Source: Mucilaginibacter gossypiicola (GTDB taxonomy: Bacteria > Bacteroidota > Bacteroidia > Sphingobacteriales > Sphingobacteriaceae). Taken from it: a stretch of 64,000 bases of DNA. The position numbers and the translations under genes are program-made. The DNA lies in contig NZ_FOCL01000016.1 of assembly GCF_900110105.1 (NCBI RefSeq), positions 1 to 64,000 on the forward strand. The letters are read 5' to 3'. Positions 1 to 64,000 of this stretch are shown here, piece by piece. The notes beneath the pieces are model-generated. The model had not been told where the DNA came from and ran no database searches. It saw nothing but the letters and a program-made list of their open reading frames with translations. Numbering within the stretch: position 1 is the first letter of the stretch; every line of letters begins with the position of its first letter.

Positions 1-24
1 AAGTGAAGAATTAACCGCCATATC

Positions 25-160
25 GACTCACCCCGACATCGCTACGCTCGTCACCCCTCTCTACGCAAGCGTAAAGAGGGGATTTTAATTTGTTTCTTTC
101 TTACCCTCTTTATCCGAAGGATAGAGAGGGTGGTCCAGCGTAGCGTAGACCGGGTGAGTC
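25..160. repeat. Inverted repeat pair with inner hairpins
   Basis: The left arm (from about 25, gactcacccc) and right arm (ending 160, cgggtgagtc) are imperfect reverse complements over roughly 58 bp each. Each arm holds its own small hairpin around a CTCTTT/AAAGAG stem (about 53-79 and 104-131). There is no ORF of quality. The form suggests a REP/BIME-like palindromic repeat, a type common between genes in this group. Family assignment is inference. Confidence 0.6.
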
Positions 161-210
161 AACTGTACGGCTTGTCATTTCCAGTCACTGTCTTTTTATG
201 GGTCATTACT

Positions 211-458
211 CTCTTGAGAGCTATCGTGTGGACATATCTTTAACAAAGATGTCATACGATTGAGCAGGGCAGGAAAAAGCGTAGGGGCGAAAGAGAAATC
301 TTCTACATCAGGCTCTACAACCATATCTGTAAAAGCAGGGCGTAGAAGATTTCTCCTCACCTCTGGCGCACAAACCCCACCCTTGGCTCGTCGAAATGAC
401 ATTGTTTCTGTTAATGATAAGATTAAAAAGATGTGTCCACACGATAGCTCTCAAGAGG
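211..458. repeat. Long imperfect palindrome, MITE/REP-like
   Basis: Outer arms 211-240 and 429-458 are reverse complements with one mismatch in 30 bp. Inner arms 293-306 and 342-355 (gagaaatcttctac and its complement) are exact. The two short ORFs readable here are products of the palindrome and carry no recognisable domain. The structure looks like two REP-type units head to head or a small non-autonomous fold-back element. From 459 to 688 nothing else is apparent apart from the upstream region of the next gene. Confidence 0.65.
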
Positions 459-688
459 GCTTCTTAAAATCTCTTGCCAATTGCTTTAGTTGACGGTTGT
501 GCTCTACGCGGGGCAAGCCGCTTTACGCTATGATCAACATATCGCAATTTCATATAGAAGGCAAATATCATGCGTCTGTACATTTAAACGGCTTTCGACA
601 AATACGCATGTTTTTCTACATATGGCTTTTTTCAGTGAGTATAGATAACCGTCATCACTGTCTTTCCCTATACATTATAAAAGCTTAT

Positions 689-2173
689 ATGAACAAATTC
701 CTGGCACTTACGTGCGCAACCATATTGCTGTTACAAACAGCCAAAGCACAAATTATAACTTATAAAGCACCGGAAAGCAATTTAGTTAATCATACAATCA
801 AGGTAGATGTGCGGCAGGGCAAAGGCAACTGGCTTCCGGTTGATGTATACAAGGCCAATGTGGCAGCCCGTTTTGATGCACAACAAATTATTAAAAAAAC
901 TGCCTTTAGTTATTTTGATTGTTCGGGCCCGGTAAGGTTGCGGGTTAAGCTAAACCAGGGTGTTATCAAAGATGTAAGGATCAGGCCTGCCAATTATGGT
1001 ATCAAACCTGAGGTGAAGGGCGATTTTATAGAATTTGAGTTAAACCCTTCGCAATACGTTTCCTTAGAGGTAAACGGGAATATTTTTGAGAACCTGCAGA
1101 TTTTTGCAAACCCGATAGAAACCAATCGCCCAACAAAAAACGATGCACAAACGCTTTATTTTGGCCCGGGGATTCATAAAGTTGGCCGAATGGTGGTTCC
1201 TTCAGGTAAAACAATTTATGTAGCCGGTGGCGCCATTGTTGAAGGATCATTAATTATTGACCATGCAGAGAATATAAGGATTTGTGGTCGCGGTATTCTT
1301 ACACAGCACCCGGTACAAAGCGACAGCAGCGCATTAAAGAAAACTGCAACAACACCATCCAAATTCAGGAACGATCATCTGATCATCCAGAACAGCAATA
1401 ACATCAGTGTCGACGGAATTATTGAGCTCCCGACGGGTTATTCTATTTTGATGGGCGAATCGAAGCATGTGAGCATAAGTAACTTCAAGGCCTTCAGTTC
1501 CAGCGGTAATGCCGATGGTATCGATATTTTTTGCAGCGAGGATATAAAACTCGATCATATATACATGCGAAACTCTGACGATTGCATCGCCATTTACGGC
1601 CACCGATGGGACTATTACGGTAATACCTCGGATATTACCATCAATAACGCCATTTTATGGGCAGATGTAGCCCACCCACTGCTGATAGGCACGCACGGAG
1701 ATACCGATCATCCCGATACTTTACAAAACATCAAGGTTCAAAACCTAACTATTCTTGACCATCACGAGAACCAGGTCGATTACCAGGGCTGCATATCACT
1801 TAATGCAGGCGACAGCAACCTGATCAGGAACGTGAGCTTTGAAAATGTGGAGATTGAGGATATTCGTAAGGGGCAATTATTTAATTTAAGGGTGATGTAT
1901 AACCATAAGTATAACACTTCTCCGGGGATGGGGATTGAGAATATACTGTTCAGAAATGTTAATTATAACGGGACGCACGCTAATATGTCTGTTATAGCCG
2001 GATATGACGATCAACACAAGATCAGGAATATTATATTTGAAAACCTAAAGATAAATGGCACCCTGATCTATGATCAAATGCCGGGTAAACCGGCCTTTTA
2101 TAAAACTGGCGATATGGCTAATATATTTATTGGCGAGCATGTGGATGGGATCCAATTTTTACGGAAAGATTGA
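689..2173 (+). CDS. Secreted GH28-like (polygalacturonase-fold) glycoside hydrolase
   Basis: Predicted 494-residue exported right-handed beta-helix enzyme. The ATG at 689 is chosen over upstream in-frame starts because it opens directly into a signal peptide (MNKFLALTCATILLLQTAKAQ). The middle carries GH28-type acid motifs: NADGIDIF (Asp about 276) and NSDDCIAIYGH (Asp297-Asp298), followed by repeated beta-helix strands of the form 'I.I.N..I'. GH28 enzymes hydrolyse galacturonan or rhamnogalacturonan backbones in the periplasm or outside the cell. The later His and RIK motifs of classical GH28 are not clear, so a GH49-like or other pectinase-fold specificity is possible. The GH43 gene follows 76 bp downstream on the same strand, suggesting joint plant-polysaccharide breakdown. 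Confidence 0.75.
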   Translation: MNKFLALTCATILLLQTAKAQIITYKAPESNLVNHTIKVDVRQGKGNWLPVDVYKANVAARFDAQQIIKKTAFSYFDCSGPVRLRVKLNQGVIKDVRIRPANYGIKPEVKGDFIEFELNPSQYVSLEVNGNIFENLQIFANPIETNRPTKNDAQTLYFGPGIHKVGRMVVPSGKTIYVAGGAIVEGSLIIDHAENIRICGRGILTQHPVQSDSSALKKTATTPSKFRNDHLIIQNSNNISVDGIIELPTGYSILMGESKHVSISNFKAFSSSGNADGIDIFCSEDIKLDHIYMRNSDDCIAIYGHRWDYYGNTSDITINNAILWADVAHPLLIGTHGDTDHPDTLQNIKVQNLTILDHHENQVDYQGCISLNAGDSNLIRNVSFENVEIEDIRKGQLFNLRVMYNHKYNTSPGMGIENILFRNVNYNGTHANMSVIAGYDDQHKIRNIIFENLKINGTLIYDQMPGKPAFYKTGDMANIFIGEHVDGIQFLRKD

Positions 2174-2249
2174 GCGGGAATCTGTTTAAGAGATAATCAG
2201 AATGTTTATCTCTTACGGCATTCATTACCTATTTACCTACACTAAGTTT

Positions 2250-4379
2250 ATGAGATATTTTTACTGTTTTAAAATACCGGCTACACTAATACTAAGCCTT
2301 TGTTTGTTTATTAAAACTGGTGGGGCACAGCAAGGCGTGGTAAAAGCAGGTGAACCGCAAAAGAGAACAACATGGATTTCTGATAATGGAAACGGTACTT
2401 TTACCAATCCCCTGTTTTATGATGAGTTTTCAGACCCGGATATGATCAGGGTAGGGAATGATTACTACCTCACCGGAACCACCATGCATACTATGCCAGG
2501 CTTGCCTGTTTTGCACTCAAAAGATTTGGTGAACTGGGAATTTATAAGCTATGCAGTAAATAAACTTGATCTTGGGCCTGCTTTCAGGCTCGAACAGGGA
2601 GAAAATGTTTACGGGCAGGGGATTTGGGCACCGTGTTTCCGGTATCATAACGGTAAGTATTATATTTTTAGCAATGTGAACCATTTTAGCACCCAGTTAT
2701 TTACAGCATCAAGCCCGGCGGGGCCGTGGACACAAACATCCATGAAGAAGAGTTTCCATGATCTTTCTGTTTTGTTTGATGACGATGGTAAAAACTACAT
2801 TATCTGGGGGTATGATGAAGTGCACCTTGCCGAACTAAACGATGAAATGACGGATATTAAACCGGGTTCAGAGCAGGTAATAGTTCCTAAAGGAAGCGGA
2901 GCAGGTGAAGGTTCACATTTTTATAAGATCAATGGTAAGTATTACATAACAAATACCAATTACGATCCTGTTTGTTACCAGGTATGTTTACGGGCCGAAA
3001 ATCCCCGCGGTCCTTACGAAGTTAATGTCATGAGTGCAAAGGAAAATCTCGGTATTGGAACAGGGTACAGGCTTGATAACGAACGGGGAACAGCACCTTT
3101 TAAGGTAAAGCCCCCGGTAGAGAACCTGGTTGGTGCTATCCCGATGCACCAGGGGGGGATTGTTCAGATCCAGTCGGGTGAATGGTGGGGATGGTCAATG
3201 ATGGATCATAATTCTGTTGGCAGATTGTTATGCCTTTCGCCGGTTACCTGGGAAAAGGAATGGCCATACTTCGGTTTGCCTGGTAACCTTACCCGGAGCC
3301 CGCAAACCTGGGTAAAACCCAATACCGGATTTGATGCAGCGCCTCATGCAACTTTCCGCAGAAGCGACGACTTTTCTTCAAAAACTCTTCAACCGGTATG
3401 GCAATGGAACCATGTTCCTGTAGATGACCGCTGGTCACTGTCTGAAAGAAAGGGATATCTACGGCTAAAATCTCTCCCCGCAGTTGATTTTTGGAATGCC
3501 AGAAATACCCTCACCCAACGGGCAATCGGACCGGAATCGGTTGTTACCATAGAGGCAGATCTGAAAAACCTTAAACAGGGCGACCTTGCCGGGCTTGCCT
3601 TATTAAATATGCCCTATGCCTGGATAGCGGCGGTTAAAAATCATGATACCATTGAAATCAGGCAGTTTGATCAACAAAGAAATAAAACGGTGACCGCGGT
3701 TGTAAAGAGTCCGCGCATCTGGTTTCGTGCAAGCTGCAATTTTGACACCGAAAAAGCAGTTTTCAGTTATAGTGAGGACGGTAAAAACTTTACCACTTTG
3801 GGCGATGAATATATCATGATTTATAATGGCCGTACATTTCAGGGAGAGCGGTATTGCCTTTTTAACTTTAACCTTTTAGGTAAAAATGGAGGTTATGCTG
3901 ATTTTAACTCGTTTGTGGTTGATGAACCAAGGGCAAACGGTTTAACCAGGCCTATTCCATATGGTAAGGTGATTACGTTTAAAAGCCTTGCCGATTCAAC
4001 TGTGTTGGTTAACTGGAAGGGGTTTTTAAGACCGGTGGCACAAAATAGCCCGTTTGCCGGAAACAATGCTACCGGTTTCCGGGTGTTTGACCGCGGGCAT
4101 GGCCGCATTGCGCTGCAATCCGTTACCGATGGGAGATGGGTTACCGTAAAGGGATTGGGCGGAATGGCCGAAGTACGGCTTGAAAACGAAGAAAAAGGCG
4201 AAGCATCGCAGTTTCAATGGCAGGATATGCTGCGGGGCGACCTCATGCTTATGTCGCTGGCCACCCATCGTTATCTTTTTGCCGATCCTTTTGGCCGCAG
4301 CCTAACCTCGGCCGATGCCCCCGGTGCCCGGCCCGACAGGAAAGACGGTTCTTGTTTTTCGTGGATAATTTTGGAATAA
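2250..4379 (+). CDS. Secreted GH43 glycosidase with concanavalin-like and beta-trefoil C-terminal domains
   Basis: About 709 residues. The start at 2250 (MRYFYCFKIPATLILSL) gives a signal peptide ending near GGAQ. The five-blade propeller of GH43 (about 30-340) shows all three catalytic acids in family context: base Asp62 in FSDPDM, pKa modulator Asp171 in HDLSVLFDDDG, and acid Glu220 in GEGSHFYK. A beta-sandwich domain typical of GH43 xylosidases follows (about 365-560, starting RRSDDF). The last roughly 130 residues resemble a fascin/ricin-type beta-trefoil (FRVFDRGHGRIALQS, RYLFAD), probably carbohydrate-binding. Likely activity is beta-xylosidase or alpha-arabinofuranosidase; substrate is not resolved. 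It pairs with the GH28-like gene upstream. Confidence 0.85.
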   Translation: MRYFYCFKIPATLILSLCLFIKTGGAQQGVVKAGEPQKRTTWISDNGNGTFTNPLFYDEFSDPDMIRVGNDYYLTGTTMHTMPGLPVLHSKDLVNWEFISYAVNKLDLGPAFRLEQGENVYGQGIWAPCFRYHNGKYYIFSNVNHFSTQLFTASSPAGPWTQTSMKKSFHDLSVLFDDDGKNYIIWGYDEVHLAELNDEMTDIKPGSEQVIVPKGSGAGEGSHFYKINGKYYITNTNYDPVCYQVCLRAENPRGPYEVNVMSAKENLGIGTGYRLDNERGTAPFKVKPPVENLVGAIPMHQGGIVQIQSGEWWGWSMMDHNSVGRLLCLSPVTWEKEWPYFGLPGNLTRSPQTWVKPNTGFDAAPHATFRRSDDFSSKTLQPVWQWNHVPVDDRWSLSERKGYLRLKSLPAVDFWNARNTLTQRAIGPESVVTIEADLKNLKQGDLAGLALLNMPYAWIAAVKNHDTIEIRQFDQQRNKTVTAVVKSPRIWFRASCNFDTEKAVFSYSEDGKNFTTLGDEYIMIYNGRTFQGERYCLFNFNLLGKNGGYADFNSFVVDEPRANGLTRPIPYGKVITFKSLADSTVLVNWKGFLRPVAQNSPFAGNNATGFRVFDRGHGRIALQSVTDGRWVTVKGLGGMAEVRLENEEKGEASQFQWQDMLRGDLMLMSLATHRYLFADPFGRSLTSADAPGARPDRKDGSCFSWIILE

Positions 4380-4411
4380 GTAATTTTATTAGGAAGATGG
4401 AGGCAAAGTAG

Positions 4412-4594
4412 GTGAATATTTTATATGTTGTCGGAGGTATTGCAGTAGCAATTTACGGAGCCTGGTTAGCGTATATCAGAGGGCGAAATATCTTAAACGG
4501 ACGGAAGAGCCTTCTCGGGGCAGATATCCAACTGTTTATAGTGGGTATCACTTGTATTGTTGCCGGGATTATAGTGGTTATTCAGCATATTTAA
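4412..4594 (+). CDS. Small two-helix membrane protein
   Basis: 60 residues with a GTG start, preceded by a purine-rich ggagg at 4399-4403. Two hydrophobic helices (about 3-23 and 39-58) flank a short basic loop (RGRNILNGRK). It starts 32 bp after the GH43 gene on the same strand. No family is recognised. The ORF is short, so it could be spurious, but the well-placed ribosome-binding sequence and clean two-helix pattern favour a real gene. Confidence 0.5.
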   Translation: MNILYVVGGIAVAIYGAWLAYIRGRNILNGRKSLLGADIQLFIVGITCIVAGIIVVIQHI

Positions 4595-4630
4595 TAGCAC
4601 AGAATCTGTCCGTTAAGAACTTGGTAAGTT

Positions 4631-4730
4631 GCACCAGCGGTGCAAAAGGTTTGTAGAAATACCAGATAGATTTTTAGTGTGCCAGAGGTACACAACTCCT
4701 TTTGCTTTTGTCGGGCACACCTGCGGTGTC
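4631..4730. repeat. Cluster of three short palindromes in a gene-free stretch
   Basis: Three similar hairpins occur in 100 bp: gcaccagcggtgc (4631-4643), gtgccagaggtac (4679-4691) and acacctgcggtgt (4717-4729). The 4595-4987 interval has no credible gene and is AT-rich after 4740, with loosely repeated tttcaaaa/ttttgaaa motifs. The hairpins resemble intergenic repeat units with a 'caccagcggtg' core. Their function is unknown. Confidence 0.5.
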
Positions 4731-4987
4731 TGTGGAAAATTTGCTGGGAAATTAGATATTAGTGACAATATCTTGTCAGTGTTCAATTTTCAAAAAGCAG
4801 CTGTTCAACTTTTGAAAATGTAATTTTGTAATTGGTTGATTATCAGTATTTATTTGTTCAAATCGCGATTTGGTGTAATTTAAACAAAATGTAAATTGCT
4901 GATTATTAATTATTTGTGTTTGGTGGAAAATGCGAAGTGTTTACACTTTTTAAAATTGAACACTTGTGAAATGAATAATTATCTTCA

Positions 4988-5383
4988 TTATCTCGTGCGC
5001 TCAATACAAGCCGCCAATACCTGTTCAAGCACCGGCCGTGAAACCGGTTTACTGAAGAAGCCGGTAACAAAATCGTAGCTGAGCGCCCGCTCCTTGTCGG
5101 TAGGGTCAATTGACGACGAAAATACATAGAGCAGCGGTTTAACCGGTAGTGCAGATTGCAAATCCACAAAACCTTCCAAAAAATCCCAGCCATCAAACCT
5201 CGGCATCCGGATATCCAGAAAAATAACGTCGGGGTGATTTGCAGGATTATCCGAAAAAGATTTTAACGCTTCTTCGCCGTCGTAGCTATGTAAAACGGGG
5301 TTGAAATCTTTGATCCCGGCTATGAGTTTATCCAGGATAATATGGTCAAGTTTACTGTCGTCAATAAAGAGTAATCTGAACAT
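4988..5383 (-). CDS. Single-domain response regulator
   Basis: 131 residues consisting of one receiver domain and nothing else. The acidic pair is Asp8-Asp9 (LLFIDDS), the phospho-acceptor is Asp57 in VIFLDIRMP, the switch Ser/Thr lies in YVFSSS, and the invariant Lys is in FFSKPVS. Without an output domain it probably acts by phosphorelay or protein-protein contact, for example with a hybrid kinase encoded elsewhere. No kinase is adjacent. The start at 5383 gives a full-length beta1 strand. Confidence 0.9.
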   Translation of the reverse strand: MFRLLFIDDSKLDHIILDKLIAGIKDFNPVLHSYDGEEALKSFSDNPANHPDVIFLDIRMPRFDGWDFLEGFVDLQSALPVKPLLYVFSSSIDPTDKERALSYDFVTGFFSKPVSRPVLEQVLAACIERTR

Positions 5384-5517
5384 GATAGGCTGTTATGATG
5401 TAGGCGCATAAGTTAGGATATATTATCCGCTTTTTAAAAAAATGGATAGTATTACTATGCTTAAACTTACAACCAGGGGGAATTATTAGGGTTATTAATT
5501 CCTTTTATAGTAAATAC

Positions 5518-5566
5518 ACTAAAAGGGTATGTATTTTACAGCCGCATAATACATACCCCCTTTAGT
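5518..5566 (-). terminator. Hairpin downstream of the GH16 gene
   Basis: Left arm 5518-5535 (actaaaagggtatgtatt) pairs with 5548-5566 with a single extra C. It lies 58 bp beyond the stop of the minus-strand GH16 gene. A poly-U run is not obvious, so it may be a terminator or an mRNA-stabilising 3' hairpin. Confidence 0.45.
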
Positions 5567-5623
5567 ATTAATTAACCCAAACGTTACAGCTACCGGAAAA
5601 GCAAACCTATGGTTTGGTTGAAA

Positions 5624-6448
5624 TTATAATGTAGCGCTTTTTTCCACTATCACATTCCTTGCGCGCATGTAGGTGGTGCCGGTAGGGCCCGGTGATCCGG
5701 ACGATCCTTCCATTTGGTAATCAATAATGATATTCAGGTTTTTCCCAACAAAGTTAGCGCCTGTTTGCGTGCTTTTTAAAACACCGTCTATCCAGTATTC
5801 GATAGATACATCGGTTGTATTGGTTTTGGTCATATAAACCGAATAGGTGTGCCAGTTGCCGGGGATGGAAATTGCTGTACCCACGCTTGACCAGCCACCA
5901 CTTGCATTTTTGTAGGTATTTGTCCAGCAGGTAGCGCTTCCTTTAAATTCCATAAAGTCACTTTCGGGTGGCCATGAGTCAGCACCGGTAACCCAAAAGG
6001 CCGGCCATGTTCCGGTTTGTGATTCGCACTGAAATTCACCTTTAAAATGCCATTTAGGCCATGAGTCGGTTACAACCGGTACTGTTTTGGCATAAACTGT
6101 TCCTGAGTAATAGTGGATGGGTAAGTATGGGTCTTTACTGCTGTTGCCAACGCTTCCGCTGGGTTCGCTGGTTAAGGTAAGCACACCTCCGGAAACTGAA
6201 ATATCTTGTGAGCGCATACGGGCAGATCCGTTATGGTCTGATCCCCATGGGTACAGATCATTCCAGTAAGTGCTGTATGAGCTAAAGGATGTTGCAGGAA
6301 TAACATTTACCCACGATACAGTATTAGTTGTAAGCCGGCTTGCCGAAGTATTTGTGGTAGAGTTAGCGGTGCCCGTATTATCTTTTCTACACGCAAAAAA
6401 CGATGTAATCGCAATAAATGCAATTGAAACAAAAGTTAAATTTTTCAT
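5624..6448 (-). CDS. GH16-family lipoprotein (beta-glucanase-like)
   Basis: 274 residues. The N-terminus is a lipoprotein signal with Cys20 in SFFACRKD, then a Ser/Thr/Asn-rich linker of about 30 residues. The remainder is a GH16 jelly-roll. The catalytic signature E-x-D-x-x-E is present as PPESDFMEF with Glu162 (nucleophile), Asp164 and Glu167 (acid/base). Trp-rich stretches around it (WPKWHF, TWPAFWV) fit the sugar cleft. GH16 enzymes cut internal beta-1,3/1,4 links in laminarin, lichenan or related glycans. It is probably surface- or periplasm-tethered. It stands alone between terminator-like hairpins, with no SusCD partner adjacent. Confidence 0.85.
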   Translation of the reverse strand: MKNLTFVSIAFIAITSFFACRKDNTGTANSTTNTSASRLTTNTVSWVNVIPATSFSSYSTYWNDLYPWGSDHNGSARMRSQDISVSGGVLTLTSEPSGSVGNSSKDPYLPIHYYSGTVYAKTVPVVTDSWPKWHFKGEFQCESQTGTWPAFWVTGADSWPPESDFMEFKGSATCWTNTYKNASGGWSSVGTAISIPGNWHTYSVYMTKTNTTDVSIEYWIDGVLKSTQTGANFVGKNLNIIIDYQMEGSSGSPGPTGTTYMRARNVIVEKSATL

Positions 6449-6644
6449 AATAAAGATTTTTTAGGTTAATAGGTGTTCTTCTCCCGATAGTTAATGAGAG
6501 TATTGGTTAATTGGTGACACAAATTAACACACTTAAAACCCTACCAATGGGGGACAAAGCTGGAATTTATAGGGGTTATTATTATATATGAACCAGATAA
6601 AATAATAGGAAATATGGCTTCGAAAATAAGCCCGAAAATAAAAA

Positions 6645-6676
6645 AAGGTTGTTTCCTTTTCGAAAACAACCTTTTT
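6645..6676 (-). terminator. Intrinsic terminator after the DUF3857 operon
   Basis: The stem aaggttgttt/aaacaacctt surrounds a short loop, with T-runs outside the stem on both strands. It lies about 80 bp past the stop of the minus-strand gene ending at 6758, so it would end that three-gene transcript. The rest of 6449-6757 shows no gene and must hold the GH16 promoter. Confidence 0.75.
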
Positions 6677-6757
6677 TGACTTGGGGCCTTAATAAGCGCC
6701 CTTGATTATCTCAGTATATGCTTTTTGATCAGCAGTTTAGTACTGCCATCCTGGAGC

Positions 6758-8725
6758 TTATGATTTTTTTTCAAGTACTAAAACAACCTTATTGAAATCT
6801 GAAGAAGCATTGATGATTTTCCTGAAATCAGCAAACTGGCTAAGTGGGTAACCTGTTTTTCTGTATTCTTCCATAATATGAATAACCAGCAGGTTGCCTT
6901 TTAATTCGTAATCAGATACAAAACCCATGGTTAGTTCGCCGTTATCCTTGTAGGTTTGGCTGATTTTTAAATCATTCAAATTACTCACCTGGTAGCCTTC
7001 CGGAATGGTAACCTCAAGTTTCCTTTCTTCAGTGTGCCCAAAACCGGTATCTACCGACTCCTGTCGTGGTTTTTCCTGGTACATTTCAATCTGCGGACCA
7101 ATGGCCATTCCGATTTTTAAAAGCAGTTTGTTACCCGCTCTTTCTATCAATGTGCCGGTTTTTGCCTTTGTATGTAATATAACCGGCAAATTGCCCTGGC
7201 TTTCGAAAGATTGGTTTAATATTTCGGAGAATAGCAGGTTTTCAGAATTGGAATACCTCTGGGTAATATCTTTAATGATATCTTTTCTTTGCTCATCGTT
7301 TGAAAAGTTGAATGCATTTCTGTAACCGATAGAAGGATACCCTGAAAAAATTTGTTTTTCATCAATAATCAATGAATCGAGGTCATTGCTGAACGCAAGC
7401 TTAACATCCATGTTCTGGGCAGATTTTGTATAATCTTCCAGCGGAATTTCCTTTACTTCGGCAATTGCGGTTGAGAAAGTTCCGAGCGTAGTGCTTTTGC
7501 AGTAAAGACCATTTGTTGAACCCCATACAGGATTTATCCACGGATAGCGAAGATCGGGCCGGGTAGGGGCCATAAACTTGTTTTCAGCCGGAAAGTAAAA
7601 TATAGGGTAGTCGCAGTTATTCCAATTTTCAAATTCTTTATCTATTAAAAACTTATCGCGGCTACCGGTTAAAACAAACTGATATTTGATACCAAGATTT
7701 TGGAATATACCGCTGTAAAGGCGCATAATACCTATTGTACCTGCATTTTTATTCTGAAGGATTTTCTCAACAACATTGTCATTTTCGGTTTTTAAATCCT
7801 CGTTGTATGAAAAACTCTTTTTTATATAATTTTCAACAGCAATTATTTTGCTTTTTTCATCTCCAATTGCATCCCAACCATTTTTCTTAACAAGGTCGGC
7901 AATTAATTTTACCTCCTTATCGGTATTTCCTGTGTATACCCCATATAGCCTTTTAGCCAGGATGTTCCAGGTAAAAAGACGTTCGCCATTGGTTGTTGCC
8001 TGGTTGTAAGAGAGTTTATATTCAAGTCTCCTTAAATTGGCATAGTAACTTGCATATTTTTCTTCCTCGGCACCCGCGGTGTTTTTGAAGTTGCATTGCG
8101 TAAACCGTTTTTCATTAATCACGGTATCCGTAACGGGAACTTCAAAATTATAAGGCTTGATTTCAAACTTTAAACGCTTTGGGGCAACAATCTGGAAAGA
8201 GCTTTCCAGTATCGGGAAACTTTGTTGCAGTACTTCACGACCAAAAAATGAAGTTGTTTTTTTGTAGGTGTAGTAGTATTCAACATCACAGCCTTTTTCA
8301 AGACCATCCATGGCAAAAATCTTGTAAACCTCGTCGTCTTTATCTTTAATGTCTTTGATGTTGTTTTTATCGAGCTCGATGATCTTTCCGTTAGGAAGTA
8401 CATTGCGGGCTTTAATTTCAACTATATCCGCATTTTCACTTACTCCGAGATATATTTTATTAAAGTTTTCGATACCCTTATCGTCATTGATATGGATAAT
8501 TTTATGGATGGTATAGTACTCGTCGATCATGTCTTTTGGCTGATCCACGAATTCAACTCGCCTTTTGTCTGAGATTATAACTGCTGCTTCTTTATCATAT
8601 TTACTGTCAACCTTATTAATTACAGGTTTTTCGGCCCATTTTTCTTTTTCAACTTGGCCGGTTTGAGCTTGTGCATACTCAATTGACAGTACTGCTGTCA
8701 ACAAGCACAGGGTTTGCTTTATCAT
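6758..8725 (-). CDS. DUF3857 / transglutaminase-like protein with lost catalytic triad
   Basis: 655 residues with signal peptide (MIKQTLCLLTAVLSIEYAQAQ). An N-terminal DUF3857 beta-domain (about 55-230) is followed by a transglutaminase-like fold and a C-terminal beta-rich DUF2569/DUF3858-like part. Compared with the neighbour encoded immediately upstream (8730-10652), the catalytic Cys motif GDCKD is replaced here by AGTIG, the catalytic His position by Asp (NCDYPIF) and the Asp position by a Pro/Thr stretch. The fold is probably kept but not the cysteine chemistry. It starts 4 bp after the upstream gene's stop and is last in the operon. It may be a non-enzymatic binding partner of the active paralogue. 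Confidence 0.8.
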   Translation of the reverse strand: MIKQTLCLLTAVLSIEYAQAQTGQVEKEKWAEKPVINKVDSKYDKEAAVIISDKRRVEFVDQPKDMIDEYYTIHKIIHINDDKGIENFNKIYLGVSENADIVEIKARNVLPNGKIIELDKNNIKDIKDKDDEVYKIFAMDGLEKGCDVEYYYTYKKTTSFFGREVLQQSFPILESSFQIVAPKRLKFEIKPYNFEVPVTDTVINEKRFTQCNFKNTAGAEEEKYASYYANLRRLEYKLSYNQATTNGERLFTWNILAKRLYGVYTGNTDKEVKLIADLVKKNGWDAIGDEKSKIIAVENYIKKSFSYNEDLKTENDNVVEKILQNKNAGTIGIMRLYSGIFQNLGIKYQFVLTGSRDKFLIDKEFENWNNCDYPIFYFPAENKFMAPTRPDLRYPWINPVWGSTNGLYCKSTTLGTFSTAIAEVKEIPLEDYTKSAQNMDVKLAFSNDLDSLIIDEKQIFSGYPSIGYRNAFNFSNDEQRKDIIKDITQRYSNSENLLFSEILNQSFESQGNLPVILHTKAKTGTLIERAGNKLLLKIGMAIGPQIEMYQEKPRQESVDTGFGHTEERKLEVTIPEGYQVSNLNDLKISQTYKDNGELTMGFVSDYELKGNLLVIHIMEEYRKTGYPLSQFADFRKIINASSDFNKVVLVLEKKS

Positions 8726-8729
8726 TGTA

Positions 8730-10652
8730 CTAAATTTTTGTGAGGCTTAAGGTTTCTTTATATAGCGGGAACAGGGTTTCAAGTACCTTATTCCATTGTT
8801 CAAATTCATCATTTGTAGTCATCAGGTGATCGTTATCAAACTCCTGGGTTAGTATTACATAATTGTCTTTCTGTTCATACTTTAAATCAAAACCCCAGGT
8901 TTTATTATGGAAACTTTTGCTTTGTGGCAAGTATGAAACCTTATAACCGTCAGGTACTTTAAATAAGGTTACATATTTAGTTTCAAAGTTGAAATCGTGT
9001 TCTATAGGTACTTTTCGTTTGGGATAATCGATACGTGAACTCTGAAAAAACTTAAAAAGATTAAGGTTCAGGTAATAATCATTCCCCAGCTTTTTAGCAT
9101 AAGCGGGTAAGCTAAAATCAGCCGACATAGAAAACTCTCCCGCGCTTTTCTTTTTATCAATATTGAAGGTGTCGAGCTTAAACTTATTTGATCCCCTTTC
9201 AAGTTGGTTCTCCATAATTTCAGCCATGTTTTTTTTGTCCCAGTAAATAAGTTTGCCATGCATCTCCATGGCGAAGTATCCCTTAAAATCCTTTTTTACG
9301 TGGCCCTTTATGCCGGTAGGGGTGAGCGTTAACCAGGTTGAATCAATCAGTACGTTTTTGTTTTTCTCAATAACAGGCACCTTTAAAATTTGAAAATCTT
9401 TTTCGTTTACAGCTATCATAGCTTCTTTATCCTGTATGGCCGACGATGGCATTCCGAAAACGCAGGTGGGATCTGTTCCATCCAAAAAAACGAACTTATC
9501 GTTAAGCTTGATAGTGCAAATCATATGGTTACTAACCAACGGTAGTGGAGTTTTGATAAAGCTGTACGGTAAGTCGCGCGTACCTATCCAGGTAAAGTAG
9601 GCTTTTACACCTGCCACGTTAAGCATTTCGGTAAGGATGCTGGCCATATCCTTACAATCTCCAAAACGCCGGCTGCAGACCAAGCCTGCATCACGGGGTA
9701 TAAAGCCGCCCATTCCATCTTCAAAAGCAACATATTTAATGTTATTTTGAACCCATGCATATATGTTTCTTGCCTTAAGTTCTTCAGAGTTTATCCCTTT
9801 TGTCAAAGAATCTACAATATGTTTAAGCTCGGGGCTGGTTTGGTTATTTACAGTTTTTATGTAATTATAACTCAGATGGTACAGATCGTTTACATTGGAT
9901 AAGTATGAGGTGTTGCTTCCCTGGTTATTTTTATAGCTTCCGATGTAAAAAACCACATGGGGCGAATACCATGCAAAACCGGGCGCATCATCGTAACTTT
10001 TATCGGCCGGGCAGTTTTTATACTGAAATGTATAAACGTTATTACGATGTTCTGTTTTTACGCTTACCGTTATATTGCTGGTATCTAATCCTATAAGCTG
10101 ATATTTTAACGATATATCTTTAGATACGGTTAATTTTAATTCGCTGTTAATGGTAGGTATGTTGCTTGTGAAATAAAAAGGCGATAAAAGATGCGGATCT
10201 TTATTAAACCATGATACCTGTAAGTTTCCTATAGCGCCGGGCTCAACCGAGGGGAAGTGAAAGGTTGTTTCTTTAATATCATCGTAAAAAACAAATCCCT
10301 CTTTATCAGTATTGGTTTTAAACTCGCTAACCTTTAATTTTTTATCATCGGGAGTTCGGGTGAATGCCTCATATGATACCAGTTGGTGAAAATCGCTGTG
10401 CGAAAAACCAAATTTGCCCATATAGGCTGTGGCACTGCCCAAAAGGTATTCTATCTGCTGCAACTCTTTACTTGTTACATACGGTTCGCCGTTCTTTAAA
10501 TCAATGTTATATTCATAAACACGGTTTAAAAGCACGGCTTTTTCATCGGGGAACTGCTTACGTAAGGCGTCAAAACTTTGGGCCTTTACTAAACCCGAAA
10601 ACAAAGAGAAACACAGACATAAAGGAAAAAACAACAGCAGCGGCCTATTCAT
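8730..10652 (-). CDS. Exported DUF3857 / transglutaminase-superfamily protein, triad intact
   Basis: About 640 residues. The ATG at 10652 (MNRPLLLFFPLCLCFSLFSG) is preferred over one 24 bp upstream because it starts the signal peptide; it overlaps the preceding gene by 8 bp. DUF3857 covers about 60-240 and the transglutaminase core about 285-400, with Cys333 in FGDCKD, His376 in SNHMIC and Asp391 in FLDGTD. Superfamily members act as proteases or transamidases; the substrate here is unknown. A C-terminal beta-rich domain follows. Tight coupling with the TPR/MORN gene and the degenerate paralogue suggests the three products work together in the periplasm or outer membrane. Confidence 0.85.
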   Translation of the reverse strand: MNRPLLLFFPLCLCFSLFSGLVKAQSFDALRKQFPDEKAVLLNRVYEYNIDLKNGEPYVTSKELQQIEYLLGSATAYMGKFGFSHSDFHQLVSYEAFTRTPDDKKLKVSEFKTNTDKEGFVFYDDIKETTFHFPSVEPGAIGNLQVSWFNKDPHLLSPFYFTSNIPTINSELKLTVSKDISLKYQLIGLDTSNITVSVKTEHRNNVYTFQYKNCPADKSYDDAPGFAWYSPHVVFYIGSYKNNQGSNTSYLSNVNDLYHLSYNYIKTVNNQTSPELKHIVDSLTKGINSEELKARNIYAWVQNNIKYVAFEDGMGGFIPRDAGLVCSRRFGDCKDMASILTEMLNVAGVKAYFTWIGTRDLPYSFIKTPLPLVSNHMICTIKLNDKFVFLDGTDPTCVFGMPSSAIQDKEAMIAVNEKDFQILKVPVIEKNKNVLIDSTWLTLTPTGIKGHVKKDFKGYFAMEMHGKLIYWDKKNMAEIMENQLERGSNKFKLDTFNIDKKKSAGEFSMSADFSLPAYAKKLGNDYYLNLNLFKFFQSSRIDYPKRKVPIEHDFNFETKYVTLFKVPDGYKVSYLPQSKSFHNKTWGFDLKYEQKDNYVILTQEFDNDHLMTTNDEFEQWNKVLETLFPLYKETLSLTKI

Positions 10653-13600
10653 TTTTAGCAGATAAAAGTTTACCATAGTAGTAGTTCAGTGTTTTAACCA
10701 GCTTACCGTTTTCATTAAAATACCTGGTTGGGCCATGGCTTATCCCATTTATATAATGTATTTCCTTTTTCAAATTCCCGTTGTTATAAAATTCTTTGCA
10801 AGTGCCATCGGGGTTGTCATTTACATAATAGTATTCCAGCTCTGTTTTTCCGTTGGGATAATAGTTTTTTGTTAAGCCTTCGGCCGTGCCATATGCAGGT
10901 TTATCGGCAGAGCGTACCTGGCCATTAGTATAATAAATGGCATCATTGCCATTTTTAACACCATCACTATAGGCACATTCGCGGGAGAGTTTTCCGTTTT
11001 GGAAATATGCTTTTATGGAGCCATTTAAAAAGTCAATTGGTTTTTCGGGTACCAATTTACCATCGGGCCCTAAATATGAATAGGATACTGCAAGATTGTT
11101 GCTAAATCTTACCTGGTAAGCGAGGCTGCCATCGGGGTCATATTTTTTTGAGATACCGTCAAGGATACCGTTTTTATAATTGCCTATATAATCTTTTATG
11201 CCGGTTTCAAAAAAGTAGGTTTTTTCTCCGTCAATTTCATCTGCAGCATAATTAGCGGCGCTGCTCAATTTGCCGTCTTCATCGTATGCTTTCCATTCGC
11301 CAATCTTATCGCCATTGCGAAGGCGTCCTTCGCTGTATTTTTTGCCTCCGTAGTAGTAGCTTACATAAGTGCTGTCAATGCTGCCTTTTTTGTAGAAATA
11401 AGAGCTTTCTGTTGAGCCATCGGTATAGTATGATTTAAAAGGGCCATCAAAGTTGCCGTTAACGTAATTGCCCTGTACCCTTAACTGCCCCCCGGGATAT
11501 AGCAGCCGGTACTTTCCCGTACATTTTGGAAATGTATCAACTGCAATTACATTTTCTAAGGTATCATACTGGGTTATTTTTTCGAGCCAGCCCAAATGGT
11601 ATTTTTCTTCCATGTTTTTTTTACCATTGTGATCGTAGCTTTCTTTATAGCCATAAACGTCATCATTTAAATAGTATGACCGGTTACTTAATTTGCCACC
11701 CTCGTCGTAAAAAAGCCATTCGCCCTGGTGTTGTCCCTCACGAAGCCAGCCTTCTGATTCGGGGTTGCCATTTTGATAAAAGGTTGTTAAATACCCGTCA
11801 TGCTTACCATCTGTTAAGTTAATTTCTGATTTAATTTTTCCGTTAAGAAAGTAAGTAACAGAAGGGCCGTTCATAACCCCGTTTTTATACTGGTTTATCT
11901 GGTTTATTTTACCCGATGGATAAAATATAGTATCCGGCCCATCCAATTCGCCTTTTGCGTTATAGTAAGCATGTGCGTTTTTATAACCGTCGGTATGGTA
12001 CGAAATGATGTTAATAGCATCACTTTTTATATTGGCTGTATAAATTTTATTACCCGCCTGGTTAAGATAATCTACCAGCCTTGGAACATCGTTATTATAA
12101 ACGTATTTTGAAAGCACTTTACCGTTTTCATAATAAGTTATCGCTTCGCCGTCTATTTTTCCTTTTTTGCGGGTGTAACTGGTCAGTATCTGCCCGTTTT
12201 CATAAAACTCCTGATGTGGGCCGTCTTCGGCCCCACCAATGTAATGCCGCTTTTCTTTAACCTTGCCCGATGCATAATAGTAGGTAAAATCACCCTCCGG
12301 GTTGTCCTTTATAAATTGCCCTTCGGTATCCGTGTGCCCGTTTTCGTAATAGGCTTTGTAAGGTCCATCTATTTTTCCTGCAACATAATGCGTAGTGCTT
12401 TTAACTTTGCCACTTTTAAAATATTCTGTTACCAGACCATTAAGTAGATTGGCAGTATAGTGGTTAACTATTTCCAGGTTACCGTTTTCGTAAAACTGTT
12501 TCTCTTCACCCTCTTTTTTGTCAAGTTTATAATTAACAGATGAACGTGTATTGCCGTTATAGTAATAGGTGGTAACCAGCCCTTCCGCAACTCCGTTTAC
12601 ATAAGTTTCGCGCGAGGTTAGATTGCCGTTATCGTAATAATACTCCTGCACGCCGGTTAGCTTGCCTTCCTTAAAAAGTTCCTTTGCCCTGATGTCTCCG
12701 TTTCTGAAATAATAAGTCCACAGGCCTTCCCGTTTACCGGCAGAACTGTAATTACCGGTTGATTTTTTATTGCCTGCAGGGTAATCTGATTCCCATGGCC
12801 CAATTACTGTTTGGCCATTATTAATTAAGGTTCCCCTTCCTATAAATTTACCATCTTCAAAATAGTATTTAACCTTAATTGAATCCCGTTTAGTAAAATT
12901 CAGTTCGCGGGTGCTTCTTACAAGGTTAAAATAGGCTGCGGCATCGCTAACAAAGGCATCAAGAACTTTTTTATTCTTTTTATTGTAGTCCTGCACCTGT
13001 GGGATATTTACGTTGGAGAAGGCGTGGAATACAAAAGGTTCAAATTTGCCTTCGCTGTAAACTTTTTTATAAAACGGGAGATAATACTGTACCCAAAAGT
13101 CCCTGCTCTCTTTTTTGTATTCCATTTTTTCAAAAACGGCCTGCATTTGCCTTGAAATAGGATCATCAATTGATATAATGGTTTTATATGATTTGTCGAG
13201 CGCTATTTTTGAAAGCACTATTTCTTCTATTTCTCCATAAGCTTCATCCTGAGGGCCTGAGCGCTTGTTTTTCAATTCAAGTATATCATCGGTACTTTTT
13301 GTTATTTTATCTAACATATTGATCGACTTTGACCAATATTTACCCTCGGGGTTAACCATTAAATAGCCCGTAAAACTTAAAAATGCCTGTATTATTTTAC
13401 CCTGTTGTAATGCCATTAAACCTAATTGATAATGAGCGCTATACATATATGGGTTTATAAGTAAAGTTTTTTCAAATTGTGCTTCGGCATCGGCATAACG
13501 TTTTAATGCAATCAGCGCAACGCCTTTATTAAAATACAGGAGGGAGTAAGCCGGGTATTTAGCTATGGCAATGTCAAAAACTTTGATGGCGTTTTCGGGT

Positions 13601-13941
13601 TGCTGCATATCGTTCAGCGTATTTCCGTACGTGTTATAAAGGTCGGGTTCAAATTCACGCTGCTCTTTCATGGAAAGGCCTTCCTTGCAATATTTTATTG
13701 CCTGGGTAAATTGGCTGTCGGCTTCGCAGTTGATAGCTTTTTCATAAATGGCCCGTACGTAATTGGTGTCGCTGCGGTTTACTTTGCCAAGCAATTTAAG
13801 CGCGGGTTTATACTGACTGGAGTCGTAAAGCGTTGCAGCTTTATCAATCAGTTCGCCTGAATTTATGAGTTCAACTTTTTGCGCAAATGATGTTTTAGAT
13901 AAAACAAATAGTAGTAAAAACGAGAAAAAAAAATACTTCAT
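10645..13941 (-). CDS. Exported TPR + MORN-repeat protein
   Basis: 1098 residues with signal peptide (MKYFFFSFLLLFVLSKTSFAQ). Tetratricopeptide-type helices fill about 40-220 (KVFDIAIAKYP, LYFNKGVALIALKRYADAEAQFEKTLLINP). From about 365 to the end the sequence is a long run of MORN_2/YwqK-type repeats of about 23 residues with the pattern 'G.....YY.NG.....' (for example EYYYDNGNLTSRETYVNG). Such repeats form extended beta-hairpin surfaces, but the ligand is not predictable. It is first of three genes; its stop overlaps the next start by 8 bp, so translation is probably coupled. The annotation 'toxin-antitoxin YwqK antitoxin', often given to this repeat, is not supported here. Confidence 0.85.
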   Translation of the reverse strand: MKYFFFSFLLLFVLSKTSFAQKVELINSGELIDKAATLYDSSQYKPALKLLGKVNRSDTNYVRAIYEKAINCEADSQFTQAIKYCKEGLSMKEQREFEPDLYNTYGNTLNDMQQPENAIKVFDIAIAKYPAYSLLYFNKGVALIALKRYADAEAQFEKTLLINPYMYSAHYQLGLMALQQGKIIQAFLSFTGYLMVNPEGKYWSKSINMLDKITKSTDDILELKNKRSGPQDEAYGEIEEIVLSKIALDKSYKTIISIDDPISRQMQAVFEKMEYKKESRDFWVQYYLPFYKKVYSEGKFEPFVFHAFSNVNIPQVQDYNKKNKKVLDAFVSDAAAYFNLVRSTRELNFTKRDSIKVKYYFEDGKFIGRGTLINNGQTVIGPWESDYPAGNKKSTGNYSSAGKREGLWTYYFRNGDIRAKELFKEGKLTGVQEYYYDNGNLTSRETYVNGVAEGLVTTYYYNGNTRSSVNYKLDKKEGEEKQFYENGNLEIVNHYTANLLNGLVTEYFKSGKVKSTTHYVAGKIDGPYKAYYENGHTDTEGQFIKDNPEGDFTYYYASGKVKEKRHYIGGAEDGPHQEFYENGQILTSYTRKKGKIDGEAITYYENGKVLSKYVYNNDVPRLVDYLNQAGNKIYTANIKSDAINIISYHTDGYKNAHAYYNAKGELDGPDTIFYPSGKINQINQYKNGVMNGPSVTYFLNGKIKSEINLTDGKHDGYLTTFYQNGNPESEGWLREGQHQGEWLFYDEGGKLSNRSYYLNDDVYGYKESYDHNGKKNMEEKYHLGWLEKITQYDTLENVIAVDTFPKCTGKYRLLYPGGQLRVQGNYVNGNFDGPFKSYYTDGSTESSYFYKKGSIDSTYVSYYYGGKKYSEGRLRNGDKIGEWKAYDEDGKLSSAANYAADEIDGEKTYFFETGIKDYIGNYKNGILDGISKKYDPDGSLAYQVRFSNNLAVSYSYLGPDGKLVPEKPIDFLNGSIKAYFQNGKLSRECAYSDGVKNGNDAIYYTNGQVRSADKPAYGTAEGLTKNYYPNGKTELEYYYVNDNPDGTCKEFYNNGNLKKEIHYINGISHGPTRYFNENGKLVKTLNYYYGKLLSAKNE

Positions 13942-14033
13942 ATGATAAGGGGCAAATCAATTCTATTTGCAAGAGTGAAAATAAAATAAATTCGCAAACA
14001 AATAAAGTGTTTTTGTGTATTAACGGTTTACAT

Positions 14034-14597
14034 CTATTTTCTTACTTCGTAGCATAGTTCTACCATGCCGCTTTTATGGGCTGTTACACTTTTTAGATGT
14101 AATGCCTGTTCTTGCCCTATCTGATCAAAAAACGGAATGCCTTCACCTAAAATAACCGGCAGGATTGATTGTCTTATTTCATCGGTAAGGTTTAACCGGA
14201 TGAAATCTTTGGCAAGTTTGGCGCCGCCTACCAGCCAAACATTTTTGTAGTTTGGTTTCAGTTGTTCATCTACAAACATGTGCAAATCGCCCGAATAGAT
14301 TTTAATGTTCGGCCGGTCAACGGGCAGTTTTCTGTGGGTTAATACAATAGTTGGTACATCTCCGTAAGCCCAGCCATATGATTTTGAAAGTTCTAAAGCG
14401 TGTTCATAGGTACGGGCACCCATTATATAGCAATCTATCGTTTTTAAAAACTCTTTTGCATCCTCTTCTGTAACATTAACACCCTGCTCATAATTGTCGG
14501 ATGTTTCAAACCACGAAACGCTATTGTCTTTTTTGGCAATATAGCCGTCAACACTTGAAACCATATGTATGGTTATTTTAAATGAATCTGTTGCCAT
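14034..14597 (-). CDS. Dihydrofolate reductase / RibD C-terminal family protein
   Basis: 187 residues with no export signal. Family motifs are the N-terminal strand and substrate loop (SSVDGYIAKKDNSVSWF), a mid-region IMGARTYEHAL (like the 'MGRKTYE' motif of DHFR-like reductases), TIVLTHRKLP, and VWLVGGAKLAKDFI with the NADPH-binding double Gly. Proteins of this type reduce pteridine- or riboflavin-like compounds with NADPH, and many are uncharacterised 'dihydrofolate reductase family proteins'. It is monocistronic; a 92-bp gap precedes the TPR/MORN gene on the same strand. Confidence 0.85.
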   Translation of the reverse strand: MATDSFKITIHMVSSVDGYIAKKDNSVSWFETSDNYEQGVNVTEEDAKEFLKTIDCYIMGARTYEHALELSKSYGWAYGDVPTIVLTHRKLPVDRPNIKIYSGDLHMFVDEQLKPNYKNVWLVGGAKLAKDFIRLNLTDEIRQSILPVILGEGIPFFDQIGQEQALHLKSVTAHKSGMVELCYEVRK

Positions 14598-14736
14598 GGG
14601 TGCATTGTTTATTTAGAAAAAGTGTTGTGGGCTGTAATTCTTTAGCAAGATTGTTTATTTAACAAGAATCATCAGCTAAACAAATGTAGATAAAGGGATT
14701 ATCTGTTGCCAATAGCTAATGTTATACAGTGCATAT

Positions 14737-14777
14737 AAAAGCAGCAAGCTTTTGGGGGAAGAAGGCTTGCTGCTTTT
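14737..14777. terminator. Strong bidirectional terminator hairpin
   Basis: A 13-bp stem aaaagcagcaagc/gcttgctgctttt with A and T runs at its base lies in the 422-bp gene-free stretch 14598-15019. It is 240 bp past the GH32 stop and upstream of the reductase, so it insulates the fructan operon from its neighbour. Confidence 0.7.
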
Positions 14778-14833
14778 GTACTTTATTTATCGGAAGAGAC
14801 TTCAGATGGGGGGAGAAAAATTTAAGATTTGAT

Positions 14834-14863
14834 TTTGTTTTGCTAAAAATATTAGTATTTTTG
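14834..14863 (+). promoter_or_regulatory. Bacteroidota-type promoter with no annotated gene
   Basis: TTTG at 14834-14837 and TATTTTTG at 14856-14863 match the -33 TTTG and -7 TAnnTTTG consensus with 18 bp between them. No plus-strand ORF follows; a hairpin at 14950-14980 could end a transcript of about 110-120 nt. Confidence 0.4.
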
Positions 14864-14949
14864 TATTGAACAAAACGGAGTAATACACTGATTAAGTTCA
14901 GAATAAATAATCTTTTACCTAAACCATATCACAGAGAATAAATCTGTAG

Positions 14950-14980
14950 GAATTGCACCTCCACTTGGAGAGTGCAATTC
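14950..14980. terminator. Hairpin between the fructan operon and the upstream region
   Basis: gaattgcac (14950-14958) pairs exactly with gtgcaattc (14972-14980). On the plus strand it is followed by a T-rich run (tgtttcaaatctttttg), terminator-like. On the minus strand it lies 40 bp after the GH32 stop but lacks a strong U-tract. Confidence 0.5.
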
Positions 14981-15019
14981 TGTTTCAAATCTTTTTGTTC
15001 TTTGGCTCTGTGCTAACCG

Positions 15020-16549
15020 TTATTTCCAAATAGATTTCAGGCCCGAAATACTAAGGTTATCAATCATCAATTTTCCGTTTGTTTTAATGGCAAGTTTGCT
15101 GAAGTCTTCGGTTGGGAAATAAATTGTGGTCATGGTGGTTAAACCACCGTCGGCAAACAACTCTACAGATGATTTATCGATTACCAAAGTGAGGTCCGAA
15201 TTTTTAGCTGTGCTTAACCGTGGTGCAGTAAAGCGACCCGAAAAGTCTTTTTGAAAATCCATTTTCCCGGCTTTGGTACGGTCTATATAATATTGCTCCT
15301 TCGTTTGGTCATAACCTATAAGCACTTCTTCGCCTTTGGCGTTTGATAGCCTGATGCCATAATCTTTCAAAGTATTGAGGCTTAGTTTTAAAACATAGCG
15401 GCTTTTGAGCTTATTGATTTTTGAAGAAAGATCAAGAGAACCGTTAACCGTAAGCTGGCTTAATGCAATAGGTTTCGTCTCGATGTTTTTTAGCTCGGCT
15501 ACCGGCCTGGAAGCCAGTAAAATTTGCCCTTTGCTTTGCTGCAGGCTGAGTTCACGTGCGATAGTTGCTGCGTTGCGCCATGTTTTTGTTGGTACCTGGT
15601 TGGCATATTGCCAGTTGCTCATCCATCCTAAAAATATTTTACGATTGCCGGTGTTGCTCCAGGTGATACCAGCATATTCGTCCGGACCGTAATCAAGCCA
15701 CCTGGTGCTTGAATCAAGGGGACTAAACTTGTTCCCGTCAAAATTCCCTACAAAATATTGGGTTGCCGAGCCTCCATTGGGCCCGCCGGGGTTAAGATTT
15801 ACGATCAGGATCCAATAGGTTTTTCCGTTCATTTTTAGCGTAAATAGGTCGGGGCATTCCCATACGCCTCCATGTGCACCTTCTTTAAGCCCGAATTCAC
15901 TTTCCTTTTTCCAGTTTTTAAGATCGGGGGCCGAATAGAAGGAGATATGGTCCTGCGTTGCAAGGGTCATTATCCATTTTTTTTCCGGGGCATACCACAT
16001 CACCTTAGGGTCGCGAAAATCTTTGATTCCCGGGTTTTTGAGCACCGGGTTGCCGCTGTATTTAGTCCATGAGCTGCCGCCATCCAGGCTGTAGGCAAGG
16101 CTTTGGTTTTGAAATTTATCGGTACCCTCTTTTTCGCCTTTAGGGTCATGATGGGTAAATATGGCTACCAGGGGTGTTTTGCCATTTTTACCGAAACCGG
16201 ATGTATTATTGGCATCAACAACAGCACTACCCGAAAAGATATATCCAAGACTATCGGGGTATAAAGCGATAGGTAATTGTTTCCAGTGGATCAGGTCTTT
16301 ACTTTCGGCATGGCCCCAGTGCATTGGCCCCCACACAATATCTTTTGGATAATACTGAAAAAACAAGTGATAGGTACCGTTATAATAAACCATACCGTTA
16401 GGGTCGTTCATCCAATGTGCAGCGGGCGAAAAATGTACCTGCGGCCGGTATTGCTCTGTGTAAGTTTTTTGGGGCGAATCCTGGGCTTTGCAGATACCAT
16501 TTACGATAGTAAATGCAATCAGCATTAATATGCCACATTTTGTTTTCAT
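15020..16549 (-). CDS. GH32 fructan hydrolase (levanase/inulinase type)
   Basis: 509 residues with signal peptide (MKTKCGILMLIAFTIVNG, cleavage near KAQ). The GH32 five-blade propeller is unmistakable: nucleophile Asp49 in HWMNDPNG, transition-state stabiliser Asp180 in DFRDPK, and acid/base Glu231 in WECPDLF. A C-terminal beta-sandwich (about 370-509) ends with SVELFADGG, a family hallmark. It releases fructose or fructo-oligosaccharides from levan, inulin or sucrose outside the cytoplasm. Last gene of the locus MFS-kinase-SusC-SusD-GH32; a hairpin separates it from susD, perhaps tuning its expression. Only one GH32 is present, fewer than in the related Bacteroides locus. Confidence 0.95.
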   Translation of the reverse strand: MKTKCGILMLIAFTIVNGICKAQDSPQKTYTEQYRPQVHFSPAAHWMNDPNGMVYYNGTYHLFFQYYPKDIVWGPMHWGHAESKDLIHWKQLPIALYPDSLGYIFSGSAVVDANNTSGFGKNGKTPLVAIFTHHDPKGEKEGTDKFQNQSLAYSLDGGSSWTKYSGNPVLKNPGIKDFRDPKVMWYAPEKKWIMTLATQDHISFYSAPDLKNWKKESEFGLKEGAHGGVWECPDLFTLKMNGKTYWILIVNLNPGGPNGGSATQYFVGNFDGNKFSPLDSSTRWLDYGPDEYAGITWSNTGNRKIFLGWMSNWQYANQVPTKTWRNAATIARELSLQQSKGQILLASRPVAELKNIETKPIALSQLTVNGSLDLSSKINKLKSRYVLKLSLNTLKDYGIRLSNAKGEEVLIGYDQTKEQYYIDRTKAGKMDFQKDFSGRFTAPRLSTAKNSDLTLVIDKSSVELFADGGLTTMTTIYFPTEDFSKLAIKTNGKLMIDNLSISGLKSIWK

Positions 16550-16606
16550 AATTTAAGCTTTTATTGGTTTTATATTGAGCAGGGTAATGCAAAAACTTTA
16601 ATAGCG

Positions 16607-16640
16607 AAAATCCCGGCCTGCTATATCAGACCGGGTTTTC
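16607..16640 (-). terminator. Hairpin between susD-like and GH32 genes
   Basis: cccggcctg/cagaccggg form a 9-bp stem with one mismatch and a 6-nt loop, followed on the minus strand by attttc. It sits inside the operon, so it could be a partial terminator or RNA-processing site that lowers GH32 expression relative to susCD. Confidence 0.45.
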
Positions 16641-16656
16641 GTTATTTTATTATAGT

Positions 16657-18363
16657 TTAATATCCAGGGTTTTGTTTATATAAACCGTTGGTGAATGTAA
16701 TTTCTGATTGTGGAATTGGGAGATATTCATCTCTACCGGCAGTAAATTTAGCCGTTGCTAAAAATGGCCTTCTCACTTTTTCAACGTTAATATAGTCGTT
16801 TAAAGTTTTTTCTGCAATTCCCCATCTAACTAAATCAAAGAAACGTGCGCCTTCGGTTGCAAATTCCAACCGCCTTTCCCATTGTAGCGCTTTACGGGCA
16901 TAGTCCTGGGTCCAGTTTGCCGAAGTGTAGGGTTTTAAATTGTAAGATGAAGGAAAGGTCCCGTCCAGTTTTTTAAGGCGTCCGGTACTGGCAGCAGCCC
17001 TGTTTCTGATTTGATTTATTAACGGCAGCGCATTTGCCTGCTGGCCTAACTCAATATAAGCTTCGGCCTGCATTAACAAGATATCATCATACCTCAGGAT
17101 ATCATAGTTTTTAGCCGAGCCCATAAATGGCCCAAGCTTAAAATAAGATGAGCTTGTGGCTAATTGCTGGTTGCGCATGGTATGGAAATTACCGTACACA
17201 CCCGGATCACGTACCCAGCTATTGCTGAATGGTTTGGTGTTGTCATATTTATACGGATGCCCGTCTATACCAACAGTATGATCTAACCGTGGGTCTACGG
17301 TAACTTTTGATAAATCGGCTATGCTATTGTTAAACGTATCAAAATTAGGCAGGCCGTTGGCATCAGTTGTATAGGCATTAACTAAGTTCTGGCTTGCAGC
17401 GTGGAACCCGCAGCAGCCATATTGAGGTGCCCCGTGCGGATAGTTCAACCCATCTTCAAAATTTAAACGCCCGGCGGTAGTACCATCATTGATGGTAAAT
17501 TGTATGGCGAATACCGATTCGGGGCCGTTCTCTGTTTCAGGTAAAAAGTTATCAGCAATATCGGGGCTTAGCGAGTATTTACCAGATGCTATAACTGCTT
17601 GTGTAAGTGTAACAACCTCCTGTAACCTTGTTTTATTGATATTGATCACATGGTGATTATTATCCTGCTCGTATGCCTGGTATAATTTTAATTTGGCTAA
17701 ATAAGCCTGGGCATTCAACTTATTGGCCCTTGCTAAATCAGGCTGTGTGGCTGGTAAATTATCAACTGCATATTGAAAATCGGCTGCGATTTTATTCCAT
17801 GAATCATCATTTGATAAAGTATTTGAAACTTTGAGGATATCGGCAGCAGTTGCAGTTTCGTCAAAAATGGGAATGTTTTTGTACAGCAACTTCATGGTAA
17901 AATAGCTATGAGCACGCAAAAACTTCAATTCGGCCAAACGGATCTTTTTGTTTGGGAAATCAGCATCCGAAAGTGAATTAACCGCCCTAAGCGCTACGTT
18001 TGCCCTTGAAATTGATTTGAACAGGTTTTTCCAGGTTCGTGAAACAAACGAATCCATAGAGGGGGTTACCAGGTTGTAATGCTCCAAAGCATCTACCTCG
18101 CCAACATCGCCTGTACCGCCACCGCCTTTGTAGGCATCATCTGAGCGAACGCTGCCGTAAGCCCAGTCGCTGTATATTGGCCCAATCATATCGCCGTTTC
18201 CGATAGCTGCATAAGCTGCAGTTACCAAACCTTCAACAGCATCGGGTGATTTTAAATCTGAAGATGATAGTACACCCTTTGGTGTATAATCTAATGCTTT
18301 TTTACAGGAGCTTAAAATTATCAGCCCCGATAAAACAGTTGTTACTAATATTTTCGCTTTCAT
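16657..18363 (-). CDS. SusD/RagB-type surface glycan-binding lipoprotein
   Basis: 568 residues. The lipoprotein signal has Cys20 in LILSSCKKALDY. The SusD N-terminal region (about 22-220, with helical TPR-like elements such as LAELKFLRAHSYFTMKLLY) and the C-terminal RagB/SusD domain (DILRYDDILLMQAEAYIELGQ, LEFATEGARFFDLVRWG) are both complete. It caps the SusC channel on the cell surface and hands over glycan, here presumably fructan or its fragments given GH32 and fructokinase alongside. It starts 18 bp after susC. Confidence 0.95.
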   Translation of the reverse strand: MKAKILVTTVLSGLIILSSCKKALDYTPKGVLSSSDLKSPDAVEGLVTAAYAAIGNGDMIGPIYSDWAYGSVRSDDAYKGGGGTGDVGEVDALEHYNLVTPSMDSFVSRTWKNLFKSISRANVALRAVNSLSDADFPNKKIRLAELKFLRAHSYFTMKLLYKNIPIFDETATAADILKVSNTLSNDDSWNKIAADFQYAVDNLPATQPDLARANKLNAQAYLAKLKLYQAYEQDNNHHVININKTRLQEVVTLTQAVIASGKYSLSPDIADNFLPETENGPESVFAIQFTINDGTTAGRLNFEDGLNYPHGAPQYGCCGFHAASQNLVNAYTTDANGLPNFDTFNNSIADLSKVTVDPRLDHTVGIDGHPYKYDNTKPFSNSWVRDPGVYGNFHTMRNQQLATSSSYFKLGPFMGSAKNYDILRYDDILLMQAEAYIELGQQANALPLINQIRNRAAASTGRLKKLDGTFPSSYNLKPYTSANWTQDYARKALQWERRLEFATEGARFFDLVRWGIAEKTLNDYINVEKVRRPFLATAKFTAGRDEYLPIPQSEITFTNGLYKQNPGY

Positions 18364-18381
18364 ATTGAATAGTTTTTTTCG

Positions 18382-21300
18382 TTAAAATGATGCGTTGACG
18401 CCAAAACTGAAGATCCGTGGGATGGGGATAGGATTAAGATCAATCCGCTCAGGATCGGGGCTCAGGTACTTGCTGCTTTTTACAGTAAAGATGTTTTCGG
18501 CCATGGCAAACACCCTTAGCCTGGTAAATACAGCTTTAGGTAAAATGGTATATCCAATTTGAATGTTCCTTAGTTTGAAATAGGAAGTGTTTACAATGAA
18601 ATAATCAGAAGTACGGCCTTCATTGTTATTGTCTTTCAGTGTTAATGCAGGCACGGTGGTGTTGGTATGTTGCGGTGTCCAGCCGTCAAATACACCGGGG
18701 CCAACATTTTCGCGGCTGTGCATCAAATTATTATAAAGCGTATATACATCAAACCCTTTGCGACCGGCAACGCCTGATCCAAATATGGAAAGGTCGAATT
18801 TTTTGTATGTCAGATCAATTCTTGCGCCGTACTCTAAGGCTGGCAGGGTAGTACCTATCCATGTTTGATCGTTGGCATCAATTTTTCCGTCGTGATTGAT
18901 ATCAACATAACGGATCCTGCCCGGCCCTGCGCCAATTTGCGTTGGCGCTGCATCAACTTCGGCCTGCGATTGGAACAAACCGGCCGTTTTATAGCCAAAT
19001 ATGTCAAACTGCGAATGGCCTATGATGGTGTTGTCTATATTGCCAGGGTAGGCGGGTCTAACATTCTCCGGCAAATCTGTGATCTTGTCCCTGAAATGAG
19101 AGAAGTTTAAAGTAACGTTGTAATTAAAGTCTCCTGCGTGTTGACCGTGATAGGTAACCGAAAACTCCCAGCCTTTATTGGTTTTTGATGCTCCGTTAAC
19201 AGTTTTAGATTGCCCTTCGCCCAAGGCCGATGCAACCGGAGGGGTAATCAGGATACCGGTGGTTTTCCTGGTGAAATAATCAAATGAACCGGAGATTTTT
19301 CCGTTTAATATGGCAAAGTCAAGGCCAGTGTTTAGCTCGTCGGTAGTTTCCCATTTAAGGGCAGGGTTTTCTGCCTGCGTTTGAACAAAGCCGGATGGTA
19401 ATGAACCTGTATTGGCTCCGGATAACGAATATGCAGTACCCACATTCATATATTGCTCCCAAAAGCCGGGGGTAAGCTGATTTTGGGTAGTGCCATAACG
19501 GGTGTTGTAAAGCGCATAACGCGACAGGTCGCCGATTTCCTGGTTACCTACGCGGCCTATGCCTGCCCTTAATTTCAGTTCAGAAAAAAGGCTCCCGTTT
19601 TTCATGAAATTTTCCTGGTCTATTTTCCAGCCCAGTGAAGCAGAAGGGAAAATACCATACTGGTTATTTGCGCCAAACCTTGATGAACCATCACGACGAA
19701 CGGTAGCCGACACCAGGTATTTGCCTGCATAGTTGTAATCAAAACGGCCAAACTGTGAAAACAACTGGTTACCAGTCGATCTGCCGGTAACAATGGTATT
19801 TCCTGTGCCGGCATCTAACGTAAAGTAGTCTTCTGTTTGAATGGCATATCCTTGTTTTAAGGTTGTTTGAAAATCAGTAAAGGTTTTAACGTACTCTGTA
19901 CCCACCAATATCTTAAAGTGATGCTTGTTGTTTAAATCATAACTATATCTTAAAGTGTTTGAAAGCGTGGTGCTTAAATAGTGATTTTGATCAAAGAATA
20001 AGCTGTTGGTAGTACGGTTTAGGGCACCTTCCGAAAAAGTTGGTGTAATTACCTTGCTCAGGTAGTCGGAATTATCCGCGCCATAATTTGATCTGAAGAA
20101 TAAATTCTTAATGGGCTGTATTTCTAAAAACACGTTGCCAAAAGTGTTTAACTTGTTGGTGTTATTCCATTTTGCAAGGTCCTGCATATGCAGCGGGTTG
20201 TTCCTGTCAGAGTAGCCTGCACCCGATTCGCCGGCATAGGTTACGCCATCTTTTTGATATACAGGGATGGTTGGTGCCAGCGTAACTGCCAGGAATGGAG
20301 TTGTGGCACCACCCAGATCTGTTGTGGTAAGGGTTTCGTTTGAGTTGGTGATTTTGATATTAACGCCAAAAGTAACTTTGCTGTCAAAGGCTTTGGTTAT
20401 GGCGTTGATGCTCCCGGTGGTACGTCCGTATTTGGTAAAGCGCACAAGACCGGTATTTTTTATGTTTCCAAAGTTTATCTGGATAGATGAGTTTTTATTA
20501 CCTACCGAAGCCGTGAAATCATTGTTGTAAACAAAGGCTGTTTTATACAACACGCTTTGCCAGTCGGTATCGCCAACGGGAGTATTTTGATCACCGCCAA
20601 CGTATGGTTTAGGGGTAACGCTGTTTAAAACAGGATTATTGAAGTTGTTATTCCAGTCAAAATTGTAGATCTCTCCGTAACCTGCGGCGGGGTCTTGCCC
20701 GTCATTAACCGATGCCTGCCACAAAGCTTTGCCCCTGTCAACGGCGTTCAGCATTTTAAACCTTAACGATTTTTCGGACTGGATGGAAGTGCTGTTATTG
20801 AACTGAAACTGCACCTTACCATCTGTATTGCCGCCGTTTTTGGTGGTAACGATGATAACGCCGTTAGATGCGCGTGAACCGTAAATTGATTCGGACGAAG
20901 CATCCTTTAATACCTGCACCGATGCAATATTTGAAGGCGACAGGTTTTGAAATACTTCCGGCCTGGTGGTAGGTATCCCATCGATAATGTATAGTGGGTT
21001 ATTGTTACCTAAAGTATTGGCTCCCCTGATTAGGATTCTGCTGGTTGCACCATTTGCCGATCCGTCTTTTTCGATGTATAAACCCGCAACACGGCCCTGC
21101 AATGCCTGCATTGTATTTCCTGAGCTATTGTTTTTTACCGGTGCCAGATCAACAACCGCAACTGCGCCTGTCAGGTCTTTCTTTCTTTCAGAAGTATAAC
21201 CGGTTACAACTACCTCATTAAGCTTGTTTTCGGCATCTTTAAATACTACATCAAGTGTTTTGGTATCGGCAGTAATAGTTATGACTATTGGCTTTGCGCC

Positions 21301-21522
21301 CACGTACGAAAACCGCACCGACTGGCCGTTTTTTACTGCGATGCTGAACTTTCCGCTGGCATCTGATAGTGTTGATTTTTGGGTTTCAACAACCACTATG
21401 GTAACTCCGTCTATAGGTTTCGAGGAGTTATCTAACACGGTCCCGGTAATGGTTCGGGATTGCGCGTATCCTTCACTTATTAACAGTATAAGAAAGGAAC
21501 AGATAAGTAATAATTTTCTCAT
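18382..21522 (-). CDS. SusC/RagA-type TonB-dependent transporter
   Basis: 1046 residues, full length for the family. After the signal peptide (MRKLLLICSFLILLISEGYAQ) comes a carboxypeptidase-regulatory-like domain (about 22-105, TITGTVLDNSSKPIDGVTI), then a plug domain (NEVVVTGYTSERKKDLTGAV, GRVAGLYIEKDG, RGANTLGNNNPLYIIDG, SIYGSRASNGVIIVTTK) and a 22-strand barrel ending in Phe (SFGVNASF). With SusD it imports oligosaccharides using the TonB/ExbBD proton-motive system. The adjacent GH32, fructokinase and sugar porter indicate fructan as substrate. Confidence 0.95.
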   Translation of the reverse strand: MRKLLLICSFLILLISEGYAQSRTITGTVLDNSSKPIDGVTIVVVETQKSTLSDASGKFSIAVKNGQSVRFSYVGAKPIVITITADTKTLDVVFKDAENKLNEVVVTGYTSERKKDLTGAVAVVDLAPVKNNSSGNTMQALQGRVAGLYIEKDGSANGATSRILIRGANTLGNNNPLYIIDGIPTTRPEVFQNLSPSNIASVQVLKDASSESIYGSRASNGVIIVTTKNGGNTDGKVQFQFNNSTSIQSEKSLRFKMLNAVDRGKALWQASVNDGQDPAAGYGEIYNFDWNNNFNNPVLNSVTPKPYVGGDQNTPVGDTDWQSVLYKTAFVYNNDFTASVGNKNSSIQINFGNIKNTGLVRFTKYGRTTGSINAITKAFDSKVTFGVNIKITNSNETLTTTDLGGATTPFLAVTLAPTIPVYQKDGVTYAGESGAGYSDRNNPLHMQDLAKWNNTNKLNTFGNVFLEIQPIKNLFFRSNYGADNSDYLSKVITPTFSEGALNRTTNSLFFDQNHYLSTTLSNTLRYSYDLNNKHHFKILVGTEYVKTFTDFQTTLKQGYAIQTEDYFTLDAGTGNTIVTGRSTGNQLFSQFGRFDYNYAGKYLVSATVRRDGSSRFGANNQYGIFPSASLGWKIDQENFMKNGSLFSELKLRAGIGRVGNQEIGDLSRYALYNTRYGTTQNQLTPGFWEQYMNVGTAYSLSGANTGSLPSGFVQTQAENPALKWETTDELNTGLDFAILNGKISGSFDYFTRKTTGILITPPVASALGEGQSKTVNGASKTNKGWEFSVTYHGQHAGDFNYNVTLNFSHFRDKITDLPENVRPAYPGNIDNTIIGHSQFDIFGYKTAGLFQSQAEVDAAPTQIGAGPGRIRYVDINHDGKIDANDQTWIGTTLPALEYGARIDLTYKKFDLSIFGSGVAGRKGFDVYTLYNNLMHSRENVGPGVFDGWTPQHTNTTVPALTLKDNNNEGRTSDYFIVNTSYFKLRNIQIGYTILPKAVFTRLRVFAMAENIFTVKSSKYLSPDPERIDLNPIPIPRIFSFGVNASF

Positions 21523-21551
21523 TGATTTTTGTTTAAGTGTAATTGGTTTGG

Positions 21552-22463
21552 TTAAAACATTTTGTTTATAAAGTCTTGGTATTCTTTGATTTTATAATCC
21601 GGACAACCTCCTTTCTTTGTTGCAATAAAGCCGCCCATAGCTATTGCATTTTTTAATAATATTTCGGGTGATGCGCCACGGTAATGGTTGGCTATGAATG
21701 CTGCTAAAAATGAGTCGCCGCTGCCTATGGTGTCCCTTACCTTTACCTCGCGCCCGGCAATGTGCCAGGCCTTTTCTTCTTTATAATAGGAAGCACCGAA
21801 CTCGCCTTTGGTAACTATGATTTCGGGTATGTTAAAATGATCCTGTATAAATTTGATCTGTTCCGATTCTTTCCAAAACGAACCCCTGAACAGGCCCTGT
21901 ACCATCTCAAGTTCGGCCTGGTTAAATTTTACGATGTTGGCTTTGTGTAGCAGGTCGGCCAGCAGATCGCGGCTTATAAAAGGCGGCCTCAAGTTAATGT
22001 CGAATACTTTGATAGCATCACTTTCCAGCAGCTCAAACAAAGTATTGCGCGATACGCTGTTCCTCGACGCAAGGCTGCCGAAAACGAAATAGGTTGAAGG
22101 CTTGATCTGTGTTTTAATATGCTCGCTGTCATTGATGAAATCCCAGGCCACGGGGAAAATGATTTCGTATGATACCTCATTGCCATTATTCATTTTGGCT
22201 ATCACCTGGCTGGTTGGGTGTTCGGTATCTGTTTGCAGCAGGTGCTTTTTTATCCCCCAGTTATCGAGCAGGTTTTCAAGTTTTTGGCCATCAGCATCGT
22301 TACCTATTTTGCTTACCAGGCTTGCAGGCATGCCCAGTTTATTAAGATGGTACGAAACATTTAACAATGCCCCGCCGGGCTGCGGGCCATCCGGCAAAAC
22401 ATCCCAGAGTATTTCGCCATAGCAAATGGCCGGTGTTAAGGTATTTGTATGTAAGTTCATCAT
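21552..22463 (-). CDS. PfkB-family fructokinase
   Basis: 303 residues, cytoplasmic. PfkB signatures are the N-terminal ICYGEILWDVLPDG and PGGALLNVSYHLNKLG (sugar-binding Gly-Gly) and the C-terminal VRDTIGSGDSFLAAF, containing the catalytic Asp of the anion-hole motif GxGD. Locus context makes fructose the likely substrate, giving fructose 6-phosphate (or 1-phosphate). It lies 12 bp downstream of the MFS porter and 29 bp upstream of susC, so it is co-transcribed. Confidence 0.92.
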   Translation of the reverse strand: MMNLHTNTLTPAICYGEILWDVLPDGPQPGGALLNVSYHLNKLGMPASLVSKIGNDADGQKLENLLDNWGIKKHLLQTDTEHPTSQVIAKMNNGNEVSYEIIFPVAWDFINDSEHIKTQIKPSTYFVFGSLASRNSVSRNTLFELLESDAIKVFDINLRPPFISRDLLADLLHKANIVKFNQAELEMVQGLFRGSFWKESEQIKFIQDHFNIPEIIVTKGEFGASYYKEEKAWHIAGREVKVRDTIGSGDSFLAAFIANHYRGASPEILLKNAIAMGGFIATKKGGCPDYKIKEYQDFINKMF

Positions 22464-22475
22464 CGCAGATCTTGA

Positions 22476-23801
22476 TTAATGCATTACCATGTTAGTTTCA
22501 ATTTGCTCCAGCGACCGGCCTTTGGTTTCGGGCATCAGCCTCCACACAAAAATTAACTGGCATATCATCATGGTGCCGAAAAAGGAAAATGTTATTGTGC
22601 CGCCAAGTTTTTCGGCGAAATACGGAAAGGAGAAAGCGATCAATGCCGCCATGATCCAATGGGTTGAGCTGCCCAGTGTTTGCCCTTTTGCCCGTACCTG
22701 GTTTGGAAATATTTCTGATATAAATACCCAGATAACAGCGCCCTGCGAAAACGCAAAGAATGCGATGAACAGCATCATGTAAGCAGGCACGGCAAAGCCA
22801 CTCATGTGCCCCGAGTAAAAAGTATAGGCTACCAGGAACAGGGAAATGATAAGGCCAACCGAGCCAATAAGCATCAGGATACGGCGCCCTACTTTATCAA
22901 TAATATTAATGGCCGCAAGGGTGAATACAAAGTTGATTGCCCCAAGGCCCACTGTTGATAATAAAGATGAATGGGCACCCAAACCAGCCATTTCAAATAT
23001 GCGCGGTGCGTAGTAAATGATGGCATTTATGCCCGATACCTGGTTGAAAAAGGCAAACAGCACGGCCAGTATAACAGGTGTTTTATATTGACCCGAAAAG
23101 AGGCTGCCGCTTAAAGCCGTATCATTTAAAGTTGAATTTTTGATAGATTCCAACTCCTGATCGCAGTTGAGCGGGTTAATGATCCGTAGTATGCCGAGTG
23201 CTTTTGCCATTTCGCCCTTTTTAAGGATCAGCCAGCGCGGGCTTTCGGGTATAAAGTAGATGAGCACAAAAAACAATGCTGAAGGAAAGGCCTGCACACC
23301 AAGCATCCATCGCCATGAAGTTTCGCCAACCTGGCTTATCAGGTAGTTGGACAGGTACGAGATCAGTATCCCCAATACCACGTTAAACTGAAACAAACCC
23401 ACCAGCCTGCCCCGGCGGTCGGCCGGTGAAACTTCTGAAATATAGATAGGTGCCGTAACTGATGATATGCCAACGCCGAGGCCTCCCAATAACCTGAAAA
23501 CCAGGAACACATACCAGCTATCGGCCAGTGCAGTGCCTAATGATGATAGTAAATACGCTGCGGCTACAAAGTAAAGCGTGTTTTTGCGGCCAAACAGATC
23601 TGATGGCCGTGCCCCTAATAATGAGCCGATAACCGTTCCTATTAATGCGATAGATATGGTAAGCCCATGTTCTACTACGGATAAGTGCCAGAACTGCTGG
23701 ATAGATTTTTCGGCGCCTGATATTACAGCGGTATCAAACCCGAAAAGGAAGCCACCAAGGGCCACGACCATGGACCAGGCCAGGACGGAGTGTTTTCTCA
23801 T
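22476..23801 (-). CDS. MFS sugar porter (probable fructose transporter)
   Basis: About 441 residues from ATG 23801 (MRKHSVLAWSMVVALGG); an earlier in-frame start only adds a non-membrane tail. Twelve membrane segments are apparent. Sugar-porter motifs are present: RPSDLFGRKNT (loop 2-3), ADRRGRLVG, FIPESPRWLILKKG after helix 6, the QVSGINAIIYYAP motif in helix 7, VDKVGRRILM-like (IIDKVGRRILM), and PETKGRSLEQIE at the end. It would move monosaccharide, presumably fructose released by GH32, across the inner membrane by proton symport. First gene of the operon, divergent from the sensor-regulator. Confidence 0.92.
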   Translation of the reverse strand: MRKHSVLAWSMVVALGGFLFGFDTAVISGAEKSIQQFWHLSVVEHGLTISIALIGTVIGSLLGARPSDLFGRKNTLYFVAAAYLLSSLGTALADSWYVFLVFRLLGGLGVGISSVTAPIYISEVSPADRRGRLVGLFQFNVVLGILISYLSNYLISQVGETSWRWMLGVQAFPSALFFVLIYFIPESPRWLILKKGEMAKALGILRIINPLNCDQELESIKNSTLNDTALSGSLFSGQYKTPVILAVLFAFFNQVSGINAIIYYAPRIFEMAGLGAHSSLLSTVGLGAINFVFTLAAINIIDKVGRRILMLIGSVGLIISLFLVAYTFYSGHMSGFAVPAYMMLFIAFFAFSQGAVIWVFISEIFPNQVRAKGQTLGSSTHWIMAALIAFSFPYFAEKLGGTITFSFFGTMMICQLIFVWRLMPETKGRSLEQIETNMVMH

Positions 23802-24043
23802 AATAATTATAAAAGGTGTTATATTGGATTTATTGAGGCCAAAGTAGGGCAATAGGCCGTGCAGGGGTTATTGATTTCGTATCAATAAAGTATAAAAATC
23901 AATCTGTATTTAACTTGTTGATTTTTAGTTAGATAAAATTATTGATGTTGCTATTTTGTAGCCCGATGTTTGTTTATGTTACCCGTTACTTTCAATTTGG
24001 TTACATTACCATGGTTGTTGCGAAGGCTGCCTGCCCCCTTAAA

Positions 24044-24076
24044 TTTGTTTTTCAGGAACGTTTATAGATATCTTTA
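24044..24076 (+). promoter_or_regulatory. Possible promoter of the hybrid regulator gene
   Basis: TTTG (24044-24047) and TATCTTTA (24069-24076, one base from TAnnTTTG) are 21 bp apart, about 78 bp before the start codon. The 352-bp divergent region 23802-24153 must also hold the operon promoter and regulator sites; no convincing minus-strand consensus or clear operator could be picked out by eye. Confidence 0.3.
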
Positions 24077-24153
24077 CTTTGTTTAACCCTCAAAGGGAAA
24101 AAATAAACCAATAAGTAATCCTGTTAATTACCATTTTCTTCCAAACTGATGTT

Positions 24154-26940
24154 ATGGCCTTTTTCAACAAATGGCATGCTGAAAACTTACTGACCGGCAT
24201 CTTGCTGATCTGTTTTATGGTGCTTATTGCTGCCGGATGTAAAAAGACAGATAAAACATCGCAGTATACAATTGGCTTTTCACAGTGTATCGGTTCTGAC
24301 CTGTGGCGTCGTACTATGCTTGATGAAATGAGGATGGAGCTTTCATTACATCCAGATGCGCAGTTCGTTTATGCCGATGCCGACGGTAACAGCGCCAGGC
24401 AGGTTGAACAGGTAAAGAAGATGCTTGACGACGGTATCGACCTGCTGATCATATCGCCCAATGAGGCACAACCCCTTACCGGAATAGTGGAGCAGGCCTA
24501 TAGTAAAGGGATCCCGGTAATTGTGATTGATCGCAAAACGTCATCGGCTTTATATACGGCTTATGTTGGTGCTGATAACTACCAGATTGGTAAAATGGCA
24601 GGTGAATATGCCGGCTCTATATTAAAAGGCAGCGGGAACATTGTAGAAGTAATGGGGCTGCCAGGCTCTTCTCCGGCAATTGAGCGGGACCGCGGCTTTT
24701 CTGATGGCCTTAAGAAATATACTGATATAACTATAGCTGCCAGGGTATATGGCGATTGGTTGAAGGATAGCGCTAAAAAACAATTGATAAGGATAGCACC
24801 GGTTATAAAAAATGCTAATGTGATATTTGCCCATAATGATGTTATGGCCCATGGCACAAGGGAAGTGCTCGATGAACTCAAAATCCGGGGTGTTAAAGTA
24901 TTGGGGGTTGATGCCTTACCAGGCAATGGAGGAGGCTTGCAAATGGTTGCTTCAAAAAACATCAACGCCAGTATGATATATCCTACAGGAGGTAAGGAAG
25001 CCATTATGACTGCCTTCAGGATCCTGAATAAAGAATCTTTCGCCCGGGAAAACCTGTTGCAGTCGGTTGTTATCGACTCTTCAAACGTGCAGTTAATGAA
25101 AATGCAATGGGGCAAAATAAACAGCCAGCAAAAGGATATTGAGCGGCAACAATCGTTATTGGAAGAGCAGCGCGAAGTGTATAATAGCCAGCAATTGGTT
25201 TTAAATGTAATTGTAATATCGCTGGTGCTGGCCATTGTTTTTGGTGGCCTTGCATTTTACTGGCTCATGGAAAACCGGAAGATCAATAAAAGCCTGGAAG
25301 TTAAAAACAACGAAATTTTACAGCAGCGTAACCAGCTGATCGAGATGTCGGCAAAAGCTGAGGTGGCAACAGAAGCCAAACTGCAGTTCTTTACCAATAT
25401 TTCCCATGAGTTCCGCACCCCGCTCACGCTTATCCTCTCGCCGGTAGAAGATATGATGGCCAATGAAAAACTGAACCTTGTGGCCGGCAAAAGTCTGAAA
25501 CTGATCCATAAAAACGTATACCGTTTGTTGCGCCTGGTTAATCAGCTGATAGAGTATCGTAAAATAGAATACGATAAACAGCAGATCAATGTATCGCCTA
25601 ACAATATTGTTGAATTTGCGAGGGAAATCATAACCAGCTTTCAGGAAAATGCGCAGAAACGCAATATCAGCATCAGCCTGTTAAGCGATGAGCAACAGAT
25701 AGTGGTTTGGTATGATGTCAACTTGTTAGATAAGGTATTTTTTAACGTCATAGCTAATGCCTTAAAATTTACCAGCGATAATGGCAGGATACAGGTAAGT
25801 TTCAAAAGGAAAGAAAATAACTCGGTTGATATTGCCATACAGGATAATGGGATAGGTATGGAAGCACAGGAAACCGCTCATGTATTTGAGCAGTTTTACC
25901 AGGCCGAGAATAGCTTATCTGGGGGATCGGGTTTGGGGCTTGCTTTGTCAAAAGAAATTATTTCTTTGCATCAGGGCAGTATAGATGTAGTAAGTAAAAA
26001 GTGGGAGGGAACTACGTTTATCATTAACTTATTATTGGGTAATAACCACTTTGACCGTGATGTGCAGGGGCACGCTAACACCGCACAAACAGATATTGAG
26101 GAACGGGCGAAAGTTTATGTTACAGACCTGGCCGCACCCATTGCCGTAGCGGATGAAGGACAAACATTCGGAGCCCCGAGGGAGCAATCTATCCTGATCA
26201 TTGAAGATAACAAAGACCTGTTAAATTACCTGAGTGAAAAACTGGGTACTACTTACGAGATATTTACGGCGGATAACGGCATAAGCGGGTTAAATGAAAC
26301 TTTTGAGCGCGTTCCAGATCTGATCATATCTGATGTAGTATTGCCGGGCATGTCTGGTAAAACTTTAACGGTGAAATTAAAAACAGATATCCGTACCTCG
26401 CATATCCCCATTATTCTTTTAACTGCACAAGGCAGCGTTGAACAGCAGATTGACGGTATAACCTGTATGGCCGATGCTTATATTGTTAAACCGTTTAACT
26501 TTGAATACCTGTTTGCCTCCGTAAAAAATTTAATTAAAAGCAGGGTGATGCTAAAAGAACATTTTACCAGCGACGTAAGTAAAACTACTGTGCCTGTATC
26601 CAAGGCGCTTGATAAAAAGTTCCTGAATGATTTTGCAGGTATCGTAGAGCAAAATTTAGCCAATGAAAATTTTAATGTCGACGAGATATGTAAATTGATA
26701 GGTGTTTCAAGAATTCAGCTTTACCGTAAAGTTAAGGCGCTGCTTGGCTGCAGCATATCTGATTACATATTAAACCGCCGGCTAAAAAAAGCAAAGTATT
26801 TATTAATGAACGAGAGTTACCCGATCTCGGAAATAACCTACATGGTAGGATTTTCTACACCTAATTACTTTTCTACCGTTTTTAAAGCCAAATACGGTTG
26901 CACGCCAAGTGAGTACAAACGCAAACAGCAGCAAACATAG
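24154..26940 (+). CDS. Hybrid two-component sensor/regulator with periplasmic sugar-binding domain
   Basis: 928 residues combining sensor kinase and transcription factor. After an N-terminal membrane/lipoprotein-like signal, a periplasmic type I solute-binding domain (about 38-320; YTIGFSQCIGSDLWR, KGIPVIVIDRKT, VIFAHNDVMAHGT) replaces the beta-propeller of many such proteins. A membrane helix lies at about 348-370. The kinase core has phospho-acceptor His418 (NISHEFRTPLTLI) and N/G boxes (NALKFTSDNGR, GSGLGLALS). A receiver follows with Asp727 (LIISDVVLPGMSG) and Lys in IVKPFNF, then an AraC-type helix-turn-helix to the end. The Bacteroides thetaiotaomicron fructose sensor BT1754 has this design, so fructose is the expected ligand and the divergent fructan operon the target. 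Confidence 0.93.
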   Translation: MAFFNKWHAENLLTGILLICFMVLIAAGCKKTDKTSQYTIGFSQCIGSDLWRRTMLDEMRMELSLHPDAQFVYADADGNSARQVEQVKKMLDDGIDLLIISPNEAQPLTGIVEQAYSKGIPVIVIDRKTSSALYTAYVGADNYQIGKMAGEYAGSILKGSGNIVEVMGLPGSSPAIERDRGFSDGLKKYTDITIAARVYGDWLKDSAKKQLIRIAPVIKNANVIFAHNDVMAHGTREVLDELKIRGVKVLGVDALPGNGGGLQMVASKNINASMIYPTGGKEAIMTAFRILNKESFARENLLQSVVIDSSNVQLMKMQWGKINSQQKDIERQQSLLEEQREVYNSQQLVLNVIVISLVLAIVFGGLAFYWLMENRKINKSLEVKNNEILQQRNQLIEMSAKAEVATEAKLQFFTNISHEFRTPLTLILSPVEDMMANEKLNLVAGKSLKLIHKNVYRLLRLVNQLIEYRKIEYDKQQINVSPNNIVEFAREIITSFQENAQKRNISISLLSDEQQIVVWYDVNLLDKVFFNVIANALKFTSDNGRIQVSFKRKENNSVDIAIQDNGIGMEAQETAHVFEQFYQAENSLSGGSGLGLALSKEIISLHQGSIDVVSKKWEGTTFIINLLLGNNHFDRDVQGHANTAQTDIEERAKVYVTDLAAPIAVADEGQTFGAPREQSILIIEDNKDLLNYLSEKLGTTYEIFTADNGISGLNETFERVPDLIISDVVLPGMSGKTLTVKLKTDIRTSHIPIILLTAQGSVEQQIDGITCMADAYIVKPFNFEYLFASVKNLIKSRVMLKEHFTSDVSKTTVPVSKALDKKFLNDFAGIVEQNLANENFNVDEICKLIGVSRIQLYRKVKALLGCSISDYILNRRLKKAKYLLMNESYPISEITYMVGFSTPNYFSTVFKAKYGCTPSEYKRKQQQT

Positions 26941-26943
26941 GCT

Positions 26944-27735
26944 TTAATCAACTTGTGGAATGGGCAGTTCGGTTACAGTGGTTGCCTGTTCCTGAAAATT
27001 GCGGGTGAGCAAAGTGAGTTGTTTTTTGAGCCTGGCCGACTGTTTCTTCAGGCCATTAGCTATCCCGTCGCTACTGCCGGTTTCCCCGGTTGCAAAAAGT
27101 TCAAGAGCCAGTTGATTGTCATGCCAGTTGCCAATAGCTTCCTGCACCTGGTCAATATAAGCTTCATTGAAAGAAATCTCTAATTCCGGACCGGCCAGCG
27201 TATAATTATATAACAGTACTTTCAGTTGTTTACGACAGGTATGCAGGCTTTCATCAAAGCGCAGCTGGTTTAAGGCTGTTGCAATGCTTTCCAGTTGTTG
27301 GTAGTAATACAATGTAAGGTGTAGTTTACTAACCGACCTGATCCGCTTTAATATACTGCGACGTGTTTTTCGGAGCCTCAACCGGTGTTGGTCTTTATCT
27401 GCATTAAAGGCCAGGGTAGCGGTTTCCATGATCTGCTGCTGTTCCCTCATAAAATCGGTGTTTTCACCTACTGCTTTACCCAGCTCCTGGTTTATATAAG
27501 CATTCCTGATTTCGCCGGCCTGCTTAAATATTTTACGAACGGGTTTGAAACGTTTTTCCAGCCCGGGCGATTTTTCTGCGCTATCTGCGAGGATCAAAAG
27601 TGCCCGCAGCTTTTTTACCCCGGTACGAAAATGGTGCAAATCTTCCTGTTCGCCGTTTTTGATAAAAGAGCGGAGATGGCGTTTCATTGACCGCCATATT
27701 TTCATTACATATTTCCGTTCTGTTTCCTTTTTCAT
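26944..27735 (-). CDS. CHAD domain protein
   Basis: About 263 residues from ATG 27735 (an in-frame GTG lies 12 bp upstream). Helical protein with the conserved His/Arg/Lys pattern of CHAD domains: LHHFRTGVKKLRALLIL near 40-55, then HRLRLRKTRRSILKRI and LHTCRKQLKVLLYNY. CHAD domains bind polyphosphate through basic residues and often accompany CYTH triphosphatases; no such neighbour is present. It is convergent with the sensor-regulator, with 3 bp between stop codons. Confidence 0.82.
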   Translation of the reverse strand: MKKETERKYVMKIWRSMKRHLRSFIKNGEQEDLHHFRTGVKKLRALLILADSAEKSPGLEKRFKPVRKIFKQAGEIRNAYINQELGKAVGENTDFMREQQQIMETATLAFNADKDQHRLRLRKTRRSILKRIRSVSKLHLTLYYYQQLESIATALNQLRFDESLHTCRKQLKVLLYNYTLAGPELEISFNEAYIDQVQEAIGNWHDNQLALELFATGETGSSDGIANGLKKQSARLKKQLTLLTRNFQEQATTVTELPIPQVD

Positions 27736-27928
27736 AACGGCTGGCACCTTGTTGTTATTCGCCTTATTTCAAAAATACAATTTAAAAACAATAAATTTTA
27801 AGGCTGAATGAGCAGTTAAGCGGGTGAAAATCAACAGCGAAATAGGGGGGAGTTTTATTTTGTAATAAGTTTTTTACATTCGGATGATATAAATATCTTA
27901 GCAGGAACACTTATAAACCCCTGATCAA

Positions 27929-29218
27929 TTGGCTCCCGCTGTTTACCGGCTTACCCTTACTTTGTTCGTACTTTTAAGTACCTGTAAGCTTTTTGCCCAA
28001 ACCCTGGCCGATCCGGTTGACTCCTTACAATCACAGGTAGATGCCAACGGTATTTTGGCTGCCTTTTTCAGTGGCAAAAGCAGTAAACCATCAGTAGCAA
28101 CTACACAAACACAAAACCGTACTTACTGGTCGGTACTGCCTTCTGCCGCTTATAATCCAAGTGTGGGTTTTGCTGTAGGGGTAATTTCATCCGGAGGGAA
28201 ATACTTTGGTGATCCTGCAAATACAACCCTTTCGGTAATCAATGCAGGTTTTTACTTGTCAACAAGCGGACTTTCTACTTTTGAATTTAAGCAAAACGCT
28301 TTTTCGGCACAAAACCAATGGAACCTGCAGGGCACCGTACAAATAGGGAAAACCGTTGCCATGGATAACGGTCTTGGCACCGGCAGGCGCAGTTTTGGCG
28401 AAGGGAGCTTTTTTATGAATAATACACACTTTGAAAACAACCCTGATGCCTTTCCCATCCGCTATTTGTATATCAAAGCCAACGAGCGCATCTACCGTAA
28501 ATTGGCTCATCATATATACGTAGGTGCGGGGCTAAGCTTTAATTATTATAGCCATATAGATGATGACCGCAAGGATATTCCTATAACCCAAACACACAAT
28601 TACCGTTATAGTATCCGCAATGGTTTCCCCGTTAGTTCTTACCAGGCAAATGGATTACTATTCAATTTCCAGTTCAATAATCGTGATCAACCCAATCGCC
28701 CGTTCAGGGGTATTTATGCTGATATAGTTTTGAGGAGCAACCAAACCTGGCTGGGCAGCAACCGCAATGCCATGCAGTTAAAATTCGAATTCAGAAAGTA
28801 CTGGAGCCTGTCATCAACCCATCCCGAACATGTGTTTGCCGTGTGGCACTGGTCAAACTACTTGTTAAGCGGGGCGTTGCCCTATCTTGAACTGCCCGGA
28901 ACCGGCAGCGATGCCTATGGCCGTATTGGCAGGGCGTTTATCATAGGGCGTTTTAAGGGCATGTCGTTTGTATATAATGAGGCCGAATACCGGTTTCCGT
29001 TAACAAGCAATAAGTTGCTCAGCGGTGTTGCTTTTGTTAATGCCGAAACAGCTGACAATCAGCAACGCATAAAACTATTCAGATACTGGGAACCCGGTGG
29101 CGGTGCAGGATTGCGACTGTTGTTTAATAAATACACGCGCTCCAATCTTTGTATTGATTATGCCAGGGGAACTTATGGTTCAAGCGGTTTCTTTTTAGGG
29201 CTTAATGAAGTGTTTTAG
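27929..29218 (+). CDS. Outer-membrane beta-barrel protein, BamA/surface-antigen-like
   Basis: 429 residues. The start is a TTG directly followed by a plausible signal peptide (APAVYRLTLTLFVLLSTCKLFAQ); an in-frame stop 15 bp upstream rules out longer starts. The body is a run of amphipathic strands (AVGVISSGGKYFG, FNFQFNNRDQPNRPFRGIYADI, FEFRKYW, NEAEYRFPL) with the 'NRDQPNRPFRGIYADI' turn and glycine-rich end typical of Omp85-type barrels (GGGAGLRLLFNK). POTRA domains are absent, so it resembles short 'BamA/TamA family' barrels of unknown cargo. Confidence 0.7.
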   Translation: MAPAVYRLTLTLFVLLSTCKLFAQTLADPVDSLQSQVDANGILAAFFSGKSSKPSVATTQTQNRTYWSVLPSAAYNPSVGFAVGVISSGGKYFGDPANTTLSVINAGFYLSTSGLSTFEFKQNAFSAQNQWNLQGTVQIGKTVAMDNGLGTGRRSFGEGSFFMNNTHFENNPDAFPIRYLYIKANERIYRKLAHHIYVGAGLSFNYYSHIDDDRKDIPITQTHNYRYSIRNGFPVSSYQANGLLFNFQFNNRDQPNRPFRGIYADIVLRSNQTWLGSNRNAMQLKFEFRKYWSLSSTHPEHVFAVWHWSNYLLSGALPYLELPGTGSDAYGRIGRAFIIGRFKGMSFVYNEAEYRFPLTSNKLLSGVAFVNAETADNQQRIKLFRYWEPGGGAGLRLLFNKYTRSNLCIDYARGTYGSSGFFLGLNEVF

Positions 29219-29306
29219 CTGTAATTGCCCCGGGTTAAGGGGCGTTTCGCCATAAATGGTGTCATTTTTGTTCTAAAAATGTTTTTCATTAAGTAATCTA
29301 TCACAA

Positions 29307-29993
29307 ATGCGCACTCCGTTAACCTCGCAACTACTTGGTGACCTGATTGAAAAGGGCTACGAATATGTATTGGTAAAAGTAACAGTAAACCAACAAACCG
29401 AAGAGGTTGTTGATATTACTCTTGTACCTGTTAAAGTTAAGCCGGAGCTTAACAATTTGCCCGCTGGCTTTGAAACATTTTACCGCATAACACGTGAGCC
29501 TATGCAGTTGGTATGCGGAGTTGACAAAACCAGTATTTTTATAGAATACCAATCATTTGATGATGAAGTGACCGACAAAGATATTTTTGATGATACCTAT
29601 TTTAGGATGAGCGAAGAATTTTTCAGGCAGGTACTGGACAGTCTTGAAGATTACGCGGTGATAACTACCGACAAAAACGGGAATATCAATAGCTGGAATA
29701 CCGGTGCCCAGAAAGTTCTTGGCTATGCCGAACAGGAAGCTTTGGGCCTTAATGTCCGGATATTTTTTACTATTGAAGATATTGCCGCCGGTAAACCCGA
29801 AATAGAATTAAAAAAGGCATTAAGTATGGGCAGGGCCATTGATGAGCGCTACCATGTGCGAAAGGACGGCACACGTTTTTGGGGGAGCGGATTGTTTTTT
29901 CCCTTATTTGATGAAGAACATAATCACCGCGGCTTCACCAAAATAATGCGCAATCAGCGCGAAGAGCAACAAGCAAAGGAGCTTGGTATATAA
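29307..29993 (+). CDS. PAS-domain protein without output domain
   Basis: 228 residues, cytoplasmic. Residues 1-95 form an unrecognised alpha/beta segment. A PAS fold follows (about 105-220: VITTDKNGNINSWNTGAQKVLGYAEQEALG, then RYHVRKDGTRFWGSGLFFPLFDEE and a PAC-type end, GFTKIMRNQRE). No kinase, cyclase or DNA-binding domain is attached, so it may be a sensory adaptor acting on a separate kinase. The gene ends 3-4 bp before a strong terminator. Confidence 0.8.
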   Translation: MRTPLTSQLLGDLIEKGYEYVLVKVTVNQQTEEVVDITLVPVKVKPELNNLPAGFETFYRITREPMQLVCGVDKTSIFIEYQSFDDEVTDKDIFDDTYFRMSEEFFRQVLDSLEDYAVITTDKNGNINSWNTGAQKVLGYAEQEALGLNVRIFFTIEDIAAGKPEIELKKALSMGRAIDERYHVRKDGTRFWGSGLFFPLFDEEHNHRGFTKIMRNQREEQQAKELGI

Positions 29994-29995
29994 AA

Positions 29996-30026
29996 CAAAA
30001 AAGGCACCCATTGAGTGCCTTTTTTG
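29996..30026. terminator. Bidirectional intrinsic terminator
   Basis: aaaaaggcac/gtgccttttt stem with a short loop and flanking A/T runs sits between the convergent PAS gene and the SPW membrane protein gene, serving both. Confidence 0.85.
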
Positions 30027-30052
30027 TTTTATATCTTTTTTTAGAAAAATAA

Positions 30053-30451
30053 TTATGCGTTATAGCTTACGCCGTGATCTTCTTCTTTTTGCACGTTAAT
30101 AAATGGAGAGCCTTTGGTAAAGCAACCAACAATTAAAAGGTAAGCACCAAAAATCAATTGCGGAGCTACCAATTTATCAGAAAAGGCATAAACCCATGGC
30201 GAGCAAAACAAAAACGAGCCCATAAGTACGTCACCGGCATTGTGCATAACCATCGGGAATTGTTTGATAAAACCCATTTCGTTTTTAGCAAAGATAGCCA
30301 TGATCAACTGTAACCAGCCAATGATCAGAGGCAGGAATAAAGCAGCGCCGCCAACATGAATTGTATCAAAAGTCCATAATGATGAAATCATTAACAGGGC
30401 TACAACGTAGTTTAAAAATCCGTAAGTTTTGGTTGAGATGAAGCCTTTCAT
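30053..30451 (-). CDS. SPW-repeat small membrane protein
   Basis: 132 residues with four hydrophobic helices in two similar halves. The second half contains FCSPWVYAFSD, matching the SPW motif, and the first the equivalent ISSLWTFDT. SPW proteins are inner-membrane proteins of unknown function. It has its own promoter region (118 bp to the next gene) and ends at a shared terminator. Confidence 0.75.
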   Translation of the reverse strand: MKGFISTKTYGFLNYVVALLMISSLWTFDTIHVGGAALFLPLIIGWLQLIMAIFAKNEMGFIKQFPMVMHNAGDVLMGSFLFCSPWVYAFSDKLVAPQLIFGAYLLIVGCFTKGSPFINVQKEEDHGVSYNA

Positions 30452-30569
30452 TTTTATAGCTTATTTATAAAGTATCAATATAGATGATTTATATCTAAAT
30501 TTTGTGCCAAAGGTAAACATTTGCACGGCTTAAGTACAGTAAAATTTAAAAATTTGATCAGCGGGTTAA

Positions 30570-31055
30570 TTAATTGGCTACCAGGTCACGAAATAACTGG
30601 ATATGCCAGCTATCTTTGAAAGGCACCTCCCATTTAGTTTCAAGCTCGTTTAAGTTTTGTACCAGGTTATTATAAACAACAGTTTCCTTATTGATGCTGC
30701 CGTCTTTCAGTTTAGCCTCAAAATCATGCCGTGGTAATGAAAGCACTTCCTCGCCTTCGCGATAAGCCAAATTAAACCTGTCGAAAAGATTGATGCCCAA
30801 ATGCTGTTGAACCTGCTGCATAAAATGAACCGATTTATCGATAGAACACCCGCTGGCGCCTGCCTGGCTTTCATCAACTATCAATATAAAAAAACGGTTA
30901 TACCTGATCTCGGTCTTTGCTTTAAGCTGGTTGTTATGAGCTGTCCAGTTGGCGGCAAACCTATCCAGCTCGGGCTGGATCTGCTGTACTTCCTGGTCGG
31001 TTAATTTCCTGTCCGACTGATAGATCCAAACTCTTGACTGTGGAGAAAATTTCAT
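30570..31055 (-). CDS. Conserved hypothetical protein
   Basis: About 161 residues from ATG 31055 (MKFSPQSRVWIYQSDR). It is cytoplasmic and mixed alpha/beta, with characteristic stretches YQSDRKLTDQEV, NRFFILIVDESQAGASGCSIDKSVHF and FDRFNLAYREG. Homologues in Bacteroidota databases are sometimes labelled 'ABC transporter ATPase', but there is no Walker A or B motif here, so that name is unsupported. The central Cys in GASGCSIDKS is conspicuous. Divergent from the next gene with 45 bp between starts. Confidence 0.7.
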   Translation of the reverse strand: MKFSPQSRVWIYQSDRKLTDQEVQQIQPELDRFAANWTAHNNQLKAKTEIRYNRFFILIVDESQAGASGCSIDKSVHFMQQVQQHLGINLFDRFNLAYREGEEVLSLPRHDFEAKLKDGSINKETVVYNNLVQNLNELETKWEVPFKDSWHIQLFRDLVAN

Positions 31056-31100
31056 TTTCAAAAATATCAATTTATTAACTTCGGGTTACATTTTGTTGTC

Positions 31101-31583
31101 ATGAAAATATCAATTCTGCCATCAATTGGAAAAAACGCACTCATTACATCACTTTTAGCCCTTAGTGTGCTAAATTACGGTTTTAAAGCCGAAATGAGCG
31201 AACAGGAATGGTTAAACTGGAGCAATAAATGCCTCAACGGCTCATTTAACCCCACGCCTGATATCAACCTCAAAAAGTGGGAGTTAACCCTTACCAGCGA
31301 CTATTTTTTACGTTTGCGAAAAACTTATCAACAGGGTAAACAGGAATATTTTTCCTTTAACCTTCACCGCTTAACCAATGTTGGTTACGTGGGCAGCGAC
31401 ACTACGGGTACAGTAAAATTCAATACGCAAGCTGATGATATCATTGTACAAACCTACGAAGACCCTGAGGGTAATATCGACTCAATGGCTACTACACTTG
31501 GCTTACCGGTGCACAATATGAATTTGGCCCGGTTTGATAGCCTGAAGAGTGCGCTGAATTATTTGAGGGTGAAGAGTTTATAG
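31101..31583 (+). CDS. Hypothetical protein
   Basis: 160 residues. The N-terminal hydrophobic segment (NALITSLLALSVLNYGFKA) could be a weak signal peptide. The rest is soluble, with strands such as KKWELTLTSDYFLRLRKTYQQG and GTVKFNTQADDIIVQTYED. No family is recognised. Stop codons of this gene and the next (opposite strand) are 4 bp apart. Confidence 0.6.
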   Translation: MKISILPSIGKNALITSLLALSVLNYGFKAEMSEQEWLNWSNKCLNGSFNPTPDINLKKWELTLTSDYFLRLRKTYQQGKQEYFSFNLHRLTNVGYVGSDTTGTVKFNTQADDIIVQTYEDPEGNIDSMATTLGLPVHNMNLARFDSLKSALNYLRVKSL

Positions 31584-31587
31584 AAGT

Positions 31588-31995
31588 TTAATTTCTGTGC
31601 GCCTTTCTGAATTTGGCCAATGAAATGTAATTTCCTGATACAACATCCAAAACTTCTAAGTAAGGCCTGATGTCTTCTTTGTTTACATAAGAGTTCTTTA
31701 TTCTGAACCAATACCGTGTTTCATAATGCCAAGGGCCATTGTAACCTACCGAAATTTCATAATAAGGAGATTGGACAGAAGGTGTTTCCCGCGTCATGAA
31801 CGATGCATTGGCCTTGTATTTCTTTAGTTCTTTATCCAGCTTTTTTATTTCTTTCAATTCAAACAACTTATCAGTCAATCGGTCTTCTTCAGAAGTGTTT
31901 TTTAGAGACTGGGCTAAAAGAACATTACTTTTTGCGTCAGCGAGCAATAACGAAAAGATTAATGCAGCGTAAAAAAACAGCCTTTTGCCTGACAT
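31588..31995 (-). CDS. Exported hypothetical protein
   Basis: 135 residues with a predicted signal peptide (MSGKRLFFYAALIFSLLLADAKSNVLLAQ). A charged coiled-coil-like stretch (DRLTDKLFELKEIKKLDKELKKY) is followed by an aromatic-rich part (YYEISVGYNGPWHYETRYWFRIKN). It begins 2 bp after the Fe-S protein gene on the same strand, so it is probably transcribed with it. No function can be assigned. Confidence 0.6.
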   Translation of the reverse strand: MSGKRLFFYAALIFSLLLADAKSNVLLAQSLKNTSEEDRLTDKLFELKEIKKLDKELKKYKANASFMTRETPSVQSPYYEISVGYNGPWHYETRYWFRIKNSYVNKEDIRPYLEVLDVVSGNYISLAKFRKAHRN

Positions 31996-31997
31996 AT

Positions 31998-32801
31998 CTA
32001 TAAACCATTAGCTCTCACGGTGATCTCAGCAATATCCAGCACCTTTATCTCCTGTTCTTTATCCTGGTTTTTTACGCCATCGGTAAGCATGGTCATGCAA
32101 AACGGACAGGCAGCGGCTACCACCTGGGCCTTAGTTTCAATAACATCGGCAATCCGTTCAATATTGATGTCTCTTTTGCCTGGCTCGGGTTCCTTAAACA
32201 TTTGCGCACCACCGGCACCACAGCATAAGCCGTTTGATTTGCAGCGCTTCATTTCTACCAGCTCAGTATCCAATATCTCCAATGCTGCCCGCGGCGCTTC
32301 ATAAACATCATTTCCACGACCTAAATAACAGGGGTCATGATAGGTGATCCTTTTTCCTTTAAAGCTTTCTCCGCCTTCGGCTTTGAGTTTGCCGGCATCA
32401 ATTAACTGCTGGATCAATTGCGAGTGATGGATCACTTCGTAATTGCCACCCAAACCCGGATATTCGTTTTTTATGGTATTGAAACAATGCGGACAACCAG
32501 TAACTATTTTTTTAATGTTATAACCATCCAGCACCTGGATATTCATCATGGCCTGCATCTGAAACAGAAATTCATTCCCTGCCCGTTTGGCTGGGTCGCC
32601 GGTGCAGTTTTCTTCCGTACCTAAAACAGCGTAGCTAATGCCTACGTGGTGCAGTATCTTGCAAATATCGCGGGTAATTTTGCGGGCACGCTCATCAAAG
32701 CTACCGGCACAACCAACCCAAAACAAAATTTCGGGTTCTTTGCCCTCAGCAGCCATTTCGGCCATGGTAGGTATTTTTATTTCGGATTTCGAATTTTCCA
32801 T
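31998..32801 (-). CDS. Fe-S-binding CCG-domain protein (HdrD/DsrK/LutA-like)
   Basis: 267 residues, cytoplasmic. Two CCG cysteine-rich domains: the first with WVGCAG, ENCTGD and TGCPHC, the second with HDPCYLGR, GLCCGAGG and AACPFC. Such domains bind an unusual [4Fe-4S] cluster for disulfide reduction or electron transfer in heterodisulfide reductase, Dsr and lactate/glycolate oxidase systems. The first domain has one Cys where the canonical CC pair lies. The membrane Fe-S gene precedes it by 57 bp, so the two form a DsrMK/HdrED-like module, probably coupled to menaquinol. Confidence 0.85.
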   Translation of the reverse strand: MENSKSEIKIPTMAEMAAEGKEPEILFWVGCAGSFDERARKITRDICKILHHVGISYAVLGTEENCTGDPAKRAGNEFLFQMQAMMNIQVLDGYNIKKIVTGCPHCFNTIKNEYPGLGGNYEVIHHSQLIQQLIDAGKLKAEGGESFKGKRITYHDPCYLGRGNDVYEAPRAALEILDTELVEMKRCKSNGLCCGAGGAQMFKEPEPGKRDINIERIADVIETKAQVVAAACPFCMTMLTDGVKNQDKEQEIKVLDIAEITVRANGL

Positions 32802-32858
32802 CTCGGATTTAAAATTTGAATTAAAAAAGCAAACTGCTAACTAAAAACTGTTAACCGC

Positions 32859-34160
32859 CTACTGTTCTTCTGCCCAGTTAAACCTGTCGGCCTGGCTGTA
32901 TTTCCAGGGGGCGCCATTATTTTCAACATTGCCAAACATATTGTTTAGGCTTGCCGGGGCCTGCGATTCTTCCATTACGATATAACGGCGCATTTCGGTT
33001 ATGATCTCCAGCGGATTGATATTTACCGGGCAAGCCTCTGCACAGGCATTGCAACTGGTGCAAGCCCAAAGCTCTTCGCGGGTAACGTAATTATCAAGCA
33101 GTGATTTATTGTCGTTGTAATCTTTGCCATGTTTATCAATATTATTCCCGATTTCGGTGATCCGATCGCGGGTATCCATCATGATCTTACGCGGTGAAAG
33201 CAGTTTCCCTGTAATATTTGCCGGGCAAACCGAGGTGCACCTGCCGCACTCGGTGCAGGTATAAGCCTCCATCAGGTTTTTCCAGGTAAGATCAGTTACG
33301 TCCTTGGCACCAAAGCGCGCTGGTTCGCCGGTATTTTCAGGCACGAACGAGGGATCCAGCATGGCTTTCACCTCGTTGGTAACCGATGCCATATTGGTAA
33401 ATTTACCTTTAGGGTTCAGGTTTGAATAGTACGTATTCGGGAACGCCAGCAGGATATGAAAATGTTTTGAGTAGGGCAGGTAATTTAAAAAACACAGGAT
33501 CCCTATGATGTGAAACCACCAGCAAACCCGTTCGGTAATTACCAATGCCGAAGCTCCATCAGGAAGCAACGGCGCCAGCAAAGAGCTTACAGGGAAACTT
33601 CCGGCAGTAACATAATGGCCAAAGTGTAGTAATTGTAATTTATAATCTGCGGCGTTCATAGTCAGGAAAGCCGTCATGAGCAAAATCTCGGTAATAAGGA
33701 TATAATTAGCATCCGATTTTGGCCATTGGGTCATTTCTGTACCGGTAAATCTTTTCAGGTGTACAACATTGCGCCGGCACAGGAAAACGATACAGGCCGT
33801 AAGCACCAGCACTGCCAGTATCTCAAATGCGCCTATAAGGAAACCATACAAACCACCAAGCGGGCGCGAAAAGATGCGGTGCGAGCCAAAGATGCCGTCA
33901 ATCATGATCTCCAGTACCTCGAGGTTGATAATGATAAAACCGATATAAATAAAAAAGTGCATTACCGCTGCTACGGGGCGCTTAACCATTTTGGTTTGCC
34001 CCAGGGCTATTTTTGCCATCGTTTTCCAGCGCAGGGCGGGCTGGTCGTTACGGTCGGTATCCTTACCCAATAAAATGTTACGCCTTATTTTAGCCACATT
34101 TTTGCTAAACAGGTAAACAGCGGCCGCCAGGATGATAATAAATATAAATTGAGCAATCAT
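32859..34160 (-). CDS. Membrane-bound 4Fe-4S protein (HdrE/DsrM-like with ferredoxin domain)
   Basis: About 433 residues from ATG 34160 (MIAQFIFIIILAAAVYLF); an upstream TTG would add 8 residues. Five or six membrane helices in the first about 255 residues resemble cytochrome b/nitrate reductase gamma-type subunits. The cytoplasmic C-terminal part has two 4Fe-4S motifs: CTECGRCTSVCPANITG and CTSCNACAEACPVNINP. Several His in the helices could bind haem b. With the CCG protein after it, it would pass electrons between quinol and a soluble partner; the physiological donor is unknown. Confidence 0.85.
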   Translation of the reverse strand: MIAQFIFIIILAAAVYLFSKNVAKIRRNILLGKDTDRNDQPALRWKTMAKIALGQTKMVKRPVAAVMHFFIYIGFIIINLEVLEIMIDGIFGSHRIFSRPLGGLYGFLIGAFEILAVLVLTACIVFLCRRNVVHLKRFTGTEMTQWPKSDANYILITEILLMTAFLTMNAADYKLQLLHFGHYVTAGSFPVSSLLAPLLPDGASALVITERVCWWFHIIGILCFLNYLPYSKHFHILLAFPNTYYSNLNPKGKFTNMASVTNEVKAMLDPSFVPENTGEPARFGAKDVTDLTWKNLMEAYTCTECGRCTSVCPANITGKLLSPRKIMMDTRDRITEIGNNIDKHGKDYNDNKSLLDNYVTREELWACTSCNACAEACPVNINPLEIITEMRRYIVMEESQAPASLNNMFGNVENNGAPWKYSQADRFNWAEEQ

Positions 34161-34310
34161 TATGCGTGCATAGTATTTTATCAAAGTTAAATGAATTGTT
34201 CTAAGTGCAAAATGTTTTGAGATCGAAAAAAAATTTGAAAATTAATTGGCTGATTACCTGTGTACTTATTTAAAAAACACGGCTAAATAGAAACTTTTTT
34301 CAAAAAAAAG

Positions 34311-34340
34311 TTTTCAAACATAAAAAAAAACCTACATTTG
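34311..34340 (+). promoter_or_regulatory. Promoter of tRNA-Phe
   Basis: TACATTTG at 34333-34340 fits the -7 TAnnTTTG box, 26 bp before the tRNA. A TTTTC element at 34311-34315 lies 17 bp upstream in an A-tract. Confidence 0.55.
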
Positions 34341-34365
34341 CACTCCCCAATCACGGGAACGGTTT

Positions 34366-34438
34366 GGTACCATAGCTCAGATGGTAGAGCAAAGGACTGA
34401 AAATCCTTGTGTCACTGGTTCGATCCCAGTTGGTACCA
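34366..34438 (+). tRNA. tRNA-Phe (GAA)
   Basis: 73 nt. The acceptor GGTACCA pairs with TGGTACC, the D arm holds GCTCAGATGGTAGAGC, the anticodon loop ACTGAAAAT gives GAA, and the T arm is CTGGTTCGATCCCAG. The discriminator is A and a full CCA is not encoded. A terminator follows immediately. The 3' part of this gene is the repeated attachment sequence of the island described below. Confidence 0.97.
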
Positions 34439-34440
34439 CA
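34391..34440 (+). repeat. Attachment-site core (attL) within tRNA-Phe
   Basis: 50 bp, from the anticodon arm to 2 bp beyond the tRNA, is identical to 58876-58925 in the same orientation. A long exact tRNA 3'-end duplication is the classic footprint of tyrosine-recombinase integration at a tRNA. Confidence 0.85.
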
Positions 34441-34446
34441 AGTATA

Positions 34447-34481
34447 AAAAAGGTCATTTTCGATAAGAAAATGGCCTTTTT
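34447..34481 (+). terminator. Terminator of tRNA-Phe
   Basis: aaaaggtcattttc/gaaaatggcctttt stem with a 5-nt loop, ending in TTTTT, directly follows the tRNA. Confidence 0.85.
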
Positions 34482-34515
34482 AGCGTTTAAAGGCATATTT
34501 TCTCTTTCGACTTTT

Positions 34516-36195
34516 CTATGTTGCTTGATCAAGGGATTTAGCAGCTTTAGTCTCTAAATCTTCCAAATGGAACTCGTCAGAAATTTGCTTAGAAAAAAGC
34601 GTCTTTTTTAAATTATAGTTTAATCGATTCTTCGGATCCGCCGATTTCACGATGTCTCCAAATAATGGAAGAGAGTCGTTTATGGTTGTCCCATTATATT
34701 TATCCAACTTAGTTAGCCACCTTCTGATGACATTTGCGCTAATGTAATTTTCAATTTCTTTTTCAGTTGTAATCCAACATCTATCTTCGCCAATCTCCGC
34801 TTGAATCCTTTTTTTTGTATCGTTTATTTCTGTCTTCGGCCCAAGTTTATCACTGTCAATCACAACAAATGCATGTCTATTTATCTTCAACAATGGAATA
34901 ATGTCAATCATAGCATCCTTGTTTTCGTCATCTATTGAACCAATAAATGAAACATTCGCGAGATTTTTTCCACCATAAAACATTATTGAAAAATGTAATC
35001 CTTCCTTTAAAGTACCATCAATTAACGAAAGCCATTTTAATAGATAATTGCGGTCACTTGGCCCCTCAACCCAAATTATACCATTTGCTTGGATTAAGTC
35101 GCTCGCCTTATATCCCATATCATCTAATAAGTTATACGCGGCTTTGCTATTTTCTATTTTTGAGATATGGCTTTTATTTTTATCATGTTCAATGTGGTAA
35201 ATAGAAATATTTGATGAGTAATTTAATAGTGTATTGGAATGAGTAGTAATGAAATAAATGTTTTCCGTTTCATTTGATATAAAATCGAAGAACTTTCTTT
35301 GCAATTCGGGATGCAAGTGACTTTCTGGTTCCTCCATGCATATTACCTTATCGTCGTTAGCCAACAGTGCGCCACAGAGTAAAATTATTTGATAAATCCC
35401 TGAACCATAATTCTCTAAGGGCAATCTTTTCCCATGCATCTTAATCAGGATAGATTTTTTGTCATGTGAGATCTCGAGTTGCAAATCGTTAGTATTAAGC
35501 AATGATTTAACCAAACGTTCCAACTTGTCAAAGTTTTCTCTTTTATAATCTTCACCGGGGTTCGGGTGCTGCATTTGGTGCAGTTCCTCGATTATGTTTG
35601 AACCGTTAATTTTGGAATTCCCTGAATTATGAGATTGAGATGGATTGATAATACGAAAATCGGGTATATATATAAGATCTTTAAGTGTTTTGATTCGAGC
35701 AGAAAAATTCTGGTCAATTAAATCAGCTAAATCGTTCAAAATCCTTTCCGTACTAAATGTCCCACTTTCCTTTTTAAAAGACATTAATTGCGTGATGTTA
35801 AGACTTTGTAGCTCTTGTGGTAGAATATCACTGCTAACTCTGTCCTTATTTGAGGGAAGCCAAACTTTGAACGGATCACTTAGTGAATCGGTTAACTTTG
35901 AGGTATCAAATTGAGTATCATTAATTCGATGAGGGAAGTCTAACTCTGCATGGGAAAAGCTGAATCCTATAGATACGACTTCGCCGCTAACATGGGTGTC
36001 GATGTAGCTTAAATTACCCAACTTATATATATTATTTATGTTTTCTGAAATAAGCTTTAAAAATCGGAGAAAGTTTGATTTACCACTATTGTTCTTTCCG
36101 ACTAAAACATTGATTTTTGATAGGTTATCTAAAAAAACGCCGTTCAAATCAAAGCTTCGATAATTTTTTACCCCTATATTTTTCAGCATCACCAT
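34516..36195 (-). CDS. OLD-family ATP-dependent endonuclease (AAA + TOPRIM)
   Basis: About 559 residues from ATG 36195 (MVMLKNIGVKNYRSF); an ATG 6 bp further in is equally possible. The N-terminal ABC/SMC-type ATPase has Walker A VGKNNSGKSN, signature-like LENYGSGIYQ and Walker B VICMEEPESHLHPE with a His switch (FITTHSN). The C-terminal TOPRIM-like half has WVEGPSDRNYLLKW and FVVIDSDK, the acidic metal-binding sites of OLD nucleases. OLD proteins degrade DNA and often act in anti-phage defence (P2 Old, Gabija GajA). No GajB-type helicase is adjacent, so this would be a stand-alone class. First gene inside the island. Confidence 0.85.
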   Translation of the reverse strand: MVMLKNIGVKNYRSFDLNGVFLDNLSKINVLVGKNNSGKSNFLRFLKLISENINNIYKLGNLSYIDTHVSGEVVSIGFSFSHAELDFPHRINDTQFDTSKLTDSLSDPFKVWLPSNKDRVSSDILPQELQSLNITQLMSFKKESGTFSTERILNDLADLIDQNFSARIKTLKDLIYIPDFRIINPSQSHNSGNSKINGSNIIEELHQMQHPNPGEDYKRENFDKLERLVKSLLNTNDLQLEISHDKKSILIKMHGKRLPLENYGSGIYQIILLCGALLANDDKVICMEEPESHLHPELQRKFFDFISNETENIYFITTHSNTLLNYSSNISIYHIEHDKNKSHISKIENSKAAYNLLDDMGYKASDLIQANGIIWVEGPSDRNYLLKWLSLIDGTLKEGLHFSIMFYGGKNLANVSFIGSIDDENKDAMIDIIPLLKINRHAFVVIDSDKLGPKTEINDTKKRIQAEIGEDRCWITTEKEIENYISANVIRRWLTKLDKYNGTTINDSLPLFGDIVKSADPKNRLNYNLKKTLFSKQISDEFHLEDLETKAAKSLDQAT

Positions 36196-36306
36196 TCTAC
36201 GTTTTTTAAGAGCGATAAATATAAAGAGCAATAATTGGCACCAATATATTCATACTTTCTCTTCTGTTTATTCGAACTATTTCTTTTCTTCAATGATATC
36301 TGCCAA

Positions 36307-37632
36307 TTATATTGAATAGCCTAACAAAATTTCTATCGCCTTATAGAAAAATAATCTATTACATAAGTTAACCATTGGGATAACATCTTCATTTCCCGAT
36401 TTGAAGAAAAATAAAGTTTTTTCAAAGTTTTTATGTTGAATTCGTAGCTCTCCTCCTTTTGAGTACATTTTCTTTATATCATTGAACTTATAGGTGAATT
36501 CTTGTCCAGCTGGCTTGATAAACGTTATAAAACCAATGCCTACTTTTATATATTTTTGGAAAGCGTTTTTTTCGTGAGAATAAAGTGAAAATATTATATA
36601 GCCATCTTTTTGCAAGTCACTTTCCAGCCGATCCAATAGATATACAGTCCAATATTTTTCAATAGTTCTATAAAAGTTCAACATTACCCCTTGGTTTTTT
36701 ATATCGGTGGTTTTCTTAAAATCACCATCCCTAGCCAAGAGTATTTTGCCGGTTGTTCTGTTTAGGCAGACGTAAACGTAATTCGTATGTTGATATACAT
36801 AATTCCTTTTAACTTCTGTATAATGGGAATAAAAATCAGTCATGTCATTGAAATTAACCTCTAAATCAATGGGCAAATTTTTCCGTTTATCCACAAACGA
36901 AAACTGGGCAAAGCCGTTTATGCCAATGTACAGATTCGTGTGAGCGAAATCATTATTAGCGGCACTTAACAATAAGGCTCCAAGTGAAGGAACGGCAAAC
37001 CAAATGGTTATCCAAAGAGGATCTTCAAGTCGAGCTATAAAGTAAATAAATAGACCTGGTATCAATCCAAAGAAAAAGAATTTGATATTTTTTTTAGCCT
37101 TTTGACCTGAATTCATGGGCTGTGCATCCTGAATTAGGTCAGAAAAACCAACTATAATTTTACCGATCCTTGCAGGTAATTTAAAAAACTCTAAATTCTT
37201 TGGCAACGGTTCTCCCCAAAAGCTTTGTGTTGGGTTATATTTCGGAGTTTCTTGCTGTTCTCGATCAAAGGGCGAGTAAAATTGTTTAAAAGGGTCATGT
37301 CTAAACCTTTCTTCTTCTTGCTCGTTGGTTTTTTTTCGTTCCTGTTTTTCTGTGTTACGGTATGAGTAGGAGTATGTGGTAGATTGTTCTTGAGTTTCGT
37401 TTATAGTGGTTTTAAAATATTCGCTATAAACAGAATTGAATTTTGAACGACTATCAGCATCAATTAAGATTGTATAAGCGTCTTTTATTTCTTGAAACTT
37501 CTTTGTAAAAAAAGGATCATCGAAATGTTTGTCTGGATGGAATTTTATAGCGTTTGAGCGGTAAGCTTTTTTTATTTGGTCATCGGTCGCATTGGAATCA
37601 ATGCCGAGAATTTCATAATAATCAACGAACAT
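36307..37632 (-). CDS. J-domain (DnaJ-like) membrane-anchored protein
   Basis: 441 residues. The N-terminal J-domain (about 3-70) is YYEILGIDSNATDDQIKKAY with an intact HPD tripeptide (KFHPDKHF), so it can stimulate an Hsp70 ATPase. A charged, Gln-rich linker follows, then two hydrophobic segments (about 185-225: FFFFGLIPGLFIYFIA, ITIWFAVPSLGALLL) and a soluble C-terminal region of unknown fold rich in aromatic strands. No zinc-finger or client-binding domains of DnaJ are present. J-domain proteins of this shape occur in several uncharacterised defence loci. It sits between the OLD nuclease and the SIR2 gene. Confidence 0.8.
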   Translation of the reverse strand: MFVDYYEILGIDSNATDDQIKKAYRSNAIKFHPDKHFDDPFFTKKFQEIKDAYTILIDADSRSKFNSVYSEYFKTTINETQEQSTTYSYSYRNTEKQERKKTNEQEEERFRHDPFKQFYSPFDREQQETPKYNPTQSFWGEPLPKNLEFFKLPARIGKIIVGFSDLIQDAQPMNSGQKAKKNIKFFFFGLIPGLFIYFIARLEDPLWITIWFAVPSLGALLLSAANNDFAHTNLYIGINGFAQFSFVDKRKNLPIDLEVNFNDMTDFYSHYTEVKRNYVYQHTNYVYVCLNRTTGKILLARDGDFKKTTDIKNQGVMLNFYRTIEKYWTVYLLDRLESDLQKDGYIIFSLYSHEKNAFQKYIKVGIGFITFIKPAGQEFTYKFNDIKKMYSKGGELRIQHKNFEKTLFFFKSGNEDVIPMVNLCNRLFFYKAIEILLGYSI

Positions 37633-37750
37633 TTTAAGTGAGTAAGGTTTTTCAATAAATATATGAAGTATTATTAATAACCAATAATGTCTCTATTAAA
37701 TTCGGTAGTTGCACTAGTCCTTTTAATAAAGCTCATTAAATCGTTTTTTG

Positions 37751-37780
37751 TAAGCCGCCAATCTCGAGATAGGCGGCTTA
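37751..37780. terminator. Near-perfect 30-bp palindrome after the SIR2-TraJ gene
   Basis: taagccgcc and ggcggctta enclose atctcgagat, palindromic throughout except one pair. It lies 9 bp beyond the stop at 37790. There is no U-run on the minus strand, so it may be a terminator or a relic of the conjugative-element DNA that supplied traJ. Confidence 0.5.
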
Positions 37781-37789
37781 TTAGAAATC

Positions 37790-40700
37790 TTATAACGCTC
37801 CGGCAACGGTTTTCTTTACCAACGTTGTTGCAGCGGCAGTTTGCCTTCCGAAAGTAGAGGCGGCAGAACTGATACCTGAAGTGGAAATTATCCAGGTAGA
37901 GATGCTGGGTACCGTGAACATAGCGATAGCGCCGATCAGGAAAGTAATGATAACTATACCAAATGATAATATACCGTTACCTGCGAAACGAGTTAATTCA
38001 GCCATTTTATTTATCGTTTCGGTTCCGTGGAGCAGACCTTCATAGCGGCTGATCTCAACGGTTAAAGCATATTGCTGAATATAGGCAGATAACCACATAA
38101 TGAGATAAGCTATCGCCCCGTAAAGGTTCACCGATACGAACCGGGCGATCCACGTGGTAAAACTATCCCGGAACGCGGGCAAGATACTGACCGCGACAGC
38201 AAACGGCCCGAGCAGCACAAGGATGCTTGAATAAAACACCTGTATGAAGAACACAAAATAAGTAGCTATTCGCAGAATCCATACGGCAAGCAGTTCAAGC
38301 AGTTGCGTAAGCAGCAATTGTATGCTGATCTGTAGTCGCTCTTTCAATTCGAGTATCGGGGTAACAATGGTAGAAATTCCTTTTTTGACGGTACTCGTTA
38401 CTTGATCCCAGGCCTGGTCATACCATGTATCAGATTCCTTGGCAGCAACTTCCGTCTGTGCCTGGAAATTATAAAGGCTGTCAGCCATTTCCTTCATCAA
38501 CTGCGCCCTTTTCACCCGCAGGTTATCCGCTTCGGTCTGTGCGCCTTTCCATTTCTCCTTGGATTGATTTTCCACTACCTCGCATGGAAAGGCGACTACC
38601 TTGACGAAGACGTTCCACCATAAAATGATCATCGCCAGGCTGAATGGCCTGAGCAATGGCATAATTTCAAGTTGCTTATCGCCAACCATCATTTCGTAAG
38701 ACTTTATGGCAAAAAATATGATCATGAAAATAGCGGATAACGCTTTTGCATCATCTATAAATGTTATACCCTCGCCCCAAATAAGGTTCCGTTTATTCTT
38801 CAAACTGCTTTTAACGAGCAGCCGCGATAAAATTAACGGCACAGCATGTCTCTTTCTCTGTGATTCTTTGCTTTCAATAGGTTGAGCTAACACTTTATAA
38901 CCCAAATCAAGAAAATAGCTAATCAGTCGGTTACATTCTGCCCGGGGTACTTTATTGATGAAACTCCTTGTGAGCAGTTCCTTCGCACTTTTTTCCTGTC
39001 CGGAACGCATGATCAATCCCAATGCCCATGACGTCGAAGAAGGACCAATTCGAAGTATGGCTTCTTTTAAGGGTTTATCACCATAGGTCGAATTTCCGAT
39101 TTTTGGTGGAATACCTGTATCTTCCAAATACCGTATAAACTGGTAGGCTGAAAGCAGGTCTTTGTTAGTGCTTCCGAGATGGTGTGTCGTTGATTTTTTG
39201 CCGATTCGAAATTCTTGCACGTCCTCAACTTCTGTGAAATCACGGGCTGGATGTTCAAGCATGAGCTCGAAGGTTTCCAGTTCCTGCCACGGATCGCAAT
39301 TAAACAATCTCAAATTGTTCTGGCGATCTACAAAATCTTTGCTATCGGCCTCCAGGCGTAGTATGTCCTTTGCAGCGGTAATGCTTCTAGTTACATACCG
39401 GAGCAATTGCATTAATAACGCTTCTTGTGAGACCCATGTGAAATCCGTTAGGTTATCGACCCTCGGCGTTCGCTTACGTACGCTGGCCAAAGCCTGCTCC
39501 AAAATAAGTGCCGCCTCGCTCGCGTTACCGGTTTCTGCGAGTAGCATGGCCCTTTTACCTTCCCAATAAGGCAGGCCCGGATTTGGCGGCCATTCCGAAA
39601 TACATTTTGTAACAACCTGATGATCCAGCGCATAAAGATGAAAAAGACATTTTTCATACCAGATACTCGCTATCCTTTCCCCTTCTAAAAATGGAAGAAA
39701 GCTGTCCATAGTGGAGGCACAGGCTTGCCATCGGTTGACAAAGCCTTCTTCACGATAATAACGCCAAACATTGAAATAGATAGACAACCATTGCTCTTCT
39801 AGCTGACCGCCTCGCCTGTTCGTGATGTTTTCGGTGACTTGGTGTTCATATTTTTGAAGTAAGGCCTCGTAGCTCGGCAGATCACTATCTTGTATGGGGC
39901 AAAGGCAACGCTCCATCCGCCAGTTGTATTCATAGAGTAGTTGGATATCTTCAGGGCCTAAAATCTCTGAAATTTTTGACCTGCTTAATCGGAAATTACG
40001 CGTCACGCTCCAAAGGTCTTTGCGTTGCTGAAGCGGGGCGATCAGCCAGTTTGGATAACTGAGACGGAGATCAGTCCAATGCTGCAATATTTCAGATGTC
40101 TTATGTGGCAGATCATTCTCAGTATAATGGACGGGCTTATCAGGCCAGTCAAGAGGGCGTTCGTTTTCGCGATAGTGCTGCAAGTAATCGAGAAATTTCT
40201 GTAAAAGTTCCTGGTGAGCCGGCTGTTGTCCTTCCTCGTTCAGCTTGACGACAATAATATTGCGCGTTTGAAGAAGGCGGCGTTGGGCGTCGGATAAATT
40301 CGACGACCCCACGAGATATATTTTAGGCGCGTTGTTGACGCCTAGATTGTCGTTTATCCAACTGATCCAGTTTAAGAAGTTGGGATCGTCCGCAGAAAAG
40401 CCAAGTAGACAAAAGGTATTTTCAAGTAGAGACTGTTGAACCGTATTGACAAAAGGAGCAAAGTCATGCGGATATTTTCGGTAATCTTCTTCACTGACAA
40501 TAAATGGCCGTTCTGATGGCATGCTGCCATGTAGCTTGACAATCCGCGGTTGCTCAGCAAATATTAGTTCATTCTTGTTGACAACAAGGTCGTACTTATA
40601 ATTATATACATTTTGACTTGCTCTTTCGAGTAACGTATCATAATTCGTCGTAAAGATATCGGTCCAGGGCAAGTTGAGCAGCCCAATATGGACATCGGAG

Positions 40701-41029
40701 GGACTATGATCAAGGTCTGGTAAGCTATCAATGACGAGTTTGTCCAACACCGGTCGACCAAAAGCGGCCTGGACCTCATCAGCTATCTTTAATATATTAA
40801 GATAGGTTTCTTTCGTGCCTGGTTTTTTGCCATTTAGTTTTTCATATAAAAGATCGCCAAGACCGGGCCACGTGGGGAAGTCCGGTTTGGTATGGTCATT
40901 TTTCTGGGCATTCCTGCTAAAACCTGATCCGATCATGACTGCCGCATGCTTCGACCAGAGGCGCTCCGCGATCTCTTTTATATAAGGCCTAGCATCTGCC
41001 GGGAATTCATTTATATCTACAGTTTTCAT
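37790..41029 (-). CDS. SIR2-domain protein fused to a TraJ C-terminal region
   Basis: 1079 residues in one frame. Residues 1-260 are a SIR2-like NAD-binding domain: VMIGSGFSRNA, IFTTNYDTLLERA, VKLHGSMPS, CLLGFSADD. A helical region follows to about 735, as in defence-associated sirtuins that deplete NAD after phage attack. From about 745 the sequence changes to a membrane protein matching Bacteroidota conjugative-transposon TraJ: AKALSAIFMIIFFAIKSYEMM, EIMPLLRPFSLAMIILWWN, a coiled segment, then helices to the end (ATYFVFFIQVFYSSILVLLGP). The join looks like a recombination scar in which traJ lost its start. Whether the fusion is stable and functional is unknown. Confidence 0.85.
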   Translation of the reverse strand: MKTVDINEFPADARPYIKEIAERLWSKHAAVMIGSGFSRNAQKNDHTKPDFPTWPGLGDLLYEKLNGKKPGTKETYLNILKIADEVQAAFGRPVLDKLVIDSLPDLDHSPSDVHIGLLNLPWTDIFTTNYDTLLERASQNVYNYKYDLVVNKNELIFAEQPRIVKLHGSMPSERPFIVSEEDYRKYPHDFAPFVNTVQQSLLENTFCLLGFSADDPNFLNWISWINDNLGVNNAPKIYLVGSSNLSDAQRRLLQTRNIIVVKLNEEGQQPAHQELLQKFLDYLQHYRENERPLDWPDKPVHYTENDLPHKTSEILQHWTDLRLSYPNWLIAPLQQRKDLWSVTRNFRLSRSKISEILGPEDIQLLYEYNWRMERCLCPIQDSDLPSYEALLQKYEHQVTENITNRRGGQLEEQWLSIYFNVWRYYREEGFVNRWQACASTMDSFLPFLEGERIASIWYEKCLFHLYALDHQVVTKCISEWPPNPGLPYWEGKRAMLLAETGNASEAALILEQALASVRKRTPRVDNLTDFTWVSQEALLMQLLRYVTRSITAAKDILRLEADSKDFVDRQNNLRLFNCDPWQELETFELMLEHPARDFTEVEDVQEFRIGKKSTTHHLGSTNKDLLSAYQFIRYLEDTGIPPKIGNSTYGDKPLKEAILRIGPSSTSWALGLIMRSGQEKSAKELLTRSFINKVPRAECNRLISYFLDLGYKVLAQPIESKESQRKRHAVPLILSRLLVKSSLKNKRNLIWGEGITFIDDAKALSAIFMIIFFAIKSYEMMVGDKQLEIMPLLRPFSLAMIILWWNVFVKVVAFPCEVVENQSKEKWKGAQTEADNLRVKRAQLMKEMADSLYNFQAQTEVAAKESDTWYDQAWDQVTSTVKKGISTIVTPILELKERLQISIQLLLTQLLELLAVWILRIATYFVFFIQVFYSSILVLLGPFAVAVSILPAFRDSFTTWIARFVSVNLYGAIAYLIMWLSAYIQQYALTVEISRYEGLLHGTETINKMAELTRFAGNGILSFGIVIITFLIGAIAMFTVPSISTWIISTSGISSAASTFGRQTAAATTLVKKTVAGAL

Positions 41030-41290
41030 TGTAAGGTTAGGGGAAACAAGTATGCAAGTTAATCAAATCGAAATGACTTTAGTTTATAATAAACAAATAA
41101 AGCAACTTTAAACTGATCGCCAAACCATTTGTCCCTTCGCCAGATTATAAGCTCTCCTGCCCAGCAATTAATATTAGGCGCATGTCACTGATCTAATAGC
41201 GATGACCTGTTTTAATAATTTCCTTCCAATATTACTAGGAAGGTTCAGTTATTGGGTAGCATTTAGGGTGTTTTGCAGCCCGAGAAGGAC

Positions 41291-41533
41291 TCGAACCATA
41301 AACTGTACGGTTCGAATTCCGCCCAGTCAGGGATTGTTAAAAGTGCTTTAATTCGCTTAAAACACGCATTTGATCAATTAAGTGGTTCGAATTCCGCCCA
41401 GTTAGGGGATGTTAAAAGTGCTCTAATGAGCTTAAAACCCGCATTTGTTCTAATAGTTGGTTCGAATTCCGACCAGTAAGGCATCATAAAAGAATCACTA
41501 ATTTTCTCAAAATTCGCACCTGATGTTAGGCCG
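41291..41533. repeat. 75-bp-period tandem repeat, locus A (three units)
   Basis: Units begin at 41309, 41384 and 41459, exactly 75 bp apart, each with ggttcgaattccgcccag or a close variant, then 'ttaaaagtgct.taat..gcttaaaa..cgcattt'. The third unit is diverged. The lead-in at 41291-41297 (tcgaacc) is the exact complement of the first unit's ggttcga. The core resembles a tRNA T-arm. Short ORFs read across it are periodic artefacts. The remainder of 41030-42063 shows no other gene; it is very AT-rich after 41750 and should contain the precursor promoter. Confidence 0.8.
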
Positions 41534-42063
41534 GTGTTTTTGTTCGGTGTAGCGTATTTAACTTTTGTTTTTAGTTTGCGGGCGTTCAGTTTGAGAATCA
41601 AGAATAATGATTTAGCTGGACTCGGCGACCGGCCTTGCGCGGCTATTCGATAAAATATACATCCTAAATGGAATTCGCGTAACCACGCCTTACTCGATTG
41701 TATAAGCCATGAAATGATTTCTTCTAAACATGGTGTTGAGATTCTACATCGAATGTATTATTGAAATTAGATCGAGTGTTATTTATTATCGATTCTTTTA
41801 GAATATTTAAACGATAGGTAATAGCCACTGAAAAAATCAAAAATTTATAAAAATAAATTATTTAAAGTTAATACTATTTTCATATATTGCTTTGATTTAC
41901 ATCAGTAGCATTTTTTTCTAGAGTTAATATGTGGTCAACCCTAGTCTTATTATTAATACATACGATGAATGTTATTAAATAGCCTAATCTTCATCTGTTA
42001 TTTAAGTCAAAAACCTAAAAAATCTTAAAAAAATAAATAATTCACAAATCAACAATACCAAAA

Positions 42064-42267
42064 ATGAAAAAGAACCTTTATTTAAAAAGTTTAAGTAACT
42101 ACAAGAGCCTTAAAGCGGATACCTACAACACTACATTTGGAGGTTATGCGTCTACTGACCACGACGATTCAAATACCTTTGACAATTCACAAAGTTTCGA
42201 TTCATCTGATGAAAATGACAATTCAGTCTCAAATGACTTTTCATTTAGTTTGGACAATGTTTGGTAG
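42064..42267 (+). CDS. RiPP precursor peptide 1 (double-glycine leader)
   Basis: 67 residues. Leader of about 27 residues with the family pattern KSLSNYKSLKADT and a Gly-Gly site in TTFGG, the expected cut for a C39 peptidase. The roughly 40-residue core is nearly all Asp, Ser, Asn, Phe and Thr (YASTDHDDSNTFDNSQ onward), ends FSLDNVW and has no Lys or Cys. Repeated D-S and S-D pairs would suit Ser/Thr-to-Asp ester macrocycles made by an ATP-grasp ligase. It matches the style of 'grasp-with-spasm' modified peptides. Linkages are inferred, not seen. Confidence 0.8.
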   Translation: MKKNLYLKSLSNYKSLKADTYNTTFGGYASTDHDDSNTFDNSQSFDSSDENDNSVSNDFSFSLDNVW

Positions 42268-42310
42268 AAATAATTGCATTCCATTTTAATTTTTAAATAA
42301 TCCTTATTTT

Positions 42311-42514
42311 ATGAAAACCTTAACTTTAGTAAGCCTAACCAATTTCAAATCATTGACCGCTGAAACTTTTAATTTTACAATTGGCGGTAAAGCATCGCAA
42401 GATCATGATGATTCCAGCACCTTCGATAGTTCGAGCAGCTATGACTCATCCGATAGCAATGATAGTTCAAATAGCACGGACACAGAATCTTTGAGCTACG
42501 ATAACGTATTGTAA
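42311..42514 (+). CDS. RiPP precursor peptide 2 (double-glycine leader)
   Basis: 67 residues, a clear paralogue of precursor 1, 43 bp downstream. Leader MKTLTLVSLTNFKSLTAET with Gly-Gly in FTIGG. Core KASQDHDDSSTFDSSSSYDS and on, ending SLSYDNVL, parallels precursor 1 position by position (DHDDS, TFD, YDSSD/FDSSD, YDNV/LDNV). The only Lys is the first core residue. A good terminator 36 bp after the stop makes 1 and 2 a separate bicistronic unit that can be expressed far above the enzyme genes. Confidence 0.8.
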   Translation: MKTLTLVSLTNFKSLTAETFNFTIGGKASQDHDDSSTFDSSSSYDSSDSNDSSNSTDTESLSYDNVL

Positions 42515-42549
42515 GTCGCTATTTAAACAGCCATACAAATTTCTTTATC

Positions 42550-42584
42550 AGTTCCCGGTGACGCGTACTACCGGGAACTTTTTC
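42550..42584 (+). terminator. Terminator of the first precursor pair
   Basis: agttcccggt/accgggaact, a perfect 10-bp stem with a 10-nt loop and TTTTT tail. Confidence 0.9.
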
Positions 42585-42666
42585 AGGGAATAAATCTTTG
42601 AAGTTTCGAAGAGTTACTTTGTAATACTCTATTGCGAACCTAAATTTCACAATAATTAGTATTATT

Positions 42667-44016
42667 CTAATTAACAAGATTGATTGTTATGGAGTTTACC
42701 CAAACAATGCTTTTATCCTGACTTTTTTTCAATTGTCCTAAATAGAAATTTTTATCCGGCTTGACTAATTTTTTGAACAATTCTTTATTGTTAACAACCA
42801 CGCTTATTTGTTTATTCAAGTCTAACATTTTAGGACTTATAAGCAGTGTAAATTTTGTTATACGTGATGTTAAAATGTTAATTGTGTTATTGTGAATTTC
42901 TGCCTTTATAGCTGCACTTTCATCTAACTTATAATAGTCAAACGGAAAATAGGATTGCATTTTTTTATTGTATGCTTTAAGGTTGAATATTTTGTGCCAA
43001 GCAGCTCTGGGTAAGTTTAAATCCCAACTATTAACTTCTATCCAACTAAGACCTTCAAACAAAGAATTACTGGTCTCCCAATAGAGTTGTTTGGGGTATG
43101 GATTTCGGAATGTATTCGTAATGAATTTAATACTGTTGGGATAATCAATATCTAAATGTTTGTCTTCATGCGTGTAACCAAAATATTCCTTGTATTCCAA
43201 GGGCACATGTAAGGAATCCAGAATTTTAACAATATCTCTCGTTTGTTGAATTGGTCTAATATCGTCTTTGTCCGAATGTACAAGGCGAAGTGGGCGGTTG
43301 ACCGCATTAGCGATATAAAGATCATGAGCAAATATGTTGGAAAGCTTAGAATTATAAGCAATCATACCAGCGAAAATTGTAGGTTTATACAAGTCAAATG
43401 CAAAAGCACCATCCGATCCATCAGAATGTCCAAACACAAATACCTTACTGTCATCAAAATTGATTGTTTTCTTTAGTTCATAAATGATATTTTCAAGTGT
43501 ACTAAAAGTATAGTTTTTACTACCTCCAAATGAATTTGCAGCCCAATCAAACCCTTTACCGGGATCAGCAAATGGCTTTACGACGATGAAATTGGAATTG
43601 CAAAGTTTCGAATAAAAAGGATCGTCATCCGGCTGCACTTTTGAATTCTCAGCATCGGAAAATTTGGATTGCCCCACTGCTCCATGAAGTAATAAAATAA
43701 CAGTATGGCGCTGACTGGGATCATAGTTTTCCGGGATATAAAGTTTGAATGGAACATTTCCAAACACGGAATCCTGCATAAAGAATATATGTTCGCCTGT
43801 GAATTTGTCTAATGATGGATAATTATTAAAATTATGGATCTCATTAATAAGCTTTTCAAATGAAGAGTTTGCTGAAGTATTCACGGTTTGGTCGATGGAT
43901 ACTCTCGGCAAATCCTTGATGCTTACGGTTTGTGCCATTCCATTCAATTTGAAGCACGAGAATAACAACGTGATAAAAATATTGTTTAAATATTTGTTTT
44001 GATTTAAAATTTTCAT
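42667..44016 (-). CDS. Secreted alpha/beta hydrolase (esterase/peptidase-like) in the RiPP cluster
   Basis: 449 residues with signal peptide (ending near NGMAQ). An alpha/beta-hydrolase fold spans about 90-320: oxyanion strand VILLLHGAVGQ, nucleophile elbow FGHSDGSDGAF with Ser198, an acid candidate in VHSDKDD and a catalytic His candidate in GYTHEDKH. A C-terminal beta-rich domain of about 120 residues (KAEIHNNTINILTSRITKFTLLI) resembles those on bacterial feruloyl esterase-like proteins. It is encoded opposite to all other cluster genes, between the precursors and the receptor. Hydrolysis of the cluster's own ester-linked peptide is an attractive hypothesis; a general carbohydrate or peptide esterase is the alternative. 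Confidence 0.75.
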   Translation of the reverse strand: MKILNQNKYLNNIFITLLFSCFKLNGMAQTVSIKDLPRVSIDQTVNTSANSSFEKLINEIHNFNNYPSLDKFTGEHIFFMQDSVFGNVPFKLYIPENYDPSQRHTVILLLHGAVGQSKFSDAENSKVQPDDDPFYSKLCNSNFIVVKPFADPGKGFDWAANSFGGSKNYTFSTLENIIYELKKTINFDDSKVFVFGHSDGSDGAFAFDLYKPTIFAGMIAYNSKLSNIFAHDLYIANAVNRPLRLVHSDKDDIRPIQQTRDIVKILDSLHVPLEYKEYFGYTHEDKHLDIDYPNSIKFITNTFRNPYPKQLYWETSNSLFEGLSWIEVNSWDLNLPRAAWHKIFNLKAYNKKMQSYFPFDYYKLDESAAIKAEIHNNTINILTSRITKFTLLISPKMLDLNKQISVVVNNKELFKKLVKPDKNFYLGQLKKSQDKSIVWVNSITINLVN

Positions 44017-44189
44017 AAACGAGGCAGATTATAAATAAACAAATTCATGTGAAATTTGCTAAAAATAATCAAAAAAATGTAAATTATTCACTGTAAAATA
44101 TGATAATTCACATCAATATTAATTTTTTTAAAAAAAAATAATTTTTTTGTTGAATTTATTAAATATATTGCCAAAGTGATTTAAGCCTT

Positions 44190-46454
44190 ATGAATAAACA
44201 TCTAAAAATACTTTTAGCGACTCTTATTTGCATTTTTTTTAAAAACAACTCCTTCGCCACATCGGGAGTATATTTAGCAAAAGGCGATTTGAAACTAAAT
44301 GAAGCCCATAGAAGACGTAGCTGTATTCAACTCGATACAGGAAGGCACCAAAACATTATCATTAAAGATACAACTAAACAAAAAGCCGATACGTCCCGAC
44401 TAAGAAACAACGTGTTAAAAGGGGTTACAATTAAGGGTAAAAGGGTATTGCTCGTACAAAACGTTGACCGGTCAATTGTCACAGTCGAAAATAACAGGTT
44501 GTTTTTAGGAAGTAATCTTGAAGAAGTTTTAGAAAAAATACCGGGTGTTACTATTGATGGCAATAATCACCTTATTGTCAACGGCAATGGATCAGTAAAA
44601 TTTCAGATAAACGGAAGAGATATTCCAATTTCTGGTAATTCAATTTCATCATTCTTGAAGTCGATTCAATCTTCTGCCATAAAATCGGTCGAAATAATTA
44701 ACCCCTCGGCTAAGTCAGACGCCCAAAGTTCGGCTAAAATTTTAAATATAAATACTGTACAACAAACAACAGATGGGTTTACGCTAAGTCCAGGGTTAAC
44801 ATATTCTCAAGGTAAGTATGCGCGAACTGGAATAAATTTATTTTCCCAGGCAAAAGTTAAAAAATTCACCTTTCAATTACTTTCATTTGCCGATCTGTCA
44901 AATGAGTATTCTACCGAGAAGTCGTCGCGAATTTTTCGAAACACGACAAATTTCATCAATGAGTCGAAAGCATTGAACCGCAAAAGATCTTATCTAAACA
45001 AAATTGACATCAATTATAATTTTGATAAGAAAAACATTTTAGGACTAAGTTTCTATAACACACAGTCAAACCAGAAAAATTCAACTAACTCATTTTTTGA
45101 ATTTAGAAATAACACATCTCCGGACTCTTCATACTTGAACAACAGTTTGGGTAAACAAAACTTATCCTATTCAATTTATAGTGGCTATTTTAAACATGCA
45201 TTTGATGAAGATGAGGAATATATTTCTTTTAATGTCGATGTCAACAGAGCTACAAACAGACAAAACTACTTATTTACAAATCAGTCTATTTATTCAACTG
45301 TCGACTCCATCGGTACCAGATTAGATCAATCAACGCATTCCAACTCTAGCCTCTGGGTGCCCTCAGTGTACATAAACTATAGCAAACCATTGATAAAAAG
45401 TACGGGGCGTTTAGATCTTGGTCTGAAATATACTTCCACCAAAGACCACGAGTATTATGACGGCCAAAATGACTTAAATAACGCCTATTCATATAATGAA
45501 TCAGTTGCTGCCGGATATGTTTCTTTCTTATATGACAAGAAAGCATTCAGTTTTCAAGGTGGGTTTAGAGCGGAAAATTCGAGTACTAAGGGCGAGATAA
45601 ATAATAATTCAGTGACCGATAAAAAATATTTTAACCTATTCCCTTCCATCTCTTTACAGCGGAAATTTCATAACGATGACTACATTGTTTCCGTAAATTA
45701 TAGGAAAAGAATTATTCGGCCCACATTCCTGGCGTTAAGTCCTTTTCTTTATTTTACTTCTCCTTATGAAGCATTCCGCGGAGATGCGACGTTATCCCCC
45801 ACACTGATAGACGATTTTAATGCGTCATTTACTATTAAAGGGGTATACATCAACGCCAATTATAGTAGTATGCATAATGTGATATCGCAGTTGCCAATAA
45901 TTGACGATTCACTTACTACTATTACAAATCAATATATCAACATTGGTGCCGAGCATTACCGCTCGATCAATGTATCTTATCCATTCAACATAAAAACTGT
46001 TAGCCTCACACCTAGCGTGAATGCCGAATCCGCATCAAGCCACTTGACGATAAATTCTCAGAATCTGCTGAAGAACACCAGTGATATTTCATTTAACTTA
46101 AATGGGGTTTATCGCTGTGATAAGACCAGCAGATTCGAAATCAGGTCGTTTTATGTTCCTAAAGTGATAACGGTATCATCTACCATAAACCACAAAAGTG
46201 GCGTGACGATAAGATATATAAAAACGTTCTTAGACGGTAATTTAAGCATGAGAGCTGCAGTTGAGGATATTTTTAATGCCAATAAAGAAAGTGGATCAAA
46301 CAATTTCGGTGGATATGTAGGAACATTTTCAAATTTCTATGACAACAGAAGAGCCAGCCTTTCTTTAACCTATTCATTAAGAAAAGGAAAACGCGTGAGT
46401 ATTAACGCTCCGGGACAGGAAAATAGTGATACTAACGAAAGAATAAAAAACTAA
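44190..46454 (+). CDS. TonB-dependent-receptor-like outer-membrane barrel
   Basis: 754 residues with signal peptide (MNKHLKILLATLICIFFKNNSFA). There is no carboxypeptidase-regulatory domain; a short linker leads to a plug-like region (about 80-190: LKGVTIKGKRVLLVQ, VLEKIPGVTIDGN, INPSAKSDAQSSAKILNI) and a barrel of the 'outer membrane beta-barrel family' type (YRKRIIRPTFLALSPF, SLTYSLRKG). A similar but larger receptor lies at 54.1-56.5 kb. It is divergent from the hydrolase with 173 bp between, and in line with the modification genes 43 bp downstream. It may import, sense or export the modified peptide. Confidence 0.85.
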   Translation: MNKHLKILLATLICIFFKNNSFATSGVYLAKGDLKLNEAHRRRSCIQLDTGRHQNIIIKDTTKQKADTSRLRNNVLKGVTIKGKRVLLVQNVDRSIVTVENNRLFLGSNLEEVLEKIPGVTIDGNNHLIVNGNGSVKFQINGRDIPISGNSISSFLKSIQSSAIKSVEIINPSAKSDAQSSAKILNINTVQQTTDGFTLSPGLTYSQGKYARTGINLFSQAKVKKFTFQLLSFADLSNEYSTEKSSRIFRNTTNFINESKALNRKRSYLNKIDINYNFDKKNILGLSFYNTQSNQKNSTNSFFEFRNNTSPDSSYLNNSLGKQNLSYSIYSGYFKHAFDEDEEYISFNVDVNRATNRQNYLFTNQSIYSTVDSIGTRLDQSTHSNSSLWVPSVYINYSKPLIKSTGRLDLGLKYTSTKDHEYYDGQNDLNNAYSYNESVAAGYVSFLYDKKAFSFQGGFRAENSSTKGEINNNSVTDKKYFNLFPSISLQRKFHNDDYIVSVNYRKRIIRPTFLALSPFLYFTSPYEAFRGDATLSPTLIDDFNASFTIKGVYINANYSSMHNVISQLPIIDDSLTTITNQYINIGAEHYRSINVSYPFNIKTVSLTPSVNAESASSHLTINSQNLLKNTSDISFNLNGVYRCDKTSRFEIRSFYVPKVITVSSTINHKSGVTIRYIKTFLDGNLSMRAAVEDIFNANKESGSNNFGGYVGTFSNFYDNRRASLSLTYSLRKGKRVSINAPGQENSDTNERIKN

Positions 46455-46497
46455 TAAATTACTTAACCACTTATCATCTTAGCGATTTTAATTTTCC

Positions 46498-47472
46498 ATG
46501 ATAGTTATCCTCTCATTTAGTTATTATGAACAAGGTACAGATCCAGTTATTGACTGGCTATTATATTATAAGGTTCCATTTGTTAAAATTTGTGTCGAAG
46601 ATTTATTGACGAAGAGTCATGAATATAATTTAGACGTCAATACCGGTAGGCTTTCCATAGCTGGGACAGACATTACAGACAAAATTAAGGTGATATTTTT
46701 TAGACGATTTTATCGCTATCTGCAATTCGAAAATAAAGAAACCTTGGGGGAAATTTCCAGAAAAATATTTTATGAGTCAAATGAAGAATTAAATGGATTG
46801 ACTCAATTTTTATATAAAATATTTGAAGAAAAAATTTGGTTCCCCAGACCTGAAGTTGTCAATGTTAATAAACTGACGATTACCTACATTGCAAGTAAAT
46901 TAGGGATTAAAACGCCCAAATCGGCTATAATAAATAACAAAAATGATGTTGTCAAATTTCATAATTCGTGCAGCCAGGGTATCATAAATAAACCGATAGG
47001 AAGACTAAGTTACTATACGTTCGGCAGATACACTTACAACACTTACACTACAAAATATACTGAGGAAAAGATTGAAAAGCTTCAAAATTCGTTTTTCCCC
47101 TCTTTATTTCAGGAGGCTGTAATTAGTCAATATGAAGTTAGGGTCTTTTATATTGACGGTGATTTTTATGCGACAGCGGCGGTTTCAAGCAATAAAGATC
47201 GCAACATTGACATCAAACGAAGTTTTAATACGAAGGAATTGCGTTGGATTCCTTATGCTCTGCCGGAAAGTGTAAAGTTGGATATTACTAAATTAATGAA
47301 GGAAATTGATTTAGTTACAGGCTCAATTGATCTCTTGGTAGACGATGAGAACAATTTTACATTTATTGAAGTCAACCCTGTCGGTCAATATTTGGCACCC
47401 TCAAATCAAAGCAACTATTATATAGATAAAATAATCGCAGAATGGCTAATAAAAAAATTGCAGCTAGCATAG
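46498..47472 (+). CDS. gwsG: ATP-grasp peptide maturase, grasp-with-spasm type
   Basis: 324 residues. N-terminal pre-ATP-grasp region (MIVILSFSYYEQGTDPVIDWL, VIFFRRFYR), then the ATP-grasp fold: a nucleotide-binding strand (GIINKPIGRLSYYTFG), an external-element motif (FQEAVISQYEVRVFYIDGDFY), and the metal/ATP site TFIEVNPVGQYLAP, close to the FxEVNPxGQ of microviridin and other graspetide ligases. These enzymes activate Asp/Glu side chains as acyl-phosphates and join them to Ser/Thr/Lys as esters or amides. With Lys-free precursors, esters are expected. Four cotranscribed genes follow with overlapping ends. Confidence 0.88.
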   Translation: MIVILSFSYYEQGTDPVIDWLLYYKVPFVKICVEDLLTKSHEYNLDVNTGRLSIAGTDITDKIKVIFFRRFYRYLQFENKETLGEISRKIFYESNEELNGLTQFLYKIFEEKIWFPRPEVVNVNKLTITYIASKLGIKTPKSAIINNKNDVVKFHNSCSQGIINKPIGRLSYYTFGRYTYNTYTTKYTEEKIEKLQNSFFPSLFQEAVISQYEVRVFYIDGDFYATAAVSSNKDRNIDIKRSFNTKELRWIPYALPESVKLDITKLMKEIDLVTGSIDLLVDDENNFTFIEVNPVGQYLAPSNQSNYYIDKIIAEWLIKKLQLA

Positions 47473-47708
47473 TTTCAAATGATGAAGATACTCCGTTTGA
47501 TGAGGAGCTCTTGCTTAAAATACCATTAGGTTATAGATCTATGGTTAAAAAGGAAACGGAATTTATTGGAGAACTATATCGACGTGTGAAGTTTAGTGGT
47601 TCTAAGCTTTTTCAGTCGAATCAGTACTCGAATTTCCCGTCACATAAACCAATTTCGAATCTACTACTGGATTTAAGAATTCAAGAAACCATTGAAACAG
47701 ATGAGTAA
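47442..47708 (+). CDS. Unknown 88-residue RiPP-cluster protein
   Basis: 88 residues, overlapping the end of the ATP-grasp gene by 31 bp and the next gene's ATG by 8 bp, so almost certainly translated with them. Acidic start (SNDEDTPFDEELLLKIP) and a basic, aromatic middle (YRRVKFSGSKLFQSNQYSN). No signal peptide, no membrane helix, no cysteines. I do not recognise a family. Position between ligase and SPASM partner suggests a role in leader recognition or complex assembly, which is inference from gene order only. Confidence 0.7.
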   Translation: MANKKIAASIVSNDEDTPFDEELLLKIPLGYRSMVKKETEFIGELYRRVKFSGSKLFQSNQYSNFPSHKPISNLLLDLRIQETIETDE

Positions 47709-48651
47709 GCATTTAATTCTCCACGCCCATTGTATCCCGGTTCGAGGTAAAGAACAAGGGGCTATATATGATTTACAAAAAGGGTCACTTATGTTCATTC
47801 CAAATTCGATGATTGATTTGATAGAATATATGAGGGACGAAAGCTATCATAAAACTAGAAAAGTGGTCAACTCTTTAGCGTTTTTCAAGGAGCATGTAGA
47901 TTTTATTTTATCGAATGGCCTAGGATTTTTTACCGATCACCCTCAGCGATTTATTGCTCTTCCCGATCAATATCATTCGCCGGAGGAAATATCGACAGCG
48001 GTTATAGAATACGGAGCTGACAAATTTGATTTAAAGTCCGTAATTAATGAATTGAATATGTTGCGTTGTAAACACATTGAATTCCGTTATATTGACTGTA
48101 ACCCTGATTTCTCAGAACTAAGAACATTGATTGGATACACAAACAATTCTACCATACGGTCGATTGAGCTTCATTTGACTCAAAACGAAAAGATAAGTAA
48201 AGTCAATTTACTCGGTCTGGCAGGCGAGTTTAAGAAGCTTAGAACAATTAACGTTCATAATTCAGCAAGTGCGGATTATGATTTTAAGAATAATATTTTC
48301 TTCCTTGAGAGCGATTGGAAAACTGTCGAGCAAAAACATTTTCCCCATGATGTGTACATTGTCAATATGAAGTTTTTTATGGAAAGTCAGAAGTTCAATA
48401 CTTTTTATAACCAAAAAGTCTGTATTTCCAGAGATGGGTATATTAAAAACTCCTTATTGAACGTAAGGCATTTTGGTCAATATAGTACAAATAATACACT
48501 TACAGATGTAGTTAGAACTGATGAGTTTAAGAAATTATGGTTTATTAGTCCGGATATGATAGAGGAAGTCAAAGAATCTGAAACGAGGTATGCGACCTTG
48601 TTTTCACAAGATGTAGAATTAATAGATGGAAAATATCATTTAATTCATTAA
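47701..48651 (+). CDS. gwsS: SPASM-domain maturase partner, grasp-with-spasm type, cysteine-poor
   Basis: 316 residues from ATG 47701. The middle is an alpha/beta repeat region (IEYGADKFDLKSVINELNML, HIEFRYIDCNPDFSELRTLI) like a radical-SAM barrel lacking its CxxxCxxC. The C-terminal part follows the SPASM layout of this family: FYNQKVCISRDGYIKN, HFGQYS, EFKKLWFISPDMIEEV, ETRYATLF. Cysteines expected after KN, in the 'C-x-DC' and in 'RY-x-C' are Ser, Val/Ser and Thr/other here; only the KVC cysteine remains. The Fe-S clusters are therefore probably not bound. It overlaps the exporter gene by one base (TAATG). Confidence 0.8.
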   Translation: MSKHLILHAHCIPVRGKEQGAIYDLQKGSLMFIPNSMIDLIEYMRDESYHKTRKVVNSLAFFKEHVDFILSNGLGFFTDHPQRFIALPDQYHSPEEISTAVIEYGADKFDLKSVINELNMLRCKHIEFRYIDCNPDFSELRTLIGYTNNSTIRSIELHLTQNEKISKVNLLGLAGEFKKLRTINVHNSASADYDFKNNIFFLESDWKTVEQKHFPHDVYIVNMKFFMESQKFNTFYNQKVCISRDGYIKNSLLNVRHFGQYSTNNTLTDVVRTDEFKKLWFISPDMIEEVKESETRYATLFSQDVELIDGKYHLIH

Positions 48652-50879
48652 TGAAGAGTCTGCAAAGCAAATTTGTCTTTTATCACCAAGCTGATCATAT
48701 GGATTGCGCTGCTACTTGCTTAAGAATGGTAGCTAGATACTACGGCGCAGACTATGATGTCTCACATCTGAGAGATTTGGTAAATACAACCAGGCAGGGG
48801 GCTAGCCTTGCTGGCATCCAAGATGGTGCAGGAGCGATCAGGTTAAAAACACTTGTATCAAAGGGGACAGTGGAAAATTTGGTTAAAGAGCACTTGTTAC
48901 CTGCGGTATTATATTGGAATCCAGATCACTATGTGGTACTTTACAAGATTTCCGAGACAAAAAAAGGCGAATACATATTCTTTATTGCCGATCCCGCACT
49001 TTCAAAATATAAAGTATCTGAAAAAAAATTTAGAGAAAAGTGGGTTAGTGACAACGCCGACGGTGAAGGATTGATCGTGTTTTTCGAGCCGGGCGAGGAC
49101 TTCATGGAAACATACGATGAATATGCGTTAAATTACGTGAAGCCATCGAGGCACTTTTACTGGGAATATGTTAAAGCTCACAAAGCCTCGTTCTCATTGA
49201 TATTGTTAATAACGATAATCTCTTCATTATTTAATCTGGTATTTCCTGTACTTACACAAAAAATTGTAGATACGGGCATCCCGAATAAAGACCTGTCACT
49301 TATCTCACTTTTCTTGTTGTTTCAGATTGGGGCATTTATTGGCAGTTCAGTGTTCGACATGGTTAAGGGTAGGTTATTATATGTTGTTACGACTAGAATT
49401 AATATAAATATATTAACAGAATTTCTTTTAAAGTTAACTAGGCTATCCGTTCGTTATTTCGACAATAAGGTCGCGAGCGATATTACGCAAAGAATTGCTG
49501 ATCATTCGCGCATTGAAAAATTCCTGACAACGAATTTGATTGGAACCATATTTTCGGTTTTCAACTTTGCTTTTTTTTCTTTCTTGATCTTAAAATATGA
49601 TTATAAGATTTTTTTAATCTTCCTGAGCATCACCGTATTTTCCATTTTATGGATGTTCATGTTTGTTAAGAGGCGTAAATCAATAGAATATAAGCGTTTT
49701 GAAGCATACAAGGATTCCTCAAATTCTTCATATGAAGTGATTTATGGAATGAAGGAACTAAAGTTGAATAATGCACAAATAGCCAAAATAGAAGATTGGG
49801 GTGTTGATCAAAAAAAAATCTACGCGATTAACAAAGAGTCGATGCTTTTGGAGCAGAGGCAAAATATAGGAAATGTCTTGATAAATCAAACCAGAAGTGC
49901 ATTAGTAACATTTTACTGCGCTTTTTTGGTCATCCACGGGAAGATATCAATTGGTGAAATGTTAAGTATTTCATTTATGTTAGGTCAATTATCATCTCCT
50001 TTTACACAATTTTTTGAATTTATTAAAGGATGGAACGAGGCATATTTCAGTTTTGATCGGATTAATGAAGTAAAGGAGAGACAAGACGAGGATGATGAAT
50101 TCCTCCCTCATGGTCATACCCTAAAAACAGTTTCGGCATTTGAAAGAATATTGATTTCTAATTTGAATTTTAAATACGATAAAAGTTCTCCGGTTAATGT
50201 TTTGGACGGCATCAATATTGAAATAAAAAAGGGGCAAAAGGTGGCTTTTGTTGGTAATAGCGGAAGCGGGAAGACTACATTGGTTAAATTGTTGTTGAAA
50301 TTTTACCTACCGTCTAAAGGAATTATTAGCGTAGACAGTAATGACTTAGCAGAGTTAGAAGCAAACAGTTGGCGGCAAAAATGCGGTGTTGTGATGCAGG
50401 ATGGATATATATTTTCAGCAACAATATTACAGAATATTTGCTTGGATTCGAAAAAAGTGGATCTGGAACGGGTTAAGCAAGTTTGCCATCTGGCGAACAT
50501 CAAGGATTATATAGAATCCTTGCCAAAAAAATATAACACCAAGATCGGCGGTTCCGGTGTTGGTTTAAGTGGAGGCCAAATTCAACGCATTTTGATAGCG
50601 CGGGCATTATATAAAAATCCTGAAGTGTTGTTTTTTGATGAAGCTACAAGTTCCTTGGATACGGAAAACGAGCGTATAATAATGGAAAACATTAATGAGT
50701 TCAGCACGGGTAAAACGCTCGTTGTTGTCGCTCATAGATTAAGTACTGTAAAAAATGCAGATATGATTTATGTTTTTAATAACGGTAAAATAGTGGAGGC
50801 TGGTAATCATGTTGAGTTATTGGTGAATAAAGGCTTTTATTATAAATTGGTTTCAAATCAATTGGAGTTATCAAACTAA
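48651..50879 (+). CDS. C39-peptidase-containing ABC exporter
   Basis: 742 residues. N-terminal C39 peptidase (about 8-150): catalytic Cys19 in MDCAATCLRMVARYYG, His in PDHYVVLY, Asp in IADPA; it should cut precursor leaders after Gly-Gly. A six-helix transmembrane domain fills about 175-460. The ATPase has Walker A GNSGSGKTT (about 534), signature GLSGGQIQR (about 640), Walker B VLFFDEATSSLD and switch His in VVAHRLS. It processes and exports the modified peptides through the inner membrane. No HlyD-type adaptor is in the window, so passage across the outer membrane needs other components. Confidence 0.95.
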   Translation: MKSLQSKFVFYHQADHMDCAATCLRMVARYYGADYDVSHLRDLVNTTRQGASLAGIQDGAGAIRLKTLVSKGTVENLVKEHLLPAVLYWNPDHYVVLYKISETKKGEYIFFIADPALSKYKVSEKKFREKWVSDNADGEGLIVFFEPGEDFMETYDEYALNYVKPSRHFYWEYVKAHKASFSLILLITIISSLFNLVFPVLTQKIVDTGIPNKDLSLISLFLLFQIGAFIGSSVFDMVKGRLLYVVTTRININILTEFLLKLTRLSVRYFDNKVASDITQRIADHSRIEKFLTTNLIGTIFSVFNFAFFSFLILKYDYKIFLIFLSITVFSILWMFMFVKRRKSIEYKRFEAYKDSSNSSYEVIYGMKELKLNNAQIAKIEDWGVDQKKIYAINKESMLLEQRQNIGNVLINQTRSALVTFYCAFLVIHGKISIGEMLSISFMLGQLSSPFTQFFEFIKGWNEAYFSFDRINEVKERQDEDDEFLPHGHTLKTVSAFERILISNLNFKYDKSSPVNVLDGINIEIKKGQKVAFVGNSGSGKTTLVKLLLKFYLPSKGIISVDSNDLAELEANSWRQKCGVVMQDGYIFSATILQNICLDSKKVDLERVKQVCHLANIKDYIESLPKKYNTKIGGSGVGLSGGQIQRILIARALYKNPEVLFFDEATSSLDTENERIIMENINEFSTGKTLVVVAHRLSTVKNADMIYVFNNGKIVEAGNHVELLVNKGFYYKLVSNQLELSN

Positions 50880-51035
50880 AAGCCTTTTTTCCTCTTTTAT
50901 TGCCAGGTCCTCAATGAACTATTCGCGATGTCCAATATTATCTGAATAAAAAAAGTCGACACAACTATTTACTTCAAAAGGCGATCTTATTTGTTTGCAT
51001 GACCTTGTATTAAATACGTAATAAATTAATAGAAT

Positions 51036-51257
51036 ATGAAAAAACAAACAATTTGTTTAGAAAATCTCTTGGATTTTAGAAGTGGAGAGCAACAAATCAC
51101 AATTTTGTCCACGACATTTGGTGGTGTCTATTGTCACGACGGTGATGTATCCTATTCACAAGACACCTCAACGTCAGGTGATGTATCACAATTGGATGAC
51201 AATTCGCAATCAACGGATGATTCGGAAACTTTGGATAGCAGTGATAACCATGATTGA
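51036..51257 (+). CDS. RiPP precursor peptide 3 (double-glycine leader)
   Basis: 73 residues. Leader with the CLENLLDF block and Gly-Gly in STTFGG. The core of about 43 residues (VYCHDGDVSYSQDTSTSGDV onward) repeats short Asp-Ser/Thr units and ends DSSDNHD, the same ending as precursor 5. There is one Cys in the core and no Lys. It follows the exporter by 156 bp and is probably the first of three tandem precursors. Confidence 0.8.
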   Translation: MKKQTICLENLLDFRSGEQQITILSTTFGGVYCHDGDVSYSQDTSTSGDVSQLDDNSQSTDDSETLDSSDNHD

Positions 51258-51360
51258 CTTTATTTATTAAAAAAAAAATAATCAAGTTTTGTCGTATTAT
51301 TTTATATTATCAAAGTTTATTTTTATATTTAAATGAGCTTATAATCTAAATCTAATTTAT

Positions 51361-51585
51361 ATGACAAAACCTACAATTACCTTAGAAAATCTTCAGATTT
51401 TCAACACAAAAAATCAAATTGCAACCAATTTGTTTGCAACTTACGGTGGTGTTCTTCAATCACACGATAATGATCAATCGGATCAAAACGACTACTCTTA
51501 TTCGAATGATATTTCGGAATACTCGGATTCGAGCCAGCATAACGACGATTGTACTGCCGGTGACACCAGCGCATCAGCAGATTAA
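51361..51585 (+). CDS. RiPP precursor peptide 4 (double-glycine leader)
   Basis: 74 residues. Leader ITLENLQIF and Gly-Gly in FATYGG, then a core of about 44 residues rich in Asp, Ser, Asn, Tyr and Gln (SHDNDQSDQNDYSYSNDIS). It has one Cys (DDCTAG), no Lys, and ends SASAD. The leader block resembles precursors 3 and 5, whereas the core is its own, consistent with a shared enzyme set acting on diversified substrates. Confidence 0.8.
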   Translation: MTKPTITLENLQIFNTKNQIATNLFATYGGVLQSHDNDQSDQNDYSYSNDISEYSDSSQHNDDCTAGDTSASAD

Positions 51586-51603
51586 TTTTATCAAAAGAAA
51601 ATC

Positions 51604-51813
51604 ATGAAAAAAATCAATTTAGAAAGTTTATCAAACTTTAAAGAACAATCCGGCAGCATCTTGTATGCAGTGCTAGGCGGGCAACAGTCAGTATCATATG
51701 ATACATCAGGTATTGGCGATACGTCAACGAATAATGATACGTCAACGGCCGCGGATAACTCCACTGACCACGATGGATCTGATTCTTACGATACATCAGA
51801 TAATCACGATTAA
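51604..51813 (+). CDS. RiPP precursor peptide 5 (double-glycine leader)
   Basis: 69 residues, 18 bp after precursor 4. Leader NLESLSNFKEQSG with Gly-Gly in YAVLGG. The core has the most regular repeat of the five, a D-T-S spacing about every 7-8 residues (YDTSGIGDTSTNNDTSTAAD), ending YDTSDNHD. It contains no Cys or Lys. The regular acid-hydroxyl spacing is what a repeated-macrocycle graspetide would need. A terminator lies 57 bp downstream. Confidence 0.8.
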   Translation: MKKINLESLSNFKEQSGSILYAVLGGQQSVSYDTSGIGDTSTNNDTSTAADNSTDHDGSDSYDTSDNHD

Positions 51814-51870
51814 TAAATCAATCCTCGTCGCTTACACAGCTGCGTTAAAAGTTAAATTAAATAAGCTCAG

Positions 51871-51905
51871 AATCTCGTTCCAATATTTGGAATGAGATTT
51901 TTTAT
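51871..51905 (+). terminator. Terminator of the second precursor group
   Basis: aatctcgttccaa/ttggaatgagatt stem (13 bp, one G-U pair) with a TAT loop and TTTTTT tail. Beyond it, 51906-52520 holds no gene, only the repeat locus and palindrome listed next. Confidence 0.88.
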
Positions 51906-52207
51906 TTAGGAATACAGCATTCCGCCAGATTTGATCCCCTACATTGCCGTGTTAACCGTAAAACGTGCAGGCTTCAATTTTAAAGCAGCAAATATCAGTT
52001 GCAATACCATTGAACTTAGTGAATCATATTTATAACTGAATAGGATGTTACTTGTTTGATACTTTGATAGTCATAACTTGTTGATATCCAAAATATAGCT
52101 AATTTCTGGATGCAGCTTAAAAGGGTTGCTATTATTTTTATATCAATCAATAAGCGGTTTGGCTTTATTTCTACTCGGACTACCAATAACCTCAGTCATA
52201 TGATCAC

Positions 52208-52330
52208 TCGAACAATAAACAGTGCGGTTCGAAAATTGCACAGTCAGGGATAATTAAAAGTGCTCTAATTCGTTTAAAGCACGCATTTGATCTAAAAAGT
52301 GGTTCGAATTCCACCCAGTTTAGGGGATCC
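52208..52330. repeat. 75-bp-period repeat, locus B
   Basis: Units begin at 52226 and 52301 (75 bp apart), the second partial. The lead-in ctcgaacaataaacagtgc corresponds to that of locus A. Same orientation as loci A and C. It closes the RiPP block opened by locus A. Confidence 0.8.
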
Positions 52331-52340
52331 CTAAAGCTGT

Positions 52341-52360
52341 AGTACTCGATTTCGAGTACT
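52341..52360. repeat. Perfect short palindrome beside repeat locus B
   Basis: agtactcga and tcgagtact are exact complements separated by tt, 10 bp past the last repeat. It could be a protein-binding or recombination site; it lacks a T-run, so it is not a convincing terminator. Confidence 0.45.
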
Positions 52361-52520
52361 AACTATTACAAATGTTAAGAGCATTTAACGTACTAGTTGC
52401 TACTAAAGGGCACTGCGAAATAAAATCCGTTCCAAATCCGCAAAAAATCTTGTTCGTTGAAATAATAGTTATTAGCAATAAAATCTACCGTAGAATTTGT
52501 TCGCAATTAATATGTTTGGA

Positions 52521-54074
52521 TTATTCGACTTTAATCAAAATAGGAATGGAGTGTTCACTTTCATTCTTAAGTCTGTCTATCGCGGTAACAACATAGCGGT
52601 ATGTTTTTCCTTTGATGATCCCTCTGTCTGTATAAGTAGTATCGGTGTTGTATTGAATATGGATAATTTTCTTTGGATCGTCGGTGGTTATTAGGTTGTC
52701 GCTTTCATCAAAACGATAAATTACATAGCCATATGCAGGTTCATTATCTGTGGCAGGCAAAGGTTGCTGCCAGGTAAGGGTTACTGATCCAGCAGAAGAA
52801 GTAGCTGCAACCCGGTGGGCTGGATTTGGCGCTACAGAATCGAGCCATAACATAACTGGAGGGAGCGCCGGGTAACGGTAATAGTTGTTTTTTAAAGAGT
52901 CGGTAAAGCCCAGCGGGTTTTTAATAAGCGAGTTTGAACTGAAATAAACACTGCCCTGTACGCGTGGGTTTTTGCGCAGGTATTTAACCTGATTAGGTAA
53001 TTGAGATGGCAGCCTGAACCCTGCAAGCTTGTTTTCAATAATGCGGTAGGGGCCCTGGCCAATGTATAAATGCCGTCCGTATGTATTATTGCCCCACCAA
53101 TCAACCAAAACATTAAAGGCAACCGAGCGGTCATTAAGCAAACGATACAATTGCGGATTGATATAGTCAACCCAGCCTTCTTTTACCCATTTTTTGGAAT
53201 CGGCGTATAGTTCGTAATAGGAGTCGCCACCACGTGTACCAGAGCCTTCTGGATTTTGATATTTATTGGCCCAAATGCCAGAGGGGCTTACGCCGAATTT
53301 TAACCGCGGATTATGCTGATGAATGCTATCGCTTAGCATTTTAACCAATCGGTTAACGTTATCCCTCCGCCATTCCCTGATATCGGTAAATGCCGACCCA
53401 TATTTGGCAAATGTTTGTGAATCGTTGATTTGCTGGCCGGCTACATGGTAGGGATAAAAGTAATCGTCGAGATGGATACCATCAACATCGTAATTATCCA
53501 CCACATCAAGTACAACCCGCACTATATATTCCCTAACTTCGGGAATCCCCGGATCAAACAACTTTTGGCCGCCGTAGGTAAAAAACCATTCGGGCTTAAT
53601 GTTGGTAATGTGGTGCGGACTTAAAGCAGCATAATTAGCATCCTTAGTTGCCCTGTAAGGGTTAAACCAGGCGTGCAGTTCCATGCCACGTTTGTGCGCC
53701 TGTTCTATAGCAAATTGGAGAGGATCATATAAGGGATCGGGTGCTTTGCCCTGTTTGCCGGTAAGCCATTTTGACCATGGCTCGCGGCTTTTAGCGTAAA
53801 ATGCATCGGCGGCAGGCCTTACCTGTAACATAATGGCGTTAATGCCAGCTGCCTGGTGCTGGTCAAAAATGTCAACGAGTTCTTTCTGCTGCTGGGCAGT
53901 GCTTTCTGTAGCGGTTTGAGGCCAGTCTATATTTTCAACAGTTGCTATCCAAACCCCTCTGAATTCTCTTTTAGGGTACGCGTTAACTTTTGTAGTATCC
54001 GTTACCTGCGCGGTTGCTCTGAAGCCTAAAAGGGAAGCCAAAAGTAATCCAGCGATGCTTATTGTTAGTTTCAT
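52521..54074 (-). CDS. DigH/YddW-like glycosyl hydrolase (GHL10) with C-terminal Fn3-like domain
   Basis: About 517 residues from ATG 54074 (MKLTISIAGLLLASLLGF signal). The GHL10 TIM barrel (about 35-370) carries the family's conserved stretches: FRGVWIATVENIDWP, GINAIMLQVRPAADAFY, HKRGMELHAWFNPYRAT, LFDPGIPEVREYIV, DGIHLDDYFYP, KFGVSPSGIWANKY, YINPQLY. Escherichia coli DigH, which cleaves peptidoglycan glycan strands stripped of stem peptides, shares this pattern. Residues about 405-517 look like a fibronectin type III domain (SVTLTWQQPLPATDNEPAYG). Last gene of a four-gene operon that also encodes an amidase able to create denuded glycan. Confidence 0.85.
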   Translation of the reverse strand: MKLTISIAGLLLASLLGFRATAQVTDTTKVNAYPKREFRGVWIATVENIDWPQTATESTAQQQKELVDIFDQHQAAGINAIMLQVRPAADAFYAKSREPWSKWLTGKQGKAPDPLYDPLQFAIEQAHKRGMELHAWFNPYRATKDANYAALSPHHITNIKPEWFFTYGGQKLFDPGIPEVREYIVRVVLDVVDNYDVDGIHLDDYFYPYHVAGQQINDSQTFAKYGSAFTDIREWRRDNVNRLVKMLSDSIHQHNPRLKFGVSPSGIWANKYQNPEGSGTRGGDSYYELYADSKKWVKEGWVDYINPQLYRLLNDRSVAFNVLVDWWGNNTYGRHLYIGQGPYRIIENKLAGFRLPSQLPNQVKYLRKNPRVQGSVYFSSNSLIKNPLGFTDSLKNNYYRYPALPPVMLWLDSVAPNPAHRVAATSSAGSVTLTWQQPLPATDNEPAYGYVIYRFDESDNLITTDDPKKIIHIQYNTDTTYTDRGIIKGKTYRYVVTAIDRLKNESEHSIPILIKVE

Positions 54075-54087
54075 TATCAATCAAATA

Positions 54088-56538
54088 TTAATTTACGCCA
54101 GCCCGGCCTCGTTCCGTTTCCAAACCACTTTTGTTTATCCGCTTTTTGCCTTCCAATCCAAACCGGTAGGCCAATGTTAGGTTTATCTGCCGGGTATCAT
54201 TAATAATATTGCTTGTTATCCATGCATTATTTACCCGGATTTCACGCCGGATCTTCCACGAATGAAAAATATCTGAGCCGGCAAGGGTAATAGTAGCCTT
54301 GTTGTTAAATATCTTTTTTTGCAGGCTTGTGTTTACCCGAAACATCGGCAGATAATATCCTTGTCCAAATGTTGTGCGGGTACGATAAAATCCACTTATT
54401 TCTGCGCTCAAGCCTTTGTTTATTTTAAACTGATTATTACCAGATGCCTCGAAGGTAAACACCCTGTTATAAAGAAAATCATTATTGATTGCTTCGCCCC
54501 GAAATAATTGCTCTGAAACCTGGCCGAAAAGGTTTGCCGTCCACCATTTAAAAATTGGTACAGCTACTGTGGAATAAAGCGCGAGATTATAATTGCTGCA
54601 GATATTCAATGAGGTATTAACCAGCGATTGGCCGTTCACATAGTAAAACTGGATGATCGTATTGCGGCCTTTTTTAAAAGATGTTCCTACGGTTAAAATG
54701 CCCGAGTGAGTAAATGATAAATCGAAGTTAATTGTTTTTTCGGGCAGTAACGAAGCATTTCCCTGGAAAGAAGTATACCTGTCGAAATAAAACGCAAACG
54801 GATTAAGAGATGAATAATCGGGCCGGTTGATCTGGTAGTCGAAAGAGAAATTAAAAGTGTTTACCGAAGCGGTATCTAATTTATAGGCAACATAAAGCTT
54901 TGGAAATAAATTGTTGTAGTTTAAATGTAAAGCAGGATAGGGTATGCCGGCATAATTATACTGCCTGGCTTGCGAACTACTGTTCTCGAACCGCAAACCT
55001 AATTCAAAGCTGAATTTCTTCAGATTTTTATTGAGGCTGATATAAGCGGCGTTGATATGCTCTGTGTAGGTATTACTGCTTGTTAATGAATCGTTTGGTA
55101 TGCCGGGCCGGTTGAAATAAATACCGTTGCTGCCCCTTTTAGAGTAAATGCTTTGTAATCCTGCCGATAATTTGATATCAGCAAAGGTTTTTGTTTCATA
55201 ATCTGATTTTAAGCTGTACACATTTGCCTCAAAAGGATTTTGTGTGATGAGGTTATAATTGTTTGCAAGCTCCGTGCTGTTGGGCAGGTATGTATCGCTG
55301 TTCAGCAGTTGCAGGGCGTTGTCGGTGTAGTGCAGATAATCGGCATCTATCCTGATGTTTTCTCCTGCTTTTTTAAACTTATGCTGATAATAAAGATTGA
55401 GCGCTACATCATTGGTAGGCCTGTTAAGGTCACTTTGTGTTTTGATAATTGAATCGGGCAAGGCATGATTAAATTGCAGCAAATAATTGCCCTGTTCTTT
55501 ATAGGGACTTACGGAACCATCAATTACCAACCCAATGCTGGTGTTTGTATCGAGCGCTGCATCAAAACCCAGCTTATACCGTGTAGTTTTCCTGTTATTG
55601 GTTTCCAGGTTATTTTGTTTGATTGTGTAGTTGTCCGCAGGATTAGCAAAACTAAAATCTCTTTCCCTGTCTACCTTGTAATAATTATTATTAGATGTGT
55701 AAGCAGCATTTCCAAATAAATTTAGCTTCCCCGTTTTATAATTAAGATTTAAGCTATAGTTTGCTTTGTCGTAATGTCCTCGCCCATTAGTGGCTGTCAA
55801 ACCGCCGTTAAATCCCCCAGTATGATTTTTTTTGGTAATGATATTGATCAAACCTGCGTTGCCCTCCACATGATATTTTGCTGGCGGTACCGGCATTAGT
55901 TCTAATTTTTCGATAGTGCCCGAAGGCAGGGACTTTAAATAGTTTACCAATTGTGTTCCGTCTAAAAAGGTTTGCCGGCCGTCAATGTATATCGTTACGC
56001 CTTGTTTTCCGCGCAATGATATGGCATCGTCTGTAACACTAACCCCGGGGGCGTTATTTAAAACCTCAACGGCGCTTACACCGTTGTTTGAAAGCAGTTG
56101 ACTAACATTTACAATGGTCCGGTCTATTTTCTGTTCGGTATAAGGTTTTTGTCCGGCCCTGATCACAACTTCCTTTAAATCATTTTCGGCCAACTCCAAT
56201 TTAATTTCGGACAGATTTGCGGATGGTTTTACCGCATTGATAATCAGCTGCCCGATGGTAACTTCCTTATAGCCCAAATGTTTTATTTGCAGGGAATAAG
56301 TTCCGCTTTGGAGGTTTTTAAATTCAAAGGCTCCCGATTGGTCGCTATTAATAGCATTTTTATACAAGCTGTCTTTCTGGCTTTTAATGATAATCGTTGC
56401 GCCTTCAATCGCCAGGCCATCCTTTACGGTGACAACTTTTCCGCTGATGATGCCCCTTGTTATTTCCACTTTCCCGGTATTTTGAGCCATTGAGTTTAGG
56501 GAAAGCAGTAGCAATAAGGCTGATAAAATCACCTTCAT
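54088..56538 (-). CDS. Outer-membrane TonB-dependent-receptor family barrel
   Basis: 816 residues with signal peptide (MKVILSALLLLLSLNSMAQ). Carboxypeptidase-regulatory-like domain (about 30-115, GIISGKVVTVKDGLAIEGATI), plug (about 120-235: VVIRAGQKPYTEQKIDRTIVN, VLNNAPGVSVTDDAISLRGK, IYIDGRQTF, GLINIITKKN) and a beta-barrel of the 'outer membrane beta-barrel family' class (PDYSSLNPFAFYFDRYT). Genes lie 13 bp downstream and 70 bp upstream. Uptake or sensing of a cell-wall fragment would suit its companions, but no substrate motif is visible. Confidence 0.88.
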   Translation of the reverse strand: MKVILSALLLLLSLNSMAQNTGKVEITRGIISGKVVTVKDGLAIEGATIIIKSQKDSLYKNAINSDQSGAFEFKNLQSGTYSLQIKHLGYKEVTIGQLIINAVKPSANLSEIKLELAENDLKEVVIRAGQKPYTEQKIDRTIVNVSQLLSNNGVSAVEVLNNAPGVSVTDDAISLRGKQGVTIYIDGRQTFLDGTQLVNYLKSLPSGTIEKLELMPVPPAKYHVEGNAGLINIITKKNHTGGFNGGLTATNGRGHYDKANYSLNLNYKTGKLNLFGNAAYTSNNNYYKVDRERDFSFANPADNYTIKQNNLETNNRKTTRYKLGFDAALDTNTSIGLVIDGSVSPYKEQGNYLLQFNHALPDSIIKTQSDLNRPTNDVALNLYYQHKFKKAGENIRIDADYLHYTDNALQLLNSDTYLPNSTELANNYNLITQNPFEANVYSLKSDYETKTFADIKLSAGLQSIYSKRGSNGIYFNRPGIPNDSLTSSNTYTEHINAAYISLNKNLKKFSFELGLRFENSSSQARQYNYAGIPYPALHLNYNNLFPKLYVAYKLDTASVNTFNFSFDYQINRPDYSSLNPFAFYFDRYTSFQGNASLLPEKTINFDLSFTHSGILTVGTSFKKGRNTIIQFYYVNGQSLVNTSLNICSNYNLALYSTVAVPIFKWWTANLFGQVSEQLFRGEAINNDFLYNRVFTFEASGNNQFKINKGLSAEISGFYRTRTTFGQGYYLPMFRVNTSLQKKIFNNKATITLAGSDIFHSWKIRREIRVNNAWITSNIINDTRQINLTLAYRFGLEGKKRINKSGLETERGRAGVN

Positions 56539-56608
56539 GGTATTGAATTAAATGTGTGGATTATTGCAGAACCCCTATCAATCCTAAAATGTGGATTAGG
56601 CTTAAATA

Positions 56609-58054
56609 TTATTCGCCTGTGCCGTAAGCTACTACCGCATTGATGATCTTTTCGGCTATTTTATGCTGGTTATCTGTGTTTGTGATATAGTTAAGATCGG
56701 AAGGATCGGTCATGTAGCCCAATTCTAACAATACTGCCGGCGCTTTATTGTGCCGCAAAATATACAGCGTATTATCGGGCGAGGTTTCACTGATAACCAT
56801 TTTTCGCCGGGTGTTTATTCCGCTTAACTGTTGTAAGCTGGTTTTTAAATGGCGGGCCAGTTTTTTATTCAATGGATACAATTCGTTTTTGTCAATGATC
56901 ACCTCCATTCCATTGGTATGTCTGGCCCAATAGCCGGGCGCGTTTAGGTGTATAGAGATGAAAGCGTCACCTTTATACACAACCCTGCCGCGCAGATCCA
57001 GCTCGCTATCATCAGGCCGTGTTAAAATTGTGCGGATGCCTTGTTTTTCGGCTATGGCTTTGATTTGATTGACAATCTGGAGGTTCAGGTCTTTTTCAGT
57101 ATAACCTCCGGTGCCCACCGTACCGTACTGGCTGCCGCCGTGGCCCGCATCGAGCACCAATACAAAATCCTTTTTCAGGGCTTTGCCGTACACCTTTTCA
57201 ACCGAAGACCAATAGCCGTACATTGCCAATACCGGTACAATAGCCAGGTACCATAACTTTTTTACCGCCGGCGAATGGGCGCTAAATAGCATCACAATCC
57301 TGCTTTTTAAGCTATATGCGCTGAATTGATTAACGAGGCCTGTAGATGAAAAAGAAGATAATTTGAGTATTAACGATGCATATTGTTTAGTGTCGAAAAC
57401 GCCTTTCATTAAATGGTCAACCTCAAACTCGTGAACCTCGTTCAGAGCATTTGCAATAAGATAAACGAATGGGTTAAACCAAAAAAACGCTTTCACAACC
57501 TCCATATACAGGTTGTCGGCAGAGTGAAACAGGCGGGCATGTGTTTCTTCATGCGCTAATACCTGGGCTACTTCTGATGATTGCGTATTGGCCGAACTGA
57601 TAAAAATGTAGTTAAAGAATGATGCGTTCTTTTTATACCGATCCATCACCAAGTAATTTTCCCCGGATCTTACACCATGCTCTTTTGCCTGGTTTACTAT
57701 TTTCAACACGCTGTACGCCATTTTGATAAGTAGAGCTATGCAAATTGCACCATATATGATGCCGGCAATTAATGACCAGTTAGCGGTGTTGGCTTGATGT
57801 GAAATAGGGGGTAAATATTCCTTTTCGGGAGAGATGTTTTGAGAAACGATCACATCCTGGGTTGTTGGGTGGGCTAGAAGCGGCTCCCGTACCTTAATGT
57901 GTATCGCCGGGATTATCAAGCTTATTGTTACAATGAACAACAAGTAAAACCTGGTCATCGAGAAAAAGGTTAGGCACTTTAATACCAGCGGGTATAACGT
58001 ATATCCTAAGCCCATGCATGCACTTGCGCCGATCAGATAATTAAATACGCTCAT
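56609..58054 (-). CDS. M56 (BlaR1-like) membrane protease fused to N-acetylmuramoyl-L-alanine amidase
   Basis: 481 residues. Residues 1-285 are a BlaR1/MecR1-type M56 domain with four membrane helices and the zinc motif HEETH (His168, Glu169, His172) plus NEVHEFEVDH further on. Residues about 297-481 are an Amidase_3 domain: LVLDAGHGG (His305), a GGYTEKDLN glutamate, ISIHLNA and LLELGYMTD, i.e. both zinc His and both Glu are kept. In ordinary BlaR1 the C-terminal part is a penicillin-binding sensor; here it is an enzyme that removes stem peptides from peptidoglycan. It starts 2 bp after the BlaI repressor gene, so M56 cleavage of BlaI would be the usual regulatory logic. Confidence 0.88.
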   Translation of the reverse strand: MSVFNYLIGASACMGLGYTLYPLVLKCLTFFSMTRFYLLFIVTISLIIPAIHIKVREPLLAHPTTQDVIVSQNISPEKEYLPPISHQANTANWSLIAGIIYGAICIALLIKMAYSVLKIVNQAKEHGVRSGENYLVMDRYKKNASFFNYIFISSANTQSSEVAQVLAHEETHARLFHSADNLYMEVVKAFFWFNPFVYLIANALNEVHEFEVDHLMKGVFDTKQYASLILKLSSFSSTGLVNQFSAYSLKSRIVMLFSAHSPAVKKLWYLAIVPVLAMYGYWSSVEKVYGKALKKDFVLVLDAGHGGSQYGTVGTGGYTEKDLNLQIVNQIKAIAEKQGIRTILTRPDDSELDLRGRVVYKGDAFISIHLNAPGYWARHTNGMEVIIDKNELYPLNKKLARHLKTSLQQLSGINTRRKMVISETSPDNTLYILRHNKAPAVLLELGYMTDPSDLNYITNTDNQHKIAEKIINAVVAYGTGE

Positions 58055-58056
58055 AG

Positions 58057-58416
58057 CTATTGTTTATCAATCATTTTCTGGATTTCTTCAATGTCTTTTT
58101 CCGACAGGGTTTCTTCTTTTACCATGAATGACAGCAGTGACTGTGCCGATCCGTCAAAATAATTGGTGATCAGCTTGGTAAAAGAGTGTTTTCCGTATTC
58201 GGCTTTAGTAATGAGCGGATAATATTCATGCGTTTTTCCGTAGGCTTTATGGCCAATATAGTTTTTAGTTTCCAGGAGCCGCACCACAGATGATATCGTG
58301 TTATACGGCGGCTTAGGATCATCTGGCAGATGTTCAATGATATCTTTCACAAAAGCGGATTTCAAATCCCATAAAACCTGCATAATTCGTTCTTCGGTTC
58401 TGGTTAATTCCTCCAT
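58057..58416 (-). CDS. BlaI/MecI/CopY-family repressor
   Basis: 119 residues from ATG 58416 (MEELTRTEERIMQVLWDL); an upstream TTG would add two residues. Winged-helix DNA-binding domain about 1-70 (FVKDIIEHLPDDPKPPYNTISSVVRLLETKNYIGHKAYGK), then a helical dimerisation tail (SLLSFMVKEETLSEKDIEEIQKMIDKQ). BlaI proteins repress their own operon until cleaved by an M56 protease. The partner M56 protein is the next gene and tandem operator-like repeats lie just upstream, so autoregulation of the four-gene operon is likely. Confidence 0.93.
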   Translation of the reverse strand: MEELTRTEERIMQVLWDLKSAFVKDIIEHLPDDPKPPYNTISSVVRLLETKNYIGHKAYGKTHEYYPLITKAEYGKHSFTKLITNYFDGSAQSLLSFMVKEETLSEKDIEEIQKMIDKQ

Positions 58417-58423
58417 AACCAAA

Positions 58424-58463
58424 TATATAACTTATTTTTCAGTTATATAACTTATTTTTCAGT
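58424..58463 (-). promoter_or_regulatory. Probable BlaI operator: two exact 20-bp tandem copies
   Basis: The 20-bp sequence TATATAACTTATTTTTCAGT occurs twice in direct succession (58424-58443, 58444-58463), 8 bp before the blaI-like start codon. At the junction it forms the exact palindrome agttatataact (58441-58452). Position and dyad symmetry fit a repressor site overlapping the promoter. Confidence 0.65.
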
Positions 58464-58545
58464 TTTGTGAATATAGCCTGGTAAATGGCGAGAAAAAAGG
58501 AAGCGTGCCTAATTTTCTCAATTGCATAACCAAGCCCGAGCAAAA

Positions 58546-58660
58546 CTCGGACAACAAACTGTGCGGTTCGAAATGTGCACAGTTAGGGATCGTTAAAAGT
58601 GCTCTAATTCGCTTAAAATGCGCATTTGTTCTAAAAAGTGGTTCGAATTCCGCCCAGCCT
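58546..58660. repeat. 75-bp-period repeat, locus C
   Basis: Units begin at 58565 and 58640, 75 bp apart, the second partial, with the same lead-in (ctcggacaacaaactgtgc). At the first unit aactgtgc and gcacagtt form an 8-bp stem around ggttcgaaat. It marks the far edge of the BlaI operon block, about 215 bp before the tRNA-Phe remnant. The 58661-58875 stretch shows no gene. Confidence 0.8.
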
Positions 58661-58875
58661 CAGGAGCAAATATTATTTTCACCGTTTACAACGATTCCGT
58701 CCGCTAACCGGGCTCGAACCAATAGACAATTTGTTGGAATATCAAATTTAAGAATCAAATTTCATTATATTTGATTATCGGTTTGGAGAGACCGTGCTTT
58801 GTTTTACAAATGTTTTACAGTGAAAGAAAGCAAACTTCTAACGAATTGAAATTCAGCAATATACAAACACTGCCG

Positions 58876-58925
58876 AAAGGACTGAAAATCCTTGTGTCAC
58901 TGGTTCGATCCCAGTTGGTACCACA
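58876..58925 (+). repeat. tRNA-Phe 3'-end copy (attR)
   Basis: Exact 50-bp copy of 34391-34440, lacking the 5' part of the tRNA and so not a functional gene. It marks the right end of the island. A terminator hairpin follows it, as it does after the intact tRNA. Confidence 0.9.
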
Positions 58926-58929
58926 GATC

Positions 58930-58963
58930 AAAAGCTTCTTAGAATTCTCTAAGGAGCTTTTTT
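58930..58963 (+). terminator. Terminator following attR
   Basis: aaagcttcttaga/tctaaggagcttt stem with TTTTTTT tail. It probably was the native tRNA-Phe terminator before island insertion. Nothing further is seen in 58964-59242. Confidence 0.8.
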
Positions 58964-59242
58964 TATGCCTCAAAACTGCTATTGTAAGGTATAAATGCGG
59001 TTTTTTTAATAAAATCTTGTTCATTACTCGTTTGTTTTACTTGTCTGTTACATCTCTGTCTGTTCGTGTTTTCTACTGCTTTTAAAGGTTATTTGGCGCA
59101 CTTTCTAAAGTGAATTAAGAATTAATGGTCATTTTATTTTAAAAGCTTAAGAATCTCTCGGATGAATTTTTGAGAGCTTTTTATTTGTGTGTGTCGTTGT
59201 CCAAAGTGGGGCATATCGTTACATATTGCCTTTTGGTATTTA

Positions 59243-59953
59243 TTAAGCTCTTTTGATATCAAACCCTTCTAAATAAGATATTTTCCATTTGCCACCTTCC
59301 TTTATAACGTTGAATTTATAGGTAAAGCTTCTCCAATCGGGTGAAACGTTTTTAGGTAGACTCCCCCAAGTCCAATACATTTTGCCCCTTTCTTTATTTA
59401 ATTCAATAATATGCACATCAACTAAATTAGCCGCTATGCTAAATGCATTCTCACCATCATATGGTACGTCTTGGCAATCGCACCAAGGATCAGTATCGGT
59501 ATGGAAACCAAAAGGCGGTATTTCACCTGTTGAGAAAGGCTTGATTTCTTTATCTTTCATCTTTCGGGCAAGAGTTTGGATAATTTGGTTGTAGTTGTTA
59601 ACGAATTCACTAGAAAAAAAATTAGTAGTTTTTAAACTATCATCGATTCCCTGTAGTTTACTGAGATCAAAGCCTATGACTATACTATCCTGGCGATTTA
59701 TCACAAATGGAAGCAAGTCCGGAACCTTGTTACCATCTTCTGCCCAAACAAGTAAGTTACGAATGAGTTTTTGAATTTCCTGTTTATCCTTTGTAGTGTC
59801 AGTTGTTTGATTTACGCTAACTTTTGTGGTCAGTTGGGTTTGATTTTCGGTTGCTTTTGGTCTGTTATTTCCTTTACAACCCAGCAGGCTGATCATTAAA
59901 ATTGCAAAAGCAAATGCATTAATGGTGTGCTTGTTTCTTTTTAGAATGTTCAT
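59243..59953 (-). CDS. Hypothetical lipoprotein
   Basis: 236 residues with lipoprotein signal (AFAILMISLLGCKGN). A Thr/Gln-rich linker precedes a globular domain starting DKQEIQKLIRNLLVWAED, and ending in an antiparallel-strand pattern KFNVIKEGGKWKISYLEGF reminiscent of NTF2/DUF3828-like domains. WCDCQDVPYDG contains two Cys in a loop. No confident family and no operon partners. It lies between two tRNA-Phe end remnants. Confidence 0.65.
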   Translation of the reverse strand: MNILKRNKHTINAFAFAILMISLLGCKGNNRPKATENQTQLTTKVSVNQTTDTTKDKQEIQKLIRNLLVWAEDGNKVPDLLPFVINRQDSIVIGFDLSKLQGIDDSLKTTNFFSSEFVNNYNQIIQTLARKMKDKEIKPFSTGEIPPFGFHTDTDPWCDCQDVPYDGENAFSIAANLVDVHIIELNKERGKMYWTWGSLPKNVSPDWRSFTYKFNVIKEGGKWKISYLEGFDIKRA

Positions 59954-60063
59954 TTTGATAAAGCCTTAGGCGAATATAAATAAATTGAACTGTTTTTAAT
60001 TTAAGTCTAAATCTGCCAACCTTTTTAAATCGTAAAAGAAATGGTTTGTTATAATTAAAAGCT

Positions 60064-60111
60064 GCACCACAGAAACAAAAATCCTCTTAGTTAACGCTAA
60101 GGGGATTTTTT
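60064..60111 (+). repeat. Short tRNA-end remnant with terminator, first copy
   Basis: gcaccacaga echoes the tRNA-Phe end, followed by a terminator hairpin (about 60077-60111, tcctcttagttaacgctaag core, TTTTTT tail) that recurs almost exactly at 61277-61307. The rest of 59954-60431 has no gene. Confidence 0.55.
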
Positions 60112-60431
60112 GCGTTTAACCGTCTTTCCTGAGATGCAACCTTTTTTTGGGGATCAGTCCGAAAATTCATATTGTCCCGTATCTGATCAGATGATTTTTT
60201 TGTCTTTAAATAATTCATTAGCAAACTTTTAATAATTCGCTAACAAATTGTTTATGATATATATTATTTGTAAGTTTAGGTAACCAATTGTATTATTTAT
60301 GGTGGTAAAATTTTAGGCATTTATTTTGTCTTTACTTGGCTCTTTTACTAAGACGATTAAGTTATAAACCGCCAAATAAAAACCTCCACCAGACGAAATA
60401 AATTCCTATATCATATTAAACCTTAAGCATT

Positions 60432-61217
60432 ATGAATAAGATTTTGATTTTCGCAGCTTTATTTAGCTTCCTGATTTTTGGATGTAAGAAAAAAGAGAAG
60501 TCTTCCGAGACAGGCCTGTCGGGTGTATATGAACTTGAAAAACAAGTGCTCGATCGCGGAGGCAAAGATTCTGTTATTAAACGAACGCAAATTAAAATCT
60601 ACACAGATCATAACTATTTATATGCCAGTATAGTGCCCGACTCGTCTGTTGGGTTTGGTGTGGGTACTTATACACTTGACTCGGCTAACCGACTTAAGGA
60701 GCTTAGTATTTACACCAGCAGAGCGCTCGACTCATCCCTAACGTATAATCTTGAGGTTACAAAAAAGCCTGATGGTTATAGCCAGGTTATTCCCGACTTT
60801 GCCACAGTAAAAGGTGTAAAATATGCATTGAAAGAGGATTATAAAAAATTCCCGCCGGCGGATAGTTCTGCGCTTGATGGTTTATGGAAAATGGAAAAGA
60901 CCTATACCGTAAAAGGCAAAGACACGACCTCCACTGATGTAACACAGTATAAAATATTCTGGGGAGGGCATTTTATTTTCGTCCACAGGTTCGCTCAAAA
61001 TAAGGAAAAGAACATCTTTAAAAATGGGTTTGGTACCGGGGTATTTACTTTTAGTAATGATACGCTTAGGGAAGAAGAGCAAATATCAAATTACAAACTT
61101 CTTCAAGGTAATAAATTTACTGTTAAAGTCACGATGAACGGTCATGACGAATATACCCAGGTGATTAATAATGCAACAAATGGCCAATCTGTAGAAATAT
61201 ACAAGCGGGTCAAGTGA
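60432..61217 (+). CDS. Lipoprotein of two tandem lipocalin-like halves
   Basis: 261 residues. Lipoprotein signal with Cys18 in LIFGCKKKEK. Two homologous beta-rich halves, about 28-135 and 147-261, begin similarly (LSGVYELEKQVLDRGGKD and LDGLWKMEKTYTVKGKD) and share later features (GFGVGTYTLDS and GFGTGVFTFSND; VIPDFATVKGVKY and VINNATNGQSVEIY). This is an internal duplication of a small barrel that may bind a hydrophobic ligand. Function is unknown. The gene lies wholly within the 1.2-kb segment bounded by matching tRNA-end/terminator repeats. Confidence 0.75.
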   Translation: MNKILIFAALFSFLIFGCKKKEKSSETGLSGVYELEKQVLDRGGKDSVIKRTQIKIYTDHNYLYASIVPDSSVGFGVGTYTLDSANRLKELSIYTSRALDSSLTYNLEVTKKPDGYSQVIPDFATVKGVKYALKEDYKKFPPADSSALDGLWKMEKTYTVKGKDTTSTDVTQYKIFWGGHFIFVHRFAQNKEKNIFKNGFGTGVFTFSNDTLREEEQISNYKLLQGNKFTVKVTMNGHDEYTQVINNATNGQSVEIYKRVK

Positions 61218-61233
61218 AAATTCCTTATTTAAC

Positions 61234-61307
61234 CTTGCGTCACTGGTTTGATCCCTGTTGGTGCCACAGAAAAAGAAATCCTCTTAGTTAACGCTAAGGG
61301 GATTTTT
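61234..61307 (+). repeat. Degenerate tRNA-Phe 3' end with terminator, second copy
   Basis: 61234-61270 matches the tRNA-Phe anticodon-to-3' region with about five changes (ccttgcgtcactggtttg, then a ggtgccacaga end). The terminator at 61277-61307 has the same core as at 60077. It is probably the oldest attachment-site relic at this locus. Confidence 0.7.
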
Positions 61308-61504
61308 GCTTTGAAGTTGCTATTGGAAGCTAAAGAGAAAATGCAGGTTTTACATAATAACTGTTGATTTTTTGTTTGATACTTTTCCGTTTGTTTCGTA
61401 AGTCGAGGTTGTTTTGAAGGTGTTTTGGTGTGTATTGTTAATTGAAATAATGATTTATAGAGCCTCAATACGCGACAGCAGCTATAAACCTAATAATTCA
61501 TTAC

Positions 61505-61987
61505 TTACTCATTTTGGGTGTTATTACTTTTAAACAGGCACCATTTATAATCCAATCCATTTAAGTATGCTTGTGTAGAGCCTTTATGTGGTAACACATC
61601 TTTTATGTTTTGTACAGTTAAGCCATGGGGCGATGGTACAAAATCAACAGCATTACCTGTGACAATATCAAGGGTAACACCGTTATGGTATAATATTTTA
61701 AAAACACAATAACCCATGCCTGATTCACCCGCATCATAAAGTTTCTTCGAAAGTGAAGCGGGAAGGGCGTTTGGACTCTCACTTATGCTTGTTATTTCTT
61801 CAATAGGTATTAACATCTCATAGTTAATTCCTCCCCACGATCTTAAATAGTCGTCGTAATTTACTAAATACACGTTATCTAAAGTTACACCATTGCTCAA
61901 GGTAACTTGACATGGAGTCCAGTCCTGTGATGTGTGGATTTTAGCCAATTGCTTTCGTTGGTCTTCTGAGATTGTTTTGATTTCCAT
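61505..61987 (-). CDS. Hypothetical cytoplasmic protein
   Basis: 160 residues with no signal or membrane helix. The sequence contains two similar beta motifs, QVTLSNGVTLDNVYLVNYDDY and ILYHNGVTLDIVTGNAVDFV, suggesting a small duplicated beta-fold. No family recognised. It is monocistronic, 378 bp from rplM; the interval 61988-62280 shows nothing notable. Confidence 0.6.
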   Translation of the reverse strand: MEIKTISEDQRKQLAKIHTSQDWTPCQVTLSNGVTLDNVYLVNYDDYLRSWGGINYEMLIPIEEITSISESPNALPASLSKKLYDAGESGMGYCVFKILYHNGVTLDIVTGNAVDFVPSPHGLTVQNIKDVLPHKGSTQAYLNGLDYKWCLFKSNNTQNE

Positions 61988-62280
61988 AATGATTATACTA
62001 AGTTAATAGTTATCTAATCCCGATAAAGAAGGATTTCTCCTTGTACGATGGTTGATGATAACGCGCTGGCTGAGGTACATTTATCAAACACAAAGAGAAT
62101 ATTATTATTGACCAAGCAGAGTCAGAAAGTATTCATATAAATATGCCCGGCTAACGTTAATTTTCGGTAATTGAGACGCTCAAAAGTATGTCCCCTGTTA
62201 ATTGTTTGGCAGCTTATAAAGTAAAAAATACTAAAGCTGCAATTGCTTTACAGATACTTTAATAATTTCCTTAAAAACTA

Positions 62281-62311
62281 TTTGCTAATAAGATAATTAA
62301 CCCTATCTTTG
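62281..62311 (+). promoter_or_regulatory. Promoter of the rplM-rpsI-rpsB operon
   Basis: TTTG (62281-62284), 19 bp, TATCTTTG (62304-62311): an exact match to the Bacteroidota sigma-A consensus. A small cccg/cggg hairpin (about 62316-62329) at the expected transcript start might be a leader control element. Confidence 0.8.
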
Positions 62312-62365
62312 CAGTCCCGAAAATACGGGGTATAATAAACGTTTAAACAATTTAATTTAAAGCAA

Positions 62366-62803
62366 GTGAATACGTTAAGTTACAAAACTGTCTCAGCCAA
62401 CAAAAAAACCGTTAACAAACAATGGGTTGTTGTTGACGCCGAAGGCGAGATTTTGGGGCGCTTGTCTACGAAGATCGCAATGATCATTCGTGGTAAAACC
62501 AAGCCAGATTTCACCCCAAACGTAGACTGTGGTGATAATGTGATCGTTATCAACGCAGACAAGGTAAAACTGACCGGCAACAAACTAAGCGACAAAGTTT
62601 ATGTTCGTTACACTGGATATCCAGGTGGTCAGCGTTTTATTTCTCCTAAGGAGTTATTGGCGAAACATCCAACCCGCATCATCGAGAAAGCGGTACGTGG
62701 TATGTTACCTAAAAATCGTTTGGGTAAAGCATTATTCGGCAATTTGCATGTATATGCAGGTGCTGAGCATCCTCATGCTGCGCAAAACCCAAAAGCCATT
62801 TAA
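62366..62803 (+). CDS. rplM: Large-subunit ribosomal protein uL13
   Basis: 145 residues with GTG start. Characteristic L13 sequence: WVVVDAEGEILGRLSTKIA, GDNVIVINADKVKLTGNK, YVRYTGYPGG, RIIEKAVRGMLPKNRLGKA and the closing YAGAEHPHAAQNP. Length is normal. An rRNA-binding early-assembly protein of the 50S subunit. First gene of the operon with rpsI (25 bp on). Confidence 0.98.
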   Translation: MNTLSYKTVSANKKTVNKQWVVVDAEGEILGRLSTKIAMIIRGKTKPDFTPNVDCGDNVIVINADKVKLTGNKLSDKVYVRYTGYPGGQRFISPKELLAKHPTRIIEKAVRGMLPKNRLGKALFGNLHVYAGAEHPHAAQNPKAI

Positions 62804-62828
62804 TTTTTAATTTTTAAGGAGAAAAAAA

Positions 62829-63215
62829 ATGCCAACAACTAACACTTCAGGCAGAAGAAAAACAGCCGTTGCCCGCATCTACCTTACAGAAGGAAATGGC
62901 GCGATCATCGTTAACGGTAAAGATTACAAAGAGTACTTCCCTACTTTGCCATTGCAATATATCGTAACTCAGAGCACTGAGGTTTCTGGTAGCACCGGAA
63001 AATATGATGTTAAAGCAAACGTTGCAGGTGGTGGTGTAAAAGGACAGGCAGAAGCTGTTCGTTTAGCTATCGCTAAAGCTATTGTTGAACTTGATGCTGA
63101 AAAGAAACCGGCATTACGTGCTAAAGGCTTAATGACCCGCGATGACCGTATGGTTGAGCGTAAAAAACCAGGTCGCAGGAAAGCACGTAAGAGATTCCAA
63201 TTCAGTAAACGTTAA
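62829..63215 (+). CDS. rpsI: Small-subunit ribosomal protein uS9
   Basis: 128 residues. Standard S9: TSGRRKTAVARIYLTEGNG at the start, VAGGGVKGQAEAVRLAIAKA in the middle and the basic tail ending KRFQFSKR that reaches the ribosomal P site. A taaggag sequence precedes the ATG. Located between rplM and rpsB, the standard Bacteroidota order. Confidence 0.98.
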   Translation: MPTTNTSGRRKTAVARIYLTEGNGAIIVNGKDYKEYFPTLPLQYIVTQSTEVSGSTGKYDVKANVAGGGVKGQAEAVRLAIAKAIVELDAEKKPALRAKGLMTRDDRMVERKKPGRRKARKRFQFSKR

Positions 63216-63217
63216 TC

Positions 63218-63225
63218 AAAGGAGG
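63218..63225 (+). promoter_or_regulatory. Strong Shine-Dalgarno for rpsB
   Basis: aaaggagg, 8 bp before the ATG at 63234. Such a full anti-SD match is unusual in this phylum, where most genes here lack one, and fixes the rpsB start. Confidence 0.7.
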
Positions 63226-63233
63226 ACAACAAA

Positions 63234-64000
63234 ATGGCAAGAACAACTTATCAGGATTTACTGGACGCTGGTGTACACTTTGGTCACCTTACCCGCAAAT
63301 GGGATCCGAAAATGTCACAGTACATTTTCATGGAGCGTAACGGTATCCACATTATCGATTTAAATAAAACCTTAACTAAGGTTGAAGAAGCTGCTGCAGC
63401 TATAAAACAAATTGTAAAATCAGGCCGTAAGGTATTATTCGTAGCTACAAAGAAACAAGCGAAAGATATCGTTGCTGATTATGCAAAAAGCGTAAACATG
63501 CCATACATCACCGAGCGTTGGTTGGGTGGTATGTTAACTAACTTTGCTACTGTACGTAAGTCGATCAAAAAGATGTCAAACATCGATAAATTGACTAAAG
63601 ACGGTACTTACAGCAACCTTTCTAAAAAAGAGCGTCTGATGATTCAGCGTGAGCGTATCAAATTAGAAACCCTTTTAGGTGGTATCTCTGACTTGAACCG
63701 TTTACCAGCTGCTTTATTCCTGATCGACGTTAAGAAAGAGCACATTGCAGTTTCAGAAGCATTAAAGTTGAACATCCCTACATTTGCTATGGTTGATACC
63801 AACTCTGATCCTTCAAACATCGACTTCCCGATCCCTGCAAATGATGACGCTACCAAATCAATTTCATTGATCACCAGCATCATTATCAAAGCTATCGAAG
63901 AAGGTTTAGATGAGCGCAAACGCGAGAAAGAAGACGAAGCTGAAAAAGAAGCAGTAGCTGCAAAAGCTAAAGCTGATGCTCCTGAAGCTAACGAAGGCGG
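63234..64000 (+). CDS. rpsB: Small-subunit ribosomal protein uS2 (cut by window end)
   Basis: 255 full codons visible with no stop before the window ends. S2 hallmarks: TYQDLLDAGVHFGHLTRKWDPKM, HIIDLNKT, VLFVATKKQA, ITERWLGGMLTNF, PAALFLIDVKKEHIAVSEA, IPTFAMVDTNSDP and IPANDDATKSI. The C-terminal tail is a Glu/Ala/Lys-rich extension (EKEDEAEKEAVAAKAKA) as in other Bacteroidota. Probably followed by tsf outside the window. Confidence 0.97.
   Translation, partial: MARTTYQDLLDAGVHFGHLTRKWDPKMSQYIFMERNGIHIIDLNKTLTKVEEAAAAIKQIVKSGRKVLFVATKKQAKDIVADYAKSVNMPYITERWLGGMLTNFATVRKSIKKMSNIDKLTKDGTYSNLSKKERLMIQRERIKLETLLGGISDLNRLPAALFLIDVKKEHIAVSEALKLNIPTFAMVDTNSDPSNIDFPIPANDDATKSISLITSIIIKAIEEGLDERKREKEDEAEKEAVAAKAKADAPEANEG

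Follow-up and report, generated by a model that had tools for sequence, protein, structure and literature searches.

The window analysed here, a stretch of 64,000 nucleotides from Mucilaginibacter gossypiicola, carries a 24.5-kb island between a tRNA-Phe gene and a 50-bp copy of its 3' part, and we consider it very likely (a probability of roughly 85 %) that this island is a decayed integrative element, a relic resembling a cis-mobilizable element (CIME), within a tandemly accreted tRNA-Phe hotspot. The explanation is based on comparison, namely on an empty site, on element ends and on a cognate integrase in sister islands, with 149 Mucilaginibacter genomes as comparison set (among them G026, M. 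oryzae DSM 19975; G061, M. lacusdianchii; G073, strain SMC90; G075, strain E4BP6; and G098, strain X5P1) and 400 genomes of the order as a wider set. A first, sequence-only reading of the window had reported an exact 50-bp tRNA-Phe duplication, and indeed 34391-34440 and 58876-58925 are identical at 50 of 50 positions. In the 8.2-Mb genome, neither a second full tRNA-Phe nor a further copy of the 50-mer was found, other tRNAs matching only at 74-82 %; because the 50-mer does not recur genome-wide, a chance origin of the duplication is excluded. The contents had furthermore been described as accessory and partly AT-rich, which agrees with a GC content of about 33-36 % at 41-52 kb, followed by near-chromosomal values of 40-43 % at 52-58 kb and preceded by a left flank of mostly 38-46 %.

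The duplication had been taken for the footprint of site-specific integration, and an empty site in relatives had been proposed as a check. Such a site, joining 34440 to 58926, was found in G137 when the 149 genomes were searched with a query in which tRNA-Phe is fused to what follows the island on the right (from 58926 on): the match, which covers the tRNA and 48 bp of right flank, reaches 97 % across the join. There, tRNA-Phe is directly followed by the terminator which stands after 58925 in the window and then by different sequence containing no island gene, and the upstream flank is the same as window 31999-34440 (85.8 %). In strain SMC90, tRNA-Phe leads directly into the terminator that the window possesses after a third copy of the tRNA (61269 onward). 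These tRNA-Phe junctions of G137 and SMC90 define 34441-58925 as an insertion, and the integration footprint gains further support from sister islands that use the same ends together with an integrase.

Of the earlier picture, the insertion of 34441-58925 therefore stands, but not the single clean island, as the locus is an accretion of several layers. The third copy, which the first reading did not include, is 72 % identical to the tRNA-Phe 3' part over 50 bases and 89 % over the last 36, and suggests an earlier accretion at the same locus. Because SMC90 has the terminator of the third copy directly after its tRNA-Phe, foreign DNA probably extends to 61268, so that 58926-61268 would contain older insertions at the same tRNA-Phe site; window 60165-61307 is common to G090, G030, and G070. 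Several other traces were observed around the locus. Just inside attR, at 58700-58740, lies a minus-strand, T-arm-like tRNA remnant unlike tRNA-Phe, and SMC90 has at 6.394 Mb (L058:9196-9245) an attR-like fragment with homology to window 58700-59104, 5.2 Mb away from its empty tRNA-Phe. Moreover, window 27854-62200, comprising tRNA-Phe and the island, is inverted relative to rplM/rpsI when compared with G013, G026, G030, G067, G070, G090, and G137, while SMC90 displays a smaller, different inversion that has one breakpoint in common with it.

Regions between tRNA-Phe and a 3' copy in relatives, here called sister islands, range from about 14 kb (G087), 20 kb (G026), 21 kb (G059), 30 kb (G025), and 37 kb (G048) to about 52 kb (G067), 74 kb (G098), 94 kb (G061), and 98 kb (G075), and those of G061, G075, and G098 contain a common syntenic block, TraJ included. 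The left inner end of the window island (34441-34547) reappears in G067 and G098, among others, and in M. oryzae, where identity over 34340-34547 is 97.6 %; the island's right inner end (58564-58925) is found in M. oryzae (82 %) and SMC90. The interior resembles no single sister element, M. oryzae sharing only the C39 exporter, and at the DNA level the only matches to 38.6-58.56 kb in seven close sisters are dispersed repeats and paralogous stretches that are short or 60-80 % identical; the left 4 kb were compared with relatives at the protein level only. With the ends shared with sister elements and the interior not, the interior need not have originated in one complete conjugative element.

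Seven sister islands have the same gene in first position inside the tRNA end, that of a divergent, IntDOT-like tyrosine recombinase, which is intact in G061, G067, G075, and G098 (425-445 aa) and partial in G026, G025, and G028. All five proteins scanned matched PF13102 (Phage_int_SAM_5, the SAM-like core-binding domain) above its cut-off (E 1e-8 to 3e-11), three of the five matched PF17293 (the N-terminal arm-binding domain) under its cut-off, and the catalytic motifs RH, NH, and Y in the C-terminal part are invariant in alignment A1, where the first Arg was judged by eye to be non-conserved. PF00589 matched neither the intact sister integrases nor anything in most tRNA-Phe islands. The search for phage integrase profiles that had been recommended would have misled, being blind to intact enzymes, and absence of a PF00589 match is not absence of an integrase. 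A non-tyrosine recombinase family, considered on account of these blanks, was dropped once the shared first gene was recognised as encoding a divergent tyrosine recombinase. Of 80 named relatives, 60 follow a tRNA that has the same orientation, at a near-constant gap of ~185 bp (typically 182-220 bp), the adjoining tRNA being Met (32), Phe (16), Asn (5), Lys (5), or Arg (2); in the integrase tree, tRNA choice follows the branching yet switches several times. As a separate observation, two elements stand in tandem away from tRNA-Phe in G067: immediately after a tRNA-Gln-type integrase comes an ectopic copy of the 50-bp tRNA-Phe core (C1:3735966, L131:4966-5015), and after this core an intact integrase of the tRNA-Phe type.

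Within 120 bp before the integrase gene, 46 of 80 loci show a perfect 7-4-7 bp direct repeat, compared to 0.25 in shuffled sequence. The same repeat recurs near the far island end, as GGGCACA in G061, G075, and G025 and as TTTTACA in M. oryzae, and the arm repeats of G098 and G067 are similar but imperfect. By analogy with the IntDOT/lambda model, these repeats are putative integrase arm-binding sites. The window contains TTTTACA-AATG-TTTTACA once, at the position of the M. oryzae right end. That tRNA-Phe sequence was simply duplicated or gene-converted without any integration, for which the extra full or partial tRNA-Phe copies of several relatives might speak, is extremely improbable, given that the copy ends exactly at the tRNA 3' terminus, that G137 presents an empty site, and that sisters share the element ends and arm repeats and have cognate integrases at the same site.

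No tyrosine recombinase had been noticed between the island's ends, and our searches confirm this: Pfam scans of the island ORFs gave no match to PF00589 or PF13102, tblastn with the intact sister-island integrases found nothing in 34.0-62.3 kb, and all 17 proteins with a PF00589 match in this genome are located on other contigs. A serine recombinase or transposase as the island's mover was likewise rejected, since the Pfam scans detected neither inside it. Instead, the island retains 107 bp of the element's left end up to a junction at 34547/34548, beyond which another gene, encoding an AAA ATPase, begins and both the integrase and the left arm repeat are missing. The last codons of this gene (nt 34516-34547) consist of element-end sequence, so that its C-terminus is probably truncated and runs into the left end. 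Both this junction and the DSR2::TraJ chimera described below rest on one contig of a draft assembly. An integrative mobilizable element or satellite that lacks an integrase by design and borrows that of a helper would also contain no integrase and keep an intact attR, with compatible integrases at hand in sisters. We regard this as very unlikely, because sister islands with the same ends have an integrase or its remnant exactly where the window island breaks, because a hijacking design would keep both arm sites, of which one is missing here, and because no relaxase was found in Pfam/NCBIfam scans of the island. The features of the locus are compiled in Table 1.

Table 1. Features of the tRNA-Phe locus and its island, in window coordinates
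Feature	Position	Strand	Basis or remark
tRNA-Phe(gaa), intact, single copy	34366..34439	+	ARAGORN; attL core = 3' part 34391-34440
Retained left end (terminator + leader)	34441..34547	+	M. oryzae homology stops at 34547
AAA_21/AAA_15 ATPase, OLD/GajA-AriA-like defence type, 571 aa	34516..36231	-	
DnaJ-domain membrane protein	36307..37632	-	
DSR2::TraJ chimera, 1079 aa	37790..41029	-	DSR2 and TraJ alignments
Dispersed repeat of 66-125 nt, three copies	41277..41524	+	more at 52194-52318, 58533-58657
Two GG-leader, Ser/Asp-rich precursor-like peptides	42064..42514 (42064-42267, 42311-42514)	+	sequence
Esterase/alpha-beta hydrolase	42667..44016	-	
OMP_b-brl_3 outer-membrane protein	44190..46454	+	
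ATP-grasp peptide ligase, GwsG-like	46498..47472	+	TIGR04192, 220 bits, cut-off 230
GwsS-like SPASM peptide maturase	47692..48651	+	TIGR04193, 133 bits, cut-off 175
C39-peptidase ABC exporter	48651..50879	+	M. oryzae island homologue 39 % identical
Three GG-leader-type, Ser/Asp-rich precursor-like peptides	51036..51813 (51036, 51361, 51604)	+	
GHL10 glycosyl hydrolase-like protein	52521..54080	-	
OMP_b-brl_3 outer-membrane protein	54088..56538	-	
BlaR1-like M56/Amidase_3 fusion (56609-58054) and BlaI-type repressor (58057-58422)	56609..58422	-	
Right-end arm repeat TTTTACA-AATG-TTTTACA	58802..58819	+	same as both ends of M. oryzae island
attR core, exact 50-bp duplicate of tRNA-Phe 3' part	58876..58925	+	
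Terminator right of attR	58926..58973	+	in G137 (empty site) directly after tRNA-Phe
Third, degenerate tRNA-Phe 3' copy (older attR)	61219..61268	+	

According to the reading of the island as a decayed element, an element with an IntDOT-type tyrosine recombinase would have entered the 3' half of tRNA-Phe, which its own end restored, and the 50-bp copy displaced in the process would mark attR. A later deletion at the left end would then have joined 34547 to the 3' part of the AAA gene, thereby removing the integrase and the left arm repeat, and other joins may have reshuffled the interior, producing the DSR2::TraJ fusion and the cargo between dispersed repeats. With integrase and left arm gone, the island would not be expected to excise alone or with an integrase supplied in trans, and is probably stuck. 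The only exit we envisage is in cis: a tRNA-Phe element of the TTTTACA type could land at attL and bring in a left end to act together with the attR that the island has kept intact.

Of the two possibilities raised by the sequence-only reading, loss of mobility is thus supported by the 34547/34548 break, while mobilisation in trans finds no support here. The genome does encode two intact 442-aa members of the integrase family, one beside tRNA-Met (C15:753898, arm repeat ATTGATA) and one beside tRNA-Arg (C9:144315, arm repeat GGTACA), and the former is 53 % identical to the tRNA-Phe enzyme of G067 and branches among the tRNA-Phe integrases, so that some cross-recognition is conceivable. That the island is still mobile by means of either resident enzyme is nevertheless unlikely, because both reside at other tRNAs with repeats different from TTTTACA and because the loss of the left arm leaves attL without a predicted binding site for either of them. 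On C15, the intact tRNA-Met next to the resident integrase is also immediately preceded by a decayed tRNA-Met 5' half (L126:5540-5610).

One gene of the island encodes the DSR2::TraJ chimera. Its residues 4-746 align without gaps to the 1228-aa DSR2 of G041, covering the SIR2 NADase and the middle part, and residues from about 743 to 1079 align to TraJ of Bacteroidota conjugative elements. The match to NF041819 (DSR2; 925 bits, residues 12-750) stops at position 755 of the 1215-position profile, and the chimera hence lacks the full-length DSR2 architecture of SIR2, middle, and C-terminal domain, its C-terminal part being replaced by the TraJ membrane region. Among the matches listed from the 149 genomes of the genus and the 400 of the order, no other spans the DSR2/TraJ junction, and the in-frame fusion is unique among the genomes searched. 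In a simple reading, it would have arisen by an in-frame deletion join. The TraJ half speaks against the relic reading insofar as it is nearest to orphan TraJ proteins elsewhere (81 %) and not to those of tRNA-Phe islands (59-66 %), and its descent from tRNA-Phe conjugative elements was dropped, its closest relatives being orphan TraJ at other loci. Such orphan genes (383 aa), with no further tra gene within about 9 kb, are found in G063 and G139 (L144:10281-11432, L146:10178-11329), where they adjoin a large serine recombinase and, in L144, also an XerC-like recombinase and a TnpB-like gene. DSR2 detects the phage tail-tube protein through its middle and C-terminal domains (PMC11087589). It is quite improbable that the chimera is an expressed and selected fusion in which the SIR2 NADase is tethered to the membrane via a subunit of the conjugation machine; if true, it would react to envelope events such as conjugative entry or phage injection, and not to the tail-tube protein alone.

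Copies of the dispersed repeat bracket the peptide cluster and the segment from BlaI to GHL10 and recur across sister genomes, and the repeat may have been used for cargo exchange. The BlaI, M56-amidase, OMP, and GHL10 genes have near-chromosomal GC, and the GHL10 gene has a paralogue of about 69 % DNA identity elsewhere in the genome and in seven sister genomes searched. As judged from its genes, the peptide cluster appears to work like a graspetide-type system and resembles the branch 5 graspetide loci of Bacteroidota (PMC8939145) in its ATP-grasp ligase, SPASM-type maturase, C39 exporter, five GG-leader precursors, and gene order. It differs from the grasp-with-spasm families (TIGR04192, TIGR04193) in its enzyme scores, which stay under the curated cut-offs, and in its Ser/Asp-rich precursors, to which none of the precursor families scanned corresponds; the two at 42064-42514 gave no family match in profile scans. 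A literature search for the phrase 'grasp-with-spasm' returned no papers.

The stranding of a tRNA-targeting element can here be followed within one genus, as the empty site, intact relatives, and stranded copy can be aligned with each other. Furthermore, the comparison yields testable rules for this integrase family of the Sphingobacteriaceae, namely a spacing of ~185 bp between tRNA and gene, 7-4-7 repeats ahead of the gene and, where checkable, the same repeat at the far island end. With these rules, the ends of an element and the specificity of its helper become predictable even for elements whose integrase has been lost.

A literature search returned no papers on Mucilaginibacter ICEs, and the closest known counterpart is the CIME as defined in PMC5704250 (citing Pavlovic 2004 and Bellanger 2011). 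Like a CIME, the island is flanked by attL and attR, as evidenced by the exact 50-bp cores and the empty site of G137, has lost its integration genes (Pfam scans, tblastn) and its transfer genes, of which only the TraJ fragment within the chimera is left, and takes part in tandem accretion at a tRNA 3' end; the integrase, relaxase, and type IV secretion genes that an ICE would carry itself were not found in the Pfam/NCBIfam scans and tblastn searches. Tandems of CIME and ICE were seen to transfer in other systems (PMC5704250). Unlike a CIME, the island has lost its left arm-type repeat, which would leave attL crippled and only cis-mobilisation through attR to be expected. Similar target choice is known from the NBU1 integrase, a member of the IntCTnDOT subgroup directed to the 3' end of tRNA-Leu (PMC8138268), and from the 10K island of Riemerella anatipestifer, located at tRNA-Arg with a 53-bp duplication (PMC6764341). 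The sister enzymes resemble the NBU1 and CTnDOT integrases in being Bacteroidota tyrosine recombinases, and the IntCTnDOT subgroup is known for weak conservation of its first catalytic arginine (PMC8138268). In contrast to these systems and to the 10K island, the window island is left without an enzyme, and the enzymes of its sisters escape PF00589 and sit at tRNA-Phe, Met, Asn, Lys, or Arg, often with 7-4-7 repeats before the gene.

Follow-up and report, generated by a model that had tools for sequence, protein, structure and literature searches.

Gene content and organization of the locus

The window (the whole 64,000-nucleotide stretch of Mucilaginibacter gossypiicola DNA that was analyzed) belongs to an 8.2 Mb genome and carries a cluster of five small open reading frames (ORFs) with double-glycine (GG) leaders, an ATP-grasp ligase, a SPASM-related partner, and a C39 exporter (Table 1). 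These components had been recognized in the initial annotation, and all of them lie where it placed them; what it missed is the strictly periodic ladder in the precursor cores, the small protein that overlaps both ligase and partner, and the absence of the partner's cysteine tail. The closest comparable cluster is that of M. phenanthrenivorans. Relatives were collected by ATP-grasp searches of genus, family, class, and phylum samples, and the comparison set is a sample; within it, the closest relative (L017) carries the same cassette with three precursors, its five larger proteins being 44–68% identical to those of the window.

Table 1. Features of the cluster, with positions in the window
Feature	Position	Strand	Description or evidence
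Precursor P1	42064–42267	+	GG leader and core of 6 SxxxD units, tail NVW
Precursor P2	42311–42514	+	GG leader and 6 SxxxD units, one step of 7, tail NVL
Terminator-like hairpin and T run, 3' of P2	42550–42579	+	−20.2 kcal/mol for folded 42535–42590, z −4.27
Alpha/beta hydrolase, secreted-type, PHB-depolymerase/esterase-like, divergent gene	42667–44016	−	Profile matches
Outer-membrane beta-barrel (OMP_b-brl_3) with TonB plug	44190–46454	+	Domain matches
ATP-grasp ligase (graspetide synthetase), TIGR04192-like	46498–47472	+	Profile match
Small LPL-type protein, 88 aa, overlapping ligase end and partner start	47442–47708	+	Homologs in relatives; class described in PMC8939145
Pseudo-SPASM partner: predicted N-terminal RRE and radical-SAM-like half barrel, all SPASM cysteines gone	47701–48651	+	Profile, alignment, predicted structure
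C39 peptidase-containing ABC exporter	48651–50879	+	Peptidase_C39 and ABC domain matches
Precursor P3	51036–51257	+	GG leader and 7 units, donor 1 is Cys
Precursor P4	51361–51585	+	GG leader and 7 units, donor 6 is Cys
Precursor P5	51604–51813	+	GG leader and 7 units
Terminator-like hairpin with T tail, 3' of P5	51869–51901	+	−17.4 kcal/mol, z −6.10

The precursors were initially described as two separately terminated groups. This stands for P1 and P2, which are followed by a hairpin of their own; P3–P5 may instead form the tail of the main operon, since the terminator scan gave nothing resembling a terminator from the exporter stop to P3. The divergent hydrolase has a 44% identical counterpart at the equivalent place in the closest relative, and a PHB-depolymerase-like esterase adjoins the cluster in both of the closest Mucilaginibacter ladder loci. 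Such an enzyme could open or trim ester links; the branch can probably do without it, because it was found in just these two loci of the comparison set.

The ORF at 37790–41029 on the minus strand (1079 aa) joins an N-terminal 750 aa matching the Dsr2 anti-phage protein (924.9 bits, profile positions 3–755 of 1215) in frame with a TraJ-like conjugation membrane protein (aa 761–1076, TIGR03782), and may be either the outcome of recombination or a genuine fusion. At 34366–37632, a tRNA-Phe stands beside an AAA_21/OLD-like ATPase and a DnaJ-domain protein; together with the Dsr2–TraJ ORF that follows, this region resembles the border of a mobile or defense island.

Precursor cores form an SxxxD ladder

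Each of the five cores is a gap-free ladder whose unit consists of a Ser or Cys, three free residues, an Asp, and one spacer, amounting to 33 SxxxD units in the window, while the ladder precursors found in relatives have between 5 and 8 units each. Every ladder Asp has a Ser or Cys at −4 and every ladder Ser or Cys an Asp at +4; the arrays begin at a donor and finish at an acceptor no more than three residues from the C-terminus. An Asp–Asp distance of 6 prevails in the window cores, and across 11 ladder precursors the unit-to-unit step is 6 in 58 of 59 cases. Period-6 runs of DxS exceed expectation in every peptide (p from 5e-5 to 1.3e-3, with 20,000 composition-preserving shuffles for each core). 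The donors in the 70 units of these 11 precursors are 67 Ser, 3 Cys, and no Thr, although Thr is frequent at neighboring positions. All three Cys of the 11 cores occupy donor positions, as does the Cys of a twelfth precursor; this last (L136:14269–14442, minus strand) is a third ladder precursor of genome G183 and lies 12 kb from its cluster.

The cores are strongly acidic (net charges of −9 to −12), and their sole Lys is residue 1 of P2. P1–P5 are leader-bearing precursors near the ligase with repeated hydroxyl donors and carboxylate acceptors, a combination by which graspetide clusters are recognized. They gave no match to curated RiPP precursor families such as TIGR04149, which in the relatives L029 and L069 finds sub-cut-off precursor matches only. 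The C-terminal ends are DNVW in P1, DNVL in P2, DNHD in P3 and P5, and SASAD in P4; the endings common to P1 and P2 and to P3 and P5 had been taken to suggest two product types from one enzyme set. We have dropped the division between P1–P2 and P3–P5 as a main point; the case for it is weak, all five cores being one and the same SxxxD ladder that varies in the number of units (6 or 7) and in the tail.

The repeat could be parsed as DxS rather than SxxxD, but this would leave the N-terminal Ser without a partner, and the one irregular unit of P2 (DTESLSYD, a step of 7) keeps SxxxD intact while breaking DxS, as do relatives with other repeat lengths. Recent expansion of a DNA repeat is likewise ruled out: outside the Ser and Asp codons the units share 30% identity against 27% expected, and the Ser donors are encoded by both TCN and AGY codons, which points to selection on the residues.

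The ligase, its partner, and the small LPL-type protein

The ligase is related both to the grasp-with-spasm family TIGR04192 (220.2 bits, E 4e-65, under the NCBIfam cut-off of 230) and to structurally solved graspetide ligases (AMdnB, E 5e-43; CdnC, E 2e-22). As expected of an MdnB/MdnC/CdnC homolog, it retains the ATP-binding residues and the acidic-x-R motif, with K125, K165, E213-x-R215, D278, and E291-x-N293 all conserved. In the ATP-grasp searches, one group of ligases scores well above other grasp-with-spasm ligases, and one position, 240, is fully specific to this branch, being Lys in its members and Arg in 31 of 31 canonical relatives.

The partner matches TIGR04193 over profile positions 2–302 of 342, at 132.7 bits under a cut-off of 175. 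In the alignment, the canonical tail CKDCEFRYICTDCRAY...KCxYxP is replaced by a stretch that lacks this cysteine motif and keeps only an RY pair. The SPASM cysteine tail is missing from every one of the 11 loci that make up the ligase branch and from none of the 31 others, and its loss maps to a single branch of the ligase tree (SH-aLRT 100). A frameshift or sequencing error was ruled out as the cause, the loss being common to the 11 loci and a plasmid locus (below) and the exporter gene overlapping the stop. The radical-SAM motif CxxxCxxC was not found in the window partner or in the 11 homologs compared with it.

The predicted structure of the partner (mean pLDDT 84, pTM 0.66, from a model resting on 9 sequences) suggests what has been kept. 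Residues 3–83 of the model adopt the N-terminal winged-helix fold expected of an RRE and superpose on RRE domains, including that of the lasso peptide protein B1 (6jx3; Z 9.7, 2.0 Å over 75 residues), with further matches to TbiB1, PbtF, MccB, and TruD. Residues ~90–316 of the model align with the radical-SAM/SPASM barrels of BtrN, PqqE, SuiB, and anSME, and both TigE and the sactipeptide enzyme 5wgg/5why align along almost the whole chain, full-length Foldseek matches reaching TM scores of just ~0.2–0.4. Because the predicted fold combines an RRE leader-binding domain with a relict radical-SAM barrel, the partner is probably a non-catalytic adaptor that has lost its catalytic ligands and kept its leader-binding part.

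Between ligase and partner, the slot of the small LPL-type protein is filled by homologs in 11 of 11 clade loci. The protein lies directly upstream of the SPASM gene and bears an LPL-like motif (KIPLGYR in the window, xLPxxYR in most relatives), the two features that mark the LPL family (PMC8939145); its predicted structure has a pLDDT of 62.

Co-occurrence of ladder precursors with the ligase branch

The initial annotation had named in advance one outcome that would count against it, namely a failure of the peptides to co-occur with the ligase in related genomes. Ladder precursors instead track the ligase branch (p 1.8e-6). Among 150 genomes of the genus, they were found at E < 1e-10 in just three, which are the three that have a ligase of the branch; one marginal match elsewhere (E 0.0019) falls inside a 329-aa frame. 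A scan of genome contigs with the ligase pair gave two loci only. Two branch members with ligase and cysteine-free partner, L071 and L131, have no recognizable GG precursor nearby.

A plasmid search made after the hypothesis had been formed recovered one branch ligase, on a mobilizable plasmid of Hymenobacter canadensis, and this locus shows every predicted feature of the branch. Its ligase has K240 and a DIK motif, an LPL-type protein occupies the expected slot, and the partner, annotated as hypothetical, matches the branch profile at 316 bits and lacks the cysteine tail. Ten tandem, near-identical precursors (L145:6068–7851, plus strand; annotated as ComC/BlpC-family in nine cases and as hypothetical in one) carry two SxxxD motifs each, SKKxD and SNSxD. 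Enrichment of the +4 distance recurs here (z 4.9, on six distinct cores that are near-copies of one another).

Donor–acceptor spacing in relatives and the predicted pairing of residues

Branch members with other repeat lengths bear on which Ser would be joined to which Asp. Members with non-hexad, Lys-containing cores exist (e.g., DSTKKDVDSEKQDSASND), and cores for this comparison were picked by eye from GG-bearing ORFs near the ligase. In these Lys-rich non-hexad cores, a Ser or Thr followed by Asp at +4 was observed 40 times against 15.6 expected (z 7.5); the enrichment persists when near-duplicates are removed (z 6.1) and when only the two remotest lineages are considered (z 5.1), whereas canonical grasp-with-spasm cores give z 1.5 at the same distance. 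Clade relatives also have Lys near Asp, with spacings of +2 to +4 enriched, so that amides are possible in those relatives.

An S/T-to-D distance of +4 is all that relatives of other repeat length share with the ladders, from which they depart in D-to-S and D-to-D distances; we therefore predict crosslinks between Ser(i) and Asp(i+4). A different pairing, in which Ser and Asp would be linked across units as in plesiocin or microviridin (a hairpin or interlocked arrangement running from Ser i to Asp i+10 or beyond), draws on the frequent nesting or interlocking seen among known graspetides (PMC13097080), and a period-6 ladder fits +10 and +16 too; the hexad set alone would allow S(i)–D(i+10). 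We nevertheless consider such cross-unit links unlikely, as +4 is the sole spacing that the ladders share with the Lys-rich relatives and with the Hymenobacter peptides, whose unit spacing is different, and as corallotide proves that isolated i/i+4 links are made (PMC13097080).

Discussion

The evidence favors, with reasonable probability, assigning the cluster to a distinct branch of graspetide-type RiPP systems, in which an RRE adaptor and a ligase would form six or seven SxxxD macrolactones per peptide for export by the C39 transporter. The graspetide assignment of the initial annotation, and its preference for esters over amides, are well supported by the sequence. We lean, with less assurance, toward the more general proposal that the branch makes polyester ladders in which 5 to 8 Ser(i)–Asp(i+4) macrolactones follow one another at one-residue spacing, the dead radical-SAM/SPASM protein serving only as an RRE-bearing adaptor.

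In graspetide chemistry, the ligase activates an acceptor side chain for attack by the donor (PMC13097080). In the mechanism we propose, the shared leader of the precursors would be bound by the predicted N-terminal RRE of the iron–sulfur-free SPASM relative, a pseudoenzyme adaptor, perhaps joined in leader binding by the small LPL-type protein. Asp side chains would then be phosphorylated by the ATP-grasp ligase and linked to the Ser, or rarely the Cys, that precedes them by four residues, each Ser–Asp link closing a 17-membered ring, as counted from the covalent structure. The calculated mass of the GG-cleaved core would thereby drop from 4496.73 to 4370.65 Da in P5, which would lose 7 waters, and from 4523.76 to 4415.70 Da in P1, which would lose 6. 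The product would be a row of separate macrolactones, with one residue between neighbors; the exporter, judging from its family, would cut after GG and export the core, and the TonB-type barrel and the esterase may act outside.

An ordinary grasp-with-spasm system, with a few Asp/Ser links in an unspecified pattern and a SPASM protein performing a second, iron–sulfur chemistry on the core, would account for the homology to TIGR04192 and TIGR04193 and for a gene order that matches branch 5 of PMC8939145. But the CxxC...C tail is absent throughout the branch and kept in 31 of 31 other loci, the partner has no radical-SAM CxxxCxxC, and canonical cores show no +4 signal; we regard this account as improbable. 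The name grasp-with-spasm, used in the initial annotation, describes the ancestry of the cluster and not its mechanism, given that neither protein reaches its NCBIfam cut-off and that the partner is without any SPASM iron–sulfur ligand. Acidic Asp/Ser repeats resemble calcium- or mineral-binding repeats, and it is conceivable that these very acidic cores bind metal, mineral, or a surface with no crosslinks, the ATP-grasp enzyme adding something else (e.g., amino acids), but we give this little credence, as the ligase is closest to ester- and amide-forming graspetide ligases and the donor positions accept Cys but not Thr, which would be odd for mere metal binding.

The interest of the polyester-ladder reading lies partly in the way the branch ties together core pattern, ligase residue 240, and the state of the partner. 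The partner has no iron ligands yet is kept in every branch locus, which makes the leader-binding adaptor hypothesis directly testable. If the reading is true, these clusters would yield regularly stapled ester chains whose ring number is set by repeat number—an attractive property for peptide engineering. Our search of the literature on grasp-with-spasm, SxxxD graspetides, and TIGR04192/TIGR04193 found no paper on this branch, though branch 5 of PMC8939145, or another survey, may already contain it without setting it apart.

Comparison with known systems

The cluster shares with grasp-with-spasm systems (TIGR04192/TIGR04193; branch 5, PMC8939145) its occurrence in Bacteroidota and its GG precursors, ATP-grasp ligase, LPL-type protein, SPASM homolog, C39 exporter, and outer-membrane barrel, and departs from them in the lost SPASM cysteine tail, in K240 for Arg in the ligase, and in SxxxD-ladder precursors with almost no Cys. 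Corallotide, a group 15 graspetide in which isolated i/i+4 KxxxD macrolactams are proven (PMC13097080), is similar in its repeated, isolated donor-xxx-Asp units (five per peptide) and in a ligase helped by other proteins; its donors, however, are Lys, giving amides, and a 2OG oxygenase adds hydroxylation, whereas here the donors are Ser and there is no oxygenase. Rosaritide offers a parallel for the proposed adaptor: ligation depends on a partner with an RRE-like N-domain (MirB/MirC, PMC13097080), although MirC is a relative of PPIase chaperones and the partner described here derives from the radical-SAM/SPASM fold. Plesiocin and microviridin, finally, share homologous ATP-grasp chemistry, and plesiocin also has tandem units, but their rings are nested or interlocked, whereas single SxxxD links are predicted for the peptides of this branch.

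Follow-up and report, generated by a model that had tools for sequence, protein, structure and literature searches.

What a secreted hydrolase and a TonB-type outer-membrane receptor are doing in the middle of a graspetide cluster is the question raised by a locus of the soil bacterium Mucilaginibacter gossypiicola (GCF_900110105.1, contig NZ_FOCL01000016.1, positions 1 to 64,000, the whole stretch of 64,000 nucleotides hereafter referred to as the window). To our knowledge, no route over the outer membrane has been established for the majority of RiPPs from Bacteroidota, and we know of no cycle of release and re-uptake for ester-crosslinked peptides. The divergent grasp-with-spasm (graspetide) cluster of the window extends over positions 42064-51813. 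It starts with two precursors of 67 aa on the forward strand, one with a leader ending in FGG and the Asp/Ser-rich core YASTDHDDSNTFDNSQSFDSSDENDNSVSNDFSFSLDNVW (42064..42267) and the other with a leader ending in IGG and also an Asp/Ser-rich core (42311..42514), followed by the hydrolase on the reverse strand (42667..44016, 449 aa) and, beyond a divergent intergenic region of 173 bp (44017..44189), by the outer-membrane barrel on the forward strand (44190..46454, 754 aa). Then come, all on the forward strand, an ATP-grasp graspetide ligase (46498..47472), a small LPL-like protein of 88 aa that overlaps the ligase and lies directly 5' of the SPASM gene (47442..47708), a SPASM-family maturase (47692..48651), a C39-peptidase ABC exporter (48651..50879), and three further GG-leader precursors of 73 aa (51036..51257), 74 aa (51361..51585) and 69 aa (51604..51813), the first two with an Asp/Ser-rich core and the last with a repeated xDxS core. 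Since precursors 3-5 (51036-51813) stand downstream, while precursors 1 and 2 and the ligase flank the pair, the hydrolase and the barrel lie inside the cluster, and the original prediction of a divergent pair placed between precursors and ligase holds.

The maturation genes point to an unusual branch of a known family. The ligase matches TIGR04192 with 220.2 bits (E 4e-65), below the curated cut-off of 230, and is by this score a clear but divergent relative, and the SPASM protein matches TIGR04193 with 132.7 bits (E 2e-38), again below its curated cut-off of 175. In the latter, the SPASM iron-sulfur cysteines (CxxCExRYxCxxC) are replaced by VKESETRYATLF; this motif is gone in all four clade members aligned and retained in seven comparators, one of them with a partial last pair. 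The regular expression used to score these cysteines misses certain divergent motifs in loci beyond the clade, which it scored as cysteine-less although they contain 10-15 Cys; for this loss, reliance was therefore placed solely on the clade and on the cases that had been aligned. As judged from its sequences, the cluster belongs to a divergent grasp-with-spasm clade with a Cys-less SPASM protein and an LPL-like small protein. With the grasp-with-spasm clusters described in the published surveys (branch 5 of Makarova et al. 2022; group 14 of Carter et al. 2026), to which it was matched by gene content and not by placement on their trees, it shares the ATP-grasp ligase, the SPASM-family protein, the GG-leader precursors, the C39 ABC exporter and a small gene that immediately precedes the one for the SPASM protein. 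It departs from them in its two sub-threshold maturases and lost SPASM cysteines, in the barrel 5' of the ligase, in the absence of a full-length HlyD, and in the hydrolase as an accessory.

The barrel matches Pfam OMP_b-brl_3 (PF14905) with 202 bits, together with a weak Plug match. Whereas a sequence search of the PDB with this protein gave chance-level matches only, its AlphaFold2 model (pLDDT 76.7) finds TonB-dependent transporters as fold matches, namely FepA (E 4e-20), PfeA and BtuB, and according to this model the protein is of the TonB-dependent transporter (TBDT) fold, with a plug and a large barrel. Under a loose pattern, 8 of 15 barrels show a TonB-box-like LKxVTIxG stretch ahead of their plug. 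The window holds a second PF14905 barrel (54088-56538), which carries a CarboxypepD_reg domain, lies on the opposite strand past the last precursor and was taken as unrelated.

In order to place these genes among their relatives, the clade ligase alignment was scanned against about 85,000 species, with one genome per species, which yielded 80 loci; the clade denotes the 28-row ATP-grasp group containing the window (SH-aLRT 99, quick tree). In M. phenanthrenivorans, whose ligase is 65% identical to that of the window, the same divergent hydrolase/barrel pair adjoins the same cluster, with a gap of 207 bp instead of 173 bp, and on account of this recurrence the pair was rejected as a chance neighbour of the cluster. 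Across the clade, 17 of the 28 loci, which come from several families of Bacteroidota, have a PF14905 barrel near the ligase and on its strand, in the main as its immediate upstream neighbour and in most cases at a distance of 2.3-3.1 kb, so that it is no peculiarity of the M. gossypiicola genome; four further clade loci carry another receptor type (CarboxypepD_reg+Plug). Given this recurrence across families, the barrel is almost certainly a genuine core component of the cluster, as originally proposed for the receptor.

When the loci with a C39 ABC exporter are sorted by what accompanies it, 18 have the barrel only, 29 a full-length HlyD only, one has both and four have neither, HlyD being scored at the locus, while the rest of the genome may hold further genes of the TolC or HlyD kind. 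The exclusion gives a Fisher p of 2.9e-9 when relatedness is ignored; since the tree offers only about five independent barrel/HlyD pairs, of which two are on well-supported branches, it cannot be shown to be significant after correction for relatedness. In several barrel clusters, an HlyD-like protein of just 139-174 aa is present, from which most of the HlyD length is missing. Against an exit role stands a subclade comprising Hymenobacter, Arcicella and Chitinophaga tropicalis, which has a TBDT of another type and no C39 ABC nearby. The near-exclusion of barrel and HlyD suggests that the barrel could serve as an outer-membrane conduit for the peptide. An association of PF14905 / SusC-type barrels with ATP-grasp loci is already listed, as cluster 163, by Makarova et al. 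(2022, PMC8939145), who predict export by TonB-related outer-membrane proteins; the restriction to this clade and the near-exclusion with HlyD are results of the present analysis, not encountered in the parts of that account that were consulted.

By analogy with its family, the ATP-grasp ligase would crosslink the Asp-rich, Ser/Thr-rich cores via side-chain esters, and the C39 ABC transporter would remove the GG leader and carry the peptide over the inner membrane. The barrel would then most likely be the peptide's own outer-membrane conduit, in place of the HlyD/TolC route of related clusters. That the barrel handles the peptide in one direction or the other is rather probable. As for direction, the import originally envisaged is not supported, because the C39 exporter is kept, full-length HlyD is mostly absent and barrel and HlyD are nearly exclusive, although the barrel fold and its plug are those of importers; the outward direction is thus preferred tentatively, at a little less than an even chance. 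A TBDT working in secretion is known from Myxococcus xanthus, where Oar is required for the secretion of PopC (PMC6434023); the likeness is drawn at the level of function, the substrate of Oar being a protein and not a RiPP. A clade with a TonB-type barrel where HlyD would be, and with the SPASM metal-binding cysteines lost, makes the question of outer-membrane crossing testable by single-gene deletions.

The hydrolase agrees with its first description as a signal-peptide-bearing enzyme with a GHSDG nucleophile elbow: it has an N-terminal hydrophobic signal (...LLFSCFKLNGMAQ), GHSDG at residues 196-200 and a match to Pfam Esterase PF00756 (25 bits, cut-off 22), with weaker matches to PHB-depolymerase-like models. 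The hydrolase region covers approximately residues 87-300 and is followed by a beta-rich C-terminal region, without any Pfam match to a beta-propeller. S198, D251 and H283 are invariant across 13 homologues and the Emticicia homologue, so that the catalytic triad appears intact and the protein looks like a PF00756-like esterase; its AlphaFold2 model is poor (pLDDT 53, from a 3-row alignment). Alpha/beta hydrolases have been described in other graspetide loci, as pfam00561 members of cluster 24 in microviridin clusters (Makarova et al. 2022) and in Group 1 (Carter et al. 2026), but the hydrolase of the window is PF00756-like, carries a signal peptide and sits in another clade of clusters.

Its distribution is much narrower than that of the barrel. 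The expected co-occurrence of both genes with ATP-grasp clusters was borne out for the barrel and is weak for the hydrolase, which occurs in three of the 28 clade loci, namely those of the window, M. phenanthrenivorans and Emticicia sp. 21SJ11W-3 (44% identity), and is missing from the other 25. In Emticicia, it closes the same-strand run OMP-precursor-ligase-LPL-SPASM-ABC-145aa-GT-GT25-hydrolase. The hydrolase is thus a rare accessory of these clusters, and its proposed membership of the cluster stands only in this restricted sense. As part of the preferred scheme, it would be an esterase, secreted or periplasmic, that a few clusters have recruited as an optional extra, and it would most likely act on ester bonds of the product on the producer's side of the outer membrane, serving either self-protection or turnover. 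This is the weakest step, and an action of the hydrolase on the product is possible but rather doubtful; the scheme as a whole, with the barrel as exit conduit and the hydrolase acting on the product, falls slightly short of an even chance. Should the hydrolase prove to open the ester crosslinks, it would represent a novel type of graspetide enzyme, of practical use in analysing such peptides.

Among the alternatives, the one that fares best, while still unlikely, takes the hydrolase for an ordinary secreted Mucilaginibacter esterase whose gene lies beside the cluster by chance and has no part in the peptide, and it is compatible with any role of the barrel. Indeed, of 14 close homologues in Mucilaginibacter, 12 are solitary and lie apart from RiPP loci, the very pattern originally named as refuting the proposed cycle; these homologues have the same active site, and the in-cluster copies do not form a clade of their own. 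Scanned by pattern against genome contigs, the hydrolase on its own yielded no relatives. On the other hand, in all three genomes with both a clade cluster and the gene, including that of the distant Emticicia, the single close copy lies 4-7 kb from the ligase, a proximity for which the chance expectation is about 0.3-0.4% per genome. Among 150 genomes of the Emticicia family, no other close copy was found besides that of Emticicia itself, and 395 genomes of the class likewise gave no further close copy once Mucilaginibacter is set aside. Because each close copy, in genomes with such a cluster, sits in the cluster, the linkage looks real, although it rests on two lineages, as a single event could account for both Mucilaginibacter clusters. 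Judging from these genomic positions, the hydrolase is probably not a mere bystander.

Self-immunity is a less probable explanation, and a rather unlikely one. The barrel would here be no outward carrier; competitors would take up the peptide by a receptor of which the barrel is a resistant version, and any peptide re-entering the periplasm would be detoxified by the hydrolase. No other obvious immunity gene is seen among the cluster ORFs, and when the clusters of the two Mucilaginibacter species are compared, the barrel (45% identity) and the hydrolase (44%) change fastest, against 65-68% for ligase and ABC, but such a role would not predict the near-exclusion of barrel and HlyD.

The original idea of a cycle was modelled on lasso isopeptidase clusters (AtxE2, SpI-IsoP), which likewise place a serine hydrolase and a TonB-dependent receptor beside a RiPP (PMC9266682). 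However, their isopeptidases are of the prolyl-oligopeptidase type with an N-terminal beta-propeller, and the clusters carry sigma/anti-sigma genes and, rubrinodin excepted, no ABC transporter (PMC9266682), whereas the window has the C39 ABC exporter at 48651-50879, no propeller hydrolase, and no FecI/FecR or other sigma/anti-sigma pair and no GntR regulator among the ORFs of 42064-51813. This architecture, together with the lack of any isopeptidase match in the PDB, rules out a lasso-type isopeptidase. The PfeA/PfeE siderophore system offers a similar logic of TBDT and periplasmic esterase, but neither isopeptidases nor siderophore esterases are matched in sequence by the hydrolase among PDB structures at E<=1. 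TonB-dependent re-import, through the barrel, of a secreted graspetide that may carry metal, with subsequent opening of its crosslinks by a dedicated periplasmic esterase for ligand release or self-protection, is possible but unlikely: the plugged TBDT fold with FepA and PfeA among its nearest PDB folds, the secreted PF00756 esterase with its intact triad, the divergent pair retained in two species and the Asp-rich cores would fit such a cycle, but the exporter, the missing regulators, the unmatched hydrolase, its homologues mostly outside RiPP loci and the lack of a hydrolase in most barrel clusters speak against it. Exit through the barrel, with the hydrolase as an occasional addition, thus remains the preferred reading. 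Clusters without the hydrolase have the same Asp/Ser cores as those with it, and some of the solitary homologues share one neighbourhood, made up of an acetyl-CoA-synthetase-like gene, SurE and an acyltransferase.

The 8.2 Mb genome from which the window derives, a member of the genus Mucilaginibacter, carries a single TIGR04192 locus, the graspetide cluster at 42064 to 51813, with a G+C content of 34% versus 39-40% in the flanks. It comprises five GG-leader precursors (starts at 42064, 42311, 51036, 51361 and 51604) with Asp- and Ser/Thr-rich cores in which cysteine is nearly absent, an ATP-grasp ligase (220 bits with TIGR04192, below the curated cut-off of 230), an overlapping 88-aa gene, a SPASM-family protein (47692-48651; 133 bits with TIGR04193, below the cut-off of 175) and a C39 ABC exporter, which would remove the precursor leader. 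The 88-aa gene lies between the ligase and SPASM genes, the place given to the LPL family by Makarova et al. 2022 (PMC8939145), and is LPL-like by position. The crosslinks of the product are presumably esters. According to Carter et al. 2026 (PMC13097080), SPASM-domain proteins accompany all Group 14 graspetides and typically bear two auxiliary Fe-S centres; by contrast, the CxxCExRYxC cysteines are gone from the SPASM protein in 4 of the 4 aligned members of the ligase clade described below (the window, L116 from M. phenanthrenivorans, L085 and L098), whereas comparators keep them.

The original prediction of a secreted hydrolase next to a TonB-type receptor holds for both genes. The receptor (44190-46454, plus strand) is a PF14905 barrel with a plug, and its AlphaFold2 model (15-row alignment, pLDDT 76.7) matches TonB-dependent transporters (TBDTs), which places it in that fold class. 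About 85,000 species, one genome each, were scanned with the ligase alignment and gene neighbourhoods were tallied. In a quick-search tree of 98 ligase loci, the window falls within a 28-row clade (SH-aLRT 99) spanning Sphingobacteriaceae, Prevotellaceae, Flavobacteriaceae, Leadbetterellaceae, Chitinophagaceae and Lewinellaceae; the L119 and L120 ligases are identical, and L085 and L121, from one genome, were counted once. The barrel is a regular part of this clade, being found on the same strand in 17 of the 28 loci, mostly directly upstream of the ligase, and a different receptor (CarboxypepD_reg/Plug) occurs in 4 further members.

In 52 loci a C39 ABC gene lies within 9 kb; 18 of these had the barrel but lacked a full-length HlyD (at least 290 aa), 29 had HlyD without the barrel, 1 had both and 4 had neither. 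The corresponding Fisher p of 2.9e-9 is valid for independent loci, which these are not, and a paired test offers only 2 to 5 independent contrasts, placing significance out of reach. A short HlyD-like protein (139-174 aa) that keeps the membrane anchor and misses most of HlyD follows the ABC gene in barrel-bearing L118, L119, L126, L132, L141, L143, L161 and L190; none follows it in the window cluster. Read from this distribution, the TBDT-type barrel would replace the HlyD/TolC route and act as a conduit. A TBDT that works outward has a parallel in the Oar/PopC system of Myxococcus (PMC6434023), and Makarova et al. already catalogue pfam14905 barrels with ATP-grasp genes and predict export by TonB-receptor-related proteins.

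Two other receptor contexts were noted. A subclade from Hymenobacter, Arcicella and Chitinophaga tropicalis (L127-L130, L135, L138, L142) has a Cys-less SPASM protein and no C39 ABC gene nearby; in its stead there are a TonB receptor of another type, an M50-peptidase-like gene (L128) and a subtilase (L127). In the window, another PF14905 receptor (54088-56538, minus strand) adjoins a GHL10 glycosyl hydrolase-like gene (52521-54080); it carries CarboxypepD_reg and differs in type from the cluster barrel.

The hydrolase (42667-44016, minus strand) begins with a signal-like stretch, bears GHSDG at residues 196-200, matches Pfam Esterase PF00756 above the cut-off, and distantly resembles PHB-depolymerase-type esterases and LC-Est1C. 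Its catalytic triad appears intact, S198, D251 and H283 being invariant in 13 homologues and in that of Emticicia sp. 21SJ11W-3. A search of 399 family genomes gave homologues at E<=1e-8 in 45 of them; in this search the close homologues (38-53% identity) are confined to the same genus, in 14 genomes counting the window's own, one of which (G155) has the gene split into two frames. Only 1 of the 13 other neighbourhoods, that of M. phenanthrenivorans, has a graspetide cluster beside it, in the order hydrolase (minus strand), barrel, precursor, ligase, LPL-like, SPASM, ABC and precursors. The remaining 12 copies are solitary, several sharing an acetyl-CoA-synthetase-like gene, SurE and an acyltransferase as neighbours. 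Judged by the refuting condition set with the original prediction, orthologues lying mostly outside RiPP loci, the hydrolase as a family is no dedicated graspetide enzyme.

Emticicia, which belongs to a different family, tells against discounting the hydrolase: there, a homologue with 44% identity closes a run of same-strand genes that opens with barrel, precursor and ligase and has two glycosyltransferases among its members. This is the only close copy among 18 genomes with related clusters; 150 genomes of the Emticicia family yielded no other, and a sample of 395 genomes from across the class had close copies in Mucilaginibacter alone. Hence, where clade-cluster genomes own the gene, the single close copy is always located in the cluster; a lone gene would land by chance no more than 10 kb from the ligase, a target of about 20 kb in 5-7 Mb, with a probability of 0.3-0.4%. 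The hydrolase is rare and linked to the cluster. Since cluster copies do not group together in the hydrolase tree, either it entered these clusters on more than one occasion, or lost clusters left some of the solitary copies behind.

The hydrolase may act on the product esters. The proposed cycle in which the barrel re-imports the peptide and the hydrolase opens it seems improbable to us, as the hydrolase is missing from 25 of the 28 clade loci. The lasso-isopeptidase analogy fails, three architectural features being different: no beta-propeller peptidase, no FecI/FecR or GntR gene, and an ABC exporter.

Glycosyltransferase genes in Emticicia (L117, 15086-17156; UDPGT-like and GT25 according to Pfam) and in a Mucilaginibacter MAG (L085, 3264-5713; glycosyltransferase-like by eye) suggest that some graspetides of related clusters may be glycosylated.

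Just upstream of the cluster, three tandem 75-nt repeats (41309-41533; 100, 84 and 63% identity), each starting GGTTCGAATTCCG, are tRNA T-arm-like. Further upstream, a DSR2-type SIR2 defence protein (37790-41029, minus strand; residues 8-750 match PADLOC Dsr2 with 924 bits), whose membrane-rich C-terminal part resembles conjugative-transposon TraJ (weak PF07863), looks like a chimera of defence and conjugative-element genes. An AAA ATPase resembling GajA/AriA-type defence ATPases (34516-36231, minus strand) is flanked by a DnaJ-domain gene (36307-37632) and tRNA-Phe (34366-34439).

Follow-up and report, generated by a model that had tools for sequence, protein, structure and literature searches.

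In graspetides, side-chain links join Ser, Thr or Lys donors to Asp or Glu acceptors, as described in passages of PMC9576775. Passages of PMC8939145 name the canonical TIGR04193 proteins, the SPASM partners found beside such ATP-grasp enzymes, radical SAM enzymes, and propose the LPL family as a PqqD-like chaperone. The wording in passages of PMC13097080 is more careful ('SPASM-domain containing'); they also describe MirC, which is needed by a graspetide synthetase, copurifies with it and has a weakly RRE-like N-domain. For anSME, passages of PMC5682303 and PMC5715301 give the auxiliary-cluster ligands as residues 255, 261, 276 and 330 (Aux I) and 317, 320, 326 and 348 (Aux II). A grasp-with-spasm partner devoid of cluster cysteines was not reported in the passages found among open-licence PMC papers.

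Such a Cys-less partner is encoded in the window, that is, the whole 64,000-nucleotide stretch of Mucilaginibacter gossypiicola DNA analysed here (genome size 8.2 Mb). The grasp-with-spasm operon around it is intact: four genes at 46498-50879, encoding an ATP-grasp enzyme, an 88-aa LPL-type protein, the Cys-less SPASM partner and a C39 ABC exporter, follow each other with head-to-tail overlaps. Five small Asp/Ser-rich peptides with GG leaders flank this operon. The features of the locus are:

42064..42267, + strand: predicted precursor peptide 1, GG leader, xxDxSx repeats
42311..42514, + strand: predicted precursor peptide 2
42667..44016, − strand: alpha/beta hydrolase, putative esterase (PF00756)
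44190..46454, + strand: TonB-dependent outer-membrane beta-barrel protein, 5' of the operon (PF14905)
46498..47472, + strand: ATP-grasp peptide maturase, GwsG-like (TIGR04192 220.2 bits, cut-off 230)
47442..47708, + strand: LPL-type gene for an 88-aa protein, overlapping the genes on either side (by position and the motif IPL...KPIS)
47701..48651, + strand: Cys-less SPASM partner, GwsS-like, 316 aa (TIGR04193 132.7 bits, cut-off 175)
48651..50879, + strand: C39-peptidase ABC exporter (PF03412 and ABC domains)
51036..51257, + strand: predicted precursor peptide 3
51361..51585, + strand: predicted precursor peptide 4
51604..51813, + strand: predicted precursor peptide 5

The Cys-less gene runs in an open frame from the ATG at 47701 to a stop codon ending at 48651 (316 aa, coding 47701-48648), and an alternative TTG start at 47692 would give 319 aa. 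The first base of the exporter gene overlaps this stop codon. The protein is paired in the genome with the grasp-with-spasm ATP-grasp enzyme, the pairing that TIGR04193 calls for, and the latter scores only slightly below the TIGR04192 cut-off; a genome-wide search of the window genome found no second match to either family. In seven of the eight sampled Cys-less loci the exporter lies directly downstream, and none was found within the 16 kb of locus L058. In L016 and L054-L057, too, the operon is preceded by a homologue of the TonB-dependent beta-barrel protein, and a homologue of the alpha/beta hydrolase lies near the L016 operon.

Two further features lie in the same window. At 37790-41029 on the − strand, a single 1079-aa frame combines two parts: residues 12-750 resemble the anti-phage sirtuin Dsr2 (NF041819, 925 bits, below its cut-off of 1400), and residues 761-1076 match conjugative TraJ (TIGR03782). 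The frame arose either by recombination that cut Dsr2 short inside a conjugative element or through a join made in the assembly. At 41309-41502 a 75-bp unit is repeated in tandem (2.3-2.6 copies). Its beginning, GGTTCGAATTCCG, is similar to a tRNA T-arm; ARAGORN detected no tRNA there.

We searched for homologues in 149 genomes of the genus, 399 of the family and 395 of the class, of which 13, 70 and 33, respectively, had a match; the class search used as query the alignment A1, built from the eight Cys-less proteins described below. Dereplication left 124 distinct homologues. Left out were fragments (G384:C64, G344:C20, G774:C19, G713:C70, G682:C1), a weak match in G061, an unrelated SPASM protein (L013, from G018) that was dropped at the profile threshold, and L134, a fragment from G273 with no usable ORF.

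The sequence-only reading had described a protein with just four cysteines that retains the SPASM layout, and both points were borne out: KVC, KN, HFG, F..LWFI and ETRY are all present, and four Cys were counted in total. It had also stated that nearly all SPASM cysteines were gone. The loss is real, and its extent is greater than stated. When 123 relatives were aligned, the eight columns that hold Cys in 65-94% of rows corresponded in the window protein to Q211, F235, S251, V290, S293, T299, S302 and a C-terminal gap, so that none of the eight ligand columns carries a cysteine. Its SPASM region keeps a single Cys, C241 of the 'KVC' motif; this falls in the column of the canonical 'KVSID' Ser, which is not a ligand column. 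The seven-cysteine SPASM motif CX9-15GX4C-CX2CX5CX3C-C, as given in passages of PMC5715301, is absent from the window protein. The radical-SAM motif CX3CX2C was found in none of the 124 homologues, the window protein included. The canonical members, too, are thus SPASM proteins that lack the motif of the radical-SAM cluster, and the premise that they are radical SAM enzymes needs correcting as far as the motif goes.

Among the 124 homologues the eight columns behave as two units. Columns 337, 364, 380 and 435 (set one) hold Cys in 65-69% of homologues, and columns 423, 426, 432 and 458 (set two) in 94%. By their match to the anSME ligands, set one corresponds to Aux I and set two to Aux II. 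By position, column 435 belongs to the run of set-two cysteines, three columns past 432, yet it co-varies with set one, much as in anSME the fourth Cys of the run goes with Aux I; column 337 is tentatively assigned to Aux I from its joint loss with set one. Counted as cysteines in set one and set two, the proteins fall into (4,4) in 80 cases, (0,4) in 34, (1,4) in two, (1,0) in four and (0,0) in four, the window protein being (0,0). Both clusters' ligands are thus kept in 80/124, Aux I is lost and Aux II kept in 36/124, and neither is kept in 8/124; no homologue of the 124 has the Aux I set alone. The possibility that most active members also lack these cysteines is contradicted by this alignment, in which 116 of 124 have no fewer cysteines than the full Aux II set of four. 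Four of the eight Cys-less proteins retain one stray ligand-column cysteine, that of 'KNC'.

The 36 homologues with Aux II only (e.g., L059-L068), in which Aux I is lost fully in 34 and down to one Cys in two, are perhaps as interesting as the Cys-less clade. Two loci, L018 (G124) and L145 (G739), each contain a two-cluster partner together with an Aux II-only partner, so that one genome can contain partners differing in their cluster sites.

The eight proteins without the Aux II set form one clade, both in a quick whole-length tree (123 rows, Cys columns removed; SH-aLRT 98) and in a more careful tree of the pre-SPASM part only (67 of the 124 rows; 99/97, with a bootstrap not fully settled). 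L143 is included in the count of 124 but absent from the 123-row tree. The ATP-grasp enzymes of the same eight loci also form one clade (support 99, 118 rows). The loss of both sets is hence not a chance event, since the window shares it with seven further sampled loci, and all eight fall into one clade. A single origin of the Cys-less clade is the only robust result of these trees. A straight order from two clusters to one to none was considered and rejected: it needs 2 changes in the whole-length tree, but 8 in the N-terminal and 11 in the ATP-grasp tree. As the trees are unrooted, we infer loss rather than gain of cysteines from the agreement of the ligand sites with those of true SPASM enzymes.

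The clade comprises 8 of the 399 genomes of the family sample and spans four genus codes: g1 (window, G043, G120), g14 (G314, G340, G442), g15 (G162) and g16 (G319). The class sample of 395 genomes contained no further members. With A1 as query, scores within the clade were 380-456 bits and the next match reached 241, a gap that is partly built in, as A1 consists of these eight. A scan of named genomes with the L055/L056 pair recovered both, L055 in Pedobacter sp. AJM and L056 in P. petrophilus, and revealed a ninth case with the same operon in Pedobacter terrae (L187), which stands outside all counts and trees. Pedobacter is a member of the Sphingobacteriaceae. The same scan with the window protein as query gave no match. 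In L187, L055 and L056 the 'KNC' Cys is the only ligand-column Cys kept. Between L055 and L187 the ATP-grasp enzymes are 96.9% identical and some precursors are identical, whereas the Cys-less proteins share only 74% identity, with saturated synonymous sites; the operon looks as if it has recombined internally.

AlphaFold2, run with a 95-sequence alignment (95 of the 124 rows), modelled all 316 residues of the Cys-less protein with a pLDDT of 95.7 and a pTM of 0.89. Cys-bearing relatives are among these rows, so the fold of the former SPASM region may be borrowed from them. The protein is predicted to consist of an RRE-like domain, a shortened barrel and a SPASM-like end:

47701..47949, + strand: RRE-like N-terminal domain, residues 1-83 (model pLDDT 95.7; TruD Z 8.4, MccB Z 8.0)
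47971..48315, + strand: shortened barrel-like segment, roughly residues 91-205, lacking CX3CX2C (model; boundary approximate)
48316..48648, + strand: SPASM-derived C-terminal region, about residues 206-316 (model and alignment; all ligand columns without Cys)

In Foldseek, all eight matches under E 0.001 were CteB and SuiB chains. VIA-align matched the model to PqqE (Z 12.3, residues 91-316), TigE (Z 11.3, 1-316), CteB (Z 11.2, 9-316) and anSME (Z 10.1). PqqE, SuiB and anSME align over about residues 91-316 with Z 9.8-12.3, which points to a SPASM-like fold of the C-terminal region. Residues 2-88 match the N-terminal domain of TruD (Z 8.4, rmsd 2.9, 85 aligned) and the first 88 residues that of MccB (Z 8.0, rmsd 2.8). 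These Z values are close to the 7 to 8 that this tool gives for models lacking a clear match. We take the N-terminal domains of TruD and MccB to be RREs. In the model this part shows the three strands and three helices of a PqqD-like RRE fold, and the order of its predicted secondary structure agrees. Sequence-profile searches of solved structures matched no SPASM enzyme and returned two weak, unrelated matches only.

The small gene at 47442-47708 lies directly upstream of the SPASM gene, carries the IPL motif and ends in KPIS, as expected of an LPL. A 79-88 aa gene was considered as a hallmark of Cys-less loci and rejected, since canonical loci have a divergent small ORF at the same place, corresponding to the LPL in passages of PMC8939145. 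A motif rule found a small ORF between the genes for the ATP-grasp enzyme and the SPASM protein in 8/8 Cys-less, 18/36 one-cluster and 47/80 two-cluster loci; it was shaped partly on the Cys-less loci and missed some small ORFs elsewhere. Such an ORF is general to the family. The LPL alignment comprised 60 of 62 listed candidates.

The precursor cores of the window, L016, L017 and L054 are tandem xxDxSx hexapeptides. In 11 of these cores, 69 of 100 Asp residues fall into one six-residue register (over 2000 shuffles the mean was 32.6 and the maximum 40). In 92% of 61 cases, the second residue after an in-register Asp is Ser. An Asp-Asp lag of 6 occurs in 76% in the repeat cores (z +14.8) and in 11% in 32 hand-picked cores of other loci (z +0.4). 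In two repeat units, one in the 51361 peptide and one in an L016 peptide, Cys replaces Ser. L055 and L056 have another acidic pattern, with Asp at lag 5, which is common to L187; L057 has a single acidic precursor candidate, and no precursor was found at L058 by the search rules used. In the hand-picked set, 3/22 precursors of Cys-less loci contain a core Cys vs 27/32 elsewhere. A fixed rule, which retained some unlikely candidates and missed the window precursors at 42311 and 51361, gave 2/20 for Cys-less, 33/39 for Aux II-only, 18/37 for two-cluster and 1/3 for the two mixed loci; by locus with candidates, the figures are 2/6, 17/21, 14/27 and 1/2. As the contrast between Cys-less and two-cluster loci is weak under the fixed rule, we do not claim it.

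The Cys-less protein is likely to be a pseudo-radical-SAM partner of the ATP-grasp enzyme encoded next to it, one that binds no metal, carries an RRE and brings leader peptides to that enzyme; its iron-sulfur clusters are presumably absent because their ligands are missing. It probably now serves only to hold the small peptide while the neighbouring enzyme forms the rings. The RRE-like N-terminal domain would bind the precursor leader (an L..L..F/Y pattern and a GG end), and the truncated barrel, the SPASM-derived domain and the LPL-type protein would form a scaffold that holds the core against the ATP-grasp enzyme. MirC, on which MirB depends, offers a precedent for such a partner (passages of PMC13097080). 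Given graspetide chemistry (passages of PMC9576775), the ATP-grasp enzyme would join Asp to Ser/Thr by side-chain esters in one xxDxSx unit of the tandem array after another. Cleavage at GG and secretion of the product would then fall to the C39 exporter. The suggestion of a metal-free scaffold or leader-binding subunit in the sequence-only reading fits these data, and the predicted RRE-like domain offers a structural basis for leader binding.

The same reading had allowed that the gene may be decaying. In that case the SPASM partner would have lost its function and its cysteines would be drifting away. This agrees with the TIGR04193 and TIGR04192 scores below cut-off and with the faster evolution of the Cys-less protein compared to the neighbouring ATP-grasp enzyme. 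However, the frames are open in eight sampled species despite mostly saturated synonymous divergence, the proteins form one clade and the operon is kept. Synonymous sites are saturated in most pairs compared, so that dN/dS is weak evidence, but no relaxed selection is apparent: pN/pS was 0.23, 0.21 and 0.25 in three Pedobacter Cys-less pairs and 0.24 (L004/L014) and 0.22 (L026/L034) in canonical pairs of like divergence. The window/L016 pair (45% identity) gave 0.39 vs 0.33 for the a little closer canonical pair L118/L119 (55%), and the closer canonical pair L008/L006 had a dN/dS of 0.084. The former SPASM region is the better conserved part of the Cys-less proteins, with 76.5 vs 69.5%, 54.9 vs 40.9% and 79.4 vs 71.8% identity compared to the rest. 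The window ATP-grasp enzyme departs only at L290I among 19 columns conserved in at least 93% of 118 rows, and those of all eight Cys-less loci show at most two conservative changes across these columns. Decay of the Cys-less gene is contradicted by these results, and we regard it as hardly credible.

The protein could instead still be a metalloprotein that binds clusters or another metal through non-Cys ligands or fewer cysteines, given that an Asp ligates Aux II in PqqE (passages of PMC5715301) and that the 'KNC' Cys persists in 4/8. The Aux II columns of the clade, however, hold V/I/F/L/Y, S/N/D/L and M/L/T/R/I, the C-terminal part of the eight proteins has no invariant Cys, His, Asp or Glu able to replace a ligand, and the lone C-terminal Cys of the window protein lies off the ligand columns, which makes this improbable. 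R296, Y297, W280 and G259 are conserved in all eight and could mark the active site of a metal-free enzyme with a new activity on the core peptide, beyond a scaffold. We find such an enzyme unlikely: the FG and RY motifs are general in the family and hence more likely structural, and neither Pfam nor NCBIfam gave a catalytic signature. There is also a small chance that the LPL-type protein binds the leader, consistent with its proposed chaperone role (passages of PMC8939145), and that the Cys-less protein is a stability partner of the ATP-grasp enzyme only, as MirB is unstable without MirC (passages of PMC13097080). The LPL model, however, was of modest confidence (pLDDT 78, pTM 0.37) and had no Foldseek match in the PDB, and thus lends no support to a PqqD fold, whereas the model of the Cys-less protein retains the RRE-like domain at high confidence. 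This suggests that the leader is bound by the RRE-like domain of the SPASM protein itself.

More tentatively, and with more doubt than confidence on our part, the clade as a whole may have discarded both auxiliary clusters and kept the partner role, as an RRE-bearing chaperone free of metal with whose help the ATP-grasp enzyme builds a ladder of repeated Asp-Ser esters on the tandem xxDxSx units. If so, the clusters of canonical partners would be unneeded for ring formation itself and tied to those other, possibly cysteine-containing, cores. The family offers natural versions with two, one or no cluster sites, none of them radical-SAM by motif, that can be compared in like operons; because they occur in the same kind of operon, the role of each cluster can be asked directly. 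Work in air should be simpler with the metal-free members, which could also expose a leader-binding role free of Fe-S chemistry.

Among described systems, the locus resembles the branch 5 graspetide loci of PMC8939145, which in the passages at hand are from Bacteroidota and combine an ATP-grasp enzyme, an LPL directly upstream of a TIGR04193 protein and GG precursors; in those passages the SPASM protein counts as a radical SAM enzyme, and a Cys-less form goes unmentioned. With TIGR04193 SPASM_w_grasp proteins the window protein shares full-length homology, the slot between the LPL-type gene and the exporter, and the missing radical-SAM motif, but it scores 132.7 against the cut-off of 175 and lacks all eight cluster cysteines. 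Its predicted overall fold (RRE, barrel and SPASM end) is like that of CteB, SuiB, PqqE and TigE, of which CteB and TigE also align over the RRE; it differs from them in the absence of CX3CX2C and of auxiliary-cluster cysteines and in its shortened barrel. Like MirC, the partner of the rosaritide synthetase (passages of PMC13097080), it is the partner of a graspetide ATP-grasp enzyme and has an RRE-like N-domain, weak in MirC. MirC, however, carries a SurA-like C-domain, and the likeness drawn here is one of role and N-domain.
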